DNA of 62,634 nt. Origin: a virus. The DNA lies in IMG/VR virus record IMGVR_UViG_3300028298_000008, positions 1 through 62,634 of that record; one strand, given 5' to 3'. Made by a program: the position numbers and the translations under genes. Positions 1 to 62,634 of the stretch are shown piece after piece. The first letter of the stretch is position 1, and the number at the start of each line of letters is the position of its first letter. A model generated the notes under the pieces. That model was not told where the DNA came from. It saw only the letters and a list, made by a program, of their open reading frames with translations, and did not search any database.

Positions 1-263
1 CTGAGAAAGAGACTGAGAAAGAGACTGAGAAAGAACCTGTTGCTGATGCAGATGTAGATGAGCCATCTGATTGCCCTTATGACTTCGTTTTCGGTGTTGA
101 TGTTGATACTTACGATGAATGTGCCGATTGTGGAGTGAACGCCGGCTGCCTGGCCAGATTCGAAGAAATACAAGAAGAAAAAGAAGCTCGAAGAAAAGCC
201 AGGGAAGCGGCCAAGAAGAAGGAAGAACCCGCACAAGGAAGGTCTCGCAGGAGTTCAAGATGA
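1..263 (+). CDS. C-terminal end of a truncated phage protein with a Cys motif
   Basis: Only the C-terminal ~87 residues are in the window, read in frame 3 up to a TGA at 261-263 that overlaps the ATG of the next gene. The visible part has an acidic/basic EKET repeat, then a segment with three cysteines (C-x2-C-x5-C), then a Lys/Arg/Glu-rich tail. Acidic linkers and Cys clusters like this occur in phage single-stranded-DNA-binding or recombination-accessory proteins. The position directly before a RecA-like gene fits that, but the fold is not visible, so this is a weak inference. Confidence 0.6.
   Translation, partial: EKETEKETEKEPVADADVDEPSDCPYDFVFGVDVDTYDECADCGVNAGCLARFEEIQEEKEARRKAREAAKKKEEPAQGRSRRSSR
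3..35 (+). repeat. 12-bp in-frame tandem repeat (EKET)
   Basis: The unit GAGAAAGAGACT is present twice exactly, followed by a partial third copy. It is in frame and encodes Glu-Lys-Glu-Thr repeats in the C-terminal tail of the truncated protein. The array may extend to the left of the window. Confidence 0.8.
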
Positions 264-1354
264 CCAGACAAAGAAGTAGAGCTGTTGAGGAAGTGAAAGA
301 CGCCGCTTATGATGAGGAGAAAAGGGTTGACCTTGCCCTCATCAATCGGGAAGTGTGTGTCGATAAGGTAATCTCTACCGGATCGACACTTCTCGATCTC
401 GTTATAAGTGGCGGTAGAAGGCGAGGAGGAGGGATTCCTGGTGGGATAGTTATTGAAGTGTCCGGCAGACCGGCCACTGGAAAGACTGCTCTTCTTGCTG
501 AAATGTGTGCTTCAGCTCAAAGCCGAGGCGGGGAAGCCCGCTTTGGTGACCCTGAAGCCCGCCTCGATCAAGAATATACTCGTACATATGGTGTTAGTTT
601 AGCGGACAATTTTGCCTACTGCCGACCTGATACTGTAGTTGAGTTATTTGATGACATATGGGAATGGTCACCAAGCAACCCTGGAGCAATTAATATCTAT
701 GCTGGTGACTCCTTAGCGGCTTTATCTACAGAAATGGAGATGGAAGAGGAGGACAAACGTGGGCAGAAAAGAGCCAAAGACTTTTCTCAAGAACTGAGAA
801 AATCCTGTCGCATGATTGCCAAGAACAACTGGCTGATTGCCTTTTCTAATCAAGTAAGACAAGGCGATATGGGAGACACTACTCCTGGTGGAATGGCGCT
901 GCCTTTCTATGCCTCTTTGAGAATAAGACTGACTTTTGCGAGACAGAATTCTCAGTTGATTCGAGAAATAAAAATTGGTAAAGAGGAAAAGGAAGAAACC
1001 AAAAAGAGAAGAGGAAAGGAGAAAGAAAAGAAAACAACAGCTTCAGGAGTTTATGGAATCCGAAGCGTGGCAAGGGTAATCAAAAGTTCCATCGACGTTC
1101 CCTTTGGAGAAGCCCCCATAACAATTATATTTGGTTATGGTATAGACTCCATTAGGGATGAACTGCAATATTACAAAGACATGACCGGGGAACCCTCCTA
1201 CAATTGTTTTCATAAAACTTATGTATCAATGGAACAAGCTATTAGTTTCATTGAGGAGCATGATCTTGAGTTGGATCTTAAAGAAAGGACTATCAACCTT
1301 TGGGAAAGAATTCAAAAGGAACTCAAAATAGAACGGAAACCAAAAACCCGATAA
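260..1354 (+). CDS. RecA/UvsX-like recombinase
   Basis: Predicted strand-exchange ATPase of 364 residues. Walker A is GRPATGKT at about residues 69-76. The Walker B-like strand IYAGDSL lies near 146-152, and an N-Q-V loop-2-like motif near 197-199. A Lys/Glu-rich stretch near 240-260 sits where RecA has a mobile loop and looks like an insertion. I chose the ATG at 260 because it overlaps the upstream stop (ATGA) and has AGGAG about 8 nt upstream; the frame is open further upstream but that part reads as low-complexity basic sequence. It heads a recombination operon with exonuclease, SbcC/D and a small nuclease. The family assignment is firm; RecA versus UvsX cannot be separated by eye. Confidence 0.88.
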   Translation: MTRQRSRAVEEVKDAAYDEEKRVDLALINREVCVDKVISTGSTLLDLVISGGRRRGGGIPGGIVIEVSGRPATGKTALLAEMCASAQSRGGEARFGDPEARLDQEYTRTYGVSLADNFAYCRPDTVVELFDDIWEWSPSNPGAINIYAGDSLAALSTEMEMEEEDKRGQKRAKDFSQELRKSCRMIAKNNWLIAFSNQVRQGDMGDTTPGGMALPFYASLRIRLTFARQNSQLIREIKIGKEEKEETKKRRGKEKEKKTTASGVYGIRSVARVIKSSIDVPFGEAPITIIFGYGIDSIRDELQYYKDMTGEPSYNCFHKTYVSMEQAISFIEEHDLELDLKERTINLWERIQKELKIERKPKTR

Positions 1355-2187
1355 CGATCATCATTGACAGCAATGGGCTTGCTCACAGAGAAGCCCATAA
1401 GCTGGACAATCTTTCTTGGGATGAAAAAAAGACAGGTGTTATCTTCGGTTTCTTGAGGGAAATTCTTCGTTTGAGCAAAGCCTACAAAACTGACAAGTTC
1501 ATTTTTTGTTGGGACTCTCAATTGTCATTGAGAAAAGAAGTTTACCCTGATTACAAAGGCAATAGGAAGAAAAATAAACTCGATCCTTCCATTTATACAC
1601 AGTTTGATACACTAAGAATGGAAGTATTATATGAGATAGGGTTTAATAACATTTTTATTCAGGAAGGATATGAATCAGATGATCTTATTGCCTGGATAGT
1701 TATCCATTATGCAGATGATAAATTTGTGATCGTTACTTCAGATAATGATATGTACCAATTACTATTCGAAAATGAGATTCACATTTATGGTCTGCATACA
1801 AAAAAAGAATTCACAGAAAGGGACTTCGCAATAAAATATGGAATCCTTCCCAACAATTGGGTGGATGTGAAATCTATTGCTGGTTGCAAAACAGATAATG
1901 TGCAAGGAATAGCAGGTGTCGCAGTACTTACCGCAATCAAATATCTAAAAGGTGAGCTAAACAAGACAAGTGCCGCTCACAAAAAGATTGTTTCGGAAGA
2001 TGGGAAGGGTGTTATTAATCGTAATAAAGGATTGGTGCATCTGCCATTAATAGGCACATCTTCTGTTTTGTTACGTGAAGACAATCTCAACATTGATGGG
2101 TTTTTAAATGTGTGCAAACGATACGGATTTTCTTCCTTCTTATATAAAGAAAATCTTTCCAAATGGAAGGAGTTGTTAATGCAATGA
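1300..2187 (+). CDS. 5'-3' exonuclease / flap endonuclease (T4 RNase H or Pol I 5'-exo family)
   Basis: 295 residues. Family motifs appear in order: an N-terminal strand ending IIDSNGLAHR (Asp 23), YKGNR near 85-89, ESDDL near 125-129, TSDNDMYQLL near 146-155, and a helix-3-turn-helix stretch (SIAGCKTDNVQGIAGV). These supply the acidic metal ligands and DNA contacts of 5' nucleases. The expected job is RNA-primer or flap removal and end processing. The only suitable start is a TTG at 1300, which overlaps the recA-like gene by 55 bp; the conserved strand begins only about 17 residues later. The 3' end overlaps the next gene by ATGA. Confidence 0.88.
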   Translation: MGKNSKGTQNRTETKNPITIIIDSNGLAHREAHKLDNLSWDEKKTGVIFGFLREILRLSKAYKTDKFIFCWDSQLSLRKEVYPDYKGNRKKNKLDPSIYTQFDTLRMEVLYEIGFNNIFIQEGYESDDLIAWIVIHYADDKFVIVTSDNDMYQLLFENEIHIYGLHTKKEFTERDFAIKYGILPNNWVDVKSIAGCKTDNVQGIAGVAVLTAIKYLKGELNKTSAAHKKIVSEDGKGVINRNKGLVHLPLIGTSSVLLREDNLNIDGFLNVCKRYGFSSFLYKENLSKWKELLMQ

Positions 2188-3239
2188 TAAAATCCATCCA
2201 CATTCGTAACTTTCAGGCGCATAAGGACACCTTATTAGAACTGCATGACGGAGTTAATGTCATTACTGGTGCAAGCGATAGTGGCAAAAGCTCTATCATT
2301 CGAGCAATTCGTTGGTCTCATGAGAACCGTCCTGCAGGGGACTCATTCAGAAATTGGGACTGTGAGGAAGAAAAGGTTTCTGTAGTGATCACTACGAAGG
2401 ATAATTTAAGAATAAGTAAGTCAAGGAGCAAAACAAACAGCTATACTTTGGGAAGAAAAACATTTGATGTTTTAAAGGCTGAGGTGCCACAAGAAATTCT
2501 CGACGCCTTTGATCTGTCAGAATACAATATACGGTCTCAGCATCAACCTTATTTTCTTTTAAGTGATTCTCCCGGTGAAGTAGCAAGGAAATTAAACGAG
2601 ATTGCTGGACTGGACATCATTGATAAAATTTTCAAGAATTTGAACAGTAAAATACTCGCCTCAAAAAGAGGAGTGGTTTCTCAAACCGAGACAATTAAAA
2701 CACTCACGGAGGACATTGACAAGCTCTCGTATATCGACGCTGCTGACGCTGACCTATCAATTATTGAGTCTTTGCTTGTAAAAAGAGAGAAAATGCAAAA
2801 GAGAGTCGGTTCTGTAAGGAATTTAATAGAAAATATCATAGCTGTCAACGAAGAAATTGACAGATCAAAGACGTTAAGAGGTCTTGAAAAGCAAGCTAAA
2901 GAACTGAAGGAGCAAATAGCTGACCAAAGCAGCAGGAAAGGGAAACTTACCACAATAAAAACCCTTGTATCCAATATATCGACAATACGAGAAGATTTAC
3001 AGACGGAATTAAACTGGTTGGAGATAGAGAAAGAGATCGCTCCTTTAAGGAAAAGAATTTCTGAGAGGAATACCAGAAAGTTAAATACAGACAAATTAAA
3101 AATCTTGCTTAAAGAAATACAGGATATTCGGAGGCAGATAATTATCCAAGAAGGAACATTCCTTGCTTTAAAAGCAGATAAAGAAGCTTTTATGAAAAAA
3201 CATAAGGTGTGCCCGTTATGCGGAGGGAAATTCAAATGA
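2184..3239 (+). CDS. SbcC/Rad50-like ATPase, N-terminal half ending in a zinc-hook motif
   Basis: 351 residues. The N-terminus is a Rad50/gp46-type ATPase half: a strand ending IRNFQAHKD, Walker A GASDSGKSS at 29-37, and a conserved SQHQPYF stretch. It is followed by about 200 residues of coiled coil. The protein stops just after CPLCGG (Cys 343 and 346), the position of the Rad50 zinc hook, so the returning coiled coil and Walker B/signature half are missing. Those are encoded downstream at 4122-4987 around the Mre11-like gene. The ATG at 2184 was chosen for AAGGAG upstream and the ATGA overlap; an in-frame ATG at 2163 is less likely. Confidence 0.85.
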   Translation: MIKSIHIRNFQAHKDTLLELHDGVNVITGASDSGKSSIIRAIRWSHENRPAGDSFRNWDCEEEKVSVVITTKDNLRISKSRSKTNSYTLGRKTFDVLKAEVPQEILDAFDLSEYNIRSQHQPYFLLSDSPGEVARKLNEIAGLDIIDKIFKNLNSKILASKRGVVSQTETIKTLTEDIDKLSYIDAADADLSIIESLLVKREKMQKRVGSVRNLIENIIAVNEEIDRSKTLRGLEKQAKELKEQIADQSSRKGKLTTIKTLVSNISTIREDLQTELNWLEIEKEIAPLRKRISERNTRKLNTDKLKILLKEIQDIRRQIIIQEGTFLALKADKEAFMKKHKVCPLCGGKFK

Positions 3240-4129
3240 AATTGTTGATAGCAGGTGATCTTCATTTATCAGAGAAACGCCCCGAACACCGAATCGATGG
3301 CTATGCAGAAACAGTTATTAACAAATTTCTATATATTCTCAACTGTGCGGAAAAAGAAGCGGACCTCATTTTATTCCCCGGAGATTTCTTCGATTCCCCA
3401 AACCCTTCTTATTCCTTCTATACAAAGGTGGTTTCTTGCGTGGGATGCTTTGCAACTCCCATTATCATCGTTTTCGGTCAGCATGATCTTCGTTTCAGAA
3501 ACCCTGACAACACTGCCCTCAAAGCATTGGCAAAGTCATTCCCCAATCGCATCTTCCTTCTTGAAAACAATAATCAACAATTGTTTCACAGCCAAGTAAT
3601 GATTTATGGAGCTGGTTTTAATGAAGAAGTCCCTGAGCCAGATAAAGAGCGTTTTGATGTTCTTCTCACCCACCGTATGATTATTGATGAGAAGTTGTGG
3701 GATGATCAAACTGATTACTCCTGGGGGAATCACTTCCTCAGAAAGCATAAATTTGATCTCATAATAAGTGGAGACAATCATAAAAACTTTTCCTGTCTTC
3801 ATGGTGAGCGAATGTTATTCAATTGTGGTTCCATGATGCGATCATCGATTACTCAAATGGAGCACCATCCTTCAATAGTCCTTCTTGATACAGGGACGAT
3901 GCTTTTTAATACAATTCCAATACCGATTCAGCCTCCAGAAGAAGTATTTGAAATGGAGCGGGTTATGAAAGAAAAAGAACGAGACGAAAAGATAACAGCC
4001 TTTATCAGTGGTTTGTCTGATCAGAAAGAAATAGGTCTTTCATTTGAGTCCAATCTGAATGCCCATTTCAGAGAAAATAAAACAAAACAAGAAATCATTG
4101 ACATTATTGAGGAGTGCAAAAATGAATAA
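3236..4129 (+). CDS. SbcD/Mre11-like metallophosphoesterase nuclease (T4 gp47 type)
   Basis: 297 residues starting at an ATGA overlap with the Rad50 N-half. Calcineurin-like motifs appear in order: GDLHL (Asp 8, His 10), PGDFFDS, GQHD in place of the usual GNHD, THR, and SGDNHKNF in place of GHxH. It should be the two-metal nuclease partner of the split Rad50 ATPase that processes double-strand ends during recombination. The Asn-to-Gln change in the third motif is seen directly; it usually tolerates substitution, but its effect here is unknown. Confidence 0.87.
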   Translation: MKLLIAGDLHLSEKRPEHRIDGYAETVINKFLYILNCAEKEADLILFPGDFFDSPNPSYSFYTKVVSCVGCFATPIIIVFGQHDLRFRNPDNTALKALAKSFPNRIFLLENNNQQLFHSQVMIYGAGFNEEVPEPDKERFDVLLTHRMIIDEKLWDDQTDYSWGNHFLRKHKFDLIISGDNHKNFSCLHGERMLFNCGSMMRSSITQMEHHPSIVLLDTGTMLFNTIPIPIQPPEEVFEMERVMKEKERDEKITAFISGLSDQKEIGLSFESNLNAHFRENKTKQEIIDIIEECKNE

Positions 4130-4361
4130 TATTACAAAGGAGCTAACCAACCTTATCGAACAAGTGGATGAAGCAAAGCAAAAAGTTTCTGTTCTTCGAG
4201 GAAGGGAAGAGGAAAGTCTGAAAAGATTAAAGGAGGAACTCGGCTCCGACTCAGTTGAAAAAGCCAGCAAGTGGCTCGGTAAGGAAGAAACAGACATTGA
4301 AAAGATTGATAAGGATATTACACAGAAATTCGAGGAGCTGAAGGAGAATTATGCATGGTAA
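4122..4361 (+). CDS. Small coiled-coil protein of the split Rad50 operon
   Basis: 79 residues, almost entirely charged heptad-like helix (Glu/Lys/Leu), ending in Y-A-W. It lies between the Mre11-like gene and the ATPase C-half, overlapping both by a few bases, with GAGGAG upstream of the ATG. By position it may supply part of the returning coiled coil of Rad50 or bridge the two halves; that is inference. Confidence 0.7.
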   Translation: MNNITKELTNLIEQVDEAKQKVSVLRGREEESLKRLKEELGSDSVEKASKWLGKEETDIEKIDKDITQKFEELKENYAW

Positions 4362-4987
4362 GAAGCTCGGACTTGGAGATGCTCCGAAAACATATTGAGA
4401 GGAAGAAGGGGGAGCAAAGCCTCTTGCTCTCTCAAAAGAAAGAGGCTGAAAAGAAGAAAACCTCTCTCGAAGAATACTATGAAAATACTTTAAATGCCCG
4501 AATAGTGGTTCAACTTGTTGCGGAGGGCACTCAGAAGCATCTCGAATACCAAATCAGCTCCCTTGTTTCTGCGGCACTCGCATCTGTCTTCCCTGACCCA
4601 TATACATTTGAGCTACGTTTTGTGCAGAGAAGGAATAAAACAGAAGCGGACATGATCTTCATTAAGAATGGAAATGAAACTGATGACATCCTTAATTCAG
4701 GTGGGGGTGGAGTTGCTGATATATCAGCAAATATCTCTCTACCATTTGCTCTTTGGTCCATAAAGAAAACAAGACCTTTCTTTCTTATTGATGAACCAAC
4801 TAAATATCTGCACAATCCTCTTTATCAAGAGAAGGCTTCCGCAATGATAAAAGAAGTGTCTAAACAACTTAGGATACAAATTCTAATGGTGTCTGATCAA
4901 GACAGTATTATCAAATCCGCAGACAGAGTATTTGTGTGTGAGAATAAAAAAGGGGTTGCTTATGTCACCCAAAAGGAGAATTTGTAA
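4355..4987 (+). CDS. SbcC/Rad50-like ATPase, C-terminal half
   Basis: 210 residues. An N-terminal coiled coil (about 1-45) leads into an ABC-ATPase C-lobe: signature-like NSGGGGVADIS near 114-124, Walker B FFLIDEP at 142-148 with the following D-loop region, and an H-loop-like MVSDQD near 178-183. There is no Walker A, so the chain can only complete an ATP site by pairing with the N-half encoded at 2184-3239. AAGGAG lies upstream of the ATG. The canonical SGGE signature is modified to SGGGG. Confidence 0.83.
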   Translation: MVRSSDLEMLRKHIERKKGEQSLLLSQKKEAEKKKTSLEEYYENTLNARIVVQLVAEGTQKHLEYQISSLVSAALASVFPDPYTFELRFVQRRNKTEADMIFIKNGNETDDILNSGGGGVADISANISLPFALWSIKKTRPFFLIDEPTKYLHNPLYQEKASAMIKEVSKQLRIQILMVSDQDSIIKSADRVFVCENKKGVAYVTQKENL

Positions 4988-5319
4988 TGGTTGTCAAACA
5001 AGTCATTCGGAATAAAAGACAAGGGAGAGCTGTTCAAAGCAAGATGGCTAAAAGACTTGGTGGAAAATCTGTCGGGACAATTGAAGGTCAGGATATTGAG
5101 CATTCTGTATTCTCAGTGGAAGTAAAACACCGCAAGAAATTTGTGGGCAACACCTTTATGAATCAAGCTGTAAAGAACTGCCCGAAAGGCAAAGTCCCTC
5201 TTGTCATTGTACATGAACTCAATCAGCGATTTGATAAGTCCCTGGTAATGATACGTCTCAAGGATTGGGAGGATTGGTATGGTAAATTTGAAATAAAGGA
5301 GGAAAAGAAAGATGTCTAA
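4987..5319 (+). CDS. Small PD-(D/E)XK nuclease, Holliday-junction-resolvase-like
   Basis: 110 residues. A basic N-terminal helix is followed by TIEGQDIEH, the strand FSVEVKHRKK (E-V-K, Glu 45/Lys 47), and a hydrophobic strand PLVIVHE, the layout of small archaeal-Hjc/VRR-like nucleases. It overlaps the ATPase stop (TAATG) and closes the recombination operon, which fits a role in branch cleavage or repair. Family-level confidence is moderate because the motifs are short. Confidence 0.65.
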   Translation: MVVKQVIRNKRQGRAVQSKMAKRLGGKSVGTIEGQDIEHSVFSVEVKHRKKFVGNTFMNQAVKNCPKGKVPLVIVHELNQRFDKSLVMIRLKDWEDWYGKFEIKEEKKDV

Positions 5320-5602
5320 AGATGAGATACAGCCCGCAAGTAAAGAAGAAGTGCTTTACAGAGCACATCAAGAAAGATATATCGGACTGGAACAGGCGGG
5401 AGAAATCAAAGTCTTCATCGAGGGCTGGAGAACGAGATTTGCCAAACTTCAAAACTGGATATTGATTATCTTCTTGCTGGGCATACTTACAGGAGGAACC
5501 ATTTCTTATTATGTGTTCCAAGCAGAACTCAATAAAGCTACCCGTATTGGTGGTATGATCATCAACGATTTACCTTACAATGTGACGAAGAGGTTGTTGT
5601 AA
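5312..5602 (+). CDS. Single-pass membrane protein, unknown
   Basis: 96 residues. The N-terminal half is charged and soluble; one strong transmembrane segment spans about residues 46-69 (WILIIFLLGILTGG region). AAAGGAGG precedes the ATG and the start overlaps the nuclease gene. No family recognised. Confidence 0.65.
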   Translation: MSKDEIQPASKEEVLYRAHQERYIGLEQAGEIKVFIEGWRTRFAKLQNWILIIFLLGILTGGTISYYVFQAELNKATRIGGMIINDLPYNVTKRLL

Positions 5603-5606
5603 AGAT

Positions 5607-6053
5607 ATGAAGAAACTTAAAACACCAGATTTGAAAGTTAAGACGTATCCTCACAAAGTCATATACTTTTGTGATCCGATGCACACTTTAGGTATTAAAA
5701 CAGACAAAGAGGAATACAAAAAGATGGTTGCATTTCCTCTTGAAACAGCCGGTATCAAATTCAAGAATGTGAAATGCACAATTGACTCCAGTGTGCTGGA
5801 GGAAATGTGTGATGTTTTCTTTTTTGATTGGGGAGGAATGTCTCTTGGAAATTCCTGCCTTGAAGGATTTTCAAGAGAAATCAGAAGGCTGGCAGAGGAT
5901 AGACCGAATACCTATTATGTTATGACCTCCGCTTTTACAAGACAAGCAATGGAAGATGCAATTGAAGATTTCGGAACAGACAGGCCTGTAAATCTATTTC
6001 TTGATCTTGACGACTTTATTTCCTTTTTCAAGAAAATGGAAGGTAGTGCATGA
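5607..6053 (+). CDS. Conserved-looking hypothetical protein
   Basis: 148 residues, soluble, mixed alpha/beta pattern with strands KVIYFCD near the start and VFFFDWGGMSLG near the middle, resembling a Rossmann-like or response-regulator-like fold. It may sense or bind a nucleotide, but no diagnostic motif is visible. Tight spacing to both neighbours indicates the same operon. Confidence 0.6.
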   Translation: MKKLKTPDLKVKTYPHKVIYFCDPMHTLGIKTDKEEYKKMVAFPLETAGIKFKNVKCTIDSSVLEEMCDVFFFDWGGMSLGNSCLEGFSREIRRLAEDRPNTYYVMTSAFTRQAMEDAIEDFGTDRPVNLFLDLDDFISFFKKMEGSA

Positions 6054-6313
6054 AACGTAAACGAAAACTCGATCCAAAAATAATCCGTGTCGGTGATCAG
6101 GTCAAAATCATCATTCCTGATTTCTTTGAAGCCTGTCGTTATGATAATAACATCATAACAAAGACTGAAGAGGTAGTAGAACAGCATGGCAAGGAAATTC
6201 GGGACTTCATACATAAAATGACAGTTGGTGGGTCAGTGCCAGTGTTGTTTGGTTATCTTATACCAATGAGTGTAAAGAGTGAAAATTATCCTTACAAAAA
6301 GGAGGAGAAATGA
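6050..6313 (+). CDS. Hypothetical protein
   Basis: 87 residues with a very basic N-terminus (KRKRKLDPK) followed by the small beta segment VGDQVKIIIPDFF. It starts at a 4-bp overlap with the previous gene and ends at a 4-bp overlap with the next. No family recognised. Confidence 0.6.
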   Translation: MKRKRKLDPKIIRVGDQVKIIIPDFFEACRYDNNIITKTEEVVEQHGKEIRDFIHKMTVGGSVPVLFGYLIPMSVKSENYPYKKEEK

Positions 6314-6528
6314 ACCGACAAGAACATTTAGAATGTTGTAAAAAAAGAGCATTGGAATACGTAGACCGAGGTTGTGTGCAAGAGGCTTTTGCTTCAATGG
6401 CATCTGATCTTAGAAAACATCCTGAGACAGAAAAACATTCTGGAATAGAATTGGGTTTAATGCATTTGCTGTTTGGAACAATTAAAACTCCAGAACAAAT
6501 GCGTAAATTCATAGAAGGGTTTAGATGA
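6310..6528 (+). CDS. Small hypothetical helical protein
   Basis: 72 residues, mostly helical and charged, with two cysteines at the N-terminus. AAAAAGGAGG directly precedes the ATG. The following ~90 bp (6529-6616) contain no supportable gene. Confidence 0.55.
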   Translation: MNRQEHLECCKKRALEYVDRGCVQEAFASMASDLRKHPETEKHSGIELGLMHLLFGTIKTPEQMRKFIEGFR

Positions 6529-6616
6529 CTGATTTAAAGAGAGCAATGTAAGGATTCTGGCATCAAAGTGATGAAGAATTATGGATTGAAGCAAAGAATG
6601 TGGAGAAGGTGATAAT

Positions 6617-6811
6617 ATGAGAAATTGCAATGTGAATAATTGTGATGAGCCAGGAATTATTGATAATTGCTGTTATGATCATGCTATAATATGCAGGTCA
6701 TGTCAAGATAACCCTGCTCATCCCGAAGTAGGATTATGTGCAGAATGTTTGGAGGAGGCTAAAAATGAAAACAACAAAACTTCTGATAACAACGGTTTTG
6801 ATCGTCCTTAA
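6617..6811 (+). CDS. Small Cys-rich zinc-binding-like protein
   Basis: 64 residues with eight or more cysteines and paired histidines in C-x4-C, CC-x-D-H, C-x2-C and C-x2-C spacings, typical of tiny phage zinc-ribbon proteins. Its C-terminus overlaps the start of the next gene by 47 bp in another frame; the last ~15 residues are polar and probably disordered. Confidence 0.55.
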   Translation: MRNCNVNNCDEPGIIDNCCYDHAIICRSCQDNPAHPEVGLCAECLEEAKNENNKTSDNNGFDRP

Positions 6812-7256
6812 TCTGGCGATCTTGTTTCAGACAAATAGACTGGCGATTGCTATTGCAACAAATGAACCTGATCAGAGAATTGAGCAATGCCTTGAAAGAG
6901 TAGGTGTTCCAGAAGGAAGAACGGAGAGGATTGCAGAAGGTGTTCGTCTTGCCGCAAATCACCATGATCTATCACCGGAATTTCTCATAGCATTGGCCTT
7001 TACTGAATCAAGTTTCAAAGAGAGAGCAATCTCCTCTAAGAATTATAAAGGTTATTTGCAGATACCTCATGCTTTATGGGAACCTGCTGAGAACTTTCTT
7101 GTTGGTGCACGTATCATGAAAGAAAAATTAGAGATGGCAAGAGGAAATGTCAGAAAGGCTATCATTCTATACAAAGGTTGGCCTGTAGATAGTCCAAGAG
7201 GAATTTACGAAGCAAACAAAGTCCTCCGACTTTATAATCGGTTGTTGAAGGCATAA
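6765..7256 (+). CDS. Exported lytic transglycosylase (SLT-like)
   Basis: 163 residues. A signal peptide or membrane anchor covers roughly residues 1-25 (Lys-rich start, then LLITTVLIVLNLAILF). The catalytic region reads LIALAFTESSFKERAIS, where the Glu of ES is the transglycosylase acid, followed by YKGYLQIP in the place of the usual G-x-MQ(I/V). The ATG at 6765 was chosen for GGAGGAGG upstream. It may help degrade peptidoglycan at entry or lysis; a second transglycosylase lies at 30108-30704. Confidence 0.7.
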   Translation: MKTTKLLITTVLIVLNLAILFQTNRLAIAIATNEPDQRIEQCLERVGVPEGRTERIAEGVRLAANHHDLSPEFLIALAFTESSFKERAISSKNYKGYLQIPHALWEPAENFLVGARIMKEKLEMARGNVRKAIILYKGWPVDSPRGIYEANKVLRLYNRLLKA

Positions 7257-7262
7257 TATTAT

Positions 7263-7380
7263 GGCGGGGATAGCTGAAGAGTATAGATGCTATAGGCAGA
7301 TTTAAGGGATACGGTGCTCGGCCAACAGTTCTGTTAAGGAAGTGAAAATCCCATGCAGGTATCGAATCCTGCTCCCCGCC
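7263..7380 (+). ncRNA. tRNA-like structured RNA with an expanded or interrupted anticodon arm
   Basis: The ends form a perfect 7-bp acceptor-like stem (7263-7269 with 7374-7380; an eighth A-T pair is possible), followed by ACCT where tRNAs have NCCA. A T-arm-like hairpin lies directly inside (GCAGG 7355-7359 with CCTGC 7368-7372) around a TCGAAT loop, one base longer than usual. A D-arm-like hairpin pairs 7270-7274 with 7289-7293. GCAGA (7296-7300) can pair with TCTGT (7330-7334), but the enclosed loop is 29 nt rather than 7 and no anticodon can be assigned safely. It fills a gene-free gap. It could be a degenerate tRNA, a tRNA with a short insertion, or another tRNA mimic. Confidence 0.45.
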
Positions 7381-7412
7381 ACCTTTAATGAACAGTAGAA
7401 AGTGAGGAAGTA

Positions 7413-7604
7413 ATGAAGGTGCATTATTTTGAACAGGAAGAACCAGATCGGGATGATATATTTCTGAAGATGGCAAAAGGACAGGGATACGTTCCTGAAG
7501 CGTGTAAACTTGGCGGCCAAACTGTTATGGGATTAGTAAATAAAGGAGTCGATCCCTGTAATGGATGTAATTGTCCGCGAGAAAAATGTGGAGGGCGTAA
7601 ATGA
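7413..7604 (+). CDS. Small Cys-rich protein
   Basis: 63 residues; the C-terminus carries C-x2-C-x-C-x4-C (CNGCNCPREKC), a likely metal site, plus an earlier single Cys. GAGGAAG precedes the ATG. Unknown function. Confidence 0.55.
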   Translation: MKVHYFEQEEPDRDDIFLKMAKGQGYVPEACKLGGQTVMGLVNKGVDPCNGCNCPREKCGGRK

Positions 7605-7669
7605 AAGAAGAACTTAAAATCCTGTCCAGATCAAAGGTGCAGAGGTTTATTAATCGGAGAGGACCATGA
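7601..7669 (+). CDS. Very small putative ORF (22 aa)
   Basis: A basic 22-residue frame with a GGAGG upstream, overlapping the previous stop and the next start by 4 bp (ATGA). The coupling pattern is as in neighbouring real genes, but a peptide this short cannot be supported further. Confidence 0.3.
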   Translation: MKEELKILSRSKVQRFINRRGP

Positions 7670-7836
7670 GTAAATTTAAACCATTAAAGTATTGTGCGAA
7701 CGGAGACGGCAATCCAGTTTGTCCGCCATCAAAAGTTATCTGCCGCAAATGCCTCGATAAAATATCATCTACCCTTCAAGAGATGGTTGACGAAATGAGG
7801 CACGAGAGGGAGGCAAACCAGGAAAGCCATGACTAA
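7666..7836 (+). CDS. Small zinc-ribbon-like protein (56 aa)
   Basis: 56 residues with four cysteines (YC, VCPP, ICRKC) followed by a charged amphipathic helix. Start and stop are both in 4-8 bp overlaps with neighbours. Looks like a small phage zinc-binding protein of unknown role. Confidence 0.5.
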   Translation: MSKFKPLKYCANGDGNPVCPPSKVICRKCLDKISSTLQEMVDEMRHEREANQESHD

Positions 7837-8092
7837 AAAAGAGCTTCAAAAATCACGCGATTATCTGCTTCAAGATCGGCAACATATGTTGCATTGCTTG
7901 GGGATCATAAGAACAATTCTTATCCCTAACTGTAAACATGATGGAGTTGCTCCAGAAGCTGTTGTTGCTGCCGTTTTGAGAGCAGAAGAGATAGGAAACA
8001 TAAAGCCTTTTACTGAACTCCAGATAAGGGAGTGGCAACAAAGTATAGGTCAAGAAATTATCAAAAACATTGCGGAGGCAATCCATGAATAA
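7829..8092 (+). CDS. Hypothetical helical protein
   Basis: 87 residues, predicted all-helical and charged at both ends. Overlaps the previous stop by 8 bp with GGAAAG upstream. No family recognised. Confidence 0.55.
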   Translation: MTKKELQKSRDYLLQDRQHMLHCLGIIRTILIPNCKHDGVAPEAVVAAVLRAEEIGNIKPFTELQIREWQQSIGQEIIKNIAEAIHE

Positions 8093-8459
8093 ACACACCG
8101 ACCTTGAATTGACGCGCATATGCTCGGAGTGGTTGGGTTGGAAAAGGGGATTTGGCACCCTGCGTATTGGAGGAAAAGATTTTAGCGATAAATACTGGTG
8201 GGACAAAAATAAAAAGATTGTCGCTGCTTTTGATCCCCTCTACAATGACAATGACCTATGGAAAAGGGTTATCCCAAAATTGCCCAAAAGATACGTCGTT
8301 TGCATTTGCGGCGGAACATATGACCTATACGATTCGGAAAGCAAATGCCCGATACCGTCAAGGGGCGATGTGAGCAACCTCCCCCGCGCCATTCTTGAGC
8401 TTGTGGCGGAGATTGCAGAAAAGGAGGCGAAAGATGAAAATCATCCAAAAGATTCTTGA
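8085..8459 (+). CDS. Hypothetical phage protein
   Basis: 124 residues from the ATG at 8085 (GCGGAGG upstream; an earlier in-frame codon at 8070 lacks a site). Aromatic-rich centre (DKYWWDK, YVVCICGGTYDLYD) and an acidic C-terminal helix. Phage proteins with an N-terminal L-x-WLGW-K motif of this kind are common accessory genes of unknown function. Confidence 0.6.
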   Translation: MNKHTDLELTRICSEWLGWKRGFGTLRIGGKDFSDKYWWDKNKKIVAAFDPLYNDNDLWKRVIPKLPKRYVVCICGGTYDLYDSESKCPIPSRGDVSNLPRAILELVAEIAEKEAKDENHPKDS

Positions 8460-8607
8460 AAAACTCTTGCCCATCAAGCAGATTCCTTTATGGGCAAGAT
8501 ATGGATCGGTTTATAAAGGAAATATGCATCAGCCAAGACAGATGTTCTCGTTTGATCCACAGGAGAGGTTTAGTCATATTCAATTCGAGGAGAGATCAAT
8601 AAAATAA
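8434..8607 (+). CDS. Small hypothetical protein
   Basis: 57 residues from the ATG at 8434, with AAAGGAGG upstream and a 26-bp overlap with the previous gene. Amphipathic basic N-terminal helix (KIIQKILEKLLPIK), then a polar C-terminus. No family recognised. Confidence 0.5.
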   Translation: MKIIQKILEKLLPIKQIPLWARYGSVYKGNMHQPRQMFSFDPQERFSHIQFEERSIK

Positions 8608-8652
8608 GATTGACAGTAATTGTTACATAGGACAGTTACATGGAGGATGGGC

Positions 8653-8997
8653 ATGGCGAAGAGAACATCCGTTGTACATTGCAAGAAAGATCCTTATGAT
8701 ATTTATATTGGCAGACCTTCTCCGTGGGGGAATCCTTTTATTGAGGGAAGGCATGGAGATAGAGCAAAAGTTATAGAGAAATTTCATCGCCATGCAGCAA
8801 AAGACCCATTTATTATAAGCAATCTCTACCTATTGAAAGGCAAAGTGCTTGGCTGCTGGTGCAAGCCCAAACCATGTCACGGGGACGTTTTAGCTGCTAT
8901 GGTTTATATGACTTGTGCCAATTGTGAAAGCAATCTGAAATGTGAGACCGCTTTCGATTGGTATAATACAAACGATGCTTGTCTGATGGAGAAATGA
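8653..8997 (+). CDS. DUF4326-like protein with C-terminal Cys extension
   Basis: 114 residues. The motif series IYIGRPSPWGNPF, then GKVLGCWCKPKPCHGD, is the signature of the DUF4326 family found in phages and bacteria; its biochemical role is not established. A short C-terminal extension adds a C-x2-C pair and two more Cys. The ATG at 8653 was chosen for TGGAGGA upstream; an earlier in-frame start at 8620 has no site. Confidence 0.8.
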   Translation: MAKRTSVVHCKKDPYDIYIGRPSPWGNPFIEGRHGDRAKVIEKFHRHAAKDPFIISNLYLLKGKVLGCWCKPKPCHGDVLAAMVYMTCANCESNLKCETAFDWYNTNDACLMEK

Positions 8998-8998
8998 G

Positions 8999-9223
8999 AT
9001 GGTAAGACAATGTATATTCATGTATGAAATAAAGACCTTATTTTTTACTTTTATGCTTTCATTTAGTTGTATAATCTTAATTCCTTTTGGGATTAATCCG
9101 TTTCTTGGGCTTCCTATAAGTTTGTTGTCAGGATTAATTTACCTTAAATGTCGCAGGAAGTTAATGTATAAAATATATACGCAACAAGAAATAAAAAATT
9201 TACAAGGAAGTATTTGGGCGTAA
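8999..9223 (+). CDS. Small membrane protein
   Basis: 74 residues with two hydrophobic segments (about 12-32 and 34-50) separated by an Asn/Pro turn, then a basic cytoplasmic-looking tail. An ATG at 9020 is an alternative start. Function unknown; small two-pass proteins of this type can be holin-like or superinfection-related, but nothing here decides that. Confidence 0.5.
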   Translation: MVRQCIFMYEIKTLFFTFMLSFSCIILIPFGINPFLGLPISLLSGLIYLKCRRKLMYKIYTQQEIKNLQGSIWA

Positions 9224-9243
9224 ATATAAAGAGGAGAAAGGAA

Positions 9244-9327
9244 ATGTTTAAAAAATGGTTCTCTAAAAAGAAAGAAGAAAAGACTCCTGCAGAAAGCAAT
9301 CAGAAACCAGAATGGGAAGTGAAATGA
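9244..9327 (+). CDS. Very small basic ORF (27 aa)
   Basis: 27 residues, Lys/Glu-rich, with AGAGGAGAAAGG upstream and a 4-bp ATGA overlap with the next gene. The signals look real; function unknown. Confidence 0.4.
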   Translation: MFKKWFSKKKEEKTPAESNQKPEWEVK

Positions 9328-9488
9328 AAAATACAATTTTTAATTCCGACGAGTGCCAAGCTTTGCTTGATTTAATTGATAAAGTAGGAGACAATACACC
9401 TTGGCCTCTTTTAACAGATGAAGAACATGTGGTGTATAATAAACTTAAAAAGGCTGGAGCGTTCTACGTTCCAAAAAAGCAATTATAA
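9324..9488 (+). CDS. Small hypothetical protein (54 aa)
   Basis: 54 residues: a helix (CQALLDLIDKVG), a Pro-Trp-Pro turn, a helix (EEHVVYNKLKKAG), a short strand. Coupled to the previous frame by ATGA. Phage proteins with this two-helix pattern are frequent but uncharacterised. Confidence 0.45.
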   Translation: MKNTIFNSDECQALLDLIDKVGDNTPWPLLTDEEHVVYNKLKKAGAFYVPKKQL

Positions 9489-9514
9489 AGAAAGCGTTGG
9501 AGAAGCGAAGAGTT

Positions 9515-9643
9515 ATGAGTACAGAATGGTTATGTATTAAAGATTATGAAGAAATGTGTAAACAAGAAGGGAAGGAATATGAAGTCAAGACAATCCCTAA
9601 TTGGTTTGACTTCCCTTGCATAATTTGTGGAGAAATGAAATGA
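9515..9643 (+). CDS. Small Cys-containing ORF (42 aa)
   Basis: 42 residues ending in PCIICGEMK, with GCGAAGAG upstream and an ATGA overlap with the following gene. A single C-x2-C pair suggests half a metal site. Low support. Confidence 0.35.
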   Translation: MSTEWLCIKDYEEMCKQEGKEYEVKTIPNWFDFPCIICGEMK

Positions 9644-9903
9644 TAATTAATGTTGAGGGAGACATAATTGCACCTGATGGCAATATTTATGCTTTATGGT
9701 CTTTTATGGGCAAAATGTCAATACTTGAATACTTGTACATACTGGCTGGCTTTCAAAAAGAAATGTCTCCTTTTCCTTTACAAATTAATATGCCTTGCGG
9801 GAAGGAATATCATTATGAAAGTGAAGCAAGTATTCCATCTAAATCTATACCTTGTAGATGTGGCGACGAAACCCATTACGTTTTCAAATATTTTCATAAT
9901 TAA
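9640..9903 (+). CDS. Hypothetical protein with C-terminal CxC
   Basis: 87 residues from the ATG at 9640, overlapping the preceding stop. Cys residues (PCGKEYHYE and PCRCGDE) could bind a metal. No family recognised. TAAAGGAGG follows for the next gene. Confidence 0.5.
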   Translation: MIINVEGDIIAPDGNIYALWSFMGKMSILEYLYILAGFQKEMSPFPLQINMPCGKEYHYESEASIPSKSIPCRCGDETHYVFKYFHN

Positions 9904-9914
9904 AGGAGGAACAA

Positions 9915-10268
9915 ATGAAAGAGTTTTATTATTATTTCAGAGACAAAGACAGGCATCCAAGAATCACCGTTTGCCTGATTGAGAATGGTAGTTGTTATCA
10001 TCGAGGGATTTCATTATGCTCTTTCTCCGAGAAAGAATTATCTAAAGAAAGAGGACGAAGGACGGCAAGAAGCCGAGCGATTCGAGCAATGTATACTTTC
10101 TCAAATTCATCTCCGGCGTTAAGAAAGGAGTCCCATGAAGTTTTGAAGGCGTGTAATGTGCCTTTTGGTCTTTTTGTACCTTATGAAGAATTCAAAAGCA
10201 TGTACAAAGTAGAGCTAACACCATTCGAACAGAAACTGGTGGATTATGGCAAAGAAAAGTCTGTATGA
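9915..10268 (+). CDS. Hypothetical phage protein
   Basis: 117 residues with a strand-rich aromatic N-terminus (EFYYYFRDKD) and a basic helix rich in Arg (GRRTARSRAIRAM). This pattern, a small beta sheet then an Arg-helix, is seen in uncharacterised phage proteins. AAAGGAGG precedes the start; the 3' end overlaps the DnaJ gene by 23 bp. Confidence 0.55.
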   Translation: MKEFYYYFRDKDRHPRITVCLIENGSCYHRGISLCSFSEKELSKERGRRTARSRAIRAMYTFSNSSPALRKESHEVLKACNVPFGLFVPYEEFKSMYKVELTPFEQKLVDYGKEKSV

Positions 10269-10914
10269 CGAACTTGGCGTCAAAAAAGACGCCTCAAAAG
10301 AGGAGATCAAGAAAAAGTTTCGCAAGTTGGCAAAGCGATTCCACCCTGATGTAAACGGTGGTAGTGGTGAGAAATTCAAAAAGCTAACAGAAGCGTATAA
10401 AATCTTGATCTCAGACGATCTCAGGGCGCACTACGACGCAACTGGGGAACAAAGAAAACGAGATGATCCTGGGAAGGTATATGTAACTGCACTGAATATG
10501 TTTGCTTCATTATTTTTAAGCCTGGCGGAGGAGGATATGGATGGCGAAACAGATTATATAAGGAGTATAAGAGAATCTTGTAAAAGCTCCCTCATTCTGA
10601 CAGACAAAGAAATAACAAAGGCCACAAAAAAAATAAAAAAATGGGAAGACTTAAAGGACAGAATAGTGTATAAAGGAAAGACGACAAACATCCTTGCAGA
10701 TCATATTGATGAGAAAATCCGTGCCTTACACCTCGCCATATCAGATACCAATCTTGATATTAAAATAATGAGGAAGGTTCTGGAAATAATAGAGGAATAT
10801 GAAGTGATGCAGCCAGAAATGATTTTTGCTCAAATAGCTTCTATCCCATTTCAGCCATATGCACACGGAAGATCCATATTTGAAGACATATTTAAAGACT
10901 ACAAAGTGAGCTGA
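10246..10914 (+). CDS. DnaJ-domain co-chaperone-like protein
   Basis: 222 residues. A complete J-domain (about 3-68) with SLYDELGV at the start and the catalytic HPD triplet at 33-35, the motif that stimulates Hsp70/DnaK ATPase. There is no Gly/Phe region or zinc domain; the remaining ~150 residues are helical and unfamiliar. It would recruit host DnaK to a phage-specific target, perhaps in replication or assembly. It lies at the boundary between small accessory genes and the glycan island. Confidence 0.85.
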   Translation: MAKKSLYDELGVKKDASKEEIKKKFRKLAKRFHPDVNGGSGEKFKKLTEAYKILISDDLRAHYDATGEQRKRDDPGKVYVTALNMFASLFLSLAEEDMDGETDYIRSIRESCKSSLILTDKEITKATKKIKKWEDLKDRIVYKGKTTNILADHIDEKIRALHLAISDTNLDIKIMRKVLEIIEEYEVMQPEMIFAQIASIPFQPYAHGRSIFEDIFKDYKVS

Positions 10915-10926
10915 ATAAAAAGCTCA
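10907..10926 (+). terminator. Weak intergenic hairpin after the DnaJ gene
   Basis: A 6-bp inverted repeat (TGAGCT / AGCTCA) flanks an 8-nt AT loop and overlaps the DnaJ-gene stop codon. It is followed by TCTTATAAAA rather than a clean T-run. It may mark a weak pause before the glycan island. Confidence 0.25.
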
Positions 10927-10946
10927 TCTTATAAAAGGAGGGATTA

Positions 10947-13058
10947 ATGATCAAAATTCTTTTGGTTGGAGACCATCCGGAAGGACCAACAGGTAATGCT
11001 CACATGATGCATGGTATAGCAAGCCAGATAGACCCGGAGAAATTTCAAGTAGCTATATTAGCGATAAACCCAAGGCTGGCCATTACATCTGAACGAACTT
11101 TTGAACATTCCAAATGGCCTATCCTGGATGTTCATTCCGTGACAAACCCTTGTGCATGGGAGCATTCTCTTATTGGATTGGTTGCCGGCAAGCAACCAAT
11201 TGATATTGTCTTGTTTGTCGGATTGGATATATGGATGTTTGCTTTTACTTTATCTTCTTTGGTTGAGATAAAAAAGAAAAGAAAGATTATAATTGCATCC
11301 TTATTTCCATACGAATTTTATTCGGTGAAAAAAGAATGGCTCGATTGGTTAGCTATGATAGATATTCCTCTTGTTTATTCAGAATTTGGCTTTAATAAAT
11401 TAAAGCCTTTCGTAAATAAAGTGCAATACTTTCGTCCTCCCCTATTCGACGCAAAACAATTTCTTCCTTTCTCGAAAGAGAAACGATTTGAGGCAAGGAA
11501 AAAGCTGTTTAAGTCTATCAATGATGAAAACTTTGTCTTTGGGTTTTTCGGCAATAATCAGTATAGAAAGGATCCACAAAGAGTAATACGTTCCTTTTTC
11601 CAGACAAAACAAATATGCCCAAACAATAAATTATACCTGCATACAGAAGTAACCACAGGCCCATTTAATATACCAAGATACTTAAAAGACTGCGGAAATC
11701 AACTTGGAGACGTGTTTATTAAAAAACAAAAATATCAATATGATACCACAGCTATGGTAGAGATGTATAATGCTGTGGATTGTCTTGTGAGTGCCTCCTG
11801 GCAGGAGGGATTAAGTTGGACGATCTTAGAAGCCATGCTATGCGGAACTCCTGTTGTGGCAGCAAACAATACAGCACACATTGAACTTTTAAAAGGTGGT
11901 GCAGGGTTGCCTGTAAAATGTGACGAGCTTGCTTACCTACCAATTGATATGGGAGAAAACTGCACTTATATTGAAACATACGCTTGCAACCCAGACTCCC
12001 TGACAAAAGCCATGTTAAAAGTAATGAAACCAAAGGTAAGAGAAGGTTTAATAAAACGGGGATTTGAACGAGCCCGTGAATGGTTAGCAGGGGTGGGAGA
12101 CATAAATGATGTCTTTATAAAAGCCATCGAATCTTCTCAGACAAACATCTCTGAAAAAACAAAGAAAGAGATAGGGATAAAAACTGAAAGGAAGAAAGAA
12201 GTTTTATTCGCTCAATACTCTTCCGCAGGTGATGTTTTAATGACAACAAGAGCATTAAAAGGCATTAAAGAAATGTTTAAAGGACTACCATTGACCTATA
12301 TGACTTCTCCTCAATACATGGACATTTTGATTCACAATCCTCACATTGATAAAATAAGGTCATGGAACGAAAAAGCATTCAATGAATATGAATTTGTTTT
12401 GAATCCACATGGTGACAGAATTGGTCCTGGTCATTGGGGGAGAAACAGTAATTCCCTTCTTTCTGATTTCTATTGGAAGATATTGATGGTGCAGCCCTGT
12501 GACTTTTTTATTGAGAAAGTGATGCCTCCTCAAAATATTTCCCTTTCAATTACTACAGCAAGGAAACCAATTCTTATTCTTCATACTACAGGAGGGGATG
12601 CTGAATTTCGAACATACAAATATATGGTTGACATAGCCGAAGCAACCAAAGAAAAATACTTTACTGTTCAGGTAGGTGCGGCAACCGACTATCCTGCAGG
12701 TTCACAACTTGATCTAAGAGGAGCTTTGTCCTTCAGGGAATCTGCTTGGGTTGTAAGTAAAGCCGAGTTAGCAGTCACAGTAGATTCCTTCATCAGTCAT
12801 TTATGTGGGGCTTTAGGAGTGTCCCAAGTTTGTTTATTTGGTTGTGGTAATTGTAATGTGGTGAGACCGAATCAAATGAATGGCATTCTTACTTGCATGG
12901 TAATTGATTATGTGAACGATTGCTTAGGACTTGGTCCTTGCTCTGCATCAGTAAGAAACTGCCCTCTCCCTTGTACAGGGCGGCACAATCCTAAATCTGT
13001 GCTAAAGGAAATCGAGGAGATAGAAAAAGATTTGGCGAAACAGAAGAGAATGGAATAA
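10947..13058 (+). CDS. Two-domain glycosyltransferase: GT4-like + GT9-like fusion
   Basis: 703 residues with AAAGGAGG upstream. Residues 1 to about 400 look like a GT-B GT4-type glycosyltransferase: N-terminal KILLVGDHPEG, FGFFGNNQYRKDP, and the E-x7-E nucleotide-sugar motif (Glu 287 and Glu 295) in QEGLSWTILEA, then GTPVVA. From about 417 a second GT-B module begins (VLFAQYSSAGDVLMTTRAL), with a late motif SKAELAVTVDSFISHLCGALG. This matches the ADP-heptose:LPS heptosyltransferase (GT9) family. One chain could add two sugars in sequence. Which acceptor is modified cannot be seen. Confidence 0.8.
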   Translation: MIKILLVGDHPEGPTGNAHMMHGIASQIDPEKFQVAILAINPRLAITSERTFEHSKWPILDVHSVTNPCAWEHSLIGLVAGKQPIDIVLFVGLDIWMFAFTLSSLVEIKKKRKIIIASLFPYEFYSVKKEWLDWLAMIDIPLVYSEFGFNKLKPFVNKVQYFRPPLFDAKQFLPFSKEKRFEARKKLFKSINDENFVFGFFGNNQYRKDPQRVIRSFFQTKQICPNNKLYLHTEVTTGPFNIPRYLKDCGNQLGDVFIKKQKYQYDTTAMVEMYNAVDCLVSASWQEGLSWTILEAMLCGTPVVAANNTAHIELLKGGAGLPVKCDELAYLPIDMGENCTYIETYACNPDSLTKAMLKVMKPKVREGLIKRGFERAREWLAGVGDINDVFIKAIESSQTNISEKTKKEIGIKTERKKEVLFAQYSSAGDVLMTTRALKGIKEMFKGLPLTYMTSPQYMDILIHNPHIDKIRSWNEKAFNEYEFVLNPHGDRIGPGHWGRNSNSLLSDFYWKILMVQPCDFFIEKVMPPQNISLSITTARKPILILHTTGGDAEFRTYKYMVDIAEATKEKYFTVQVGAATDYPAGSQLDLRGALSFRESAWVVSKAELAVTVDSFISHLCGALGVSQVCLFGCGNCNVVRPNQMNGILTCMVIDYVNDCLGLGPCSASVRNCPLPCTGRHNPKSVLKEIEEIEKDLAKQKRME

Positions 13059-13081
13059 TATATATGAATAAAGGAGGAGCG

Positions 13082-13771
13082 ATGAAGAAACTGGTTGTGG
13101 CATCAAATATGTTTAATGAACACCATCAATTAGAGGAATGGTTTGCTTTTGTAAAGCAGATCGCGGATGCCGGCATTGTTATTGTAGACACAGGTTCTAC
13201 TGATGGAACAATCGAATATGCCAGAGAACAAGGAGCCGTCGTCATTATTGACGACATTATTCTGCGTGAGGGATATGGACCAGCTCGTAATCACCTACGA
13301 GAAATGTCAATAATACATTTCCCCAAAGCTCATTGGATGATCTATCTCGATGGCGATGAGAGAATTCTTGAAAAGGATTTCCACAATCTTCGTTTTACAA
13401 AAGATTATCTGATTGATGCTTTTGACGTGGTAGCTCTTCCACGTGTCGATTGGATGAACAAAGAAATGACTGAAGCGGCAAAAGACTGGCGAGTATACCC
13501 AGACTGGCAGGCTCGCATGTCAAGATTAAATAGTGGAGTAAAATATATTCGGAGACTCCACGAACAGATTGAAGGCCATAAAGCCATATATACAAATCTG
13601 AATCTGCCCAAGATCAATCATTTCCACCGCTCAGCAGGGAAAGAAACAAGGGATCGGATAGGGCGTATCTGTGCGAAGTTGCACGCAGAGGATCAAGATT
13701 ATGGGCATACTTATCCAAAGCATCCCAAAGAGGATTTATATTATGAACAGTATAAAAAAGAAGGATTGTAA
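13082..13771 (+). CDS. GT2-family glycosyltransferase
   Basis: 229 residues. GT-A features: an N-terminal NMFNEHHQLEEW, VDTGSTDGT at 35-43 for nucleotide binding, YLDGDERI with the DxD-like DGDE at 90-93, and a C-terminal RLHEQIEG / HFHRS segment, typical of SPBc2-like/TPR-linked GT2 enzymes. The ATG at 13082 has AAAGGAGG upstream; the ATG at 13064 does not. The 3' end overlaps the endonuclease gene by 29 bp. Confidence 0.8.
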   Translation: MKKLVVASNMFNEHHQLEEWFAFVKQIADAGIVIVDTGSTDGTIEYAREQGAVVIIDDIILREGYGPARNHLREMSIIHFPKAHWMIYLDGDERILEKDFHNLRFTKDYLIDAFDVVALPRVDWMNKEMTEAAKDWRVYPDWQARMSRLNSGVKYIRRLHEQIEGHKAIYTNLNLPKINHFHRSAGKETRDRIGRICAKLHAEDQDYGHTYPKHPKEDLYYEQYKKEGL

Positions 13772-14417
13772 TGCTCCTAATTGCAACAGAAGCTCCTTTA
13801 GGCACAGTTTGTACTGTGAGCGTCACAATAAACAGTTGAAACTGTTCGGTAGGATACGCACGGAATTTGTTAGAAGCAAAAAAGAACCTAATGAAATTAT
13901 TGTGGAACAAAACATAGGAAGGATTCTTTTGTATAATGAATTTGGTGAGGTAATAAAAGAAACAATAATTGATATTAATCAGATTGACAAAGTAAAAAAA
14001 TATAAATGGACTTTTGATGGGAGGTATGCCATAAACATAAATAATAGACTGTATCTACACCATCTCATTTTCAACTTTCAAAAAGAAAAGGGAAGGTTTA
14101 TTGATCATAAAAACGGAAATGGTCTTGATAATCGATTATCCAATTTGAGATCATGTACACAGGCCCAAAATTTATGGAATAGAACATATCAGATAAATAA
14201 TAAAATAGGATATAAAGGTGTTTCCTGGTGCAACAAGAGAAACAAATGGAGGGTAGCAATTTCGTTTAATGACACTTACAAACACATAGGATACTTCCAT
14301 ACAATTAAAGAGGCTGTAGAGGCACACAGAAAAGCCTGTATCCAGTATCATGGAAAGTTTGCTTATCCTGAACATCATAAAGAAGCGGAGTACGCTGAAT
14401 ATGGAGGAATGAAATGA
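13743..14417 (+). CDS. HNH-AP2 homing endonuclease (copy 1)
   Basis: 224 residues from the ATG at 13743 (AGAGGA upstream). Order: a C-x4-C...C-x2-H zinc finger (Cys 9, Cys 14, Cys 25, His 28); a PNEI-x-VE strand region shared with two other copies in this window; an HNH core with RLYLHHLIF and IDHKNGNGLDNR; and a C-terminal AP2 DNA-binding domain (GYKGVSW to GKFAYPE). Such proteins are selfish mobile endonucleases. It sits between glycan-island genes and overlaps the GT2 gene end. Confidence 0.85.
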   Translation: MNSIKKKDCNAPNCNRSSFRHSLYCERHNKQLKLFGRIRTEFVRSKKEPNEIIVEQNIGRILLYNEFGEVIKETIIDINQIDKVKKYKWTFDGRYAININNRLYLHHLIFNFQKEKGRFIDHKNGNGLDNRLSNLRSCTQAQNLWNRTYQINNKIGYKGVSWCNKRNKWRVAISFNDTYKHIGYFHTIKEAVEAHRKACIQYHGKFAYPEHHKEAEYAEYGGMK

Positions 14418-14674
14418 AAAAAGAAGATTTCGTAAATTTTATAAAAAAAACATTAAAAGCAGTAGAAAATGATGACTCCGCAGAAGGAAGCATTAGATAC
14501 GAATGGGGGAAAGAAAGAGACCTCTATAATGTCAATGCCTTTGTCCGAGTGGGTAACTCAATGGGTCAAGGAGGTTGTGTGCTTGTTAATGAAAAATTGA
14601 GGGACGATCCTCCGCAAGGACCAGAAGAAATTGAGGAAAGCAGCGATGCCGTAACAGAATGTGGAGATAAGTAA
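14414..14674 (+). CDS. Small acidic hypothetical protein
   Basis: 86 residues starting at an ATGA overlap with the endonuclease stop. N-terminal helix with Lys/Phe, then a short beta region, then an acidic Pro/Glu-rich tail. No family recognised. Confidence 0.5.
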   Translation: MKKEDFVNFIKKTLKAVENDDSAEGSIRYEWGKERDLYNVNAFVRVGNSMGQGGCVLVNEKLRDDPPQGPEEIEESSDAVTECGDK

Positions 14675-14686
14675 AAGGAGCTTGAA

Positions 14687-14752
14687 ATGGCAGAAGGCGT
14701 CCACCGCATTACAGAAGAAAGGGAACGCTTCCTGAAGGAAGGATTAAAATGA
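14687..14752 (+). pseudogene. 21-aa ORF resembling the N-terminus of the DegT gene (possible remnant)
   Basis: The peptide begins MAEGVHRITEERERF, and the aminotransferase at 16939 begins MSEGVYRITQEFEEA. The M-x-EGV-x-RIT match, with matching DNA around the start, suggests a shared origin. The frame then stops and overlaps the methyltransferase start by 4 bp. AAAAGGAG precedes it. It may be a decayed or truncated copy, or just a short leader. Confidence 0.35.
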
Positions 14753-15456
14753 TCCAGGAAATCCCGGAAGAAACAAAGTATTTCTTTCTTGAAAGTGTCT
14801 GGAAAGATTACTTCCGATACAAAATGGAAGATATGAAAATGATAAGGTTTGGTTGGGAGGGAGAAGATAAGAATCTGAAAGCCTTCAATAGTAAAAAAGA
14901 GTATATAGAATGGTATTGCTTTCATCCAAAAGCACCAGAGCCTTATAGAGATTTTGGTTTCTATACTCGTGAGCTGACAGCATTATCAAATTTTATGCGA
15001 CCAAAAGTAATCGTTGAGATTGGCACGGGTCTTGGAGCAGGTACTTTTCTTCTTTATCACTTGAATCCAGATGCCCATCTAATCACAATAGACAGAAAGC
15101 AATTCCAGAAAGCCCCTGAGAACATGGTATTTCAAACAGGTGATCTTGCTATAATTAATGGTATTCCTTACAATTTTATATGGGGGAATTCGTCCTCTGC
15201 TATCATAACAAAGAAATTCAATCTGTGCTTCATTGACGGAGATCATTCTTTTGCAGCCGTTTGGGAAGACAGTTTATGGGCTTGGGAAAACAAGGACGAG
15301 GACAACTTTGTAATTATTTGGCATGACTTTCGTGAGGACAACCCTGAGTTTGAAGGATTAAGGAAGGCAATAAAGTTGTTTTCTGAATGGGCAAATATTG
15401 ACATTCATAAATTGAAAGACAGCTCAACGGCGTGGTGCTACAGGAGATCAGAATGA
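14749..15456 (+). CDS. Class I SAM methyltransferase (Methyltransf_24/TylF-like)
   Basis: 235 residues. Motif I VEIGTGLGAG at 89-98, motif II-like LITIDRK, and a late FIDGDHSF near 161-168, the pattern of sugar O-methyltransferases and the related cephalosporin-hydroxylase group. The ~80-residue N-terminal extension is helical. Probably methylates a sugar or a small substrate linked to the glycan island. Overlaps the next gene by ATGA. Confidence 0.7.
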   Translation: MIQEIPEETKYFFLESVWKDYFRYKMEDMKMIRFGWEGEDKNLKAFNSKKEYIEWYCFHPKAPEPYRDFGFYTRELTALSNFMRPKVIVEIGTGLGAGTFLLYHLNPDAHLITIDRKQFQKAPENMVFQTGDLAIINGIPYNFIWGNSSSAIITKKFNLCFIDGDHSFAAVWEDSLWAWENKDEDNFVIIWHDFREDNPEFEGLRKAIKLFSEWANIDIHKLKDSSTAWCYRRSE

Positions 15457-16151
15457 AAAGAATACCAATCTTAATCCTGTGCATTGGTGAGCAAGGAGCA
15501 AGTGTCTTGTCAAAGACTTTTAATTTATGTGGAATGTCCTTGGGCAATGAAAAAACATATTGGCACCCTGAATACAATACCCCAAATTGGGAGCACTCTT
15601 ATGTAACTGCAATAATGGCTTGGGTGCATCAACGACCAAAAGAAGAATGGCAGTTGGCGTTAAGAAAAGTTCTTCAATCTTACAAAGCAGAAGCCGAAAA
15701 TGAAAACTGGAAATGTTATGGAATAAAAACGTCAAGCGGTATCTGCAATTCAAAATGGGGAATGGGAGTGAGTGATATTCTCAAGGAAGAATGGCCAGAC
15801 GCTCTTTATTTTAGTGTGCTAAGAAGACCTAACGTAAATCACCCTGATGCAAATGATCATTGGAACAGTGTTTGGGTAGGAAGAAAAGGAATCGTTGATA
15901 GAGGAGGAGTGTTTGTTCTTTTTCCAGATGCTTGGCTGGACGGAACAATACAAAAGGTTATTGAGGCCTCAGGCCTTGTCTGGAAAGAAGAAGCCATCTC
16001 TGCATTTGAAAAAAGAGAAGCGGAAACTCCTTTGCCTACTATTGAAGAAGAAAAAGTATATTATGATATTTATCCCATAGAGAAAGAGCAAAGGGATTAC
16101 TTATGGAATAAAAACAAAGAAAACTTCCAGAGGATGAAGGAAATGAAATGA
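15453..16151 (+). CDS. Sulfotransferase-fold-like protein
   Basis: 232 residues from the ATG at 15453. The N-terminus (RIPILILCIGEQGASVLSKTFNLCGMSLG) aligns by eye with the PAPS-binding start of bacterial sulfotransferases, but the usual RSGT P-loop is changed to EQGAS. A central LYFSVLRRPN resembles the second PAPS motif (R-P at the strand end). C-terminal half is charged and helical. Sulfation of a sugar is plausible but the altered loop makes activity uncertain. Confidence 0.5.
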   Translation: MKRIPILILCIGEQGASVLSKTFNLCGMSLGNEKTYWHPEYNTPNWEHSYVTAIMAWVHQRPKEEWQLALRKVLQSYKAEAENENWKCYGIKTSSGICNSKWGMGVSDILKEEWPDALYFSVLRRPNVNHPDANDHWNSVWVGRKGIVDRGGVFVLFPDAWLDGTIQKVIEASGLVWKEEAISAFEKREAETPLPTIEEEKVYYDIYPIEKEQRDYLWNKNKENFQRMKEMK

Positions 16152-16939
16152 AATACCCATTTGATTACTGTATAATTGCTATAAATGAGGTGAAACCTTT
16201 TGTAAAACTTCAGCTGGAGAGTCTGGTCAAACCTAATCCAAGATTCAACATTGCTGGAGGATGCTCTTATAAGGACTTTGCCTCTTTTCATATTGTTGAT
16301 AAAGGCACAAAAGATGGAGTTGTGGATTATTGCAAAAAAACGATTCCGTCCATTGTAATCCATGAATTGGATTACTACTCTCCACAAAACAAAAATTGTA
16401 GTGTGCGAGATTCTTTCTGGCAATGGGATTTAGCTTATTCTATTCAACACGCCATCGAAAATTGTGGAACCTCAGATTGGATTTTGATAATGCATCCAGA
16501 CATTGTGTATTGGGATTCAAAAAAGTATTTCGATGGATTGTGGGGAATGACTGGAAACGATGTTGGTCAAGTATGGGAAGGGGGGGTTATTCTTACTAAT
16601 AGAGAAGCCTATTATCAATCCCATTTAGGATTTTGGCCATTGTTCGAATCCACCATATACACAAATAAAGAAACAAATGCAAAATATCTTATCCACAACC
16701 GTGATGAAAGGAAACAAGAGGATTCTCTTCGTATTCAAGGAATAGAAGCAGGGGAGCTTTTCTTAATTGAATTACTTCTTTTAGGCTGGAGAACACCAAT
16801 AGTCCCTTATAAAATTTCCAGAAATAAAGAGCACACAGCCCAAAGCACAGGTCATGATATTGGCCCTGCACAAGCTGAATTGTGGAACAACAAGATTAAT
16901 CTTTTAAAGGAACGATTGGCTTATTATGGAGGCGTGTAA
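16148..16939 (+). CDS. GT-A glycosyltransferase-like protein
   Basis: 263 residues, ATGA-coupled to its neighbours. An N-terminal strand DYCIIAINE, a VDKGTKDGV segment resembling the GT2 D-x-GS-x-DG, and DWILIMHPDIVYWD with a DxD-like HPDI suggest a GT2-type nucleotide-sugar fold. The C-terminal third is diverged, with no recognised catalytic base. Probably part of the same glycan pathway. Confidence 0.55.
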   Translation: MKYPFDYCIIAINEVKPFVKLQLESLVKPNPRFNIAGGCSYKDFASFHIVDKGTKDGVVDYCKKTIPSIVIHELDYYSPQNKNCSVRDSFWQWDLAYSIQHAIENCGTSDWILIMHPDIVYWDSKKYFDGLWGMTGNDVGQVWEGGVILTNREAYYQSHLGFWPLFESTIYTNKETNAKYLIHNRDERKQEDSLRIQGIEAGELFLIELLLLGWRTPIVPYKISRNKEHTAQSTGHDIGPAQAELWNNKINLLKERLAYYGGV

Positions 16940-17586
16940 TGAGTGAAGGCGTATATAGAATCACTCAGGAATTTGAAGAAGCTTTGGCCAGATACACAGG
17001 GTCTGCTTATGCTGTTACAATTGATAATCAAAGCAATGCTTTATTTCTTGCTCTAATATACACTGGTATAGAGGGAAAGGTAATAACTATCCCTTCAAGA
17101 ACATATCCTTCCGTCCCTTGTGCAATAATACATGCTGGAGGAAAGGTCAAATTTTATGCATCTGAAAAGGGCACTTTAAAAGGAGAGTACCAGCTCGTTG
17201 GCTCGAATGTATGGGATTCTGCTTTACGATTTACACATAATATGTATAGACCAGGACAATTACAATGCCTGTCGTTTACTGGTCCTTATAAACACTTGAA
17301 GCTTGGAAAAGGAGGAGCGATTCTAACGGACAATGTTGATGCTTGGCGATGGCTTAAAAGAGCCAGGTTTTCTGGAAGAAGAGAATGCTCCTACCATGAA
17401 GATCATTTTGATATGCTGGGATGGAATTATTATCTTATGCCAGAGATAGCAGCCAGAGGATTGTTGTTGATGAATCAATTTTATGATATAGAAGGAAATC
17501 CAAAGAATAACGATGATCTTGAGCTTCCTTATCCTGATCTTAGCAAATTTTCAATTTACACAGATTCCAATAGGACAGAAAAATGA
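16939..17586 (+). CDS. Short DegT/DnrJ/EryC1/StrS aminotransferase-like protein
   Basis: 215 residues, about 60% of the ~370 usual for the family. The N-terminal start (RITQEFEEALARYTGSAYAV), IDNQSNALFLAL and PSRTYPSVPCAIIHAG match PLP-dependent sugar aminotransferases. PYKHLKLGKGGAIL holds the expected PLP lysine. The C-terminal small domain is shortened to ~60 residues. ATGA-linked to the methyltransferase that follows. It may still make an amino-sugar precursor, or be a truncated form. Confidence 0.7.
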   Translation: MSEGVYRITQEFEEALARYTGSAYAVTIDNQSNALFLALIYTGIEGKVITIPSRTYPSVPCAIIHAGGKVKFYASEKGTLKGEYQLVGSNVWDSALRFTHNMYRPGQLQCLSFTGPYKHLKLGKGGAILTDNVDAWRWLKRARFSGRRECSYHEDHFDMLGWNYYLMPEIAARGLLLMNQFYDIEGNPKNNDDLELPYPDLSKFSIYTDSNRTEK

Positions 17587-18179
17587 CATTTGAAGAATGC
17601 TTACTCTTATGGAAAGAATTTGAAGGTCAAACAGATCCTACAGAAGGGGTTGAATTGTATAATGCTGTTATAAATACGCCTCCTGGCGCCGTTGTGGAAG
17701 TAGGCTCTGCTTCAGGTGGTACTACTATCATCTTAATAAAAGCTGCGGAACTTGTTGGCAAAATGGTTTATTCCATTGATATTTATCCAGAAGAGTTAGA
17801 AGGGAAAGCCCTGCATTGTCCTCCTGGATTAATGAGGGCATTAAAGGACAAATTCAAAAAGAATATCTTAAATGGTGATTATAAAAACATCATCCAATTC
17901 AATACAGACGTAAAAGGAAGTATTAGCAAATTGCCTAAAGAACTCTCCGTTGTGTTTATTGATGGGTGCCATGAGTTTTCTTTCGTTCAAGAGGAGTTTA
18001 ATCTGCTTTATCCATTAGTGATTGCTGGAGGATGGATTTTCATTCACGATACGACATGGGAACTTGGTCAAATATCTCTCACAGAAGAAACGGCTTTAAA
18101 ACAAGTTTGGCATAGAATCAACAAGGAATTGTTTTCAGAAATAAAAAAGGAAGGATCCATGTTCTGCGGAAGGAAATGA
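17583..18179 (+). CDS. Class I SAM methyltransferase (Methyltransf_24-like)
   Basis: 198 residues. Motif I VVEVGSASGGTT near 37-48, acidic loop SIDIYPEE, and FIDGCHEF with a later FIHDTTW strand. This is the same broad family as the genes at 14749 and 22765. It ends one base before the WbqC-like gene. Confidence 0.7.
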   Translation: MTFEECLLLWKEFEGQTDPTEGVELYNAVINTPPGAVVEVGSASGGTTIILIKAAELVGKMVYSIDIYPEELEGKALHCPPGLMRALKDKFKKNILNGDYKNIIQFNTDVKGSISKLPKELSVVFIDGCHEFSFVQEEFNLLYPLVIAGGWIFIHDTTWELGQISLTEETALKQVWHRINKELFSEIKKEGSMFCGRK

Positions 18180-18180
18180 C

Positions 18181-18894
18181 ATGAAACTTGGAATAATGCA
18201 ACCTTATTTTTTGCCTTATATTGGTTATTTTCAATTAATGAATGCTGTTGATGAATTTGTTATTTATGACAACATTCAATACACAAAGAAGGGCTGGATA
18301 AATAGGAACAGAATCTTGGTGAATGGTAAAGCCAGTTACATTACTCTGCCTATCAAGAAAGATTCTGACCATTTGAATATAGTAGAGAGACGATTGGCTG
18401 ATGATGGAAAGGAAAGGATAAAACTGATTCGTAGAATAGACAATTTATATCACAAAGCTCCGAAGTTTAAATCAGTCTTTCCTTTAATCGAGGCGATCAT
18501 ATTGTTTAACACCAATAATTTATTTGGGTTTTTGCTCCATTCTCTCTATCAAACAAAATTCTATTTAGGAATATTAACTCCTCTTGTAATATCCTCAACG
18601 ATTACTATTGATCATTCTTTAAAGTCTGAGGAAAAAGTTATTAGTATCTGTAGGAGCAGAGAAGCAAAAATTTATATAAATGCCATAGGAGGAACCAGCT
18701 TATACAAAAAAGAAAATTTTGAGAAGGAAAGAATTGCTTTGAGGTTTATAAAGTCTGATCATATCGAATACAAACAGTTTGATAATCCATTCATGCCTGC
18801 TCTTTCTATAATAGATGTTATGATGTTCAACCCAAGAGAAAAAATAGCTGAGTATTTGTCCAAATACACATTGATCGGAGCAGATAATGAGTAA
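18181..18894 (+). CDS. WbqC-like protein
   Basis: 237 residues. The opening MQPYFLPYIGYFQLMNAVDEFV and YDNIQYTKKGWINRNRI are hallmarks of the WbqC family, found in O-antigen and capsule gene clusters; its reaction is not well established. A central ITLPIKKD and the C-terminal L-IDV-MMFN region also match. The presence of this gene strongly supports a surface-polysaccharide context. Confidence 0.82.
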   Translation: MKLGIMQPYFLPYIGYFQLMNAVDEFVIYDNIQYTKKGWINRNRILVNGKASYITLPIKKDSDHLNIVERRLADDGKERIKLIRRIDNLYHKAPKFKSVFPLIEAIILFNTNNLFGFLLHSLYQTKFYLGILTPLVISSTITIDHSLKSEEKVISICRSREAKIYINAIGGTSLYKKENFEKERIALRFIKSDHIEYKQFDNPFMPALSIIDVMMFNPREKIAEYLSKYTLIGADNE

Positions 18895-20188
18895 ACCTAC
18901 CCTGCTGATTAATTTGTCCATAGCAAAAGAATCTACCACACAAAACTTCGTGATGCCCATAGGTATTTTATCATTAATTTCTTATCTTATCTCTCAAGGA
19001 GAGCATGTAGATTTTATAGATTTGAATGTGGACAAAGATGTTGATAAACGTCTAAATGAAGAACCAGAAATAGTCGGACTGAGTGTTATGGTGGCTGGGC
19101 AATTCAATCAGGCATACGAGATTTGTAAAAAAATAAAGCAAAGAAACACCAAAACATTAACAGTAATGGGAGGCGCACACGTTTCCCAGTTTTCCAAAGA
19201 CATAAAGAAAAATTGTAAAGAGGTTGACTTTGTTATAGAAGGAGAAGGAGAAAATAAGTTACTGAATTTAATTAGAAATGGATTAGTAAATCAAGCTGCA
19301 TACATAAAAGACCTTGACAACCTGCCTTGGCCAGCATATCATCTATTAAACTTTAAGGACTATAGAAGAGATTACTCCACTTGGAACAACCCATACAATG
19401 CAGATTTAGGAATCCGAGTTCCTATTATTACAAGCAGAGGTTGCCCAAAAGGATGTAATTTCTGTTCAGTCAAAAACCATATGGGCACAAAATATCGGTA
19501 CATGAACAGCTACAACGTCGTTAATCTACTTCAATGGCTGCATGAGAAGTATGGAGTAATATATTTTGCCTTTTATGATGCCAATTTTTCGTGCAAGCCA
19601 AATAGAATCATAGAAATCTGCAACGAGATAAAACGAAGAGGGCTGAAATTTTATTTGGATCTTCCAACAGGAATACCAATAGATAGATTTGCAATCCCTT
19701 TAATTGAAGCTCTTGTAGAAGTTGGATTAATCCGCATCACATTATCGGTAGAATCAGGGGACTCTGTTATTCGTAATAAAGTTATGAAGAAACATTCAAA
19801 CCAAAATGATATTTTTGCCATAATTGATGCTATTCACAAATACAAACATCTCTACTTACTGACTGATTTCATAATAGGTATGCCTGAAGATACAGCAGGG
19901 TCTTTAAACAACACCTGTGATTTAGTATCCTCTTTAAATGTAGATGATATAACTATATCAATTGCCACTCCATATCCAGGAACACCTTTATACGATCAAT
20001 GTATTAAAGACAATTTATTCTTACCAGAAATAAATCCTCAAGATTTTTATAAAGATGAGGAATACTCCCATTCTAATATCAACAGGTTCACTATCAAACC
20101 ATATGCCATGACCAGAGAAGAATTGATTTTTTATAGAGATAAAATGCTATCATTAAAAGAGAGGAAGTTATGTACAACAAAGACATAA
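18887..20188 (+). CDS. B12-binding-type radical SAM protein
   Basis: 433 residues. Residues 1-135 look like a cobalamin-binding domain (GILSLISYLISQGE, GLSVMVAGQ, VMGGAHVS, VIEGEGE), then SRGCPKGCNFCS gives the [4Fe-4S] CxxxCxxC at Cys 186, 190 and 193. The rest is a radical SAM TIM barrel (TLSVESGD, TDFIIGMPED). The family methylates or rearranges unactivated carbons. Overlaps both neighbours by 8-19 bp. Confidence 0.85.
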   Translation: MSKPTLLINLSIAKESTTQNFVMPIGILSLISYLISQGEHVDFIDLNVDKDVDKRLNEEPEIVGLSVMVAGQFNQAYEICKKIKQRNTKTLTVMGGAHVSQFSKDIKKNCKEVDFVIEGEGENKLLNLIRNGLVNQAAYIKDLDNLPWPAYHLLNFKDYRRDYSTWNNPYNADLGIRVPIITSRGCPKGCNFCSVKNHMGTKYRYMNSYNVVNLLQWLHEKYGVIYFAFYDANFSCKPNRIIEICNEIKRRGLKFYLDLPTGIPIDRFAIPLIEALVEVGLIRITLSVESGDSVIRNKVMKKHSNQNDIFAIIDAIHKYKHLYLLTDFIIGMPEDTAGSLNNTCDLVSSLNVDDITISIATPYPGTPLYDQCIKDNLFLPEINPQDFYKDEEYSHSNINRFTIKPYAMTREELIFYRDKMLSLKERKLCTTKT

Positions 20189-20577
20189 TAAATTTAATGT
20201 ATATAGAACAAGGATGTATTCCAAATATTGATGAATACCTAACAAAAATACTAAACCACGCCTCCTTCATTATTGATTACGATGAAAAAATATGCCGGGG
20301 ATTTATAGCCTATTATTGCAATAAGAACCTTGCGAAAGTATACATAACTATGGTTCTTGTAAGGGCGCAATATAGAGGATTAGGAATAGGCAAAGGATTA
20401 GTGGAATTCGTTCTAAACACTACACAACGGAACAAAGAATTCCTATCTTGCGAGCTTGAAGTGGATGATAAAAATGAGGTTGCTTACAATATGTACAAAT
20501 CAATGGGTTTTAAAATAACAAAAATCACTCCAGATAAGACACAAATGGAGAAAAGATACAATCAGGAGGAAATATGA
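20170..20577 (+). CDS. GNAT-family N-acetyltransferase
   Basis: 135 residues. The acetyl-CoA loop RAQYRGLGIGKGL at 65-77 contains the R-G-x-G-x-G pattern, followed by CELEVDDKNEVAYNMYKSMGF, the usual fourth-strand/C-terminal motif. Within the island it could acetylate an amino sugar. Starts inside the end of the radical SAM gene. Confidence 0.8.
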   Translation: MYNKDIINLMYIEQGCIPNIDEYLTKILNHASFIIDYDEKICRGFIAYYCNKNLAKVYITMVLVRAQYRGLGIGKGLVEFVLNTTQRNKEFLSCELEVDDKNEVAYNMYKSMGFKITKITPDKTQMEKRYNQEEI

Positions 20578-21509
20578 AAGAAGAAACGTACACATCGACA
20601 GGACTCAAAATTCTTCATCATCCCGATGCGCTGAGATTAGCACAGAAAAAGATGGCTAAACCAATATCTTTGCAAATCTCTCCGACTTCCCGATGTAATT
20701 TAAGCTGTGTTTTCTGCTCCAATGTTAATAGAGGAAAAGACGAACAGTTGCCCTTTGATGTTATCAAAACTCTTCTACGACGACTTTGTTATTTAGGAGC
20801 GAAGACCGTTGAATGGACAGGGGGTGGAGACCCAACATTATACCCCGAAATCAACGAAGTGATTGATATAGCCTATTCTATGGGTTTAAAACAAGGATTT
20901 ATTACAAATGGGGTAGCTGTGGCTAAGAATCTTAAAAGAACATCATTAAAGCATCTTCATTGGTTGAGAATTTCCTTAAACTGCCTGGACTATGTTGATG
21001 ATATTGAAATACCAAAAATTAAAGGGACGTTAGGATTCAGCTATGTCATGAATACAGAGACGTGCCCAAACACAATCAAAAAGCTCATAGAGTATGGGAA
21101 GAAGCACAAACCTGCGTATATCCGAATTGTTCCGAATTGCCTTGCCACAGACGAAGAGCAGCTTTATAATAACAAAGTGCTTTCGGAAATGGTTGATGAC
21201 TGGGGACATCCTTTCTTTTATCAAGCGAAACTGTTTGAAAGACCTGAGCGATGTTGGTGGGGGTATTTTAAACCCTTTGTCCTTCATGATGGATGGGTCT
21301 ACCGCTGTTCCTCTGTTGTATTGAATCTTGACGCTGAGCGTAAATTTGATGAGAAATATAGATGGTGTACTGTTGAAGAACTTCCTGATATGTACCTATC
21401 AAAAATGATTCCATTCGATCCCGAACCGTGTTCACATTGTGTATTTTCCAATCAAAATAATTTAATTGATGGAGTTGTTAATCCTAATGGACAAGAAGAT
21501 TTCATATAA
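20574..21509 (+). CDS. Radical SAM protein with C-terminal Cys-rich end
   Basis: 311 residues. SRCNLSCVFC gives CxxxCxxC at Cys 41, 45 and 48; TGGGDPTLYPEI is the glycine-rich SAM-contact motif. The C-terminus carries further Cys (RCWWG, YRCSSV, PCSHCVF) that could hold an auxiliary cluster. Substrate unknown. Its 3' end overlaps an HNH endonuclease gene by 23 bp. Confidence 0.82.
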   Translation: MKEETYTSTGLKILHHPDALRLAQKKMAKPISLQISPTSRCNLSCVFCSNVNRGKDEQLPFDVIKTLLRRLCYLGAKTVEWTGGGDPTLYPEINEVIDIAYSMGLKQGFITNGVAVAKNLKRTSLKHLHWLRISLNCLDYVDDIEIPKIKGTLGFSYVMNTETCPNTIKKLIEYGKKHKPAYIRIVPNCLATDEEQLYNNKVLSEMVDDWGHPFFYQAKLFERPERCWWGYFKPFVLHDGWVYRCSSVVLNLDAERKFDEKYRWCTVEELPDMYLSKMIPFDPEPCSHCVFSNQNNLIDGVVNPNGQEDFI

Positions 21510-22032
21510 AATAAGAACAAAATTTGACCCGAATGAAATCCTTATCGAGGGTCTTATTTGCAGGATGAAATTATACAACTCCAAGAATGAAGAGATAGCA
21601 GAAACGATCTTTGATATACAGCATATTAAAAAAATAGGTGCTCTTAAATGGTATTTGTGTAAAACAGGATATGCTACCAATTTAAAAACAAGAAAGAGAA
21701 TGCATCAACTGATCCTGCCTTGCCCCAGAGGAGTTGAGGTAGACCATAAAGACAGAAATAAACTTAATAATAAAAGAAACAATTTACGATATGCTTCAAA
21801 ATCACAGCAAGGACAAAATAGAGGTCCAAATAGAAACAGTCAATCAGGAATAAAAGGAGTATGGGAACTTCCAAATGGGAAATGGTCTTCTCAAATCACC
21901 TGTAATAAGAAAAGATATGTCCTGGGGGATTTCTTAACAAAAGAGGAGGCTGCCCAAGCTTATAATGAAAAGGCTCTCTTACTCTTTGGAAAATTTGCAA
22001 GTGTAAATAAAGAAGGAGGACATAATGAATAA
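21487..22032 (+). CDS. HNH-AP2 homing endonuclease (copy 2)
   Basis: 181 residues from an ATG at 21487; earlier in-frame starts at 21466 and 21469 are possible. It has the PNEI-LIEG-x-ICR-KLYN block shared with the other copies, an HNH core (RMHQLIL, VDHKDRNKLNN) and an AP2 domain (SGIKGVWEL to GKFASV). It lacks the N-terminal zinc finger of copies 1 and 3. It overlaps the end of the radical SAM gene, suggesting insertion right at that 3' end. Confidence 0.82.
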   Translation: MDKKISYKIRTKFDPNEILIEGLICRMKLYNSKNEEIAETIFDIQHIKKIGALKWYLCKTGYATNLKTRKRMHQLILPCPRGVEVDHKDRNKLNNKRNNLRYASKSQQGQNRGPNRNSQSGIKGVWELPNGKWSSQITCNKKRYVLGDFLTKEEAAQAYNEKALLLFGKFASVNKEGGHNE

Positions 22033-22207
22033 AAAGTTTGATCAATTACTACAACGGATTCCTTTTTACAAACTTAACTTTCTGTCTGGTTTCTCAAAGA
22101 AAGTTTATTTCTCTTCGCATAAACCTCATCAAGGAGAACAAGAAAAAGCGAGACGAAGGAAACAGATTGAAAAGGGAATGCTAAAGGTGGACAGAGGAAA
22201 GACTTAA
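22025..22207 (+). CDS. Small basic hypothetical protein
   Basis: 60 residues, strongly basic in the C-terminal half (EKARRRKQIEKG). Starts in an 8-bp overlap with the endonuclease (GAAGGAGG upstream) and its stop overlaps the next ATG. Unknown. Confidence 0.5.
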   Translation: MNKKFDQLLQRIPFYKLNFLSGFSKKVYFSSHKPHQGEQEKARRRKQIEKGMLKVDRGKT

Positions 22208-22530
22208 TGGTGAATCACAACTACAGACAGAAACATCCTACTTTAGGATGGGGAGATCATACTGGAGGATTCTTCTATATTCCAGAGAAGAATCTCAGAG
22301 TGATTGTATCAAATGGGTATGGATGGGACCACATATCTGTCTCCTTAATAAATCGTTGTCCGACATGGGAGGAAATGGACTTTGTAAAGAGGACGTTTTT
22401 TAAAGACGATGAAGTGGTTATCCAAATCCACCCTGCAATCAAAGATCATAAAAACGTAATGCCTTATTGTCTTCACTTATGGAGACCACAAAGAGAAATT
22501 GTGCCATTACCACCAAAATGGATGATATAA
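22207..22530 (+). CDS. DUF7694-like phage protein
   Basis: 107 residues. The series LRVIVSNGYGWDHISVSL, NRCPTWEEMDFVK and PYCLHLWRP is one I recognise from a widespread phage/bacterial domain of unknown function (recalled as DUF7694). No mechanism is known. Confidence 0.7.
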   Translation: MVNHNYRQKHPTLGWGDHTGGFFYIPEKNLRVIVSNGYGWDHISVSLINRCPTWEEMDFVKRTFFKDDEVVIQIHPAIKDHKNVMPYCLHLWRPQREIVPLPPKWMI

Positions 22531-22545
22531 AAAGGAGGTCTACTG

Positions 22546-22752
22546 ATGAAAAAAGAAATTGCTCTATGTAAATCTTTGTTAAAGAAAATCTCTACATCAT
22601 ACAAAATTATTGCCAAGGAAAGCGATAAACTCAGAGTTATTTATGATAATCTTGAAGCTGTTTTGAACTCCATAGAGTCGGCACAAGAAAATTTCGCCCG
22701 TGGCGTTGAAGAAATAGAACAAGGATTAGATGAAATAAGCCAATACTTATAA
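22546..22752 (+). CDS. Small coiled-coil protein
   Basis: 68 residues, one long amphipathic helix with heptad spacing and an acidic C-terminus; AAAGGAGG upstream. May oligomerise; function unknown. Confidence 0.55.
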   Translation: MKKEIALCKSLLKKISTSYKIIAKESDKLRVIYDNLEAVLNSIESAQENFARGVEEIEQGLDEISQYL

Positions 22753-22764
22753 AGGAGGTTATTA

Positions 22765-23523
22765 ATGTTTATTGTCACAAAAGAATGGTTGAAGCAAAAC
22801 TATGGAAGTAAGGATCAGTATCAAGAAGCGGACTCCGCAAAATGGCTCAATCGGTATGGACAGAAGGTGACGCCAGAGCTTATTGAAGAATGGAAAGTGT
22901 GGAAGCATTTGATAGAATATCAAGTGAACACACTCGACATTGTTCCCAAAGCTTTGGCAATGATCGGGCAGTCTTACAGGTCTGAATTAGAAGCCCATCG
23001 TCTGATCAATCTGATGAGAGTTCCTCTCGCCACATCTTATGAAGAAGCGTTATCTGTAGCACACCCAAGTTCAATTCTTGAACTTGGTGTTGGTGGGGAT
23101 TCTGCTATCAGCACAGCGGTGTTCTTATGCTATGTTGAATGGATGAAAGGGGCATTAAACTCTGTGGACATCAATCCTCTTGGCAAAACATGGGAGAGAT
23201 ATGGAAAGTTCACAGAGCTATGGAGATTCAAACAGATTCCGGCTGAAGATTATCTTTCCACATGCATAAAGATGGGGTATCGATTTGATCTGGTGTTTAT
23301 TGACACCTCTCATTCCTACGAGCCAACAATTAAAGAGATGTCATTGGCTTCTGAGATCACAAATACTATATTGATGGATGATGCCTTGTTTGAAGGCAAC
23401 GAGCCAGACAGGCTGAAAGGAGGGGTAAAGAAAGCAATAGCGGATTGGATGTTTGCTTTTGAAGACGAGTGGACAAAAACAGATTTCTGGAATGGCATGA
23501 CCATTCTATTACAACGAAAATAA
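22765..23523 (+). CDS. Class I SAM methyltransferase-like protein
   Basis: 252 residues with AAAGGAGG upstream. A ~100-residue helical N-terminus is followed by motif I SILELGVGGDSA near 103-114, SVDINPLG, and FIDTSHSYE, as in Methyltransf_24/class I sugar methyltransferases. It is flanked downstream by an endonuclease gene. Confidence 0.68.
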   Translation: MFIVTKEWLKQNYGSKDQYQEADSAKWLNRYGQKVTPELIEEWKVWKHLIEYQVNTLDIVPKALAMIGQSYRSELEAHRLINLMRVPLATSYEEALSVAHPSSILELGVGGDSAISTAVFLCYVEWMKGALNSVDINPLGKTWERYGKFTELWRFKQIPAEDYLSTCIKMGYRFDLVFIDTSHSYEPTIKEMSLASEITNTILMDDALFEGNEPDRLKGGVKKAIADWMFAFEDEWTKTDFWNGMTILLQRK

Positions 23524-23535
23524 CAGGAGGTTTTA

Positions 23536-24189
23536 ATGAAGAAAGGAGGAGAGATAATAAAATGCAAAGTAAAAGGATGCCCTTCTAAAAAGAGAAGTTT
23601 AACAGGGTTTTGCGCTCGTCATTATTGGCAGATTAAAAACTTTGGTGTGATTAAAGGAAATCCAAAGCAATCTCTTAAAACCCCTAATGAGTTTATTATG
23701 GAAGGAAGTATTTGTAGAATTAAACTTTATAATAGGTTAGGAGAAGAGATTGCTGAGGCCATAATAGATGCAGAGGATTACTCTAAGGTAAAAGGTTATA
23801 AATGGGGAATTCAAAGCCCTAAAGGACATGTAAAAACCTATTTAAAAGGGAAAAACAAAGGACTTGCTAACATAGTTTTGGGAAAGGATTCCTCCAGACA
23901 AGTCCAAATTGATCACAAAGACAGAAACCCATTGAATAACAAAAAAGACAATCTAAGATTCTGTTCTCATAAACAAAATGGTTGGAATCGTGGTCCTAAC
24001 AAAAACAATTCCTCAGGATTAAAGGGAATCAGTAGATGTAAAAATAAGTGGAGAGTTATGATACAAAGACAAAATAATAAACCCATTTACTCAAAAACTT
24101 TTGATTCCAAGGAATTAGCAGTGGAAGCTTACAATCAAAAAATAGTAGAAATTCAAGGCCGATTTGCCTATACAAATCCAACAAAATAA
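23536..24189 (+). CDS. HNH-AP2 homing endonuclease (copy 3)
   Basis: 217 residues, CAGGAGG upstream. N-terminal zinc finger (Cys 10, Cys 15, Cys 26, His 29); the shared PNEF-IMEG-x-ICR-KLYN block; HNH core with QIDHKDRNPLNN; C-terminal AP2 domain (SGLKGISR to GRFAYTN). It lies cleanly between the methyltransferase and the next glycosyltransferase. Confidence 0.85.
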   Translation: MKKGGEIIKCKVKGCPSKKRSLTGFCARHYWQIKNFGVIKGNPKQSLKTPNEFIMEGSICRIKLYNRLGEEIAEAIIDAEDYSKVKGYKWGIQSPKGHVKTYLKGKNKGLANIVLGKDSSRQVQIDHKDRNPLNNKKDNLRFCSHKQNGWNRGPNKNNSSGLKGISRCKNKWRVMIQRQNNKPIYSKTFDSKELAVEAYNQKIVEIQGRFAYTNPTK

Positions 24190-24200
24190 GGAGTATTATT

Positions 24201-25217
24201 ATGTTAAAAAAAATAGCTATAGGCCTCACCCACGGCCATTGCCCAAAATGGCTTCAGACCTGCATTCATTCTCTGAAGCGGTATTACAACGAAGTTGGAA
24301 TGGACATCTATGTAGCCTGCTCATGGCCAGGGCATCCAAGCATCAAAGCTTTGACGGAAACTCCTCTCGGAGAAAATGTCACCCTGATTGATTGTGAACG
24401 AAGAAAGCACAGCCACGCAACAGGGCTTGAAGAAATTCTTGAACTCATTTGGGATAAGGATTATGATTTCTTCTTCACCTGTGAAACAGATTGCCGAGCA
24501 ATGAAGGACGGCTGGCTTGACTGGTTCCACAAGTATTTGCTGATGAGCAGTCATTTCGGAATTGCCGGCTTCTATTGGGATGAAGGAACAAATCATCAGA
24601 ACATCAATGCCTCCGGAACACTATACAGAATGGGGATGCTGAAACGCTACCATCAGGAATGTCGGGACAATAATGAAGGCATGTTTTGGCACCCAAGAGG
24701 CAATCGACACGATACAGAAATGGGGATGGATCCATCAATCAAAGACGTTGTCGGCTGTTTCGCCGAAACACGGGGAATCAAAGACCCTACAGACCCACAG
24801 AAAGAGATCATCATGCGCGGCGTTCCTCAGGCCTCTTGGTTTGAACCTGGCCAATGGTTGTATGCTCGCCTCCAAGCAGAGTGGGGGGAGGTAAGAGTGC
24901 CTTGCGATCATATTTATCTCCACACTCCAGGACAGCCAAGTGTCTACACACCAGAAGGAACATACTACGGAGGCAAAAAAGATCCGTACTTCATTCACTA
25001 TTGGGGAGGGACTCGGTGCTATGATTTCCTCAAACATCCAGTCAATGACAATTTCGTGAAGAATGGATCACCATGGTGGATCAAGCGGGAAGATGCCGTT
25101 TGGAGAGAAGAAGTTCCTGAAGAATACCGGCAGATCGTTCACCAGCTCAACATTGAAGCAAATGTAGAGCAGAAGATGAGGGAGAATCTTGGAATCTTTG
25201 TTCCGGAGGCTATGTAA
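24201..25217 (+). CDS. GT-A glycosyltransferase-like protein
   Basis: 338 residues. N-terminal KIAIGLTHGHCPKWLQTCIHSL is a GT2-type first strand and helix, and DYDFFFTCETDCRAMKDGW carries a DxD-like Glu-Thr-Asp. The second half is Trp/Tyr-rich (WFEPGQWLYARLQ, YFIHYWGGTR) and unlike standard enzymes. This DNA is slightly more GC-rich and uses fewer AT-ending codons than its neighbours, which could mean separate acquisition. Ends at a TAATG overlap. Confidence 0.65.
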   Translation: MLKKIAIGLTHGHCPKWLQTCIHSLKRYYNEVGMDIYVACSWPGHPSIKALTETPLGENVTLIDCERRKHSHATGLEEILELIWDKDYDFFFTCETDCRAMKDGWLDWFHKYLLMSSHFGIAGFYWDEGTNHQNINASGTLYRMGMLKRYHQECRDNNEGMFWHPRGNRHDTEMGMDPSIKDVVGCFAETRGIKDPTDPQKEIIMRGVPQASWFEPGQWLYARLQAEWGEVRVPCDHIYLHTPGQPSVYTPEGTYYGGKKDPYFIHYWGGTRCYDFLKHPVNDNFVKNGSPWWIKREDAVWREEVPEEYRQIVHQLNIEANVEQKMRENLGIFVPEAM

Positions 25218-25426
25218 TGTTTTTTGGCAAAACAACGGAGGTCGTTAAACTCCTTATTGATAATCCTAAACACATTATGGTTGTCCCTTCTAAAAAAGTG
25301 CGAAGGAGAATCATAAAGCTGTTCAAATTGCCTGTGAGTGTGTCCAGACGTATTAAGACTCCTCCTTGTCCGGACACCACGTTAGAGGGTCGATGTTTTT
25401 ATTGGTTTGATGAACCACTGGAGTGA
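25217..25426 (+). CDS. Small basic hypothetical protein
   Basis: 69 residues, Lys/Arg-rich middle, one Cys pair near the C-terminus. Start overlaps the previous stop by one base (TAATG). No family recognised. Confidence 0.5.
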   Translation: MFFGKTTEVVKLLIDNPKHIMVVPSKKVRRRIIKLFKLPVSVSRRIKTPPCPDTTLEGRCFYWFDEPLE

Positions 25427-25440
25427 GGAAAGGATATATT

Positions 25441-25737
25441 ATGACCAAACAAGAAATACTTGATTTTATCAACCAACTACCAGACCGTGACAATTATGAC
25501 ATCGGTCTGGAGGCGGACACCTTATATATTCATGTGAAACGGTTTAAACTCACATCTAAAGACGGGACTGCCAGGAGGCACTGCGAAGTTGAAATAGATG
25601 GAAAACTCATTAGTGGTGTGTCCCATTTAGAAATAATAGCAGACCCTAAACAACCCGGATACATTAACATCAAAATGATGCTTTTACCAAACACTATAAT
25701 AACGGAAGGGGGTGATTCCCATCAACTTCCAACTTGA
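25441..25737 (+). CDS. Hypothetical protein
   Basis: 98 residues from the ATG at 25441 (GAGGAAAGGA upstream). Beta-rich with a helical N-terminus (KQEILDFINQLP). Overlaps the next gene by 26 bp in another frame. Confidence 0.5.
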   Translation: MTKQEILDFINQLPDRDNYDIGLEADTLYIHVKRFKLTSKDGTARRHCEVEIDGKLISGVSHLEIIADPKQPGYINIKMMLLPNTIITEGGDSHQLPT

Positions 25738-26551
25738 GACCAGCTCTTACTGTAATTTGAGATGTGTAGAATGCCCGCATCGCCTGATGAAAAGGAGACA
25801 GTCATTGATGTCCTATGATACCTTTTCCAAAATTTTGCACGACTACATTCTGCCTTATAAGGATATGAATAGATGTGCAGGGCATCAGCCAACAATTATT
25901 CTACACAAAGATGGGGAGCCGTTGCTCAACCATAATTTAACAACCTTCATAAAAATGATCTCTTACGCAGACCCAAAGTTGAAGATAGACATTTACACAA
26001 ACGGTCTCCTTCTTACGGAAGAGTTCATTCGTTTCTTAGGCACTATGCCAAATCCTATTTGGCTACTTGTATCGTTTCACTTCTATAATTATGATGAAAC
26101 AGGTAATGATTATGAAAGCACAAATGAAGTTCTGCTGAAGGCGCTTGATTATAAGCCTTCAAATGTAGACCTGATCTTCGTATCTCATGTCACCAGATTT
26201 ATAAATGAGAGAAGATTACTTGCTTGGCAAGGTTTCTGGAAAATGGAAGCCTCTTCAAGAAACGTGAAGCTTGAGGTGCACATAAATCCACACATCAACC
26301 CATGGACAGGCTTGATCGATGAACCGAATTGTGTAAAGTTCGGTGGTTGTCCGTATGCAGATTTCGGCCATATATTCTTTGGCGCCACCGGGAATGTTGT
26401 TCCTTGTTGCATGGATTTGGAGGAACAGATCACTTTCGGCAATATTCAAAAAGATGACCCTGCTGAAGTAATAGAGAAGCTGAAATTCTTCTACGAAGGA
26501 TTGAACAAAAAAGAGCTTTTACCGCCTCTATGCGAGAGATGTATGCTTTAA
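25712..26551 (+). CDS. Radical SAM/SPASM-like protein
   Basis: 279 residues starting at a GTG with GGAAGGGG upstream. SSYCNLRCVECP gives CxxxCxxC at Cys 14, 18 and 21; IDIYTNGLLL is the usual following strand. The C-terminus has SPASM-like cysteines (NCVKFGGCPY, VVPCCMD, LCERC), typical of enzymes that use an auxiliary cluster. Third radical SAM gene of the island. Confidence 0.85.
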   Translation: MIPINFQLETSSYCNLRCVECPHRLMKRRQSLMSYDTFSKILHDYILPYKDMNRCAGHQPTIILHKDGEPLLNHNLTTFIKMISYADPKLKIDIYTNGLLLTEEFIRFLGTMPNPIWLLVSFHFYNYDETGNDYESTNEVLLKALDYKPSNVDLIFVSHVTRFINERRLLAWQGFWKMEASSRNVKLEVHINPHINPWTGLIDEPNCVKFGGCPYADFGHIFFGATGNVVPCCMDLEEQITFGNIQKDDPAEVIEKLKFFYEGLNKKELLPPLCERCML

Positions 26552-26615
26552 AGCAGAAAAGCGCAAATAGACACAGTTTTGTGTGAAATTTAATCGGTTT
26601 TGAAGGGGCTTTACG

Positions 26616-28430
26616 ATGAAAAATTTAATAGGCAAAGAGGATATGCTCTTGAACCAACGAAACAAACAATCTCTTCCCTCAGAGTTTTATGATGCCGACT
26701 ATTATCTCAGGGGAATTGAAACAGGTAAAAGCTGTTATCAAAACTATCGCTGGTTGCCAGAGTTGACAATGCCAATGGTCATGAGGATCATTGATTATCT
26801 TCATATTCGTCCAGATCAAACTATCCTTGATTATGGGTGCTTTCCTGCTGGAGTCAAAATCTTAATGGGGAATAAAAATTATAAAAATATAGAGGAAATT
26901 TGTGTTGGGGAGGAAATAACAACCTCCAAAGGAAGTATAAAAAGGGTGTTATCTGCTTCTAAACGAAAGGTTAAGAAAACTATTATTATACATCTTTCTC
27001 ATAAAATGAAGATAGAATCTTCTTTGGAACACCCCTTCCTTTGTCAAAAAAGAGAGGAGGTATTATGTCGCCCATCAGGATGGAATGGCACATGCAACAC
27101 AAATCACCCTAAAGGATGCTCAAAATGTCATAAAAAGGGAAAGTATGATAGTCCTTATTTTGTAAATGCAGAGGATTTAAAACCTGGAGATTATTTATGC
27201 CTCCCAAGATTTTCTAAAAAAGAATATTTCATAGAAAAAGATGATTGGGCAGAATTTCTTGGTTTTTACTTAGCCGAAGGTAATCTTATTTATTCCCATA
27301 AGCATCATAATAAACCCCATAATATAGGAGGACTTGAATTTACTTTCCATATAAAGGAAAAGAATTATGCAGAAAGAATTGTGTTTCTTTCTAAAAAACT
27401 TGGGGGAGTTTCCACATCTGTTCGTGAATGTGAAGAAAGGCACACTCTTACTGTTTTAGTTTTTGGTAAAGTATTAGCAGAAGAGGTTTTGAGATTAGGA
27501 GGTCAAAAAGCAGATAAAAAAAAGCTCGCCCCCGAAATAATTAATACTTGGAAAGATTCTTCTATCCGAAAATTAGTAATTTCTTGGTTAAAAGGAGATG
27601 GTTGTCTTTTTCATAATCCTATAAATGGAGGAACCGTTTGGGGGGGATGTTCCATATCCCATGATCTTATTTTAGGAATGAGACAAATTTTACTTAGACT
27701 TGGTATTATGAACACTTTAACAAAAATAAAAAAGAAAGTGGATAGAAGACAAGCTTATAATCTTACTATTTATGGAAGATTTAATATCAACAAACTGAAT
27801 GAGAAAGAACAAAGAACAACCAATACTTCTATTCAAAATAGAATGTCTGATGATTATATCTTTGTACCGATCAGAAAAATAAAAATAAAAAACAAAAAAA
27901 CATTTGTTTACAATATGGAAGTGCAAGGAGATCACACCTATATTGCAAATGATCTTTGTGTTCATAACTGTTCATTAGGATTTGTCGTAAAAGCTTTCCG
28001 ACTTCTCCACAGACAAGCATGGGGATTCGATATAAGCAAATATGCTATCGACAATGTGGATCCTATGGTAAAACCATACTGCTTCACCTCTACCAATCTT
28101 GTGGAGATACCAGAGAGCTTTGATTATTGTATAGCCAAGGACGTTCTCGAACATATCAGTTATGAATGCATAGAGAACATCCTTAAATATATCAATGCCA
28201 AGAACATCTTCGCCATTATTCCACTTGGTAGTAATGACAAGTATGAAGCCCCATCAAACGACCTTGATATTTCCCACATCATCTGTGAGCAATTGGATTG
28301 GTGGCTTGAAACCTTTGCTCATTCGAACTGGGAATTTATTCACTTTGGTTATCGTATTGATGGCATCAAAGATTCTTATTATAGGAAGTATCCACGAGCA
28401 CATGGATTCTTTTTTTGTAAAAGGAGGTAG
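26616..28430 (+). CDS. SAM methyltransferase interrupted by an intein
   Basis: 604-residue precursor. Residues 1-74 and 452-604 join to a 227-residue class I methyltransferase: DYG followed by CSLGF forms motif I (D-x-G-C-x-x-G), then WGFDISKYAID and DYCIAKDVLEHIS, as in Methyltransf_11/25-type enzymes. The intein (75-451) splits exactly inside motif I, so the enzyme is dead until splicing. Located at the end of the glycan island, ribosome site GAAGGGG upstream. Confidence 0.85.
   Translation: MKNLIGKEDMLLNQRNKQSLPSEFYDADYYLRGIETGKSCYQNYRWLPELTMPMVMRIIDYLHIRPDQTILDYGCFPAGVKILMGNKNYKNIEEICVGEEITTSKGSIKRVLSASKRKVKKTIIIHLSHKMKIESSLEHPFLCQKREEVLCRPSGWNGTCNTNHPKGCSKCHKKGKYDSPYFVNAEDLKPGDYLCLPRFSKKEYFIEKDDWAEFLGFYLAEGNLIYSHKHHNKPHNIGGLEFTFHIKEKNYAERIVFLSKKLGGVSTSVRECEERHTLTVLVFGKVLAEEVLRLGGQKADKKKLAPEIINTWKDSSIRKLVISWLKGDGCLFHNPINGGTVWGGCSISHDLILGMRQILLRLGIMNTLTKIKKKVDRRQAYNLTIYGRFNINKLNEKEQRTTNTSIQNRMSDDYIFVPIRKIKIKNKKTFVYNMEVQGDHTYIANDLCVHNCSLGFVVKAFRLLHRQAWGFDISKYAIDNVDPMVKPYCFTSTNLVEIPESFDYCIAKDVLEHISYECIENILKYINAKNIFAIIPLGSNDKYEAPSNDLDISHIICEQLDWWLETFAHSNWEFIHFGYRIDGIKDSYYRKYPRAHGFFFCKRR
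26838..27968 (+). mobile_element. Intein with LAGLIDADG (DOD) endonuclease in methyltransferase motif I
   Basis: 377 residues. Block A begins CFPAGVKIL (Cys 1 nucleophile). SSLEHPFL is block B with the conserved His. DOD endonuclease motifs are LGFYLAEG and LVISWLKGDG. Blocks F/G run YNMEVQGDHTYIAND to VHN, followed by C+1 of the extein. A C-x2-C/C-x2-C cluster (CNTNHPKGCSKCHKKG region) sits between block B and the endonuclease, an unusual extra. All residues needed for Cys-Asn-Cys splicing are present. Confidence 0.9.
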
Positions 28431-28432
28431 TT

Positions 28433-28603
28433 ATGACATATGGTGAGTTTAAAAAGAAGGTTGAGGAAGCTGGTGTTGAAGACCAATTTATAATTGACAT
28501 CATAGACACCGCAGGTTATCTTTCTGATGACTTTGATCTGGATGTGCACATTGATGCGTGGTCTATTGATAGAAAACGAGTTAGGATATTTTTACGAGGA
28601 TAA
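28433..28603 (+). CDS. Small acidic protein (56 aa)
   Basis: 56 residues, acidic with alternating strand/helix (DFDLDVHIDAWSIDRKRVRIFLRG), AAAGGAGG upstream. Resembles short phage proteins of unknown function. Confidence 0.5.
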   Translation: MTYGEFKKKVEEAGVEDQFIIDIIDTAGYLSDDFDLDVHIDAWSIDRKRVRIFLRG

Positions 28604-28613
28604 GGGGGTAGTT

Positions 28614-29012
28614 ATGAACAAAGGAATCAGACATAAAATTCTTGACTGGCTGATAGAATTGTGGGGAGGAGAACCAAACGGGATGATACCAAAATCACTT
28701 ATGCCATTCGCCTGCTTGTTGTTTCCACTAAAAGCTTTTTGGTGGTACAATCCCTGGTTCAAATATAATATATACAGAGATGCTTTTTTTTATGATAACA
28801 TTTGGATCAGTCCTCCCTTTCTACGCAGTTTAATAAATTCTCCACCACATTGTTTATTTCGTATAGTAAACAAAGAGGACGAAACCCTAACCATAGAACA
28901 ATTCTACTTTGAAGACTTCTGGAAAGACGCAACTTACGAAGTTGAATTCAAAGAAGGCAAACTTTACACAATACGGAGGAAATATGAAAGACATACCAAT
29001 ATTAATCACTGA
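28614..29012 (+). CDS. Hypothetical protein with aromatic-rich region
   Basis: 132 residues from the ATG at 28614 (AAGGGGG upstream). The middle is hydrophobic and Trp/Phe/Tyr-rich (CLLFPLKAFWWYNPWFKY), possibly membrane-associated; the C-terminal part is charged. 29-bp overlap with the next gene. Confidence 0.5.
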   Translation: MNKGIRHKILDWLIELWGGEPNGMIPKSLMPFACLLFPLKAFWWYNPWFKYNIYRDAFFYDNIWISPPFLRSLINSPPHCLFRIVNKEDETLTIEQFYFEDFWKDATYEVEFKEGKLYTIRRKYERHTNINH

Positions 29013-29232
29013 TCTTATGCGAGCGTTTGAAAAACTACCTGATCCAAAACTATTCAAAGGTCCACATGAAATAATCATTACAATAAAAGACAGCGTTACC
29101 TCAATGGATCGCCATATACTGTTTCGTCGGAGAGAGGTAATGATGAAACATGATGATAAGGAAGCTGTCCCTTACTGGACGCTGTGGCAAAACGTGGCTG
29201 TCGATGTTAAAAATTGGAAGGAGAAGAAGTGA
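28984..29232 (+). CDS. Hypothetical protein
   Basis: 82 residues; ACGGAGGAAAT upstream of the ATG at 28984. Helix then beta strands, Arg-rich RRREVMMKHDD. Stop overlaps the next ATG. Confidence 0.5.
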   Translation: MKDIPILITDLMRAFEKLPDPKLFKGPHEIIITIKDSVTSMDRHILFRRREVMMKHDDKEAVPYWTLWQNVAVDVKNWKEKK

Positions 29233-29420
29233 TGCAACTATCAGAAATTAAGAAAATGCGAAACGATCTGGCAAATGTAATCTTCCTGATGATAAATGAT
29301 TTCAAAAAAGAAACAGGGGTTGATATGGTAGATATTCATGTTAATTATATTAAAATGGAAACAGTGGGCATGGAACCTTCTTACCAACTCAACAAAGTCA
29401 CTGTTAGCTTAACCATCTAA
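29232..29420 (+). CDS. Small hypothetical protein
   Basis: 62 residues from an ATG that overlaps the previous TGA. N-terminal helix, then a beta hairpin (VDIHVNYIKMET ... VTVSLTI). GGAGAAG upstream. Unknown. Confidence 0.45.
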   Translation: MQLSEIKKMRNDLANVIFLMINDFKKETGVDMVDIHVNYIKMETVGMEPSYQLNKVTVSLTI

Positions 29421-29433
29421 GAGAGGGACTATC

Positions 29434-29952
29434 ATGTGGATGCAAACATTCACTGGAAAAAGAATCTGCCCCCAGGCTCTGAAAGTTGAAGACATAAATA
29501 TTGAGGACATTGCTCATTCTCTTTCAATGACGTGCAGATTTAATGGCCATTGTAACCAGTATTATTCGGTGGCGGAACATTGTGTGCGTCTTAGTTTGAT
29601 GGAAGACAAAAGTTCTCCTCAATGGAGATTGCTTCACGACGCTTCAGAAGCTTATATTGGTGATATTATCACCCCTGTAAAATCACTGCTCCGTACATTC
29701 TCTACCTTGGAAAACACTATTCATCTTGTGATCGCCAAGCGATTTGGATTGGATATTAAAGATTATAATTATGCAGTAATGTCCGCTGATATGAAACTAC
29801 TCGCTACAGAAGCAAGGGATTTAATGAACGCAGATCCTATCAAAGACTGGAAGATGAAGACCTCTCCTTTACCAGACAAAATCATACCATGGACGATACA
29901 TGGAGCCAAAAAGAAATTTCTTGATCGAGCAATTGAGCTTGGAATAAAATGA
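29434..29952 (+). CDS. HD-domain phosphohydrolase (YfbR-like 5'-nucleotidase)
   Basis: 172 residues. The order DINIEDIAHSLSMTCRFNGHC, YYSVAEHCV, LLHDASEAYIGDI matches the HD family related to YfbR: metal ligands His 39 or His 49, His 68-Asp 69, with a distal Asp around 133. Members dephosphorylate deoxynucleotides and occur in many phages, where they may balance dNTP pools. Last gene of the plus-strand block, just before a terminator. Confidence 0.85.
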   Translation: MWMQTFTGKRICPQALKVEDINIEDIAHSLSMTCRFNGHCNQYYSVAEHCVRLSLMEDKSSPQWRLLHDASEAYIGDIITPVKSLLRTFSTLENTIHLVIAKRFGLDIKDYNYAVMSADMKLLATEARDLMNADPIKDWKMKTSPLPDKIIPWTIHGAKKKFLDRAIELGIK

Positions 29953-30024
29953 AAGGCCACTCAAAGTTGGGGAACAAAGGGGAAAGGAGTTAAAACCCTT
30001 CGTTTTCTTCGAGTGACCTTTTTT
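29952..30024. terminator. Convergent terminator between plus and minus gene blocks
   Basis: Imperfect inverted repeat AAAGGCCACTC (29952-29962) with GAGTGACCTTT (30011-30021), 10 of 11 paired, followed by a T-run on the plus strand; the minus strand begins with AAAAAAGGTCACTC. The ~48-nt loop is large for an intrinsic terminator. Position at the junction of the two transcription blocks supports the role. Confidence 0.5.
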
Positions 30025-30027
30025 GCC

Positions 30028-30099
30028 TTACGGCTTCATCTTTGGGCAGAATTTACATCTCTGAGCAAATATAACTTTGCCCCCTGATAATTTTTGCAT
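30028..30099 (-). CDS. Very small Cys-pair peptide (23 aa)
   Basis: Minus-strand frame of 23 residues with a perfect TAGGAGGT 6-7 nt upstream. It contains RCKFCPKM, a C-x2-C knuckle like the tiny Com-type zinc proteins of Mu-like phages, but too short for a full domain. It ends next to the terminator. The strong ribosome-binding site is the main support. Confidence 0.4.
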   Translation of the reverse strand: MQKLSGGKVIFAQRCKFCPKMKP

Positions 30100-30107
30100 A
30101 AGACCTC

Positions 30108-30704
30108 CTACCAATAAGGAAGCACCCCTGTCCCAGCAGGATAATTTTGCCCATAATGATACACCCGTATGGAGTAGTCATAATTGACTTCGCAAAAATC
30201 AAGAACGCCCCACTTCATTTGGAGTTTCTTCCTTGTACACACTGCTTTCATTTTAGTCCAATCAGCAGTTCCGGCTCTCTGAAATTCTTTATACAATGTT
30301 GGTCGGCCACCATTATAAATTTGAAAGGTGCTCCAGAGCTTACCTGTCCAGTTTTCAATCTTATGAATCCTCCAAATATAATACGCTTGCAAACGACAAG
30401 CATCTCTTGTGTTATAAGGATTAAGATTCTCCTTCATCAAGGAATTGATCCATGTGGTTGTCTTTGGCATGAATTGAGCAACGCCCTGTCCACCATCAAA
30501 AGCAGTCACGTTACGGCAATTCGATTCTTGTCTCAACTGCCCCATCCCAAATGCCCATGGAGCAGCCCAGCCAAACCGCAAAGTAAATTGCTGTCTGACT
30601 TCAGGGACAAGAGTTTGACACCTGTTTACCGCAAAACTATTACTTGTGGCCAAACAAATTATTATCCCGAATAAAATCAGGATCCTTCCACATGCAATCC
30701 CCAC
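30108..30704 (-). CDS. Exported lytic transglycosylase (endolysin-like)
   Basis: 198 residues from a GTG at 30704 with GAGAGGAG upstream. Signal peptide about 1-25 (Arg 7, then ILILFGIIICLATSNSFA). Catalytic Glu in LRQESNC, followed by GGQGVAQFMPKT, the SLT/GEWL-type G-x-x-Q-F-M-P motif, and later YNGG. It should cleave peptidoglycan in the periplasm during lysis. 65-bp overlap with the upstream zinc-protein gene. Confidence 0.82.
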   Translation of the reverse strand: MGIACGRILILFGIIICLATSNSFAVNRCQTLVPEVRQQFTLRFGWAAPWAFGMGQLRQESNCRNVTAFDGGQGVAQFMPKTTTWINSLMKENLNPYNTRDACRLQAYYIWRIHKIENWTGKLWSTFQIYNGGRPTLYKEFQRAGTADWTKMKAVCTRKKLQMKWGVLDFCEVNYDYSIRVYHYGQNYPAGTGVLPYW

Positions 30705-30864
30705 AAATCAACTCCTCTCCTTGACGAAAGTATTTATGTTCCACTCCCATAGCTTTGGAGTAAAAGCCATGTTTGCAAAGTTGGTGGCAGCGGTTGCATT
30801 CCGGATATAAACCTGATGTCAGCCAACGCCTGTTATTCACTTCAACCACCTGTTTGCCATCCAT
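30640..30864 (-). CDS. Small zinc-binding protein
   Basis: 74 residues with C-x2-C-x3-C (CNRCHQLC) and later C-x2-C (CGDC), a likely zinc ribbon, and GGAG upstream. Encoded within the lysis cassette; role unknown. Confidence 0.6.
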   Translation of the reverse strand: MDGKQVVEVNNRRWLTSGLYPECNRCHQLCKHGFYSKAMGVEHKYFRQGEELICGDCMWKDPDFIRDNNLFGHK

Positions 30865-31171
30865 AAATTATTACTCCATACCAAATGGCAATGAAAATTA
30901 AAGTCCCCAGGTTCTTTTCCTTCACAGCGACTTCCAAACTTATGGATGGAAACAAAAACTTCCTTGAGAAATCAGCCCATAAAATACCCATCACTGTTGC
31001 ATAGGCTTTTGTCAGCATTAAACTTACAAACGCCATTTTCGCCGTGATATTACCTGGCTCAAATAAACGATCAGGTATGAGATAAATTACCAGTGTCAAC
31101 AATATCAACGCAATCCCATCAAAAGATCGCTTCCTTGTCCTCATCCACGTTCTCGAATACCAAGGATACAT
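30842..31171 (-). CDS. Multi-pass membrane protein, holin candidate
   Basis: 109 residues. Basic N-terminus, then three hydrophobic segments at about 20-36, 44-64 and 88-105. Size, topology and position next to a transglycosylase fit a class I holin, but holins share no diagnostic motif. Confidence 0.5.
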   Translation of the reverse strand: MYPWYSRTWMRTRKRSFDGIALILLTLVIYLIPDRLFEPGNITAKMAFVSLMLTKAYATVMGILWADFSRKFLFPSISLEVAVKEKNLGTLIFIAIWYGVIIYGWQTGG

Positions 31172-31181
31172 AACAACCTCC

Positions 31182-31601
31182 TTACAAAATCAGTCCAAGA
31201 ATAATGCCCAGACCCAGAAAACCAAGTGCCTTCAAAGCCTGATCCATAAATTTTGGTTTTTGTTCATTGCAGATTTTCTCCTGCTCGTCTGCAACCTTCT
31301 TCCACTTTTCAATATTTTCATTGCAAATAATGAGCTGTCTTTCATACAAACCGATCTTATCCTTCAACAGGGCGGCTTGATTGTTGTCCTCAATAGTCTG
31401 TTGTTTCATAATCTCGATCTGTCCTTTGATATTCTGACAAACTTCCAGCTCAACGACCAACTTCTTTGCAGATTCTTCTGTAAAGCAAACATCAGTGGCT
31501 TGGCAACTTTTTGCAAAAGCAAAAATAACAAAGCCAGTAAGAAAGGCGGTAATCAATAGAACCCACAAACAATCCTTCTTTGTTCCCTTATCTAATCTCA
31601 T
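31182..31601 (-). CDS. Membrane-anchored coiled-coil protein (spanin-like)
   Basis: 139 residues. N-terminal transmembrane segment (about 13-31, followed by KSCQA), a long charged coiled coil (about 40-115), and a C-terminal hydrophobic segment (FLGLGIILGLIL). It overlaps the next gene upstream by 14 bp. The plan is like a fused or i-spanin component, yet a second hydrophobic tail makes it atypical. Confidence 0.45.
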   Translation of the reverse strand: MRLDKGTKKDCLWVLLITAFLTGFVIFAFAKSCQATDVCFTEESAKKLVVELEVCQNIKGQIEIMKQQTIEDNNQAALLKDKIGLYERQLIICNENIEKWKKVADEQEKICNEQKPKFMDQALKALGFLGLGIILGLIL

Positions 31602-31914
31602 ACCCTGCTCCTTTCAATCGATCAATGATCTCTTTTCTGTTTGCAGGAGGTTTTATACTGGCAAGTTCTGCCTCCTTACGTCTCAATCGTTCCTGCAATA
31701 CCCCTTTTTGCTGTTCAGATATTCTTAATGCAGCATCCTTACTCGCAATATCTGATTGGAATTTTGTTATGGTCTCCTGATACTTCTCCTCGATCTTTGC
31801 CTTTTCATCATCGAGCAATGCCTGAGAATAAGAATTTCCTATCCTATAACCAACAAAGAATAGTGCAATAAACAGCATCCCGATAACGATTGCAATCACA
31901 GTCTCCTTTTTCAT
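31588..31914 (-). CDS. Rz-like inner-membrane spanin candidate
   Basis: 108 residues. N-terminal transmembrane helix (about 5-24: VIAIVIGMLFIALFFVGY), then a long Glu/Lys/Gln coiled coil and a basic C-terminus. This is the classic i-spanin arrangement. AAAGGAGA upstream. No separate lipoprotein (o-spanin) with a lipobox is evident next to it. Confidence 0.5.
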   Translation of the reverse strand: MKKETVIAIVIGMLFIALFFVGYRIGNSYSQALLDDEKAKIEEKYQETITKFQSDIASKDAALRISEQQKGVLQERLRRKEAELASIKPPANRKEIIDRLKGAGYEIR

Positions 31915-31924
31915 GGTGTCTCCT

Positions 31925-32362
31925 TTATTTTGATTTTCTTACAACATCTCCATCTTCACCAGACAAACCTCTGTGACCATGATGATTTATGCCTTCCCAA
32001 GCCTCAGTCATAGCTCCTTCACAATGTTTTGTAGTAACGGCATTACCAACAGCCTTTTCAACATTATCAACAGACTCTTTTATTCCACATAAGGCTTTGG
32101 CAGTGTCTTCCTTCCATTTATTCAGAGTTTCCTCCCTGAGTTTATTATAAGCGTCCCAACCCGCATAATATCTATCCATTTTTCTACTTTGCCATGCCCC
32201 TAACAAAGTAACGCAAAGAGGAACTAAAAATATAGTGATGAACAGATTATAGGTCAACACAGGTTCATTGACAATCTTCTCTCCAGCATCAACACAAAGA
32301 GGAATCAACAATAGCACCACACCAAGAATCCACAATAACCGTCTCTCACCTTTAGTCCACAT
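31925..32362 (-). CDS. Two-pass membrane protein
   Basis: 145 residues. Hydrophobic segments at about 8-23 and 40-57, then a charged coiled coil and a His/Gly-rich C-terminus (GINHHGHRGLSG). ATAGGAGG upstream. Possibly a lysis or superinfection-exclusion protein. Confidence 0.45.
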   Translation of the reverse strand: MWTKGERRLLWILGVVLLLIPLCVDAGEKIVNEPVLTYNLFITIFLVPLCVTLLGAWQSRKMDRYYAGWDAYNKLREETLNKWKEDTAKALCGIKESVDNVEKAVGNAVTTKHCEGAMTEAWEGINHHGHRGLSGEDGDVVRKSK

Positions 32363-32425
32363 TTTATATTCCTCCTATAGTCAGAAATGCCTGCTTTACA
32401 CACAAGGATGGCGCAGGCGGCCTCT

Positions 32426-33376
32426 CTAAACTGAACAGGTCTTGTTTATGATATTTAATCTCTCAAAGAATTCGACATCAACAACGTCAACAAGCCGTGT
32501 TTCATAATAGCCACCAAATCCCTTTTTAATTTCTTCAATCTCAGCTTCACCCATTTTTGAATATTTAGAAAACATTTTCTGCGAATAAATCCAGTAACCA
32601 CCGTATGCTTTCTGACAATATTTAAGATATTCAAAAAACCTATTGAGAGGAAGAGTTTCAATGAAGATACCAGGAACAACAGTGTATCTTACACCATGAT
32701 AGACTCTATCCCAAAGTCGTTTTAACCGGAACATCCAAAGAGTCTTGAATCTATCTCTCTGGTCAGAGTAAGTATCTTCCGTAAATAGAAAGGGTGTATC
32801 AGGATATCTATCCAACGACCAATAGGTATTATAAGGGAAATGACCATTGAATTGCAACCCCTGTAATTTAAACTTCACATAATTTCTATGCTTCTTCCAC
32901 TGTTCTTCCCAAGTAAGAGCTTCGCAATTTTTACATTCACACCTGACCCCTTTATCATCTTTGCCAAAGAACGGAATTATGTTTGTTCCCTTTTTTGCTT
33001 CATAATGTTCTGTATCCCATAAAATACCTTGAGCAAACCCTTGATTAATTAATTCAAGAGCAGGATCAATCCTATTGTCGATATAATCCTGACTTATGGG
33101 ACATGGTGTGCCTAACAATAATTTTCCATTCTGAACAAACCTTTGATCTTCTGGAATTATATACCAAGGTCTTGTCCAACAAGGAGCAATAATCATGTTG
33201 ATTGTTGTATTCTTATATCTCTCCAATACCTTTATTGGAGGAATATACGATTCATAATATTCTACGTAAGGATCGTGGGGCAAATTGTAAAAGGCCACGA
33301 TAAGAGTATCAATTCCTGATGCAATCATCTTATCAAGATAATCAAAATCCGGCCATAGTACATATAATGCTTTCAT
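32426..33376 (-). CDS. TIM-barrel-like protein, possible glycosidase
   Basis: 316 residues. Strand-end residues GIDTLIVAFY, INMIIAPCWTRPW, and GILWDTEHYEA (an Asp/Glu pair at a barrel strand) recall glycoside-hydrolase or DUF4434-type barrels; C-x-C-x2-C in CECKNC suggests a metal knuckle. Located between tail-fibre genes and the lysis cassette, it could act on host surface glycans. The call rests on pattern only. Confidence 0.4.
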   Translation of the reverse strand: MKALYVLWPDFDYLDKMIASGIDTLIVAFYNLPHDPYVEYYESYIPPIKVLERYKNTTINMIIAPCWTRPWYIIPEDQRFVQNGKLLLGTPCPISQDYIDNRIDPALELINQGFAQGILWDTEHYEAKKGTNIIPFFGKDDKGVRCECKNCEALTWEEQWKKHRNYVKFKLQGLQFNGHFPYNTYWSLDRYPDTPFLFTEDTYSDQRDRFKTLWMFRLKRLWDRVYHGVRYTVVPGIFIETLPLNRFFEYLKYCQKAYGGYWIYSQKMFSKYSKMGEAEIEEIKKGFGGYYETRLVDVVDVEFFERLNIINKTCSV

Positions 33377-33745
33377 TTATTTCGCCATCGCCTTCGTCAG
33401 AGCATCAATCTTCACTGTCAGCTCGTCCACCTTTTCTTCCAGAACTTTCAATCTGTCAACAGACGGTTCAGGTGGAGGCAAAGCGGCAATTCGAGCTTCC
33501 TCCGCATCCACAGCAGTCTTTTCTTCTTTACTCATTTCAAGCATCACGTTATCCACAACCTTGATATACTTCCGCTCACAAGTCGGCACGAGATACAATT
33601 CAACCTTATTCGGGTCAACCCTATAAAGCTCAGGATTCTTTGCCTGTTGGTTCGTCAGTTTGATTGTGAGAAGCCCCGGATGTCTGTGATCCTTCTCGTC
33701 ATAGACTTTTTTGATTGTTCCGTCTGGTCTGTATATGGCTTCCAT
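33377..33745 (-). CDS. Tail-associated hypothetical protein with C-terminal coiled coil
   Basis: 122 residues, beta-rich N-terminus (EAIYRPDGTIKKVYD) and a predicted trimeric-type coiled coil at the end (LEEKVDELTVKIDALTKAM). Starts 9 bp after the DNRLRE gene with GGAGG upstream. Such small proteins often sit beside receptor-binding genes. Confidence 0.5.
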   Translation of the reverse strand: MEAIYRPDGTIKKVYDEKDHRHPGLLTIKLTNQQAKNPELYRVDPNKVELYLVPTCERKYIKVVDNVMLEMSKEEKTAVDAEEARIAALPPPEPSVDRLKVLEEKVDELTVKIDALTKAMAK

Positions 33746-33754
33746 TGCGCCTCC

Positions 33755-34393
33755 TTATTTGGTCATAATCGTTTTAATGTTTGCCGCTGCCACTGTCATC
33801 ACCTTACCAGGAGCGATGCCGAAGATTTTGTGAGTCCAGCCAGACGTAGCATCATGCGTGATCTTAGGAATTAAACTGGGATCAACGGCATAATGTCTTG
33901 ACCAGTAGCTAACCCAATTTTCATCATTAATATTAAGGACAAGACTGAGTGTGCTTTGCGCTGCACCAACAGCATCATTCCAGATGTTTGTTATATTAAA
34001 ATTATGCCACGCGTATCGTGCTGGAACAGAAACACTTACCGCATTTGTCGTCGTGTAGTCAGTGCCACTTCCCGAACACCCCCCGCCATTCCAATTTGTT
34101 GAGGCTTTATACTGATTCCAGTTACTGACGACAGGGTTCCAGCCACCTGCACCTTCCGTCCAGTCTGTAATTAACATTCTCGATACAACCCCTTTGTCAG
34201 CAACGGCAGATCTATTTGAAACGTAAAGTGATAATACTGCTGAGGTAACTGTAGATAGCCCAGTAATATTAAATGCTATAATACCCCGGCGAGTCGTGGT
34301 TCCATCTAATATTATTTCTGTATCAGCACCCCAATTGGTAGTAGAGTATCCTGCCCTCATAAAATTGTCTTTTAGTGCATTTAATACAGTCAT
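33755..34393 (-). CDS. DNRLRE/CBM96-like carbohydrate-binding tail protein
   Basis: 212 residues from the ATG at 34393 (GGAGG upstream; the open frame further upstream is a shadow of the neighbouring gene). An N-terminal DNFMRAGYST, then RRGIIAFNITGLSTVTSAVLSLYV matches the DNRLRE domain. A second half reads NVTAR-like NITNIWNDAVG. DNRLRE-type domains are cell-surface or phage adhesion modules. ATGA overlap with the next gene. Confidence 0.65.
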   Translation of the reverse strand: MTVLNALKDNFMRAGYSTTNWGADTEIILDGTTTRRGIIAFNITGLSTVTSAVLSLYVSNRSAVADKGVVSRMLITDWTEGAGGWNPVVSNWNQYKASTNWNGGGCSGSGTDYTTTNAVSVSVPARYAWHNFNITNIWNDAVGAAQSTLSLVLNINDENWVSYWSRHYAVDPSLIPKITHDATSGWTHKIFGIAPGKVMTVAAANIKTIMTK

Positions 34394-34893
34394 ACCACCT
34401 CCACCAGCACTAAAGCGGGCAGGAATAACAGTATATCCGCAGCCAGAGCCACGCCGACCACCTGAATCTGATCGCCAGTTTGATTTGGTACAGTTTGATT
34501 TAATGCACCTGCTGTATGTGCTGTATCCGCTCCTGAACCAGCATAGACCAGATCGCCCACTGTCCATCCCGGATTAAGGGTATGAAGGTGAACAATAGTC
34601 CCTGGTAGCAGAAAGACGCCTACCGCATCTGCGCTGATAGTTGCCGCCGCCATCACACTACCGGGCATAGTCGCCGCGCCGTCCGCATCAGTCAAGGCCG
34701 CCTCACCGCTTGCATTGATAAAACATAGCTGGCCGAGGGCTACGTTTTCATGGGCTGTCAAGGTAACTATATTCCCTTCCCATGTATCAGCAGCAGGGGC
34801 AGGAGCTGTATCAATGGAATGGCCATTTAGGTCAAGATCCCCACCAAGTTGTGGAGTGGTATCTTTGACGATATTCTCTCCCAATTTAAGCAT
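34390..34893 (-). CDS. Tail-fibre-like protein (PQLGGDLDLNG motif)
   Basis: 167 residues from the ATG at 34893 with TAAGGAGG upstream. The N-terminal VKDTTPQLGGDLDLNGHSI is a very common phage tail-fibre/virion motif, and the rest is Ala/Gly/Thr-rich beta (decoration-like). Frameshifted extension upstream is a shadow. Confidence 0.6.
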   Translation of the reverse strand: MLKLGENIVKDTTPQLGGDLDLNGHSIDTAPAPAADTWEGNIVTLTAHENVALGQLCFINASGEAALTDADGAATMPGSVMAAATISADAVGVFLLPGTIVHLHTLNPGWTVGDLVYAGSGADTAHTAGALNQTVPNQTGDQIQVVGVALAADILLFLPALVLVEVV

Positions 34894-34904
34894 CAAACAC
34901 CTCC

Positions 34905-35231
34905 TTAGCTCCTCCTCATACCAGATAGATGGAATGAGCAAGATTCCCCAGAATTTGCTTTCACTCTGATCTGTTCCAGATTCCGAGCATTTACACTTAA
35001 CTCGTGTATATCATTTCCATCAATTGTTTTATCATAGGCAAGAAAGGATGCCACCGCAGCAGGGGATTCCCCTGATGGAGAATGGGCTACTCTGTAAGAT
35101 TGAATCAAAGCAGACTGATTTACAATCCTAACAATCCCAACAACATCTGCATTTGCAGGCACCTCATATAGTTGAGCCTCTGTCACATTTGCTGGTTTCA
35201 GCGCAGCTAATCTTAAATACTGAACAGTCAT
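34905..35231 (-). CDS. Virion-associated hypothetical protein
   Basis: 108 residues, beta-sandwich pattern (VTEAQLYEVP, VVGIVRIVNQ, SYRVAHSPSG). Similar small proteins accompany tail-fibre genes. AAAAGGAGGG upstream. Confidence 0.5.
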   Translation of the reverse strand: MTVQYLRLAALKPANVTEAQLYEVPANADVVGIVRIVNQSALIQSYRVAHSPSGESPAAVASFLAYDKTIDGNDIHELSVNARNLEQIRVKANSGESCSFHLSGMRRS

Positions 35232-35250
35232 TTTAATTCCCTCCTTTTAA

Positions 35251-35535
35251 TTATAGAGTGCTATAAAAGAAACCAATAGTTTCTTCAGTATCCACTGCTG
35301 TCTTGGTAGCCTTCTGTGTTGCAATTACCGTATCACTGTTTGCCGCCAAAGTTCCATCTGTATCGTAAGTCAACCCCCAAGAAGCATCACCATTAGCATC
35401 TCCCGTCAATATGGTGCTCGCAGCTTTGCCTGTAAGCAAGCGAATAGTGTAAAAGAAACCCTTCAGCCATGCTTTTGCAGTGGTTCCAATTCCACCTTCA
35501 TTATCTGCTCGCGGCACTATGTTTTTCGTAGCCAT
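35251..35535 (-). CDS. Tail-fibre-like protein
   Basis: 94 residues from the ATG at 35535 (AAGGAGGAAG upstream). Starts with KNIVPRADNEGGIGTTAKAW, a frequent opening of phage tail-fibre and tail-knob proteins, then Thr/Ala/Asp-rich beta repeats. Confidence 0.6.
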   Translation of the reverse strand: MATKNIVPRADNEGGIGTTAKAWLKGFFYTIRLLTGKAASTILTGDANGDASWGLTYDTDGTLAANSDTVIATQKATKTAVDTEETIGFFYSTL

Positions 35536-35545
35536 TTCTTCCTCC

Positions 35546-36790
35546 TTAATGAGACAGATATTCAATATCAATAAGCATCTTTGTACCTATGCCAGTATTT
35601 ACTGTTTGTCTTGCTTGTAAAACTCCAGCAACAAATTGAAGTTCTATATGTGCACCATTAGGTCTGGATAAATAAGTTATGTTCTCATATCCCAAACAAC
35701 CTCCAGCATGAGCCAAGCAAGTTCGATCATTCTCATGTCCAAACTCATCTTCATATAAAACGCCCACAAGAGCGGAGAATCCCATCCCTGAAGAAATGAC
35801 CAATTTTGTATTATACCACATTCCGTTTTCAGGCAGTGTGATACGTGTCTTTACATTTGTCACGGAGCTGTAAGTGTTCTGCAAAAGCATGTTCAAGAAT
35901 TGTGGTGTTGATCTATGACCAAGAACCTCATCAATTCTTCTGATCATATTCAAAGACAAATGGGTCTTCCAATCAATGTCTCCTACCAACACTTCACAAA
36001 GCTTCAGTGTAGAAGTGAATCTCCTTGATATTTGGTATTCTATATCTTCTACAGATGCTCCTTCGAAGAAATCCTTTAATGTGACTTGTCTGTTGGAATC
36101 AACAGAAGCTATCTCATAGACAACTTTACCGTTCCTCACCTTGAGGAAATGTGTTAAAGGATCAATATTGTATTGCCACAAAGTTCTCTTGCCCATAATT
36201 GTTTTGGAGTTTCTTGTTGCCGAAATCACACCTTCTATATATTGAGTAAGTCCTCCAAATAGAATTGCTGCTGCTCCCCCCACAACAGCTCCGCCGATCA
36301 TAGAGCTTTCATCCTCAATTATGTCAATATCCGCAGAGCCACCAGCAACAGCACCACCAAGAAACTCCCAAATAAGTTTTCTTAGGACTACTGCCTCTCC
36401 ACCAGCAACAGCGCCACCAAGCATATCAACAATATATTGATGCAAAGTGGAATAATCAAAAGAACCTCCAGCAACTCCTCCACCAGACATTGCCATTAGT
36501 AATCGAGCATACCAACTTGTCAATCCGCCAGCAACAGCACCACCAAGCATATTAACAAGTTGTGTTCTGTTAAAGCCTGCTGATCCTCCGGAGATTCCCC
36601 CTCCCACCATATCAAATACATAGGCATTCCTTTCAAAGAGATCGTCTCCATCCAAAGACCAATACAGATCAAAATCTGTGCCTACAGAAGGCATCAAATC
36701 CCCAGAGCCATCAACTTCCCATTGCCCCTCTGTAGAAACAGAAGCCAACGGCTGTAAATCATTATTAATATCTCTTTCCCACGTGGACAT
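35546..36790 (-). CDS. Glycine-rich repeat tail fibre/adhesin
   Basis: 414 residues. Residues 61-175 hold six copies of a GG-(A/G)-(V/I)-x-GG block every 20-22 residues. The C-terminal ~160 residues (from DIDWKTHLSLNMIRRID to the end) are clearly related to the C-terminus of the protein at 37251-37982. Shared C-terminal motifs include IRRID-x-LGH, LYEDE-x-x-H-x-NDR, and YLSRPNG-x-HIELQF. Likely a receptor-binding tail component. Confidence 0.65.
   Translation of the reverse strand: MSTWERDINNDLQPLASVSTEGQWEVDGSGDLMPSVGTDFDLYWSLDGDDLFERNAYVFDMVGGGISGGSAGFNRTQLVNMLGGAVAGGLTSWYARLLMAMSGGGVAGGSFDYSTLHQYIVDMLGGAVAGGEAVVLRKLIWEFLGGAVAGGSADIDIIEDESSMIGGAVVGGAAAILFGGLTQYIEGVISATRNSKTIMGKRTLWQYNIDPLTHFLKVRNGKVVYEIASVDSNRQVTLKDFFEGASVEDIEYQISRRFTSTLKLCEVLVGDIDWKTHLSLNMIRRIDEVLGHRSTPQFLNMLLQNTYSSVTNVKTRITLPENGMWYNTKLVISSGMGFSALVGVLYEDEFGHENDRTCLAHAGGCLGYENITYLSRPNGAHIELQFVAGVLQARQTVNTGIGTKMLIDIEYLSH
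36266..36610 (-). repeat. Six-copy glycine-zipper repeat in tail fibre
   Basis: Protein repeat units with GG pairs starting at residues 63, 83, 103, 125, 145 and 166 of the 414-residue protein (spacing 20, 20, 22, 20, 21). The core reads M-L-GGAVAGG in most copies; the linkers vary. The regular period suggests a folded repeat such as a polyglycine or glycine-zipper stack. Confidence 0.75.
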
Positions 36791-36802
36791 ATAATCTATT
36801 CC

Positions 36803-37231
36803 TTATGTAGGAGTTCCTTTTGACAACTGAAATTTTGGTGTCACCAAAATCTGGTCGCCGTTGTTTACAGGAGTAAATGCCTGAGCAAACTTCTCCGCCC
36901 AAACAAGAACACCATCTGCATCAACAACAAAATAACCGTAGACCGTTCCATTTGTTGTTAGTGGTCCAGTGAAAGCAAACGTCTGTTGGGCGTAGATGGC
37001 ATCACTTGGATCATTAGCAGGGGTTACTGTCCAGCTCCCATTACTCAGGGTTTTCGCTGCATAGCCTCCTCCCAATGCCTCAGTGTAGGTGCCTGCCACA
37101 TCGGTGTCGGCGGGTGTTACATCCGTAGCGAACAGTTTTAAAGTTAAATCTTTTCCTCCAGCCGCCCAATCATCATTGAAAAAAGCCTTTAAAGCCACAT
37201 CCGCTCCAACATCTGCAAGTACAAGAGCCAT
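36803..37231 (-). CDS. Small virion/tail protein
   Basis: 142 residues, Ala/Asp/Thr-rich beta. The opening ALVLADVGADVALKAFF and DLTLKLFATDVTPADTDVAG match a widespread small phage tail/adhesion-region protein that I recognise by pattern. AGGAGGT upstream. It lies between the two duplicated tail-fibre proteins. Confidence 0.55.
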   Translation of the reverse strand: MALVLADVGADVALKAFFNDDWAAGGKDLTLKLFATDVTPADTDVAGTYTEALGGGYAAKTLSNGSWTVTPANDPSDAIYAQQTFAFTGPLTTNGTVYGYFVVDADGVLVWAEKFAQAFTPVNNGDQILVTPKFQLSKGTPT

Positions 37232-37250
37232 TTTCCTTACCTCCTATATT

Positions 37251-37982
37251 TTATACATGAATCATATAATTACCAAACACAGTCAGCTTTGAATCCAAAC
37301 TCGAATTAACAATCTGCCTAACCTGCATCTCACCTGATATAAACTGAAGTTCAATATGCTCTCCATTTGGTCTTGATAAGTATGCTACAGCTTCTCCACT
37401 AACAGGACCACCATAGCCACCAATATGAGCGAGACATGATCTATCATTCCCATGAGCGTTTTCGTCTTCATAGAGCACGTTAATGAGGCCAGAGAACGCT
37501 TCCGCAGCATCAACTACAAGATCAGTATCATACCAAGTGTTCACAACAGGATTCAATTGGGTGAAGAATAAAGTATTTGACTCTCCACTCGCAGAACTCA
37601 GCTTCAGCCCTGCAAACTGAGGCACTGCATTATGACCAAGCAGTGTATCAATCCTCCTGATAACATTCGTGGTCAAATGAATTGGCCAATCAATGTCGCC
37701 AGGATTGATTTCTTGAAGCTCCAGAGTAGGCGTCCAATCTCTTGAAATCTGATACTCACCAGAGATAATATTCTCTCCACTATAAGCAGGGGTGATTGTG
37801 AGGGCTTCATTGCCATCAACAGAACTAACGGTGTGGATATTCCAATCATTCAGAAGTTTGAAGGAATCACCAACTTCGACTTCGGTTAAGAAGGTTGTGC
37901 CTATTCCCCGAACCTCATTCAAACTTCCTCCAAGAAGGAGAGATTCCCCACTTATAGTAACATACCCCGTTCTGTATTGCAT
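37251..37982 (-). CDS. Tail fibre protein, paralog of 35546-36790 C-terminus
   Basis: 243 residues. After a ~85-residue N-terminal beta domain (MQYRTGYVTISG), the remaining ~160 residues repeat the receptor-binding-like domain of the glycine-repeat fibre (INPGDIDWPIHLTTNVIRRID; LYEDENAHGNDRSCLAH). AGGAGT upstream. Confidence 0.6.
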   Translation of the reverse strand: MQYRTGYVTISGESLLLGGSLNEVRGIGTTFLTEVEVGDSFKLLNDWNIHTVSSVDGNEALTITPAYSGENIISGEYQISRDWTPTLELQEINPGDIDWPIHLTTNVIRRIDTLLGHNAVPQFAGLKLSSASGESNTLFFTQLNPVVNTWYDTDLVVDAAEAFSGLINVLYEDENAHGNDRSCLAHIGGYGGPVSGEAVAYLSRPNGEHIELQFISGEMQVRQIVNSSLDSKLTVFGNYMIHV

Positions 37983-37985
37983 AAT

Positions 37986-38147
37986 TTACTCCTCTTTTTT
38001 CGGAGTCAATTCCTCTATCTCTTTTGCCAGTTTATCACATTGATCTTTGCTTGCAAGCAATTGTTGGTTTAAATCTAATACCATTGCGTCCCTTTCTGCA
38101 ATGATGTCGGCCATTATCTGTTCTCTAACTATTATTTTCACTTCCAT
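37986..38147 (-). CDS. Small coiled-coil protein (53 aa)
   Basis: 53 residues with AAAGGAG upstream. Helical throughout with heptad pattern (DIIAERDAMVLDLNQQLLA) and acidic end. Lies inside the tail-fibre region; unknown role. Confidence 0.5.
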   Translation of the reverse strand: MEVKIIVREQIMADIIAERDAMVLDLNQQLLASKDQCDKLAKEIEELTPKKEE

Positions 38148-38206
38148 ATCTTTTCTCCTTTCACCAACCCATTTTCATTCCTACTCCACTACAAACAACT
38201 CCAATC

Positions 38207-38292
38207 CTATTGCGCCCCCACTTTTCCCCAAGCAGTTCCTCCATCTGTATTTATATATAAAACACCTGCTGATGTAATCCACAAAGTGCTCT
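38207..38292 (-). other. Startless tail-fibre-like coding fragment after the gpJ-like gene
   Basis: Immediately downstream of the J stop, the frame one base ahead reads LKSTLWITSAGVLYINTDGG then TAWGKVGAQ and a stop. That is a typical phage tail/needle C-terminal piece with no usable ATG/GTG/TTG in front. It could be reached by a ribosomal frameshift at the end of gpJ or be a remnant. Confidence 0.3.
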
Positions 38293-38297
38293 TTAAT

Positions 38298-41200
38298 TTA
38301 TCTTTTAATTTCCAGCAAAACCAAAGATCGACTGGAAGCTATCACAGCATCTTCCCCAGACCAAGCATAAACAGCTAAAGAGTAAGTATAAGTTCCTGCA
38401 TCAGGATTGTCCAAATAACTAAGAGGAACGGAACAATTGGTATAAATACCAGCATGCCCCCCATGCACAAAACTAATAGCCGTTATCTGTGTAACTCCTC
38501 GATATAGGAGGAGGATACCTATTAAAACTGCACCTGCTGTAGTTGCCCTTGCTTGAATACCGCCAGTGACAAGCACTTTTCCTCCTGTTACTGTTATTTC
38601 ACAAGACAACACCGTCTCTGCTGTGTTGTCAGCAGGGCAAGAGATGTCATTTCCATTATACGAGGAGGAAGTCGTTGTTACTGCATTTGCCACCAAATTC
38701 CCTGTGACAATAATATCTCCACCAATTGTTAATTCAGTCCCATTCCAATTTAAATATTTACTGGAATCCCCAATATAGAATTTTGCCCTATCTGAATCAG
38801 AATCATCAATTCCGAGGATAAATCCAGATTCAGTATTTGTAAAATCTGTCTTCCCTGCCCGAATAACTGAATCCCCTGTCCCAGCAGCAACAGCCAAAAC
38901 AATATCCTTCGATGTAATAGTACCAGCAAGAAGTTTACTCACTGCTAATTCATCCACAGTAATAATATTTCCTGTGGTTGTGTTTACTAAAGCAACCCCT
39001 GAGGTATTTGTTATCTGAATACCATAGACTCCTGTGGACAACAAACCAATTTTTATTCGATCTCGAATCCCATCATTAACAACAATATTCTTATTGGTTC
39101 CCGACAACAACAAAGAGTTTGCTCCAAGATAAATTTCCTGGGCACCAATGGTTCCTGCTGTAAGTTTGCTAACAGCTAAAGAATCAATCTTTGCATTTGT
39201 AATTATTGCGTCTTTAATCTGAGCCGACAGGGTGATCAACTCTCCAGTGGTTACTTTGTCCGAAGTAACAGCCCCTGCTTGAATGTCTGCTGTTCCTACC
39301 TGAGCTGTTGTGGCATTTAATTCAGAAGCATAATTGGAATAATTTCCAGACCAATCATAAGCTCGAACTTTGGCATAATATTTTATAGCAGGAGAGCCAT
39401 CATAAACAACGACTGTGGAAAGGCCTTTGTAGAAAACGGAATATACACCACCATCAGGTTTTATTGAGACCTCATACCCCGCTAAATCCTCTTCAGTATT
39501 AGCTGTCCAAGAACAAATGATTTTTTTCAAGCCAGCAGCAACGGCAAATCCTGTAGGCGTTGCCGGAGCTGAAGAGTCTGCTATGCAAGTGGTATCTACT
39601 TCTGCACTGAAAGCAGATTCATTCCCCCATTTATCCACACCTTTTATTTTAACATAATATTTAATACCTGGCAAAAGACCAATAAACTTATGCTTCAATG
39701 CAGTGGAAAAAACCTCAGTGTACCTCGTTTCTCCATCTCGTCTCAATTGAAGAGCATAATTATTAAAATCATCCTCAGTATTAGCATTCCAAGTGGCTTC
39801 AATATAAGCAGTAATCGCCTGAGCAATTTGCTCAACCCCTGAAGACAAAGCAAGCCCTGTAGGCACATCCGGAGGAACATTATCTGTTGGATCAGTGGAA
39901 GAAATCCGAACCAAAGTTTCCGTTGAATAATTAAGTTCATCCAATCCAAACGTATCATAAGCAGCAACCTTAAAGTACCAATTCCCTGAATCCAGTTGAA
40001 TTAGTGGGTGAGTATCCTTGCCTTGATACAACAAATTTGCTGAACTCGGAGTAAAATCCGCTGTTGTTGATCCATAAATAACATATCCTTGAAAATCAGG
40101 CTCATCATTCGCATCATACACTATCAGAACCGCTTTAATTCGTGCAGTGTAAACAACATTGCTTGGCATATCTGGAGCAGGGTTTAAAACTGTTAATCTG
40201 GCCGGTATCCTTGAAGTACGGTAATACCTATCTCTTGCTCTCACTTCAATAGTAAAATGACGATCAATGCCATCTTCATAATTTTTCTCATAAGTATAAA
40301 CATAGGTATTTACCGTTACATATTCAGTCCTCCTCAACGTGTTAACGGCGTCAAATATTTTCACTTGATAATCTTTAAACCATTGAGGAGGATAATGATA
40401 ACCAGCACCAGTAGGTTCTTCGCCTGCCGGATGCACATCTAATCCCACAGCAGATATTTCATTCCAAACCAATTTACAATCTCTGCCAGTAAACTCCACA
40501 GCATTGCCCTGACCATCAATATGAAGACCAGACACAATATCCTCTAAAGTTTCATCACCTGACCAATCACCACTCCCTGTGGTAGTGATGCTTATTGTAG
40601 GCGAAACACTGTCTCTTGATCTGACGCCACTCCAAGATTCACTGATTATGAGAAAAGTATATGTTATTTTTGGTTCAGCATTAATAAAAACATAACTCTC
40701 GGAAATGGTCAAGCCTGCATATGAATAAACCGATTGTCCTGTCTTCTTAAAAAACACTAAGGCTTGTTTATATAGAGCATCATTTGGTCGCTTGAAAGTA
40801 ATCAGAATGTCTCTGACAACATTACCAGACTCATCCAGTCGAGAACTTTCGGCAACTGTAATATTAGTTACCACAGATACAGAACCCTGAGGAGTATAAT
40901 CAGGTGTTTGTACAATAGGTGTTCCTGTGTCAACAGAATACACATTTGCATTATATTCAATAGCTCTAATGGTGGCTATCTGATCATCAGTCTTTGATAT
41001 ATCTACTACTCGAAAAGGCTTTGTCTCAACCCCAAGTTGACCAAAAGCATAAACATCATATTGAACAGGAATTTCTGAAAATGGAGTAGACACAGTAAGA
41101 ACAGTATAGGAACCTGCCACATTCGTCACTGTTTTGGTAACCAAAGTATCATTCGCTAAGCGAATAAGAATGCCATAAGTAATATCAGCATCAATAGTAA

Positions 41201-43898
41201 CCGTTTGATCAAGCGTCACAGAATTAACTGTGGCACTGACAATCCTCCCTCCAGCATCTCCCCATCTTGGTGTATCATGTTGAAAATCAATGACATCACC
41301 AATCATACAAGCGATTGCGTCAATGTCTGCGGCAAACTGTATCGTGCGCTTCCGGTATTGATTCCCCAATAAGCAGTATTGAGCAAATCGCCAAGCTTCC
41401 GATTCCCTTACAGCCCCAACCAAATAAGTTGACACTTTGTTTGTGGGTCGGTCTATTGAATTATTAAAAATAGAAACGGCATCTTTTTCATAATCTTTAT
41501 CTATATTTCTGTAGGAAACTTCAATTTCTCCCGCCCGATCTTCCAATGGCAGAAAAATTTCCTCAAAAGAATTCTCGATCACATTACCTGAAGAGAATAA
41601 CTGAACGGGAGAGGCGGCTTGCTCAATAACCACAGACAAGTTATATCCATACCAAACAAGCACTGCTCTACAAGTACCACTTATCTGTAATGCAGCCTCC
41701 CAAATAGTTGTAGCCGCATCAAATCCACCATTAAAAGTCAACCTTCTTTCAAGTCCACCACTTCCATCGTTGACAAGGACATCACAAAAATCAGCCCATG
41801 CTTGAAAATCTGTGGTTATAAGACGAGCAGAATCAAACCCTTCAAAGCGAACAACTCCATCAGTGGCAGCTCCAGCAATACATTCCCACCTAACAGTGCC
41901 ATCAACGACCGTCTGTCCTATTGTTGTTGGCCATATCGGCTCTATAGTTCCGGGCACTCCTGCAACAATACATTTATATAAACGACCATTTAGAACATTT
42001 GGTCTCACTTTCTTATTCACTGAATATGTCGGTCTGTAAGTAGAAGACATCCAATTATCATAAAACACAGGCTGTGTTAGTACATCAGAACAAACCCAAG
42101 CAGGATTTGAACTATATTCAATCCGCCAAGAGGCTGTGGCAGAATAATTTACACCAGAAATCCAAATGAAGGAGACGTTGTCTTTTAAAGGAGGAGCGAC
42201 ATTATCTACAGAACTGCTACCAAGTTGAGACCAATAAGCAGCCCAACTGGCTCCGGTAATAGGTCGCTTATCTGCACTTGCAATATGAGCTGCTTTACAA
42301 CGATAATTTTTACCATCTGTCCCAAGAACCTCATCCTTACGATATACACGAACATAACGACCTTCTAAAAGGCAAGAAAATTTTAAACTTCCAGAAAGCT
42401 GATCTGTAGCAAGAGCTTTTATGCCAACCAACACTTTTCGTGGATAGATAAAATCATCGTTGAATACTTCCCTTACAGATAAGAACCAAGAGTCATCAGC
42501 ATATTTAATATCAGAATAATTCTCGTTTATCCTTGTGACAATAATATCGTAATGTCCTTTTGTAAAGGAAACGGGATCTTTCAGGATAAAAGTTTTTGTG
42601 AAGGCACTGTTTTTATTGCTGATTATTCTTGAATAAGCATAGCTTGTTGTCCCGACATCACTTGAAGTTATCCAATGCCAATGCAAAGCTTGGTAGGAAG
42701 TAATGGTTGTTTCCAAACCTGTTTCTGGATCAATTGTCTTAGAAGTAATTGCCTTTGTTACTTGCTGACCTTCATAATGATCCGCATAAACAACTGAACC
42801 TGCTTCTTCTTCGTGCCATAAATTCTGATAGTAAATTCCTCCTTGAACACCAGGCGCATCTGTCCAATAACCAAGACTCCATCTCAAATGAACAGTTGTC
42901 ACATCTCCTGTCCAACCAGATAAGATATATCTCTTTGTTGGGTCGCTCATATGAACAGCTTCCACTTGTATATCAATCTCATGATCCTTAAAGTTTCCGC
43001 TTGAATCCATATGATAAACACCCTTTGGAAAAGTTATATCAACTTCAAGACCATCAAAAACATCTCCCCGTGTTCTGTACACGACAGGAGAGCCAAACAT
43101 AACCTTTCTATTGACAGTGTATTCTGCTTTGGTGTCGTCAAAATTAGGAATTAAAGACTGCGTTATATAACCACCCCGAACGCGGATTTCTATTTTTGTA
43201 TAAGTAGAAATATCCTGATCATTTATCTCAAAAGAAGATAAACTTTTTACTGGTCCCATTTCTAAACAGATTAACAGATTAATGTAATTTTTATCTTCGA
43301 TGTTTTCTGTAAAGGCATCAATTATATTACCAAATACTTTGCTCTTACCATAGAAATAAGGGATTGGTAAACCTTGCTGTTGCGTAGTTACAGGTGACCA
43401 AGAAGCCGTTTGTGACAATGGAGAATCACCAAATGACAAATTGTTTGCATTTAAAGGCAGGAGGGCATCGATCAGCATTCCACCAAGCATCATTCCTCCC
43501 ATACCAACAGCAGCATAGGTGCCATAGTATACTGCTGCCTGAGCTAAACCAGACAATCCTCCTAACCCAGGAACAAGTCCCGACATATATGCTGCCGCAT
43601 ATGGAGCTGCCCACGCAACGGCAACGGTCAAGGCAATAAATGCGATAGTTCGTAAAGCATCCCCATCTTCAACAGAAGGAATAAAAACAGCTTGATCTCC
43701 ATTCCGCAAAGAAACTAAAGGCCAGTCTTCCTCTTTAATCACTCTTCCATTGACAACTACTCGAACATTAATCCCAATAGGGAAATGCAATTGTCTCAGT
43801 TCAAGCAGGGACTCTTTATGATAGGCTATTAAAGAAGTCTCCCGATCTCTCCTTGTGAATGGGTCTTTTATTTTTACAAGACTAATTCGCTCTTCCAC
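38298..43898 (-). CDS. Tail tip / host-specificity protein (lambda gpJ-like)
   Basis: 1866 residues, the largest gene here. N-terminal ~60 residues, then hydrophobic Ala/Gly-rich stretches (about 85-150) as in gpI/gpJ-type hubs. The central part follows the gpJ tail-hub layout. A YRC-x-AAH...YWSQLG carbohydrate-binding-like module lies at nt 42222-42331, with a second LYKC-x-VAGVPG/DGTVRWEC module nearby. Several fibronectin-III repeats follow (e.g. PTGLALSSG, PATPTGFAV). A C-terminal collagen-free fibre region includes LTAGTIGAQEIYLG. It should form the tail tip and contact the receptor. Confidence 0.85.
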   Translation of the reverse strand: MEERISLVKIKDPFTRRDRETSLIAYHKESLLELRQLHFPIGINVRVVVNGRVIKEEDWPLVSLRNGDQAVFIPSVEDGDALRTIAFIALTVAVAWAAPYAAAYMSGLVPGLGGLSGLAQAAVYYGTYAAVGMGGMMLGGMLIDALLPLNANNLSFGDSPLSQTASWSPVTTQQQGLPIPYFYGKSKVFGNIIDAFTENIEDKNYINLLICLEMGPVKSLSSFEINDQDISTYTKIEIRVRGGYITQSLIPNFDDTKAEYTVNRKVMFGSPVVYRTRGDVFDGLEVDITFPKGVYHMDSSGNFKDHEIDIQVEAVHMSDPTKRYILSGWTGDVTTVHLRWSLGYWTDAPGVQGGIYYQNLWHEEEAGSVVYADHYEGQQVTKAITSKTIDPETGLETTITSYQALHWHWITSSDVGTTSYAYSRIISNKNSAFTKTFILKDPVSFTKGHYDIIVTRINENYSDIKYADDSWFLSVREVFNDDFIYPRKVLVGIKALATDQLSGSLKFSCLLEGRYVRVYRKDEVLGTDGKNYRCKAAHIASADKRPITGASWAAYWSQLGSSSVDNVAPPLKDNVSFIWISGVNYSATASWRIEYSSNPAWVCSDVLTQPVFYDNWMSSTYRPTYSVNKKVRPNVLNGRLYKCIVAGVPGTIEPIWPTTIGQTVVDGTVRWECIAGAATDGVVRFEGFDSARLITTDFQAWADFCDVLVNDGSGGLERRLTFNGGFDAATTIWEAALQISGTCRAVLVWYGYNLSVVIEQAASPVQLFSSGNVIENSFEEIFLPLEDRAGEIEVSYRNIDKDYEKDAVSIFNNSIDRPTNKVSTYLVGAVRESEAWRFAQYCLLGNQYRKRTIQFAADIDAIACMIGDVIDFQHDTPRWGDAGGRIVSATVNSVTLDQTVTIDADITYGILIRLANDTLVTKTVTNVAGSYTVLTVSTPFSEIPVQYDVYAFGQLGVETKPFRVVDISKTDDQIATIRAIEYNANVYSVDTGTPIVQTPDYTPQGSVSVVTNITVAESSRLDESGNVVRDILITFKRPNDALYKQALVFFKKTGQSVYSYAGLTISESYVFINAEPKITYTFLIISESWSGVRSRDSVSPTISITTTGSGDWSGDETLEDIVSGLHIDGQGNAVEFTGRDCKLVWNEISAVGLDVHPAGEEPTGAGYHYPPQWFKDYQVKIFDAVNTLRRTEYVTVNTYVYTYEKNYEDGIDRHFTIEVRARDRYYRTSRIPARLTVLNPAPDMPSNVVYTARIKAVLIVYDANDEPDFQGYVIYGSTTADFTPSSANLLYQGKDTHPLIQLDSGNWYFKVAAYDTFGLDELNYSTETLVRISSTDPTDNVPPDVPTGLALSSGVEQIAQAITAYIEATWNANTEDDFNNYALQLRRDGETRYTEVFSTALKHKFIGLLPGIKYYVKIKGVDKWGNESAFSAEVDTTCIADSSAPATPTGFAVAAGLKKIICSWTANTEEDLAGYEVSIKPDGGVYSVFYKGLSTVVVYDGSPAIKYYAKVRAYDWSGNYSNYASELNATTAQVGTADIQAGAVTSDKVTTGELITLSAQIKDAIITNAKIDSLAVSKLTAGTIGAQEIYLGANSLLLSGTNKNIVVNDGIRDRIKIGLLSTGVYGIQITNTSGVALVNTTTGNIITVDELAVSKLLAGTITSKDIVLAVAAGTGDSVIRAGKTDFTNTESGFILGIDDSDSDRAKFYIGDSSKYLNWNGTELTIGGDIIVTGNLVANAVTTTSSSYNGNDISCPADNTAETVLSCEITVTGGKVLVTGGIQARATTAGAVLIGILLLYRGVTQITAISFVHGGHAGIYTNCSVPLSYLDNPDAGTYTYSLAVYAWSGEDAVIASSRSLVLLEIKR

Positions 43899-44287
43899 TT
43901 ATGAAAACCTCGTATCCGTTTTTGCCACAAAATATTATCCAATCGTTCCACAGCCACATTCTGTTTTCTCAAAATATGGATGAACCTTCTGCAATCCTCT
44001 AACACCACCCCAATGTGCGTGACATAAGGATAGCGAATGCAGAAAGTAACTTTGCAAAAGGGTTCTGGTTCCGATAATTCAACTGATACCTCTTCCTTCT
44101 CTTCCTTTATAATCTGATCAATCAAATTGTACTCTTCTGGAGAATCATAATCAGGTGTGATTACTCCTCTCCAATTATCAATTACCTTAACAAGACCTAA
44201 ACAATCAAGCCCAGTCATATCCCTGCCGTTCTTCTTATAAGGAACTCCAATCAGGTTTTGTATTAAATTATGCAAAACGCACCCCAC
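43874..44287 (-). CDS. Tail-tip NlpC/P60-like peptidase (lambda gpK type)
   Basis: 137 residues. GLDCLGL holds the nucleophile Cys 29, YVTHIGVV the His 91, and CRRFIHI the third polar position His 104. It overlaps the gpL-like gene by 20 bp and gpJ by 25 bp in the lambda order L-K-J. It likely cuts peptidoglycan during DNA injection. Confidence 0.8.
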   Translation of the reverse strand: MGCVLHNLIQNLIGVPYKKNGRDMTGLDCLGLVKVIDNWRGVITPDYDSPEEYNLIDQIIKEEKEEVSVELSEPEPFCKVTFCIRYPYVTHIGVVLEDCRRFIHILRKQNVAVERLDNILWQKRIRGFHKWKSELVL

Positions 44288-44900
44288 CTTTTCCTAATCC
44301 AGGAAAACCTCCAAAATGAACGCTGTTCCCTTTTAATTTACATGCAGCTAATGTGCCTTCACAAGTAGCATCAGTTCCTGCATAACCACATTCTTCAGCA
44401 ACATCGCCTACACCCTTAAAATATCCCGCCCAAGCACAATAATCTGACAAATATCGATGGAGGGGGAATCTGCGTTTCATTGGACTGGGCGCACCAAGTT
44501 CGAAATTAACACCCATAACAGATGCCGAACAACTAAGTATTTGAAAAGCATATGTCAACTCCGCATAATTTTCAGAGAGAAGGGCATTACTTACAATCCG
44601 CATAACAACAACCTGCCCAACAAGACCTTCATAATCTTCAATATAGGAGTGAATGGTTCTCGTGGGGTCTTCGATTGACAACTTAACTATTGGAAGCTCC
44701 CCTTTTGAAGATTGCTTTGGGCCATCAAAAGAAAAAGGAAATGCTGTGTATGTTCTACCTTCAAAAACAACATCCTCTGTATTTTTTACAATATAGATAG
44801 GTAAGATTGGTGTCAAATACACATCAAGCAGAATCAGCCATTCCCCAGTATCAATGAGCAGATTTTTCTGCAAAATAATGTTTCGAGGCAGAGTTTTCAT
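44268..44900 (-). CDS. Minor tail protein L-like, four Cys in iron-sulfur arrangement
   Basis: 210 residues. Beta-rich tail-tip domain (PILPIYIVKN, PTRTIHSYIE) with a C-terminal Cys-bearing part: Cys 155, 171, 180 and 187 (SDYCAW, EECGY, TCEG, AACKL). Lambda gpL binds a [4Fe-4S] cluster with a similar C-terminal Cys set, so a cluster is likely here. Followed by GFPGLGKGGVRFA end. ATGA-type overlap with the M-like gene. Confidence 0.75.
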   Translation of the reverse strand: MKTLPRNIILQKNLLIDTGEWLILLDVYLTPILPIYIVKNTEDVVFEGRTYTAFPFSFDGPKQSSKGELPIVKLSIEDPTRTIHSYIEDYEGLVGQVVVMRIVSNALLSENYAELTYAFQILSCSASVMGVNFELGAPSPMKRRFPLHRYLSDYCAWAGYFKGVGDVAEECGYAGTDATCEGTLAACKLKGNSVHFGGFPGLGKGGVRFA

Positions 44901-45250
44901 AAAGTCACCAAAACAAAATCATAATCTGAGAGATACTGAGCACCGTCATATCCTGTATTGCTTTTCTTTGGAGGAGCCTCAAATCTTACTGTATAAGAAG
45001 TTCCTGTTACAGGGTGTGTCCAAGTAAAACTGTCTGTTGCTCCATCTACTGTATCAATAAAAGCATCGAGCAACGCTGTGTCAACAGACCCCAAATTCAT
45101 GTACTTGATCTGAAATTTTCTCCTTACTCTGGTATATCGAGAACGGGTCTTCTGATAACCAGATTCAAAACGAGATTTTATCGTATTGTCTTCCCGTTCT
45201 TCTGATAATGGGTATGTTGGTTTTTTCGATAAAGTTGGATACATAGGCAT
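44897..45250 (-). CDS. Minor tail protein M-like
   Basis: 117 residues: KSRFESGYQKTRSRYTRVRRKFQ and TDSFTWTHPVTGTSYTVRFE are typical of the gpM/Phage_min_tail family; a hairpin-rich beta domain joins the tape measure to the tip. Its ATG overlaps the tape-measure stop. Confidence 0.75.
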   Translation of the reverse strand: MPMYPTLSKKPTYPLSEEREDNTIKSRFESGYQKTRSRYTRVRRKFQIKYMNLGSVDTALLDAFIDTVDGATDSFTWTHPVTGTSYTVRFEAPPKKSNTGYDGAQYLSDYDFVLVTL

Positions 45251-48200
45251 TACCGTCCTCCTCTCATCAAATGATATGAAGGCCCAAAAGCCTGGTAATC
45301 TTGAATAAAGGCATCAACCACCATCTTGTTAAAACCGGTCATTTTTGGTTGACTTACTTTTGCAGTGAGTGGCTGTCCACTTTGATTATAAAGATTGAAC
45401 TCTATAGAAGGGGCGTTCCCTCCTGCGGCCATCTTTTCAAACATACTGCTTTGTTCTCTGGAGAGAACACGCTCATCAGTAAGAACTTTAACCATCCGTT
45501 CATCTCCCACCAGTCCACCAATATGAAAAGAAGGAATCTTACCCCCCTCATGCGCTGTTAATGTGGGCGTGGAAAAAGCTCCTTTTAACAAACCCCAAAT
45601 ACCAGAAGCTGCGGCACCTGAACCCAGCAATGTTGCCGCCGCCAACTGTTGTGCAAGGATTTGGAACATTGCATTTCTAACTGCTTTGGCAAAGGAGTTA
45701 AAATAATCCCAAAGTCCTTTCAAATTTCCTTCCGCAAGATCAATAAAAGCTTCCTTGAATGTATCGGAAAGAGCCTTACAAGTCTCTGAAAATAAGCCGT
45801 TTAGCTGCTTTCCCCAATCAGTAAACTCTTCAAACATATCCTTTAGAGTTTTATCCCAAACAGCTCCAATACCTTTAGTCCCAAAGAGAGCAGAAAAATC
45901 CAGTGCTTTCTTTAGTTCCAAACCAAGTCCTTTTGTTTTGGTTCCTTCTACAGCTTTGGTAAGATCCGCTTCCAATTGTTCCTTATCAACAACTAACTCT
46001 CCCATAATAGCCATGCCACGGGGGCTTTTTACTCCTACTTTAACAAGCTCCGCCCGCTTCCTTTCTTCCACTTTCTTAGCATGATCTATGAGAGTATTGG
46101 TTTCATTCTCAAGTTCCTTCTGCAAAAGCTGACTCATTCTATTATAATAAGTAATTGCAGAAATCTCTCTCTCTTTGTACAGAAATTCCGTTATTTCTCG
46201 ATCTCTGGCTATTTCCGACTTTCTTAAATCTGATTGAGTGTTGATGAATATTTGTGCAAGCTTTTCCCTTTGCTTAAAGCCCTCAATAGCGATCTTTGTT
46301 TTTTCCTCATAAACCTTTTTCTCCGTTGCAAGCTCTTGTGTATAAGTCTTATCCCTGGAAACTTTAATGGCATTGTCAATAGCTTCTAACTCAGATACCA
46401 TTGTGGCTTTAAGATTGCGTGTCCTTTCATCTGCTCCCTTTCCAGAAACTCCCCCAATCCGTCGCTCAAATTCTTTCTCTATCTTTTCTCTCTTATCAGT
46501 GAGAAAAAAAATCTCCATGTCCCCAGCATCTCGTATTATCTGGAGTCTCTTCGCCTCATACTCAGAAGCAGAAATCAATCCTTTATAATGATGAACTTCT
46601 AACTCAGCAAGTTGCTCCTTCTCACCACTCTTAATTGCTTCTATTGCGGAATTGTATGTCTTTTTGATTGCACTTACATCAGACAATAGATGAGTGTCTT
46701 CTTTTGGAATAATTGGAAGACCAGCATCCTTCTTTTCTTTCTCAGCATCATAAATATCTTGTACATTCTTTCTCGCCACTGCGGTTTCATACGCAGCCAG
46801 GCGTTTGCGTTCATTATAAGCATCCATATCCTTCTTAAACATTTGATCCAATACTATCTGCTGAGTAGCAGAAGTGGCCGTGTACTTACTCAAGTCAGGT
46901 TTTTTTATCTGCTCCTCTGCTTGCAAAGCCTTATTAAACTCCTTTACGGCATTGAACTTATCTTTTGCAGAGGCCATCCTGGCGGAAAATTCACGATCTC
47001 GCTTATCCAGAGCATCATATTCAGCGTTCAATGCTCTAAACAAAAGGATGATTGCAGTAACACCAACTGCTAAAACACCAAAGGCGACATTCAACTGCAT
47101 AACACTGGGAGCAAGTTGACCTACTCCTTTTGTCATTATCATGACAAGCCCATGAGCGGAACTAAACACCGCTGCTATTCGAGCCATAAGAACAATAAGA
47201 GCTGGCAAAGCTAATTTTACAAGATAAGCGGTAATAGCCCCTGCAAGTAATGCCATAGCATCCTTCCATTGAAGAGTCCACCCTACCACATTAGTTAAAC
47301 CAGATATAGGAAAAAGAATCGCTGTGCCAAAAGAGGTAATTGCAGTAGTCAAAGTAGACACCACATCTTTCAACAAAGCGAAAGCATTATAAGTGAAAGT
47401 ACCTGCTCTGCCAAGCCCTTGAATCTTCTCATCAAAAGCATGAGTGGAATCCAAAGCAAATAACATTCCACTTGACATATCCACCAATACCGATGTCAAA
47501 TTTCTCAAAGAGCCTTCACTGAGTCCAGAGACAGCCGCACTTAAAGCGTCAAGAATATTTAGAAAGATTTTCCATTGTGCACCACTGGTTAAAGTCATTT
47601 CACTTGCGGCCAAATCCAATGATCCGCCCACTGTTTTTAATCCTTCAGTCAGTTTTATATACTTTTCATATTGTGTTAAGAAGGCGACAAAAGCCCTCCC
47701 TTGCTCCTTTCCCATCATTCCACCAAAGAATGACATTATTCCAACAGGCACAGCACCTCCTCCCGCTTTTGTCTTGCTAAGAAGCTGAGACACAATAGAA
47801 TCAAATTGAGAGGCCAATGTCTTGGTCGCATCCATTTCAATGTTCAATTTCTTTAACTCTTGACGAGCCTTTGGTTGCTGAAGAGCGGTCATAAAACTTG
47901 CCGTCAAACGACCAGCCGAAGAGGCCTTCTGACCTGTATCTGTAACAGCAACGGCAATAGCTATCATTTGCTGTAGGGTAAAATCTGACAGCTTAGAAAC
48001 AACGCCCATGTACTGGATAACCTTTGTAAATTCTTCCGGTCTTATGATACCAACTGCCTGACCTCGGAGTAGGGTTTCCACAATAGTCTTGAACTTCTCC
48101 GCCTCCGTTCCCGCCATCTGTAGCTGATCTTTAAAATTGTTAAACGCTGCGGTAACAGCCACAGCAAACTGCTTCATGTCAATTTCACCAAAAGCAGTCT

Positions 48201-48843
48201 TCAGATTGGCGAGCATGGGAAGCATATCAGCAACGGTTTGCTCCGCAATACCAGCACCAACAAAAGCCTGTCCTATCTCACTTAAATCCTTCATAACAAC
48301 AGGTTTCTCAATAGCGGCTACTCTCATTGCAGCAACAGCCGATCTTGTTCCCATCCTTGCTTCTGGAGAGATTTTGCCTGAAGTGGCACTAAAACGTATC
48401 ATCTCAGCAGCGGCTTGATCTAAAGCAGCTATGTATTTAAACGCACCTGTTGTAGCTGCTGCAAAGCCTGCCGCAATGGTGTCCAAAACAAGACGTGTGC
48501 TGTACCATCTCATCTGTATCTGGATGAGGTATTCCATGCCTTCGTACAAAGACTTTATGGAATAACTCATGTTCTTTAAGGGATTGGTGGAACTGGTGGC
48601 CGCACTACCCACACTCTTCATACTCGTTGACAGTTTACTTACAGAACTTGAAAGGGTGTCGACAGAAGTGCGAACCTTTTCCATCTCAGAATTCATCCGA
48701 GACATTACTTGAGGAACCTTATTAAAAGAAGTTTGAAGCTCAGCCCCTAACTTATTGACTGCTTCAGAAACAGCGGTGAACCCTTTTGCTTGGGCCTCAA
48801 TCAACAGAGATGTTTTAATCGGTCCTGATCCTGGTCCTCCCAT
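45250..48843 (-). CDS. Tail tape-measure protein
   Basis: 1197 residues. N-terminal helical segment, then alpha-rich Ala/Lys coiled regions, a hydrophobic cluster at about 490-605 (SLTNVV, ALPALIVLMARIAAVF, AFGVLAVGVTAIILLF), and a long C-terminal coiled coil. Using the known ~1.5 A per residue relation, the tail would be near 180 nm (inference). Starts 12 bp after the G/T gene. Confidence 0.85.
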   Translation of the reverse strand: MGGPGSGPIKTSLLIEAQAKGFTAVSEAVNKLGAELQTSFNKVPQVMSRMNSEMEKVRTSVDTLSSSVSKLSTSMKSVGSAATSSTNPLKNMSYSIKSLYEGMEYLIQIQMRWYSTRLVLDTIAAGFAAATTGAFKYIAALDQAAAEMIRFSATSGKISPEARMGTRSAVAAMRVAAIEKPVVMKDLSEIGQAFVGAGIAEQTVADMLPMLANLKTAFGEIDMKQFAVAVTAAFNNFKDQLQMAGTEAEKFKTIVETLLRGQAVGIIRPEEFTKVIQYMGVVSKLSDFTLQQMIAIAVAVTDTGQKASSAGRLTASFMTALQQPKARQELKKLNIEMDATKTLASQFDSIVSQLLSKTKAGGGAVPVGIMSFFGGMMGKEQGRAFVAFLTQYEKYIKLTEGLKTVGGSLDLAASEMTLTSGAQWKIFLNILDALSAAVSGLSEGSLRNLTSVLVDMSSGMLFALDSTHAFDEKIQGLGRAGTFTYNAFALLKDVVSTLTTAITSFGTAILFPISGLTNVVGWTLQWKDAMALLAGAITAYLVKLALPALIVLMARIAAVFSSAHGLVMIMTKGVGQLAPSVMQLNVAFGVLAVGVTAIILLFRALNAEYDALDKRDREFSARMASAKDKFNAVKEFNKALQAEEQIKKPDLSKYTATSATQQIVLDQMFKKDMDAYNERKRLAAYETAVARKNVQDIYDAEKEKKDAGLPIIPKEDTHLLSDVSAIKKTYNSAIEAIKSGEKEQLAELEVHHYKGLISASEYEAKRLQIIRDAGDMEIFFLTDKREKIEKEFERRIGGVSGKGADERTRNLKATMVSELEAIDNAIKVSRDKTYTQELATEKKVYEEKTKIAIEGFKQREKLAQIFINTQSDLRKSEIARDREITEFLYKEREISAITYYNRMSQLLQKELENETNTLIDHAKKVEERKRAELVKVGVKSPRGMAIMGELVVDKEQLEADLTKAVEGTKTKGLGLELKKALDFSALFGTKGIGAVWDKTLKDMFEEFTDWGKQLNGLFSETCKALSDTFKEAFIDLAEGNLKGLWDYFNSFAKAVRNAMFQILAQQLAAATLLGSGAAASGIWGLLKGAFSTPTLTAHEGGKIPSFHIGGLVGDERMVKVLTDERVLSREQSSMFEKMAAGGNAPSIEFNLYNQSGQPLTAKVSQPKMTGFNKMVVDAFIQDYQAFGPSYHLMRGGR

Positions 48844-48855
48844 ATTACACCTCTC

Positions 48856-49212
48856 CTAATTTTCTTTCCTATCTACTTTTATCTGGCTTTTATCACACTT
48901 AGAGCAATCTAAATCGGGCTTTGCTTTCTTACAGGCTTTGCAATAATCACTTTCCAGCCTGACACGATCCTTCTCTTTAGGAACAAGAGCGGCAATAACC
49001 GATTCTCGAAATAATTCTTCTCTCAGACGGTGATCCATGTAGGGGACACTCTCTTTAGGAGTAGCCCCCCACAAAATTAAGTCTCGCTTGGAGATGTCTC
49101 CTCCGCTAAGGAGGAGGACAACTTCGCTAATGAACTGATCTGTCCTGGCACTTCGATCTTCCCGATCAGCTTCTCTATTTTTTCGAGATATATAGCTGTC
49201 GGGTTGCATTCG
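48856..49212 (-). CDS. T extension of tail-assembly chaperone, made by -1 frameshift (GT)
   Basis: Read in the -1 frame after the slippery site at 49212-49218. The product joins 96 residues of G to 118 residues of T: 214 in total. The T part is hydrophilic and ends in two C-x2-C pairs (CKAC and CSKC), a possible zinc site. An ATG at 49209 is in frame but lies directly after the slip site and lacks a ribosome site, so the frameshift is the likelier route, as in lambda gpGT, which chaperones the tape measure. Confidence 0.7.
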   Translation of the reverse strand, partial: RMQPDSYISRKNREADREDRSARTDQFISEVVLLLSGGDISKRDLILWGATPKESVPYMDHRLREELFRESVIAALVPKEKDRVRLESDYCKACKKAKPDLDCSKCDKSQIKVDRKEN

Positions 49213-49499
49213 AAAAAATCTTCAATCACCATAACCATCATTTTAACAGGTATGTGAAATCCCAAAAACTCCGAAAGGGAAGTCAAATCCTTATCCTTTA
49301 CAGACCCCCCTTTCTCAGTTAAAACAACGGCCAGAGCATCAGGCATTTTGTCACCAATCAATGAAATTATATCCATTGGAGACACGGCTTCAGTTAGATC
49401 AACACCTTTTAAGACAGCCAGTAATTGCCTCACTTGCCCCCATACAAGAGGCTTCTGAACAAATTCCCGTCCTTCTATGGTATAGCTTGTCTCTTCCAT
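49077..49499 (-). CDS. Tail-assembly chaperone G-like protein
   Basis: 140 residues between tail tube and tape measure, where lambda G lies, with GAAAGGAG upstream. Helical protein (LVWGQVRQLLAVLKGV, VKMMVMVIEDFFEC). Its last ~44 codons overlap the T frame, and codons 94-96 contain the T TTT TTC slippery heptamer. Confidence 0.72.
   Translation of the reverse strand: MEETSYTIEGREFVQKPLVWGQVRQLLAVLKGVDLTEAVSPMDIISLIGDKMPDALAVVLTEKGGSVKDKDLTSLSEFLGFHIPVKMMVMVIEDFFECNPTAIYLEKIEKLIGKIEVPGQISSLAKLSSSLAEETSPSET
49212..49218 (-). promoter_or_regulatory. -1 ribosomal frameshift slippery site
   Basis: On the minus strand the heptamer T TTT TTC is in the G zero frame (GAT TTT TTC, codons 94-96) and fits the X XXY YYZ rule exactly. 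The -1 frame continues CGA ATG CAA and stays open to 48856. Downstream pairing that would stimulate slippage was not verified. Confidence 0.65.
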
Positions 49500-49528
49500 A
49501 TTAAAACACTCCTTTCAAAATCCCTATT

Positions 49529-50500
49529 TTATTCATACGAAGTTGTTGGGCTCAGCAAGACCATTCTTGCTGCTGTCGCCGCGGCCGCATCGCTGTAGTA
49601 AGCCTCAAACGGCAGCTCTACCAACACCCCTGCAGGACCGGTTACTACTGGCGCCTGTGGTTTCAATATAACCTCATCAAAAGAGAAGGTCATCTTTTCA
49701 TTCCCGGATGAACCGTCCCCATTGCCTTTGGTGAAACAAATTGTAAGAGCAATTTCTGTGTTAGCAATGGCAAGATCATACAATGTGGTGCTGTCAAAAA
49801 TAGCCCTCAGTGTCCCTGTTACTTTCGCAGATCCGGCTGGCAATGAATCCCTCTCCCCAGTACCATCAATGACATAGTTACTGCCATCAAGATTATTTTC
49901 AAGAGTAAACTCAAACTCAGTCACTCCCGCCAAGGCTGATCCGTCCTTGGTAAGAGCCGCCTCAAAGGCATCAAATGGAGTGAAACCAAGATCAGTGGGA
50001 GTAGAGTCCATTGTATTTACTGCTTCCGTTTCCTTTGCTCCCATAATATTCACAGAACACTCAATCATGCCTTCTGACTTACAAGACATGGTAAAGCTGT
50101 TCACCCGGCAGCCGTTGTACTGAAAATATTTTGGTGAGGCGAGATCAAGGAACTGCTTTTCAATAACCAATCCGTTAGGAAGGGAGCCGACTTTGAATGT
50201 GTGAGTTGACATTTCACCTGTTGCTGCATACCCATAATGACCATAGATATGCTGAAACAGCCTTCCATGCTGAGGAGACAGTTCAAAGGGAATATCCCCA
50301 GAAATCTCTGTATTGCCTCTTACAGGCTGTTGTGGATTTCTATCAGACCGAATTGTGTTTGAAGAGATCAGGTTCCTATTCAACCGCAAACTCTCGCTCA
50401 CAAATGGAAGATACATGGCATCCACTACGGCCGGATTTGTTTTGAAAGTGTCCTCAGTGTCGTAAATAAGTTTTACATTACTTCCCTGTTGCTGTGCCAT
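49529..50500 (-). CDS. Major tail tube protein
   Basis: 323 residues with AAGGAGG upstream. An N-terminal GSNVKLIYDTEDTFKTNP, the paired beta strands (TEISGDIPFELSPQHGR, GTLRAIFDS), and a C-terminal Ala/Thr-rich beta domain are typical of siphovirus tube proteins with an extra Ig-like or decoration C-terminal domain. Its location before G/GT and the tape measure supports this. Confidence 0.7.
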   Translation of the reverse strand: MAQQQGSNVKLIYDTEDTFKTNPAVVDAMYLPFVSESLRLNRNLISSNTIRSDRNPQQPVRGNTEISGDIPFELSPQHGRLFQHIYGHYGYAATGEMSTHTFKVGSLPNGLVIEKQFLDLASPKYFQYNGCRVNSFTMSCKSEGMIECSVNIMGAKETEAVNTMDSTPTDLGFTPFDAFEAALTKDGSALAGVTEFEFTLENNLDGSNYVIDGTGERDSLPAGSAKVTGTLRAIFDSTTLYDLAIANTEIALTICFTKGNGDGSSGNEKMTFSFDEVILKPQAPVVTGPAGVLVELPFEAYYSDAAAATAARMVLLSPTTSYE

Positions 50501-50505
50501 TTTAC

Positions 50506-50727
50506 TTACCTCCTTCCTCTATTTTTTCTTGGTTCTATTACGTCTTCCTTCTTTTTAGAAGACATTAAGGGAGGAGGGAAGTCAAACACCTCTCTCACCC
50601 TTCCTTTTCGCACCAACTGATCAATGGCATCATCTGGAAGATCATCCCTCATCTGTCCTTTTGTAAACACATAAGGACCAAAGGCAATCTTGTCTGGACC
50701 ACGCTCATATATTACTTTCCTTGACAT
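50506..50727 (-). CDS. Small hypothetical tail-region protein
   Basis: 73 residues, mildly basic. N-terminal beta part (KVIYERGPDKIAFGPYVF), then helical and Lys-rich. AAGGGAGG upstream. Often such a gene lies between the head-tail connectors and the tail tube. Confidence 0.5.
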   Translation of the reverse strand: MSRKVIYERGPDKIAFGPYVFTKGQMRDDLPDDAIDQLVRKGRVREVFDFPPPLMSSKKKEDVIEPRKNRGRR

Positions 50728-50728
50728 A

Positions 50729-51145
50729 TTACATACCTCCCTTAATATGACGATAAATAATCGAATAATCGATCAGCATTGCTTCCATCGCTTGTGTAGG
50801 ATCGATTACATAAATATCTGCCCCTGTTCTGAATGAGGTAACAGCATATCCTGACATCGTTTCTCCAGAATGCATCTTTTCGTGTATTGCCCCCAACAAA
50901 ACTTCCATATCGGAGTCCTGTGCCCACACTTCAATGGCAATACTCCAATCCCACGTTTCGTAACCGATAACAGAATAGTTGGGTTCTACTATTCTCCTCT
51001 CAACCCCTGAGTAAACAAATGCACAAGGCATTTTTACTGTTTCCATATCGATAAGGGTGTTTTTGTTTACTTGAACCTCTTGTAAAGCAGAAACACCTTC
51101 AAGTATTGTCTTTATTGTGGTTAAAATATTTGCTCTTGTGGTCAT
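50729..51145 (-). CDS. Tail terminator-like protein
   Basis: 138 residues with N-terminal TTRANILTTIKTILEG, a mixed alpha/beta core (VYSGVERRIV, WDWSIAIEVWAQD) and the placement after the gp10-like gene seen for tail terminators/completion proteins (gpU-like). Overlaps its neighbour by 4 bp (ATGA). Confidence 0.55.
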   Translation of the reverse strand: MTTRANILTTIKTILEGVSALQEVQVNKNTLIDMETVKMPCAFVYSGVERRIVEPNYSVIGYETWDWSIAIEVWAQDSDMEVLLGAIHEKMHSGETMSGYAVTSFRTGADIYVIDPTQAMEAMLIDYSIIYRHIKGGM

Positions 51146-51822
51146 TCTCCAAACCCACCCACTACAGTTCCACCTGTTATTCTCAAACTGAGAAAACCAA
51201 AATCATAACCGCTAAAAGCATCTCGCATGGCTTCTGCCATCTGTCTCTTTCTGTATGCAGCAATCTCATCAAGCTTCACACGCTGAGGAATTCTTATGGT
51301 CTTCTTTAATATAAATGCTGGTCTTATTTCCTTCCCCACCTTCCAATAAAGGGTATTCTCTTTTAATTTACTCTCCGATCCTCTTCTTGGTCTAAATAAT
51401 CTTGGATACAAATTCATCAATTGCCCTGGGACAAAAGGGGAAATCCAACCCCCGTCTTTTTTTCTCACCCAAGGCATTGGTACTGTGAACTTTTTCCCAC
51501 TGGTAGTAAAAACCCCACTGCTTCCAGTACCAACATGCAATGAGGCATATCTCGTTCCTTCCCCCACAACAAGAGCACCGATCACCGTTCCAGCACTTGT
51601 TCTCTGCACTGTATAAGTAGTCCCCTTATACAACTTGCCTGACTTATATGCAACAGAATCACTTCCTTTTCTACTCAAATGCTGTATCTTCAAATAAGAA
51701 ACAAAATCACTCATCTCCTTATGCATTACATCTTCCATGATGCCAGGAACGCTCATACCTCGCCGGACAACCCGCTGCTTAACATCCGGTTTCAATCTCA
51801 TTTGAAAGTTAATTGTTGGCAT
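51142..51822 (-). CDS. Head-tail joining protein, HK97 gp10-like
   Basis: 226 residues; central YAS-LH-x-GTGSSGVF and the closing RPAFILKKTIRIP are common in gp10/HK97-like tail-connector proteins, which stack below the portal. Very basic, consistent with contacts to the portal or DNA. Confidence 0.6.
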   Translation of the reverse strand: MPTINFQMRLKPDVKQRVVRRGMSVPGIMEDVMHKEMSDFVSYLKIQHLSRKGSDSVAYKSGKLYKGTTYTVQRTSAGTVIGALVVGEGTRYASLHVGTGSSGVFTTSGKKFTVPMPWVRKKDGGWISPFVPGQLMNLYPRLFRPRRGSESKLKENTLYWKVGKEIRPAFILKKTIRIPQRVKLDEIAAYRKRQMAEAMRDAFSGYDFGFLSLRITGGTVVGGFGE

Positions 51823-51824
51823 CT

Positions 51825-52562
51825 TTACCTCATTGTTGGCACTCTTCTATAAGGTCTTAAAATATCAACGACTTCAGCGAGTAATTTCATAGGAACAAGC
51901 TTTGAGAAAGACCCATCAGGCATGGAAATAGATGATATGCCTATGTCCTTCCTTCGCCTAAAAGCAAAAGCCATCTGCATCAATGCTGCAAGGCGAGCAT
52001 CATCTGGGCAACCACTCAAATAAGAATGATCTAAATACTGAGTCCCAGATGCCCACGCCACACCTACTGCGCCAAGCTGAGACCAATAAGTAGCATAATC
52101 CTCTCCAGTAATGGGCTTGTTGGTGGCTGCGGCAGTATGAGTTAATCTGCAACGATAATTCAAACTGTCTGTCCCAATAACCTCAGAAATAGAGGCTTCA
52201 GCATAACCACCTGTCCAAGCAATCAAAAGCTCCTTTGGATCAGCGTAAGGCGTTTCTGTGGCAAACTCAATCAAGCCTTCCTCCGCCCAGACGTAGTAAG
52301 CACTATTTAAAGTCTGAACGGAGCCGTCAAGTGTTACTGTTAAAGCCACATCTGTGTCAATGGGATAAGCAGGAAGATAATAAAATTTGCGTCCGGAATC
52401 AAAATATTTACTATATGCAGCTTTGACGAGATTTCTATTCAACCACGTCTCGATGCGCTTAGAAACAACATCATCAAAAATAGCCAACAGAGAATCTTGT
52501 GATACCTTATCAGTATCGATCTCCAAGAATGCTTTTAAATCCGGGACGCTGACGATCTTCAT
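51825..52562 (-). CDS. Head-tail connector (gp6-like) with an inserted carbohydrate-binding-like module
   Basis: 245 residues. N-terminal helix region (VSPDL-like PDLKAFLEID, WLNRNLVKAAYS) and C-terminal Ala/Met-rich helix (ARLAALMQMAFAFRRRKD) match the gp6-like head-tail connector. Between them lies YRCRLTHTAAATNKPITG to YWSQLG (nt 52072-52177), almost identical in layout to a stretch in the gpJ-like protein. ATGA overlap with the next gene. Confidence 0.65.
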   Translation of the reverse strand: MKIVSVPDLKAFLEIDTDKVSQDSLLAIFDDVVSKRIETWLNRNLVKAAYSKYFDSGRKFYYLPAYPIDTDVALTVTLDGSVQTLNSAYYVWAEEGLIEFATETPYADPKELLIAWTGGYAEASISEVIGTDSLNYRCRLTHTAAATNKPITGEDYATYWSQLGAVGVAWASGTQYLDHSYLSGCPDDARLAALMQMAFAFRRRKDIGISSISMPDGSFSKLVPMKLLAEVVDILRPYRRVPTMR

Positions 52563-53287
52563 GTCTTACTTCTCCGTTTCAAACCAGACCTGCCAGGCTG
52601 GCGCAGGATGGCTCTATGTTTCTTTGTGTCCATGAGCTTGTCTTCTACCTCACCCTCTTTGGTCTTTTCAACTCCTTCTTCGGCTCCACTTTTTTCTTCT
52701 TTTTCTTTTTCCTCTCCTTCATTCACTTTTCCCTCCTTTACTTTTTCTGTTTTGTCTTCCCCCTGCACCTTTGAAGACTTTTCCAAGGTGATAGTGATAA
52801 CTTCTTCAATTGGAGGCACTCTCTTCACAACAGGGACAATGCTTTCTTTTGGAACAACAAGAATAAGACCAACACCTTCCCCCATTTCTTCTTCCTCCTC
52901 TTTCTCCTTTTCTGAGGGAGGATCCACCCTGTCAAAAACCCAATACCTTTCCATGTATTCTTGTTCTGTTAAGGAAATAATTGTCCCTGATGGGGAGTCC
53001 TTTCCTGTGATAGAATCGGGGTAGGTATACCCTCCACGAATTTTCACTTTGATTTTGTTCACTGTTGTGGCATGATTGCCGTCCTTAATTTCCTGAAGTT
53101 TTCTGTCATAGAAATCTCTCTCTGCCTGATTCTTTGGAATGATCTTTTCAAGAATATGACTTGCCTTACCATATTCTTCCTCCGTAACTTCCAGAACAGA
53201 GTCCTCAGGATAAACTCCATCACTTCTTGATTTCTTCTCTTTGAGTTCGAGATTGAAAGTGTATCCATGTCTGACTTTTACTAACAT
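52559..53287 (-). CDS. Charged virion protein with Glu/Lys-rich tail
   Basis: 242 residues from the ATG at 53287 (AAAGGAGAG upstream; the ATG at 53347 overlaps the hairpin region and is unlikely). Two related beta motifs (KVRHGYTF, KIRGGYTYPDS), then a ~95-residue Glu/Lys/Val-rich low-complexity segment and a basic end. Function unknown; sits between the decoration-like and connector genes. Confidence 0.55.
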   Translation of the reverse strand: MLVKVRHGYTFNLELKEKKSRSDGVYPEDSVLEVTEEEYGKASHILEKIIPKNQAERDFYDRKLQEIKDGNHATTVNKIKVKIRGGYTYPDSITGKDSPSGTIISLTEQEYMERYWVFDRVDPPSEKEKEEEEEMGEGVGLILVVPKESIVPVVKRVPPIEEVITITLEKSSKVQGEDKTEKVKEGKVNEGEEKEKEEKSGAEEGVEKTKEGEVEDKLMDTKKHRAILRQPGRSGLKRRSKT

Positions 53288-53310
53288 TGCCGCTCTCCTT
53301 TCTTTTTTAA

Positions 53311-53337
53311 TAAGGGGCAGGCAGAACCTGCCCCTTA
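53311..53337 (-). terminator. Strong hairpin between decoration-like and connector-side genes
   Basis: Perfect 11-bp inverted repeat TAAGGGGCAGG / CCTGCCCCTTA with a 5-nt loop. On the minus strand it is followed by ATTAAAAAAG rather than a T-run, so it may stabilise the highly expressed capsid transcript or partially terminate. It is the strongest intergenic hairpin noticed in the window. Confidence 0.5.
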
Positions 53338-53355
53338 CTTTTAACAAAACCGACT

Positions 53356-53775
53356 TTACACAGCCGGTACTATCGTGGCTTCACCAAGAACAACGGCTAC
53401 GCTCACATTTGCCGTCGGAGAAGATCCTCCCGTAAATGTAGGAGTGACTGTTGGTTTCACCCATCTCTTTCGTGCCTTGAGATCAACATTCACCTCAAGA
53501 TAGGAACCGGGAATATCCGCATTCTCACCTGTGATCGTTGTCGTTTCCGAAATGGTAACTGCGGCATAGGTGCCACTTTCCGTGTCACTTTCCTGCAAAC
53601 CAAATTCGATCTGCACATTCGTGGGAGAATTTGCGGTATAACCGCAACCAATTCCGAACTTGGCACTCTCGTATCCTTTACGATCAAAAGCAATGCCGGA
53701 CACCACCGTTTCTCCTGAAACAATCTGTGGATAGAACTTTAACAAAGTCTTCAATTCTTCGCTTACTTGCTTCAT
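53356..53775 (-). CDS. Capsid decoration-like protein
   Basis: 139 residues directly after the major capsid gene; beta-sandwich pattern with Thr-rich strands (FGIGCGYTANSPTN, VAVVLGEATIVPAV) and GGGGAGGTG upstream. Matches the size and position of decoration or spike proteins of HK97-fold phages. Confidence 0.55.
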   Translation of the reverse strand: MKQVSEELKTLLKFYPQIVSGETVVSGIAFDRKGYESAKFGIGCGYTANSPTNVQIEFGLQESDTESGTYAAVTISETTTITGENADIPGSYLEVNVDLKARKRWVKPTVTPTFTGGSSPTANVSVAVVLGEATIVPAV

Positions 53776-53789
53776 GATTTCACCTCCCC

Positions 53790-54995
53790 TTATTCTGCCG
53801 ACTTGGCGTCGTTGATTAAGCAGAAGGATTGACCATGACGCGGAGCAATGTCAACTTCCTGAAGAATTCTGATCCAGGTCTGATCCTTCTCGAAGGAATC
53901 ATGAGCTTCCTGAGAAGCCATCATTTCCATACCACCCCACTGACCGATCATTAACTCTGCCCAGTTGCCGAAATAGACTTCGGTCAAATCCGTTCCTGTA
54001 GTGCCTTTGGTCAGATTAATAGGAATCTGTGTGGTCATTTTGTAGGGGTATCCGAGCCAATTCTGGAACACGGACTCGGTGATGGGAGCAATGATGTACT
54101 GCCCACCTGTATCACCACTGTACTGAGCAACCTTCAACTTGAGCAACTTCCGTCTGATCGCCGGATGGAAAATGTATCCCAGCTTGCCTCTCAAGGCATT
54201 GTCAACAGCCAGTTCGTACTCCATGTCAATCAGATTGTCAAAGGTCAAATTCCCACCATTGGTGCCGATTGCTACCGTATTCAAATCAGTGGCGATATTT
54301 ACGCCAGACGGCTGATTCGAAGATCCGGAGCCTCTTAACGCCTTCAAGTCGATCTGAAGAGCAATGGCTGTGGCGATGTCACTTCGAACAAGAGCTTCTG
54401 CCGAAGGATTCGACAGTTTGACCAAGGTGTTGGAAAGCTTTACCAACGCCCCGACTTTCTTCGGGGTCATGGTGAGCTGACCAAGGGTCAAATCAGATGG
54501 TGTAATGGCAATATTCTCACCAACCCAATACCCCGTAGCTCCACCGGTCTGTTTGGGAATCTGCACCGGAGAACCAACCAATCCTGAAAGGATTGTGGCG
54601 CCGGAGGCGACGACTACAGACTCCGCCCGTAAAAGTTCAATGATCTGAGCAATGTATTCCGCAGGCACGATGTACGCACCCGCTGAACCAGCACCCAGAC
54701 CGCCCATATCCTTTACCCGTTTGCGTGTCTCGGCAAAGACCTCTTTCTCATATCCAGCCTCAGACCAATCATTCCAACGCATGGCATGAGCTGCTCTGAA
54801 GAAAGAGAACACATCCTTCCCTATATCAACACCAGGCAAGGACACCTTTCGCGGAACAACAATGGCTTCAAGGTCTTTCATCTTCTGATCCAGACGAGCA
54901 AAGTCCTGACGAAGCCCCTCATTCATCTCACCAAACTGATCGATGAGATTCTTTTTGTGTTCTGCGAGTGCCGCTTTAATCTGTTCCAACATCAT
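53790..54995 (-). CDS. HK97-fold major capsid protein
   Basis: 401 residues, TAGGAGG upstream. An N-terminal delta-domain-like coiled coil (about 1-50), a possible cleavage region before RKVSLPGVDIG, then GGLGAGSAGAYIVP and SPVQIPKQTGGATGYWVGEN, both typical of HK97-type coat proteins, ending with TWIRILQEVDIAPRHGQSF. It should form the head shell, with the delta domain removed by the protease upstream. Confidence 0.85.
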   Translation of the reverse strand: MMLEQIKAALAEHKKNLIDQFGEMNEGLRQDFARLDQKMKDLEAIVVPRKVSLPGVDIGKDVFSFFRAAHAMRWNDWSEAGYEKEVFAETRKRVKDMGGLGAGSAGAYIVPAEYIAQIIELLRAESVVVASGATILSGLVGSPVQIPKQTGGATGYWVGENIAITPSDLTLGQLTMTPKKVGALVKLSNTLVKLSNPSAEALVRSDIATAIALQIDLKALRGSGSSNQPSGVNIATDLNTVAIGTNGGNLTFDNLIDMEYELAVDNALRGKLGYIFHPAIRRKLLKLKVAQYSGDTGGQYIIAPITESVFQNWLGYPYKMTTQIPINLTKGTTGTDLTEVYFGNWAELMIGQWGGMEMMASQEAHDSFEKDQTWIRILQEVDIAPRHGQSFCLINDAKSAE

Positions 54996-55045
54996 TTACG
55001 TTTCCTCCTATTCTTAAAAATTATTTTTACTATGAACAGACATTC

Positions 55046-56584
55046 TCACTGCTCCTTGCCTGATGGCGGAACTGAAAATATCTTTTTCATCTCTTGATTA
55101 ATGTCCGCAACAAATTCCTTAACATAAGAAACAGCTTCTTCGTTTGCTTCCTCTGTACCAAGACCAAGCGATAAACGAATTCCATCTGACATCTCCTTCA
55201 GTTTTTCAGGACTGACGGTGTCTTCAATGTCCTCTTCCTCTGCCTCCACAGAAGAGTCCCCTTCTTTTGGAATAATCACAGGGGTTTCTTCTTCTGCCAG
55301 GTCTGTTTCCTTTTTCTCATCGGCTGGTATTAATGTTACAGGGGTTTCTTTCTGCACAGAAAGAGCATTGACCCCATCCCGAATCTCAATCAACATGTCT
55401 TTCAAGTCCCGAAGGAAGGTCTTGTCAACGTAGACAATCATTTCCAACTCATGACTATCTTCAAAACTCAGGGCTGCCCCTTCCTCATCAAAATCAACGT
55501 AATTGGTTTCCCAGATGACATCCACTTCCTTAATAGGATGATCTTTGTACCACTTCTTCGCTTCCGCCATCGTCCATCCATCAGCTTTCGGAAAACGTAA
55601 AGACTGGATCGCCCATTCGTCTTTGCCTTTATATTTCCCGTAAATGCCATTGACTCTCGGCTTCGTTTTCTTGAGGGAAGTATAACGAAATTTTTCGAAC
55701 AAAGATGGGTCTTTCAAACGGTGACGAATTTCCTTTTCTGTCTCCTCCCATTTCTTTGCCTCAATTTCTAATGCCTCCAACTGCTCTGGAGTAAGGGCTA
55801 CTTCTTCCTGTGGGTCCGATTCTTTTCCAGGACCAGGACGTTCCACTCTTCGCATCTCTCCACCACATTTTGGGCATTTGATATCCGAACAATGCTTGGC
55901 AGATTCCACCTTATGGCTGCATTTAATACACTCGCAACTGAATTTTTCTTTGTTCTCTTCTTCTTCAGCCACTTTCTCCAAAATAAGTGTTTCAATATCC
56001 TCAAGCTCTTTAAGGAAAGGATCATCCGGATTCAATTCCTTCAAAAACAACTGAATCTCCTCCTCCATCTCTTTTGACACCACACCAGAGTCAAAGCTTC
56101 TCTGCAATGCCGATGGGTTAGCCGGAATCAGAACCTGACTTGTCTCCAACAATTCAATTTCTGTGTAATCGCATCGACTACCATCATGCTTCTTTGATTC
56201 CTCGTCATTATGCTCGACATAAGAAACAGGGATAAAACCGATGCTGAACGCAGCGATTCCTTTCTCGGCAAGCTTCCAGCCCCAATCCGCTTCTGGATTT
56301 CCTTCACCAACATACCATTTGGGACGAGCAACCACCTCATTCCCCTCGATCTTGATTTTTTCAAACTCACCGATCTGATTCATCAGACCACGATAAGCAT
56401 GAGAAGAAAGCAAAACAGGGTGCTCCATAAAAGACTTGATTGTTTTCTTAAAAGAAGAAGCCAAGACTCGCTCGCCGTGCCTGTCCAATACTTCACTGGA
56501 AATCACAACCTCCGCTGTGTATTTCGTAGGGTCGATACTCCTCACTTTAGCCTTGAAATATTTAATTTTCTTGTTGGCTGGCAT
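55046..56584 (-). CDS. Prohead protease with zinc ribbon and extra C-terminal domain
   Basis: 512 residues, much longer than the ~200 of HK97 gp4-type proteases. Residues 1-170 carry the protease: RHGERV, SSHAYRGL (His 62), AAFSIGF (Ser 114) and a GS-x-CDYTEIELLETS-like C-terminal strand. At about 217-240 lies a Cys-rich zinc ribbon (C-x-C-x2-C and C-x4-C-x2-C), then a helical/beta domain (YTSLKKTKPRVNGIYGKYKG; WAIQSLRFPKADGWTMAEAKKWY) and an acidic tail. The rest could be scaffold or a portal contact. Confidence 0.8.
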   Translation of the reverse strand: MPANKKIKYFKAKVRSIDPTKYTAEVVISSEVLDRHGERVLASSFKKTIKSFMEHPVLLSSHAYRGLMNQIGEFEKIKIEGNEVVARPKWYVGEGNPEADWGWKLAEKGIAAFSIGFIPVSYVEHNDEESKKHDGSRCDYTEIELLETSQVLIPANPSALQRSFDSGVVSKEMEEEIQLFLKELNPDDPFLKELEDIETLILEKVAEEEENKEKFSCECIKCSHKVESAKHCSDIKCPKCGGEMRRVERPGPGKESDPQEEVALTPEQLEALEIEAKKWEETEKEIRHRLKDPSLFEKFRYTSLKKTKPRVNGIYGKYKGKDEWAIQSLRFPKADGWTMAEAKKWYKDHPIKEVDVIWETNYVDFDEEGAALSFEDSHELEMIVYVDKTFLRDLKDMLIEIRDGVNALSVQKETPVTLIPADEKKETDLAEEETPVIIPKEGDSSVEAEEEDIEDTVSPEKLKEMSDGIRLSLGLGTEEANEEAVSYVKEFVADINQEMKKIFSVPPSGKEQ

Positions 56585-56605
56585 ATTCTTTACCTCCCGT
56601 CCTGT

Positions 56606-56839
56606 TTATTTAATCTTTTTAAAACCTAAGCACTTGCCATCAGCGTCAAGGTGAACATCCATACAACCACATTGATAAACCCCAGGCATCGGGCTTACAT
56701 TGAATGCACACTCGCCATTGTCGCACGTCAATCCGACCTTCCTTAACAAGCACCCGTTTTCCGTCCATTTTTTACATTCCTTAGCTTCACAGAAGTATCT
56801 TCCTTCAGCCTTCTTCCAAGTAACTTTTGATTTACTCAT
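56606..56839 (-). CDS. Small Cys-rich protein
   Basis: 77 residues with eight cysteines (YFCEAKECKKW, GCLL, CDNGEC, YQCGCMD, GKCLGF), a double zinc-knuckle pattern. Encoded between portal and protease with a 4-bp overlap at the portal stop. Unknown. Confidence 0.6.
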   Translation of the reverse strand: MSKSKVTWKKAEGRYFCEAKECKKWTENGCLLRKVGLTCDNGECAFNVSPMPGVYQCGCMDVHLDADGKCLGFKKIK

Positions 56840-59800
56840 ATCACTAACTCCTTTTGCAATAGATAAACGACTACACTATGAATGTGAGTGCCATTTTCAT
56901 CCTTATCCTTAGTTTCAAAGCGCCACTTATCTCGCACTTCTAAAGAATTCTTCTTATACAACTCCTCAATTTCACTGATTTTGAAATTGATCTCCGTTCT
57001 GTCCTCCTCCCCACCAGGAGTATAATATGTCGTTTTGATGTAAAGGTAAAGCAGAGACATTCCTTTATTCTTTAATACCCTGCTCACCTCTTTAATACTT
57101 GCATCCATTTTAGTGGAATGAAGAACGGACAAAGAATAAACGAGATCAAAAGTATTTCTTCCAAAGCGTAAAGCTTCCGCATCCCCAACTTCAAAGGAAA
57201 CATTCTTCAGTTTGTTATTCCCTTTAGCAATTTCCACTGCTTCAGGCGACAAATCAATTCCAATGACATTATAACCCTGTTCCCCAAAGAAAATAGAGTC
57301 CCGACCATTACCACATCCTATATCAAGAACATTGGAGATGGTGGTATTCATCATTTCTGCTTTCACTGCCGCTTTTGCAAGAGGGGAAGGATTCAAACTT
57401 GTTGCCCAATGAGGGTCATTCTTCCAAGCCTCAATCCAATCGTCTCTCGACATATCCTGTTTCGTAATAGCGAGAGCAGTGTTAATCTCTTTCCTTGCTC
57501 TTTCCATTTCAATGTTCCTGCCAAAATAAAAAGCTGTGTCAACTTCGTTCTCTGCTACAGTATAACTTTTCTGCGTCAAGTAATTATATATCTCCCGTAC
57601 CTTCTCAGCAAAAACCTCTTTATCATTACCATTTTTACTCTTAAATTGCTCAAAAGCATCTATTAAATTGCCTATTAGGGCTTTAAAATTGCTTACTACA
57701 AACGAGGTTTTTGCATCAATAAAACGGGCAATTTCTGCGTCGTTGCCATTTGAAGGCTGTTCTGAGCTTGCGCCTATCTCATTCCAAACAGAATATTGTC
57801 CTCTGTAGACAGCAGTGAAGAAAACTTCCTTTAATTCTCGCTGAAGTTTACCATAACACTTCTCAGATCGATCAATATCCCTATCTTCATATACTGCCTC
57901 AAGAGCATCCTTTCTCTGATTAAAAAGCAATGTCTTAATCTTTGCTTTAAACTCCTTTTCGATTGGTTGTTTATATATTTGATAAGGATTGTTTTCGATC
58001 ATTGGGGTTTTTACCATCTCAATTACTTTCTTTGATTCTTCTTTCGGAGCTTCTGGTTTGTCCTTCCCTGGAGCTTGGTTCTGTGCTCCACCATGAGCCA
58101 TAATATAAGCATAAGAAGAATAACCTCCAGGAATGAAGGCGTCATTGCCCCATTTTACGTCCTGCATACCAAGCTGAAGTCTTTTGTTTATCATATTGAT
58201 TGGCCAACCCATACTCCACATAAGTTTGGCAGTAACCACCTTATCCTTATAATTCTCCTGCAATGCTCCGACAGTGGCAAGATCAAACTCACCCCAAATT
58301 CTCCCCTTGCCTCTGCGGACACCTATCCTGGAGAAGAACTTCGCCCAAAGCACTTCTTCAAAATAAGTAACCTTCGGCATCAAGCACTCTTCCCAAAACG
58401 CCTTGTGTGCTGCCTTTGATCCTTCATAGGACTTCACGTCCTTAAAAAGCCCCAATACGACTTCGTTCACACTGTAGGCGGCAAAGATTTCCTCACGGGA
58501 CATCTTCTTGCCATCGATAAATTCCATGTCCCGCTGACCAAGCCTGCTTTCTGTGATCTTTGCTCCACCTTCTGCAATAACAATCCTATGCGCCTTCTTT
58601 GATCCTTTATGCCTATCTTCAAACTGCTTCAACATCCTATCATAACTATCATCATTCAACTCTTCCGGTACAGTGATATTCAAAGATGTGACCGCCCCAT
58701 TCTCGAAGAATACCTTATTATACATCGATGCATGATAATCTGACTCTACGCTTAACTTGGATGCTTCGAGTGGGGATAATCCTCGTAAATCATTGTATGG
58801 ATTAAACATTTTGAAATGGATGATTTGGCTCAGAGGGAATATTACTTCTATTTTCCCCGAGTATTTCCAACCCAACAACCAATTTGTTTTTATATCTATC
58901 ACAGGCTCAAAGCGGGAAGGTGGAAATGTCCATATCTCTTTAGGTATCTGGGAAACATCGTCTCGTCCTTCAAGAATCCAAAAGGCTTCACCAGCCATTT
59001 CATAGAAACCGAAAGTGGCCTCAATCAACTTACTCAAGGTCATCAGAGGATTTGGATTTTGAAAAAGTTCGTAAATTGGTCCTTCTTCAACTCTCTTTGG
59101 CTCAATATCGTCTCCAGCGTCTTTGCGAATGATAAAAGGAACTCTTGCTATGTTTGACATGATGGCATTGATGCAATTATGAGTGGCAACACCAAATGCC
59201 AAATAAGAATGCTCCTTCCTCACCTCCAAATTAAAAACAGGTAGGTTGTTGACCTTCTCATATCCAATTTTATTAACTGGAAACTTTGCATATCCTTTTT
59301 CTATAGCACAAATACTTTTACCAGCATTCCACGAACCCTTCTCCTTCTTCCAAAGCATGTTTTTAAAAATCAAATTTGCCCTTCGTTTATAACCCCCACC
59401 AATTCTTAATCGGAAACTATCACGACAATCACACATTTGGTTAATTACCCAACGTCTACAACCTTCTTTTTTAAAAACATAAGGAACAATCCCTTGTCGC
59501 AACAGCAAAAATCTTAATCCTTCAACAAGAGAAGGGGAAATTGTATCAAGATTAAAATCACCATTAGGACTTTCACAACCATCCCCCCTCCAAAACCCCC
59601 TCAAGAGGAACATTGTTTTTTCAATTGGGAGTTTAGCAACCCAATCAGGTATCTTCTTATAAGATGCCCCGGTTCCAAACAAAAGGAAAAAGTCACTGGC
59701 TATTCTTGAATTAAAAAGAACGGAAACCCTTCCCTCAGAAGGTGCTTCCAAAGAATGACTAATACCAAAACACTTTTGCATCAAGGATTTAGTCTCATCA

Positions 59801-60504
59801 ACAAAGAAACGCTCCTCAATAGAAAAGGTAAATTGCACTGTGCTGGGAAAAACTCGACCAGGACCACACTTCTTAACTCGTACATTTCCTTCGGCCAAAT
59901 AATACCCTATCAACAATAATAGATCATTATTAACAAGGACCTCCTGTTCATGTTTTTTATATTTATCCTTCCTTCCTTTATTCTCAACTTTGACAACCCA
60001 TTTCTCCTTGTCCTCTATAATATCAATAACAGGTGTTAGTAAATAATCACCAATCTGAATGTCCTTAGTCTCTACCCATTGCCTGCCTCCGTCCCGCTCC
60101 ACATAAAATGGATGCTCTGAAGTAGCTTGAATAGGAGGAAGGCCATTGCATTTCAAACTAAACAATTTACCAGTATAATCTAAAATTTTTACCTCGATCA
60201 CTTCATCCTGCTTACCAAGATGATTGTAAACAACATCTCCAACTTCCATATCTTCAATGTTACAAACACCATTATCAGTTAATATCGGTGTGCCTGCCGG
60301 AAAGCAAGCATACACCCAAACAGACTGTTTGTAAGGCTGCTGCACTACAGCAGAATAAGGACCAAGCAGTTCTCTCAAGGAGCGAAAAATACGGTGATCA
60401 TCAATGAGAGGACCAACAACACCCTTCATAGCATGTCTCTGCTGACGAGAATATTCCCACGACAACAGATTGTAACCAACTTTACCAACCAACTTCTCAA
60501 ACAT
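56836..60504 (-). CDS. Portal protein with intein and C-terminal SAM methyltransferase
   Basis: 1222-residue precursor from an ATG at 60504 (GAGGAGA upstream; an ATG at 60519 coupled to the terminase stop is an alternative). N-extein: 66 residues of the HK97-type portal. Intein: residues 67-443. C-extein: portal core (CINAIMSNIARVPFIIRK, PPSRFEPVIDIKTNWL, NPYNDLRGLSPLEASKL), then a helical MuF-like linker, then a class I methyltransferase from about 1010 with VLDIGCGNGRDSIFFGE at 1059. Mature extein ~845 residues. Two activities on one virion protein are remarkable. Confidence 0.88.
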   Translation of the reverse strand: MFEKLVGKVGYNLLSWEYSRQQRHAMKGVVGPLIDDHRIFRSLRELLGPYSAVVQQPYKQSVWVYACFPAGTPILTDNGVCNIEDMEVGDVVYNHLGKQDEVIEVKILDYTGKLFSLKCNGLPPIQATSEHPFYVERDGGRQWVETKDIQIGDYLLTPVIDIIEDKEKWVVKVENKGRKDKYKKHEQEVLVNNDLLLLIGYYLAEGNVRVKKCGPGRVFPSTVQFTFSIEERFFVDETKSLMQKCFGISHSLEAPSEGRVSVLFNSRIASDFFLLFGTGASYKKIPDWVAKLPIEKTMFLLRGFWRGDGCESPNGDFNLDTISPSLVEGLRFLLLRQGIVPYVFKKEGCRRWVINQMCDCRDSFRLRIGGGYKRRANLIFKNMLWKKEKGSWNAGKSICAIEKGYAKFPVNKIGYEKVNNLPVFNLEVRKEHSYLAFGVATHNCINAIMSNIARVPFIIRKDAGDDIEPKRVEEGPIYELFQNPNPLMTLSKLIEATFGFYEMAGEAFWILEGRDDVSQIPKEIWTFPPSRFEPVIDIKTNWLLGWKYSGKIEVIFPLSQIIHFKMFNPYNDLRGLSPLEASKLSVESDYHASMYNKVFFENGAVTSLNITVPEELNDDSYDRMLKQFEDRHKGSKKAHRIVIAEGGAKITESRLGQRDMEFIDGKKMSREEIFAAYSVNEVVLGLFKDVKSYEGSKAAHKAFWEECLMPKVTYFEEVLWAKFFSRIGVRRGKGRIWGEFDLATVGALQENYKDKVVTAKLMWSMGWPINMINKRLQLGMQDVKWGNDAFIPGGYSSYAYIMAHGGAQNQAPGKDKPEAPKEESKKVIEMVKTPMIENNPYQIYKQPIEKEFKAKIKTLLFNQRKDALEAVYEDRDIDRSEKCYGKLQRELKEVFFTAVYRGQYSVWNEIGASSEQPSNGNDAEIARFIDAKTSFVVSNFKALIGNLIDAFEQFKSKNGNDKEVFAEKVREIYNYLTQKSYTVAENEVDTAFYFGRNIEMERARKEINTALAITKQDMSRDDWIEAWKNDPHWATSLNPSPLAKAAVKAEMMNTTISNVLDIGCGNGRDSIFFGEQGYNVIGIDLSPEAVEIAKGNNKLKNVSFEVGDAEALRFGRNTFDLVYSLSVLHSTKMDASIKEVSRVLKNKGMSLLYLYIKTTYYTPGGEEDRTEINFKISEIEELYKKNSLEVRDKWRFETKDKDENGTHIHSVVVYLLQKELVI
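59176..60306 (-). mobile_element. Intein with LAGLIDADG (DOD) endonuclease in the portal gene
   Basis: 377 residues, starting CFPAGTPIL (Cys 1), block B ATSEHPFYV, DOD motifs LIGYYLAEG and LLRGFWRGDG, a F-block VFNLEVRKEHSYLAF and G-block ending THN before C+1. It sits in the highly conserved portal stretch VYA-CI-AI. Same length as the methyltransferase intein but clearly divergent. Confidence 0.92.
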
Positions 60505-60515
60505 GCTCTCTCCTC

Positions 60516-61799
60516 TCATATCACCCGTATACGAACACCGGCCGCCCCTTTAGTTGAATTGTGTATAGCATATCTTTTCGCATCCATCAAGTGATTTGCC
60601 CAATCGATAGGAATATCAAGAACATTGCCATTCTTATCCTTCCGCCAAGAATAACTCCGATGCTCAGAGATGAGATCAACACTACCACTATAAATATGGC
60701 AAACCATTCTCTTAACAGAATCAATCCCAACCTGAATTATCTTATGGGCGGCCTTGGCATTGAACCCCGCTCTTCGGATCTCTTCGATTCTATCAGGTTC
60801 AGCAGAATCCGCCCATATTATACGAGAACGTCTGAACTCCTTTGGAATCAAACTTTGCAGCTTTAAGATCAAGTCTGAGTTGGTGAGATTCTTGTGATAC
60901 AACAACTGCTCTTCCCAGCATTCCTTCCCTTTGATGTATTCCTTAATGAGAGCAGTCGGCATATTATAACCAAAGTCAAGACCATAAGCGATCTTGTCAA
61001 CGGCTCCTTCATCAGGCAGCCAGTCTACAATATCCCAGTTCTTGTAGATCAAATTCTCAAGCCGCCCCCAATTGCCCAGCGTGAAGATATTATACAACGA
61101 AGGATCCTGCGTCTCAAGATCGAGAAGCATCTGCACGTAGTCTTCTGGCAGGAATGGATTGTCTTTGTAGTTAGATATTATTTCTTCTGCATGAATGGTT
61201 GGATCGTCTACAATCTTCGTCTTGATCCAGTGATGCTCATCAATTGGGTTGAAGCTAAGGAATATCTGATTGCGAAGACCGTCTCTCGAAGGCTCCCTAA
61301 CGCAGAAACGAATGTCCTGGAAGGAATCATAATCTATTTCAGTAGCTTCTTCAATCCAGACATAGTTCCAGTTAGAGGATCGAATCTTAGCGGCGTCGTC
61401 AACAGAACCATAATGAAGCAAAGAGCCATTGTAATACCAATTCAGATGAACCTTCTCTTCAATGATCCTATCCCTGACACCATATTCCATAGCGAGATCA
61501 TTCATCAGAGGGTACACTGACTGGCGCAGGGATGGCAGAGACTTACGAAGTATGAGTATTTTCTTCCTCTCCTCAGTGAAGAACTTATAATGCATGAGCT
61601 GGGCTAAACTATGGGATTTGCTCGAACCTCTTCCCCCGCGGTCAATGACAATAGGCGCCTTTGATGCCTGGTTCCTGAAGAAAATGTCGGTAGCGACAAA
61701 AGAAAGCTCCCGCTCCTCAGGATTCTCATCATGCAATAACTCGTGCAAGTAATCCTCAGTCTGCGCCTGAGCTTGAGCGACCTTACTCCGTCGTGCCAT
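60516..61799 (-). CDS. Terminase large subunit (PBSX/Terminase_3-like)
   Basis: 427 residues from the ATG at 61799 (AGAGGAAGG upstream). N-terminal ATPase: Walker A GGRGSSKS at 55-62, Walker B VWIEEATE at 147-154. C-terminal RNase-H-like nuclease: GLDFGYN (Asp 275), WADSAEPD (Asp 331), and HLMDAKRY (Asp 406), the three metal-binding acids. It packages DNA through the portal encoded downstream; its stop overlaps the alternative portal start. Confidence 0.92.
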   Translation of the reverse strand: MARRSKVAQAQAQTEDYLHELLHDENPEERELSFVATDIFFRNQASKAPIVIDRGGRGSSKSHSLAQLMHYKFFTEERKKILILRKSLPSLRQSVYPLMNDLAMEYGVRDRIIEEKVHLNWYYNGSLLHYGSVDDAAKIRSSNWNYVWIEEATEIDYDSFQDIRFCVREPSRDGLRNQIFLSFNPIDEHHWIKTKIVDDPTIHAEEIISNYKDNPFLPEDYVQMLLDLETQDPSLYNIFTLGNWGRLENLIYKNWDIVDWLPDEGAVDKIAYGLDFGYNMPTALIKEYIKGKECWEEQLLYHKNLTNSDLILKLQSLIPKEFRRSRIIWADSAEPDRIEEIRRAGFNAKAAHKIIQVGIDSVKRMVCHIYSGSVDLISEHRSYSWRKDKNGNVLDIPIDWANHLMDAKRYAIHNSTKGAAGVRIRVI

Positions 61800-62412
61800 C
61801 AGCAACCTTCCTCTTAAACTCTAAAACGGTCTTCTGAGCACCCATCTTCTTCCGAGTAGCCGCATCCGCTTTAGAAGCAGGAATGATCCTTATCTTAACA
61901 GGAGCTTTCCTTGACGAAGCAACCGGGGCTTCCATCCAACCACGAGATTTCCCTAAACACTTCAGCATGAAAATCATAGCAACCGTATCCTGTTTATTAC
62001 GAATCTTGTCCATCAAATGACATTCCACCTCATCGATAAGAGCCTCCCGAAACTCTTCAAACATCTTTGACAGAGAAGGATACTTACGCAATACATTCTT
62101 CACGTGATAGACAGACAAGGATAACTTACGAGCAATGTTCGTAATCAGCCCTCCAGAAGTCCAGATAGCTTCCTCAACATTCCCATAAGTAATCTCGCCA
62201 AACACCTTCTTAGTGCGAGACACCTTGGCTCCCTTGGTAGAAGTGGCAGCTTCCCACATCGACAAGTCTCTGTCTGCATTATAATTAGTAAGAGTTGTAA
62301 TATCTGCTATGATTGGTTTTGTAGGAGGAATCTCTGGGGTGGGAATTCTGCTCTTCCTTTCAGGAGTTGGCACACTCTCTTCCTTATTATCACGTGATAC
62401 AAGCCGAGCCAT
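61783..62412 (-). CDS. Terminase small subunit
   Basis: 209 residues. The ATG at 62412 was chosen because GGAGGTG lies at proper spacing; alternatives at 62418 and 62427 crowd or precede it. A central HTH-like region (GGLITNIARKLSLSVYHVKNV) would bind the packaging site; the C-terminus is basic. First gene of the late block; overlaps the large subunit by 17 bp. Confidence 0.78.
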   Translation of the reverse strand: MARLVSRDNKEESVPTPERKSRIPTPEIPPTKPIIADITTLTNYNADRDLSMWEAATSTKGAKVSRTKKVFGEITYGNVEEAIWTSGGLITNIARKLSLSVYHVKNVLRKYPSLSKMFEEFREALIDEVECHLMDKIRNKQDTVAMIFMLKCLGKSRGWMEAPVASSRKAPVKIRIIPASKADAATRKKMGAQKTVLEFKRKVADGTTE

Positions 62413-62634
62413 GAGCATCACCTCCATTACTACATTCGACCACTAACACTCCAAAAACATTCTGTCAAGAATTATTTTTAATGCATGTGATTAATGTGGG
62501 AAGATGGAAGGGTTAAACTGGATGGATTAAGCTGGATGGATTAAACTGGGTTATATGATGTGTATATGTAATTACATTGTAATGACGTATGGGTTAGACC
62601 CATAAATTATAGAGGTATACTTCTATAGACGTGA
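62413..62634. promoter_or_regulatory. Gene-free region upstream of terminase with small palindromes
   Basis: No ORF is supportable. On the minus strand a perfect -35-like TTGACA lies at 62463-62468, but the -10 at 17-bp spacing (TAGTGG) is poor. Inverted repeats include TATGGGT-TAG-ACCCATA (62588-62604), TATAGA-x8-TCTATA (62608-62627) and a GTAATTAC palindrome near 62568. The dense symmetry suggests late-promoter operators and/or a packaging site next to the terminase genes. Confidence 0.4.
62513..62550 (+). repeat. 14-bp tandem repeat upstream of terminase
   Basis: TTAAACTGGATGGA followed by TTAAGCTGGATGGA and a partial third unit TTAAACTGGG (one mismatch between the first two). Direct repeats beside terminase small subunit genes are typical terminase-binding (cos/pac-like) or regulator-binding sites. 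Confidence 0.6.

Follow-up and report, generated by a model that had tools for sequence, protein, structure and literature searches.

The window, the whole 62,634-nucleotide stretch of viral DNA analysed here, contains a block of sugar-enzyme genes of about 17 kb at positions 10947–28430, recognized by profile searches of its open reading frames. Every gene of this island lies on the + strand. The genes form an operon-like run with mostly overlapping start and stop codons, as a preliminary description of this DNA had reported: 21 of the 25 junctions between 10246 and 29012 overlap or are ≤20 bp apart, and a Shine-Dalgarno-like AGGAGG precedes most starts. The island is real and phage-borne, and brings together several glycosyltransferase (GT) genes and sugar-tailoring genes in one run of a tailed-phage genome. 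It is composite. A recurring core of eight genes (GT4–GT9, GT2, radical SAM (rSAM), two methyltransferases, an unclassified GT, rSAM/SPASM and a further methyltransferase) is accompanied by an inserted accessory amino-sugar module (half-length DegT, methyltransferase, WbqC, GNAT and an AprD4-like B12 rSAM enzyme).

Core genes, intein and homing endonucleases

The 703-residue GT4–GT9 fusion (10947–13058; PF13692/PF00534 and PF01075) matches Glyco_trans_1_4 with an E-value of 1.4e-9 and Glyco_transf_9 with 3.6e-5. Homologs occur in two other viral contigs, G125 (53% identity over the C-terminal part) and G126 (31% over the full length, with the fusion kept). It is followed by a GT2 family enzyme (13064–13771; PF13704, 5e-8; 63% identical in G125, 30% in G126). 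Two core Methyltransf_24 proteins lie at 14749–15456 (PF13578, 7e-8; 47% in G126, 30% in G125) and 22765–23523 (PF13578, 6e-6; 55% in G125, 50% in G126). The core rSAM enzyme at 20574–21509 (PF04055, 1.5e-11) is 55% identical to its counterpart in G125, 39% in G126 and 32% in pelagiphage HTVC008M, and the rSAM/SPASM enzyme at 25712–26551 (PF04055 and PF13186, 2.3e-8) is 49% identical in G125, 22% in G126 and 20% in a further contig, G124.

The 338-residue protein at 24201–25217, which carries the motif ETDCRAMKDGWLDW, matches nothing in any profile or structure library searched, but belongs to a family conserved in phage sugar cassettes (62% identity in G125, 61% in G126, 31% in G124) and always lies inside a GT/methyltransferase/rSAM cassette. 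We therefore infer that this orphan is a probable glycosyltransferase. Three GT-A-type transferases had been proposed for the island. A frame at 16148–16939 had been called a GT-A enzyme; this accessory open reading frame, a possible glycosyltransferase, is unmatched in Pfam, PHROGs, NCBIfam, PDB and INPHARED. The adjacent accessory frame at 15453–16151, earlier called sulfotransferase-like, has no assigned family and gave no hit to Pfam, PHROGs, NCBIfam or PDB, which leaves this identity unsupported. The overlapping run also includes an 86-residue frame (14414–14674) and a DUF7694 protein (22207–22530; PF24746, 1e-24).

The last core gene (26616–28430) encodes a class I SAM methyltransferase interrupted by a 377-residue LAGLIDADG intein (26838–27968; PF14890, 1.4e-10; PF14528, 8e-7), whose boundaries were set from intein-free relatives. 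The insertion lies within SAM motif I (ILDYG/C...HN/C, with slashes at the junctions) and has Hint splicing motifs, an N-terminal Cys and a C-terminal HN/C. Intein-free homologs in G125 (56%) and G126 (45%) align across the junction with the 227-residue spliced product. The enzyme is expected to be active only once splicing restores motif I. The four SAM methyltransferases of the preliminary description are thus accounted for, three by Methyltransf_24 profiles and the fourth as this split gene. The intein had been overlooked, as had three HNH_3 homing endonucleases: one with an AP2 domain (13671–14417, with the true start probably at about 13746; PF13392, 1.1e-8; AP2, 7e-5) and two others at 21490–22032 (PF13392, 3.4e-9) and 23536–24189 (PF13392, 5.8e-7). 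Group I introns were considered behind the HNH genes, and no Rfam family reached threshold.

The accessory amino-sugar module

The most distinctive member of the module is a 215-residue DegT-type protein (16939–17586; PF01041, 6e-16), predicted to be a PLP-dependent sugar aminotransferase. Its score of 59 bits against a curated Pfam cut-off of 19.8, together with a fold match to GDP-perosamine synthase (Foldseek 1.7e-8, probability 1.00; mean pLDDT of the model, 75.7), places it in the DegT/DnrJ/EryC1/StrS family, where full-length proteins have about 360–390 residues and a C-terminal small domain. The candidate PLP lysine is Lys118, which coincides with the DegT lysine motif in the alignment and does not vary among 14 aligned sequences. 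Most of 95 related loci contain a frame of 207–224 residues, and this ‘mini-DegT’ occurs in at least 458 viral contigs while being nearly absent from cellular genomes, a distribution that marks the half-length protein as a phage-specific form. In other phages the next gene downstream most often encodes a PglD-type acyltransferase, WbqC or a methyltransferase.

Here, mini-DegT is followed by a Methyltransf_24/CmcI-like methyltransferase (17583–18179; PF13578, 3e-13; PF04989, 1.8e-6) and a WbqC family protein (18181–18894; PF08889, 1.3e-68), whose 231.5 bits far exceed the cut-off of 21.3. In each of the 16 loci found to contain WbqC, it adjoins mini-DegT; WbqC presumably acts on the amino sugar and has no solved relative by sequence. 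The best Foldseek match is BshC (E-value 1.1e-3, TM 0.39), but a reading of WbqC as a BshC-like amino-sugar ligase was dropped because the WbqC–BshC profile–profile probability is only 0.3%.

The module also contains a GNAT acetyltransferase (20170–20577; PF13508, 2.2e-11) and, at 18887–20188, an rSAM enzyme with a B12-binding domain (PF02310, 2.6e-18; PF04055, 1.5e-18) and the cluster motif CPKGCNFC, features that point to B12-dependent chemistry. Its nearest solved structure is AprD4 (6fd2; 7.8e-17), the rSAM diol-dehydratase that acts on an aminosugar in apramycin biosynthesis; at 76 of the 500 bits of the NCBIfam AprD4 cut-off, however, the phage protein is not an orthologue. Profiles likewise uphold the other early family calls, namely the GT4–GT9 fusion, DegT, WbqC, GNAT and three rSAM enzymes, one with a B12-binding domain. 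All three rSAM enzymes retain CxxxCxxC.

Genome context and related cassettes

UvsX and SbcCD genes lie to the left of the island, and its right-hand side has genes for a dNMP phosphatase and for tail proteins, portal and terminase. The island is downstream of the replication genes and converges on tail genes of the − strand. The one circumstance compatible with a bacterial glycan cluster having been joined to phage DNA by misassembly is that no independent assembly spans the island, since the additional contig, at 99.8% identity, extends over just 34490–62634. Phage genes on both sides, continuous tetranucleotide usage, the phage-specific mini-DegT within the island and the synteny of the core in other viral contigs leave misassembly essentially refuted.

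All eight core genes recur, nearly colinear and with 22–63% identity, in G125 and G126, where the cassettes are intein-free and lie near head or tail genes on the same strand. The association is therefore conserved rather than scattered, and with no sign of a chimera it supports the earlier proposal that the phage encodes an island for making and decorating an unusual sugar. The G125 cassette is upstream of genes for the major tail protein and the tape measure. That of G126 precedes genes for the major head protein (a weak match, E-value 3e-4), neck and tape measure, and the genes immediately flanking it match no family. The unrelated contig G124 has a GT9–GT2–methyltransferase–orphan GT–rSAM/SPASM–acetyltransferase–deacetylase cassette between a P22-like portal gene and a capsid gene, and the relatives G012 and G013 have GT9/methyltransferase cassettes among head–tail genes. 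GT genes thus accompany structural genes in all five contigs, whereas the window has its island on the strand opposite to them. In four phages, rSAM and GT genes are neighbours.

The homologous cassettes were recovered only by alignment of the orphan GT; exact-peptide scans with the GT4–GT9 fusion and the B12 rSAM enzyme found no viral relative. Apart from the GT and methyltransferase matches in G012 and G013 and one weak DUF7694 match in G012, no homologs of island proteins were found in the closest major capsid protein relatives (G004, G005, G006 and G011), which is weak evidence of absence because most of these are fragments.

Probable function and relation to known systems

The island looks like a tailoring-and-transfer set that would use host NDP-sugars and not like a full pathway, because profile searches found no NDP-sugar pyrophosphorylase, dehydratase or epimerase, Pfam identified no polymerase, ligase or GtrA/GtrB, and a simple hydropathy scan of the annotated proteins found no flippase-like multi-TM protein. 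It therefore differs from serotype-conversion or O-antigen loci of the Gtr or Wzx/Wzy type, and the likeness to O-antigen clusters noted previously holds in part: none of these genes was recognised and the DegT protein is the phage-specific half-length form. In the proposed scheme, NDP-sugars would be taken from the host, mini-DegT would aminate a keto-sugar, and WbqC and GNAT would then modify the amine. The rSAM enzymes may deoxygenate, epimerise or C-methylate the sugar, with methyltransferases capping hydroxyls, and the glycosyltransferases would assemble a short glycan on an acceptor in the cytoplasm, with a protein of the head or tail as the likeliest candidate.

We tentatively favour, at somewhat under even odds, the view that the island is a virion-glycosylation cassette that coats the particle with a decorated sugar made from host-derived activated sugars. 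Among the three targets considered (virion, host envelope and phage DNA), the virion is the best supported because homologous cassettes sit inside head/tail operons of other phages. A sugar coat on the particle is the likeliest outcome because related phages have the core, with its two rSAM enzymes, in the same order amid genes that build the particle, and the DegT fold of mini-DegT and its sugar-enzyme neighbours in other phages agree with it. In mycobacteriophages, GTs encoded by the phage are reported to glycosylate the capsid and the tail tube (Freeman 2023, as cited in PMC12619734). Against this view, the window's own island sits outside the structural operon, and the usual interpretation of GT clusters next to structural or tail-fibre genes in marine myophages is modification of the host O-chain (PMC7029224, PMC7824862).

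Under that standard reading of cyano- and pelagiphage clusters, the cassette would act late in infection to remodel the envelope of the host, be it LPS, O-antigen or capsule, and so block superinfection or keep progeny from re-adsorbing to debris. LPS loci typically include members of the WbqC, GT9 and DegT families, and HTVC008M has a GT–rSAM–methyltransferase–carbamoyltransferase–UDP-glucose dehydrogenase cluster; but with no membrane-export or polymerization genes recognised here and core cassettes within head/tail runs elsewhere, we consider envelope remodelling a serious but less likely alternative. It is less probable still that one or both core rSAM enzymes act on a peptide of the virion or host, in the manner of SPASM peptide maturases, with the GTs and methyltransferases decorating the same protein, which would make the cassette a system for modifying proteins and not a sugar pathway. 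The rSAM/SPASM enzyme does score best against SPASM maturase models, and rSAM genes do adjoin GT genes in four phages, yet all scores fall well short of the curated thresholds (45.8 bits against 380), no precursor-peptide gene was recognised and the neighbouring genes encode sugar enzymes. Glycosylation of phage DNA to evade restriction is very improbable. Phage GTs are able to hypermodify DNA with a variety of glycans (Pyle 2024, as cited in PMC12619734), but the contig, which may be incomplete, has no thymidylate-synthase-type pyrimidine hydroxymethylase (PF00303), which makes DNA the least supported target, and the heptosyltransferase-type and Methyltransf_24/CmcI families belong to glycoconjugate loci.

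Phage sugar clusters are already known; what is new is a conserved, rSAM-containing one embedded in morphogenesis operons. The polysaccharide-modification clusters that cyanophages such as P-SSM2 and jumbo phages carry (Iyer et al. 2021, PMC7824862) and the LPS/GT genes in the host-recognition clusters of pelagimyophages (PMC7029224) also combine several GTs, sugar-modifying enzymes and methyltransferases, and rSAM cassettes are reported in pelagimyophage host-recognition regions (PMC7029224). Those phages are large T4-like myoviruses, whereas the present one is a siphovirus of about 63 kb, and here a two-rSAM core is kept across phage lineages, inside the head/tail runs of relatives, in an island that by profile lacks an NDP-sugar epimerase or dehydratase. 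The rSAM content, called striking at the outset, is present but less unique than it appeared, as GT and rSAM genes also cluster in HTVC008M and cyanophage S-SCSM2R. The Synechococcus phage S-SCSM2R has a mini-DegT (31% identity) directly followed by an rSAM gene among GTs, with 2OG oxygenases and an amidinotransferase in place of methyltransferases and WbqC. The Flavobacterium phage immuto island (NC_055915 gp171–gp181) has the mini-DegT gp172 (67% identical), GTs including a GT2, a methyltransferase, a second annotated aminotransferase and a PglD-like acyltransferase; unlike the present island it has an epimerase, and no rSAM or WbqC is annotated. The mycobacteriophage system (Freeman et al. 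2023, cited in PMC12619734) resembles the outcome proposed here in that GTs act on capsid and tail-tube subunits. Our island, whose virion target is a prediction, is far larger and adds rSAM and B12 chemistry.

More speculatively, the cassette may be a mobile, lineage-crossing one whose two core rSAM enzymes would give the virion a radical-rearranged, multiply methylated sugar coat, and which in this phage would have moved to the other arm, gained the phage-specific half-size aminotransferase module and come to depend on intein splicing for one methyltransferase. The likely benefit of virion glycosylation would be shielding of the particle or changed adsorption. For systems of this kind the half-length DegT, predicted to act as a minimal sugar aminotransferase with PLP, offers a useful marker gene. 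Phage glycan clusters are generally interpreted as sets of LPS-type genes that serve superinfection exclusion; the core order kept across phages within head/tail operons suggests that rSAM-modified glycans may instead decorate the virion, affecting adsorption, stability or recognition.

Gene content and setting of the island

The glycosyltransferase (GT), methyltransferase (MT) and radical SAM genes at 10947–28430 (+) sit between replication-side genes and virion genes in the 62,634-bp IMG/VR record. UvsX, exonuclease and SbcCD-like genes occupy the left end (+), and lambda-type tail genes (J, tape measure), an HK97-type major head protein, portal and terminase lie right of 30 kb (−). A second contig from another sample, 99.8% identical, spans 34490–62634; among the contigs found, no independent one crosses the island. 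That second contig, G001, stops at exactly the last base of the window, 62634, so this point may be a physical end of the genome or an assembly-breaking repeat.

The operon-like character claimed in the preliminary description is borne out: 21 of the 25 gene junctions overlap or are ≤20 bp apart, and most carry Shine-Dalgarno-like sites. Pfam supports the GT4–GT9 fusion, GT2, three Methyltransf_24, DegT, WbqC and GNAT genes, together with three radical SAM genes, of which one has a B12-binding domain and another a SPASM domain; all three enzymes retain CxxxCxxC. Two entries of the earlier gene list are unsupported, a ‘sulfotransferase’ (15453–16151) and a ‘GT-A’ enzyme (16148–16939), neither of which has a match in Pfam, PHROGs, NCBIfam or the PDB. 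A DUF7694 protein lies within the island (22207–22530), a DnaJ-domain protein immediately ahead of it (10246–10914) and a DUF4326 protein at 8620–8997.

On the right arm, two tail-fibre-region genes (35546–36790 and 37251–37982, −) are 44% identical across about 200 residues, an apparent duplication around 36803–37231. The portal protein (56836–60519, −) has a C-terminal class I SAM MT domain (residues about 1057–1168). In a relative by major capsid protein (MCP), G004, a homologous MT instead forms the C-terminal part of a fusion with the prohead protease (L024:17414–18847). The portal MT domain is possibly a virion-borne enzyme.

A core cassette and its homing elements

Alignment of the orphan, probable GT (24201–25217) with its homolog in an unrelated phage, G124, retrieved two viral contigs, G125 (18.8 kb) and G126 (31.6 kb). 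The G125 order is GT4–GT9 (53% identical to the window), GT2 (63%), a GDSL-like gene, radical SAM (55%), MT (55%), MT (30%), orphan GT (62%), HNH, radical SAM/SPASM (49%) and MT (56%). The G126 order is GT2 (30%), radical SAM (39%), MT (50%), MT (47%), orphan GT (61%), radical SAM/SPASM (22%) and MT (45%), with the GT4–GT9 fusion (31%) placed further along; apart from that displacement, only the 14749-like MT has moved. Core order is thus largely kept in both contigs, rather than homologs being scattered, the outcome that the preliminary description had set against its proposal. Phage sugar clusters are already known, some with radical SAM genes (HTVC008M, S-SCSM2R); in the literature, which was incompletely covered, we found no description of a conserved radical SAM-containing core cassette within morphogenesis operons, nor of a half-length phage DegT family.

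Several mobile elements escaped the preliminary description. Pfam places intein-splicing and LAGLIDADG domains in the MT ORF at 26616–28430, where a 377-residue intein (26838–27968, +) breaks SAM motif I after ILDYG, runs from CFPAG to VHN and is followed by CSLGF. Its relatives in G125 (ILDFGCAFGYLVKAFRLL) and in G126 (ILDFGCAKGYLVKAFRLL) lack the intein, and their alignment runs unbroken over the junction. Three HNH_3 homing endonucleases also lie within the island and, with the intein and the HNH gene inside the G125 cassette, they mark the cassette as a repeated target of homing elements. The portal gene contains another 377-residue LAGLIDADG intein (59176–60306, −; after SVWVYA, before CINAI), 25% identical to the MT intein (3e-19) and absent from the portal of every relative examined. 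The terminase-like ORF upstream of the G124 portal (L247:1965–4493) has a Hint/intein-like insertion (Hom_end_hint, 5e-4); inteins therefore recur among genomes with the cassette.

The accessory module and mini-DegT

Amid the core genes lie 15453, 16148, a half-length DegT-type gene (mini-DegT, 16939–17586), an MT, WbqC (18181–18894), the B12 radical SAM gene (18887–20188) and GNAT (20170–20577); none of these accessory genes was detected in G125 or G126. Mini-DegT has 215 residues, little over half the known DegT length. Its predicted model (mean pLDDT 75.7) has a DegT fold matching GDP-perosamine synthase (1.7e-8), and K118, which falls at the lysine motif of DegT enzymes, is shared by all 14 aligned sequences. 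At least 458 viral contigs carry mini-DegT; among 84,980 genomes it appears in only eight MAG contigs, which come from mixed phyla and are mostly short and probably misbinned phage. The module was probably drawn from the phage gene pool, since mini-DegT is 67% identical to a gene of an isolated Flavobacterium phage. At 95 loci the next gene downstream is usually a PglD-type acyltransferase cluster (41), WbqC (20) or an MT (about 18), and mini-DegT is directly upstream in 16 of 16 loci found with WbqC; in the window an MT stands between the two. This neighbour pattern suggests an amination step, after which the amine is modified. In seven loci (of L124–L203) the ORF has 866–928 residues, so mini-DegT is fused there to another domain.

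Candidate acceptors

The island would tailor host NDP-sugars and then transfer them to a cytoplasmic acceptor; profiles detected no NDP-sugar pyrophosphorylase, dehydratase or epimerase in it. The main rival to a virion target is remodelling of the envelope, the usual reading of such clusters in marine phages (PMC7824862; PMC7029224); a hydropathy scan showed no flippase-like multi-TM protein in the island. Peptide modification by the radical SAM/SPASM enzyme is less likely, as is glycosylation of DNA; the contig has no thymidylate-synthase-type hydroxymethylase.

Virion proteins are preferred because of operon context in relatives and a mycobacteriophage precedent for their glycosylation (PMC12619734). 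The cassette lies upstream of, and on the same strand as, the major tail protein and tape-measure genes in G125, and the major head (a weak call; phrog_29, 3e-4), neck and tape-measure genes in G126. In G124 a cassette of GT9, GT2, MT, orphan GT, radical SAM/SPASM, hexapeptide acetyltransferase and PIG-L deacetylase is flanked by a P22-like portal and a capsid gene, and two MCP relatives (G012, G013) carry a GT9–MT–GT9–ORF–MT cassette among head–tail genes. The case is drawn from relatives because the window island sits on the opposite arm from the structural genes, downstream of replication genes. On this context, virion proteins would be the best candidate acceptor.
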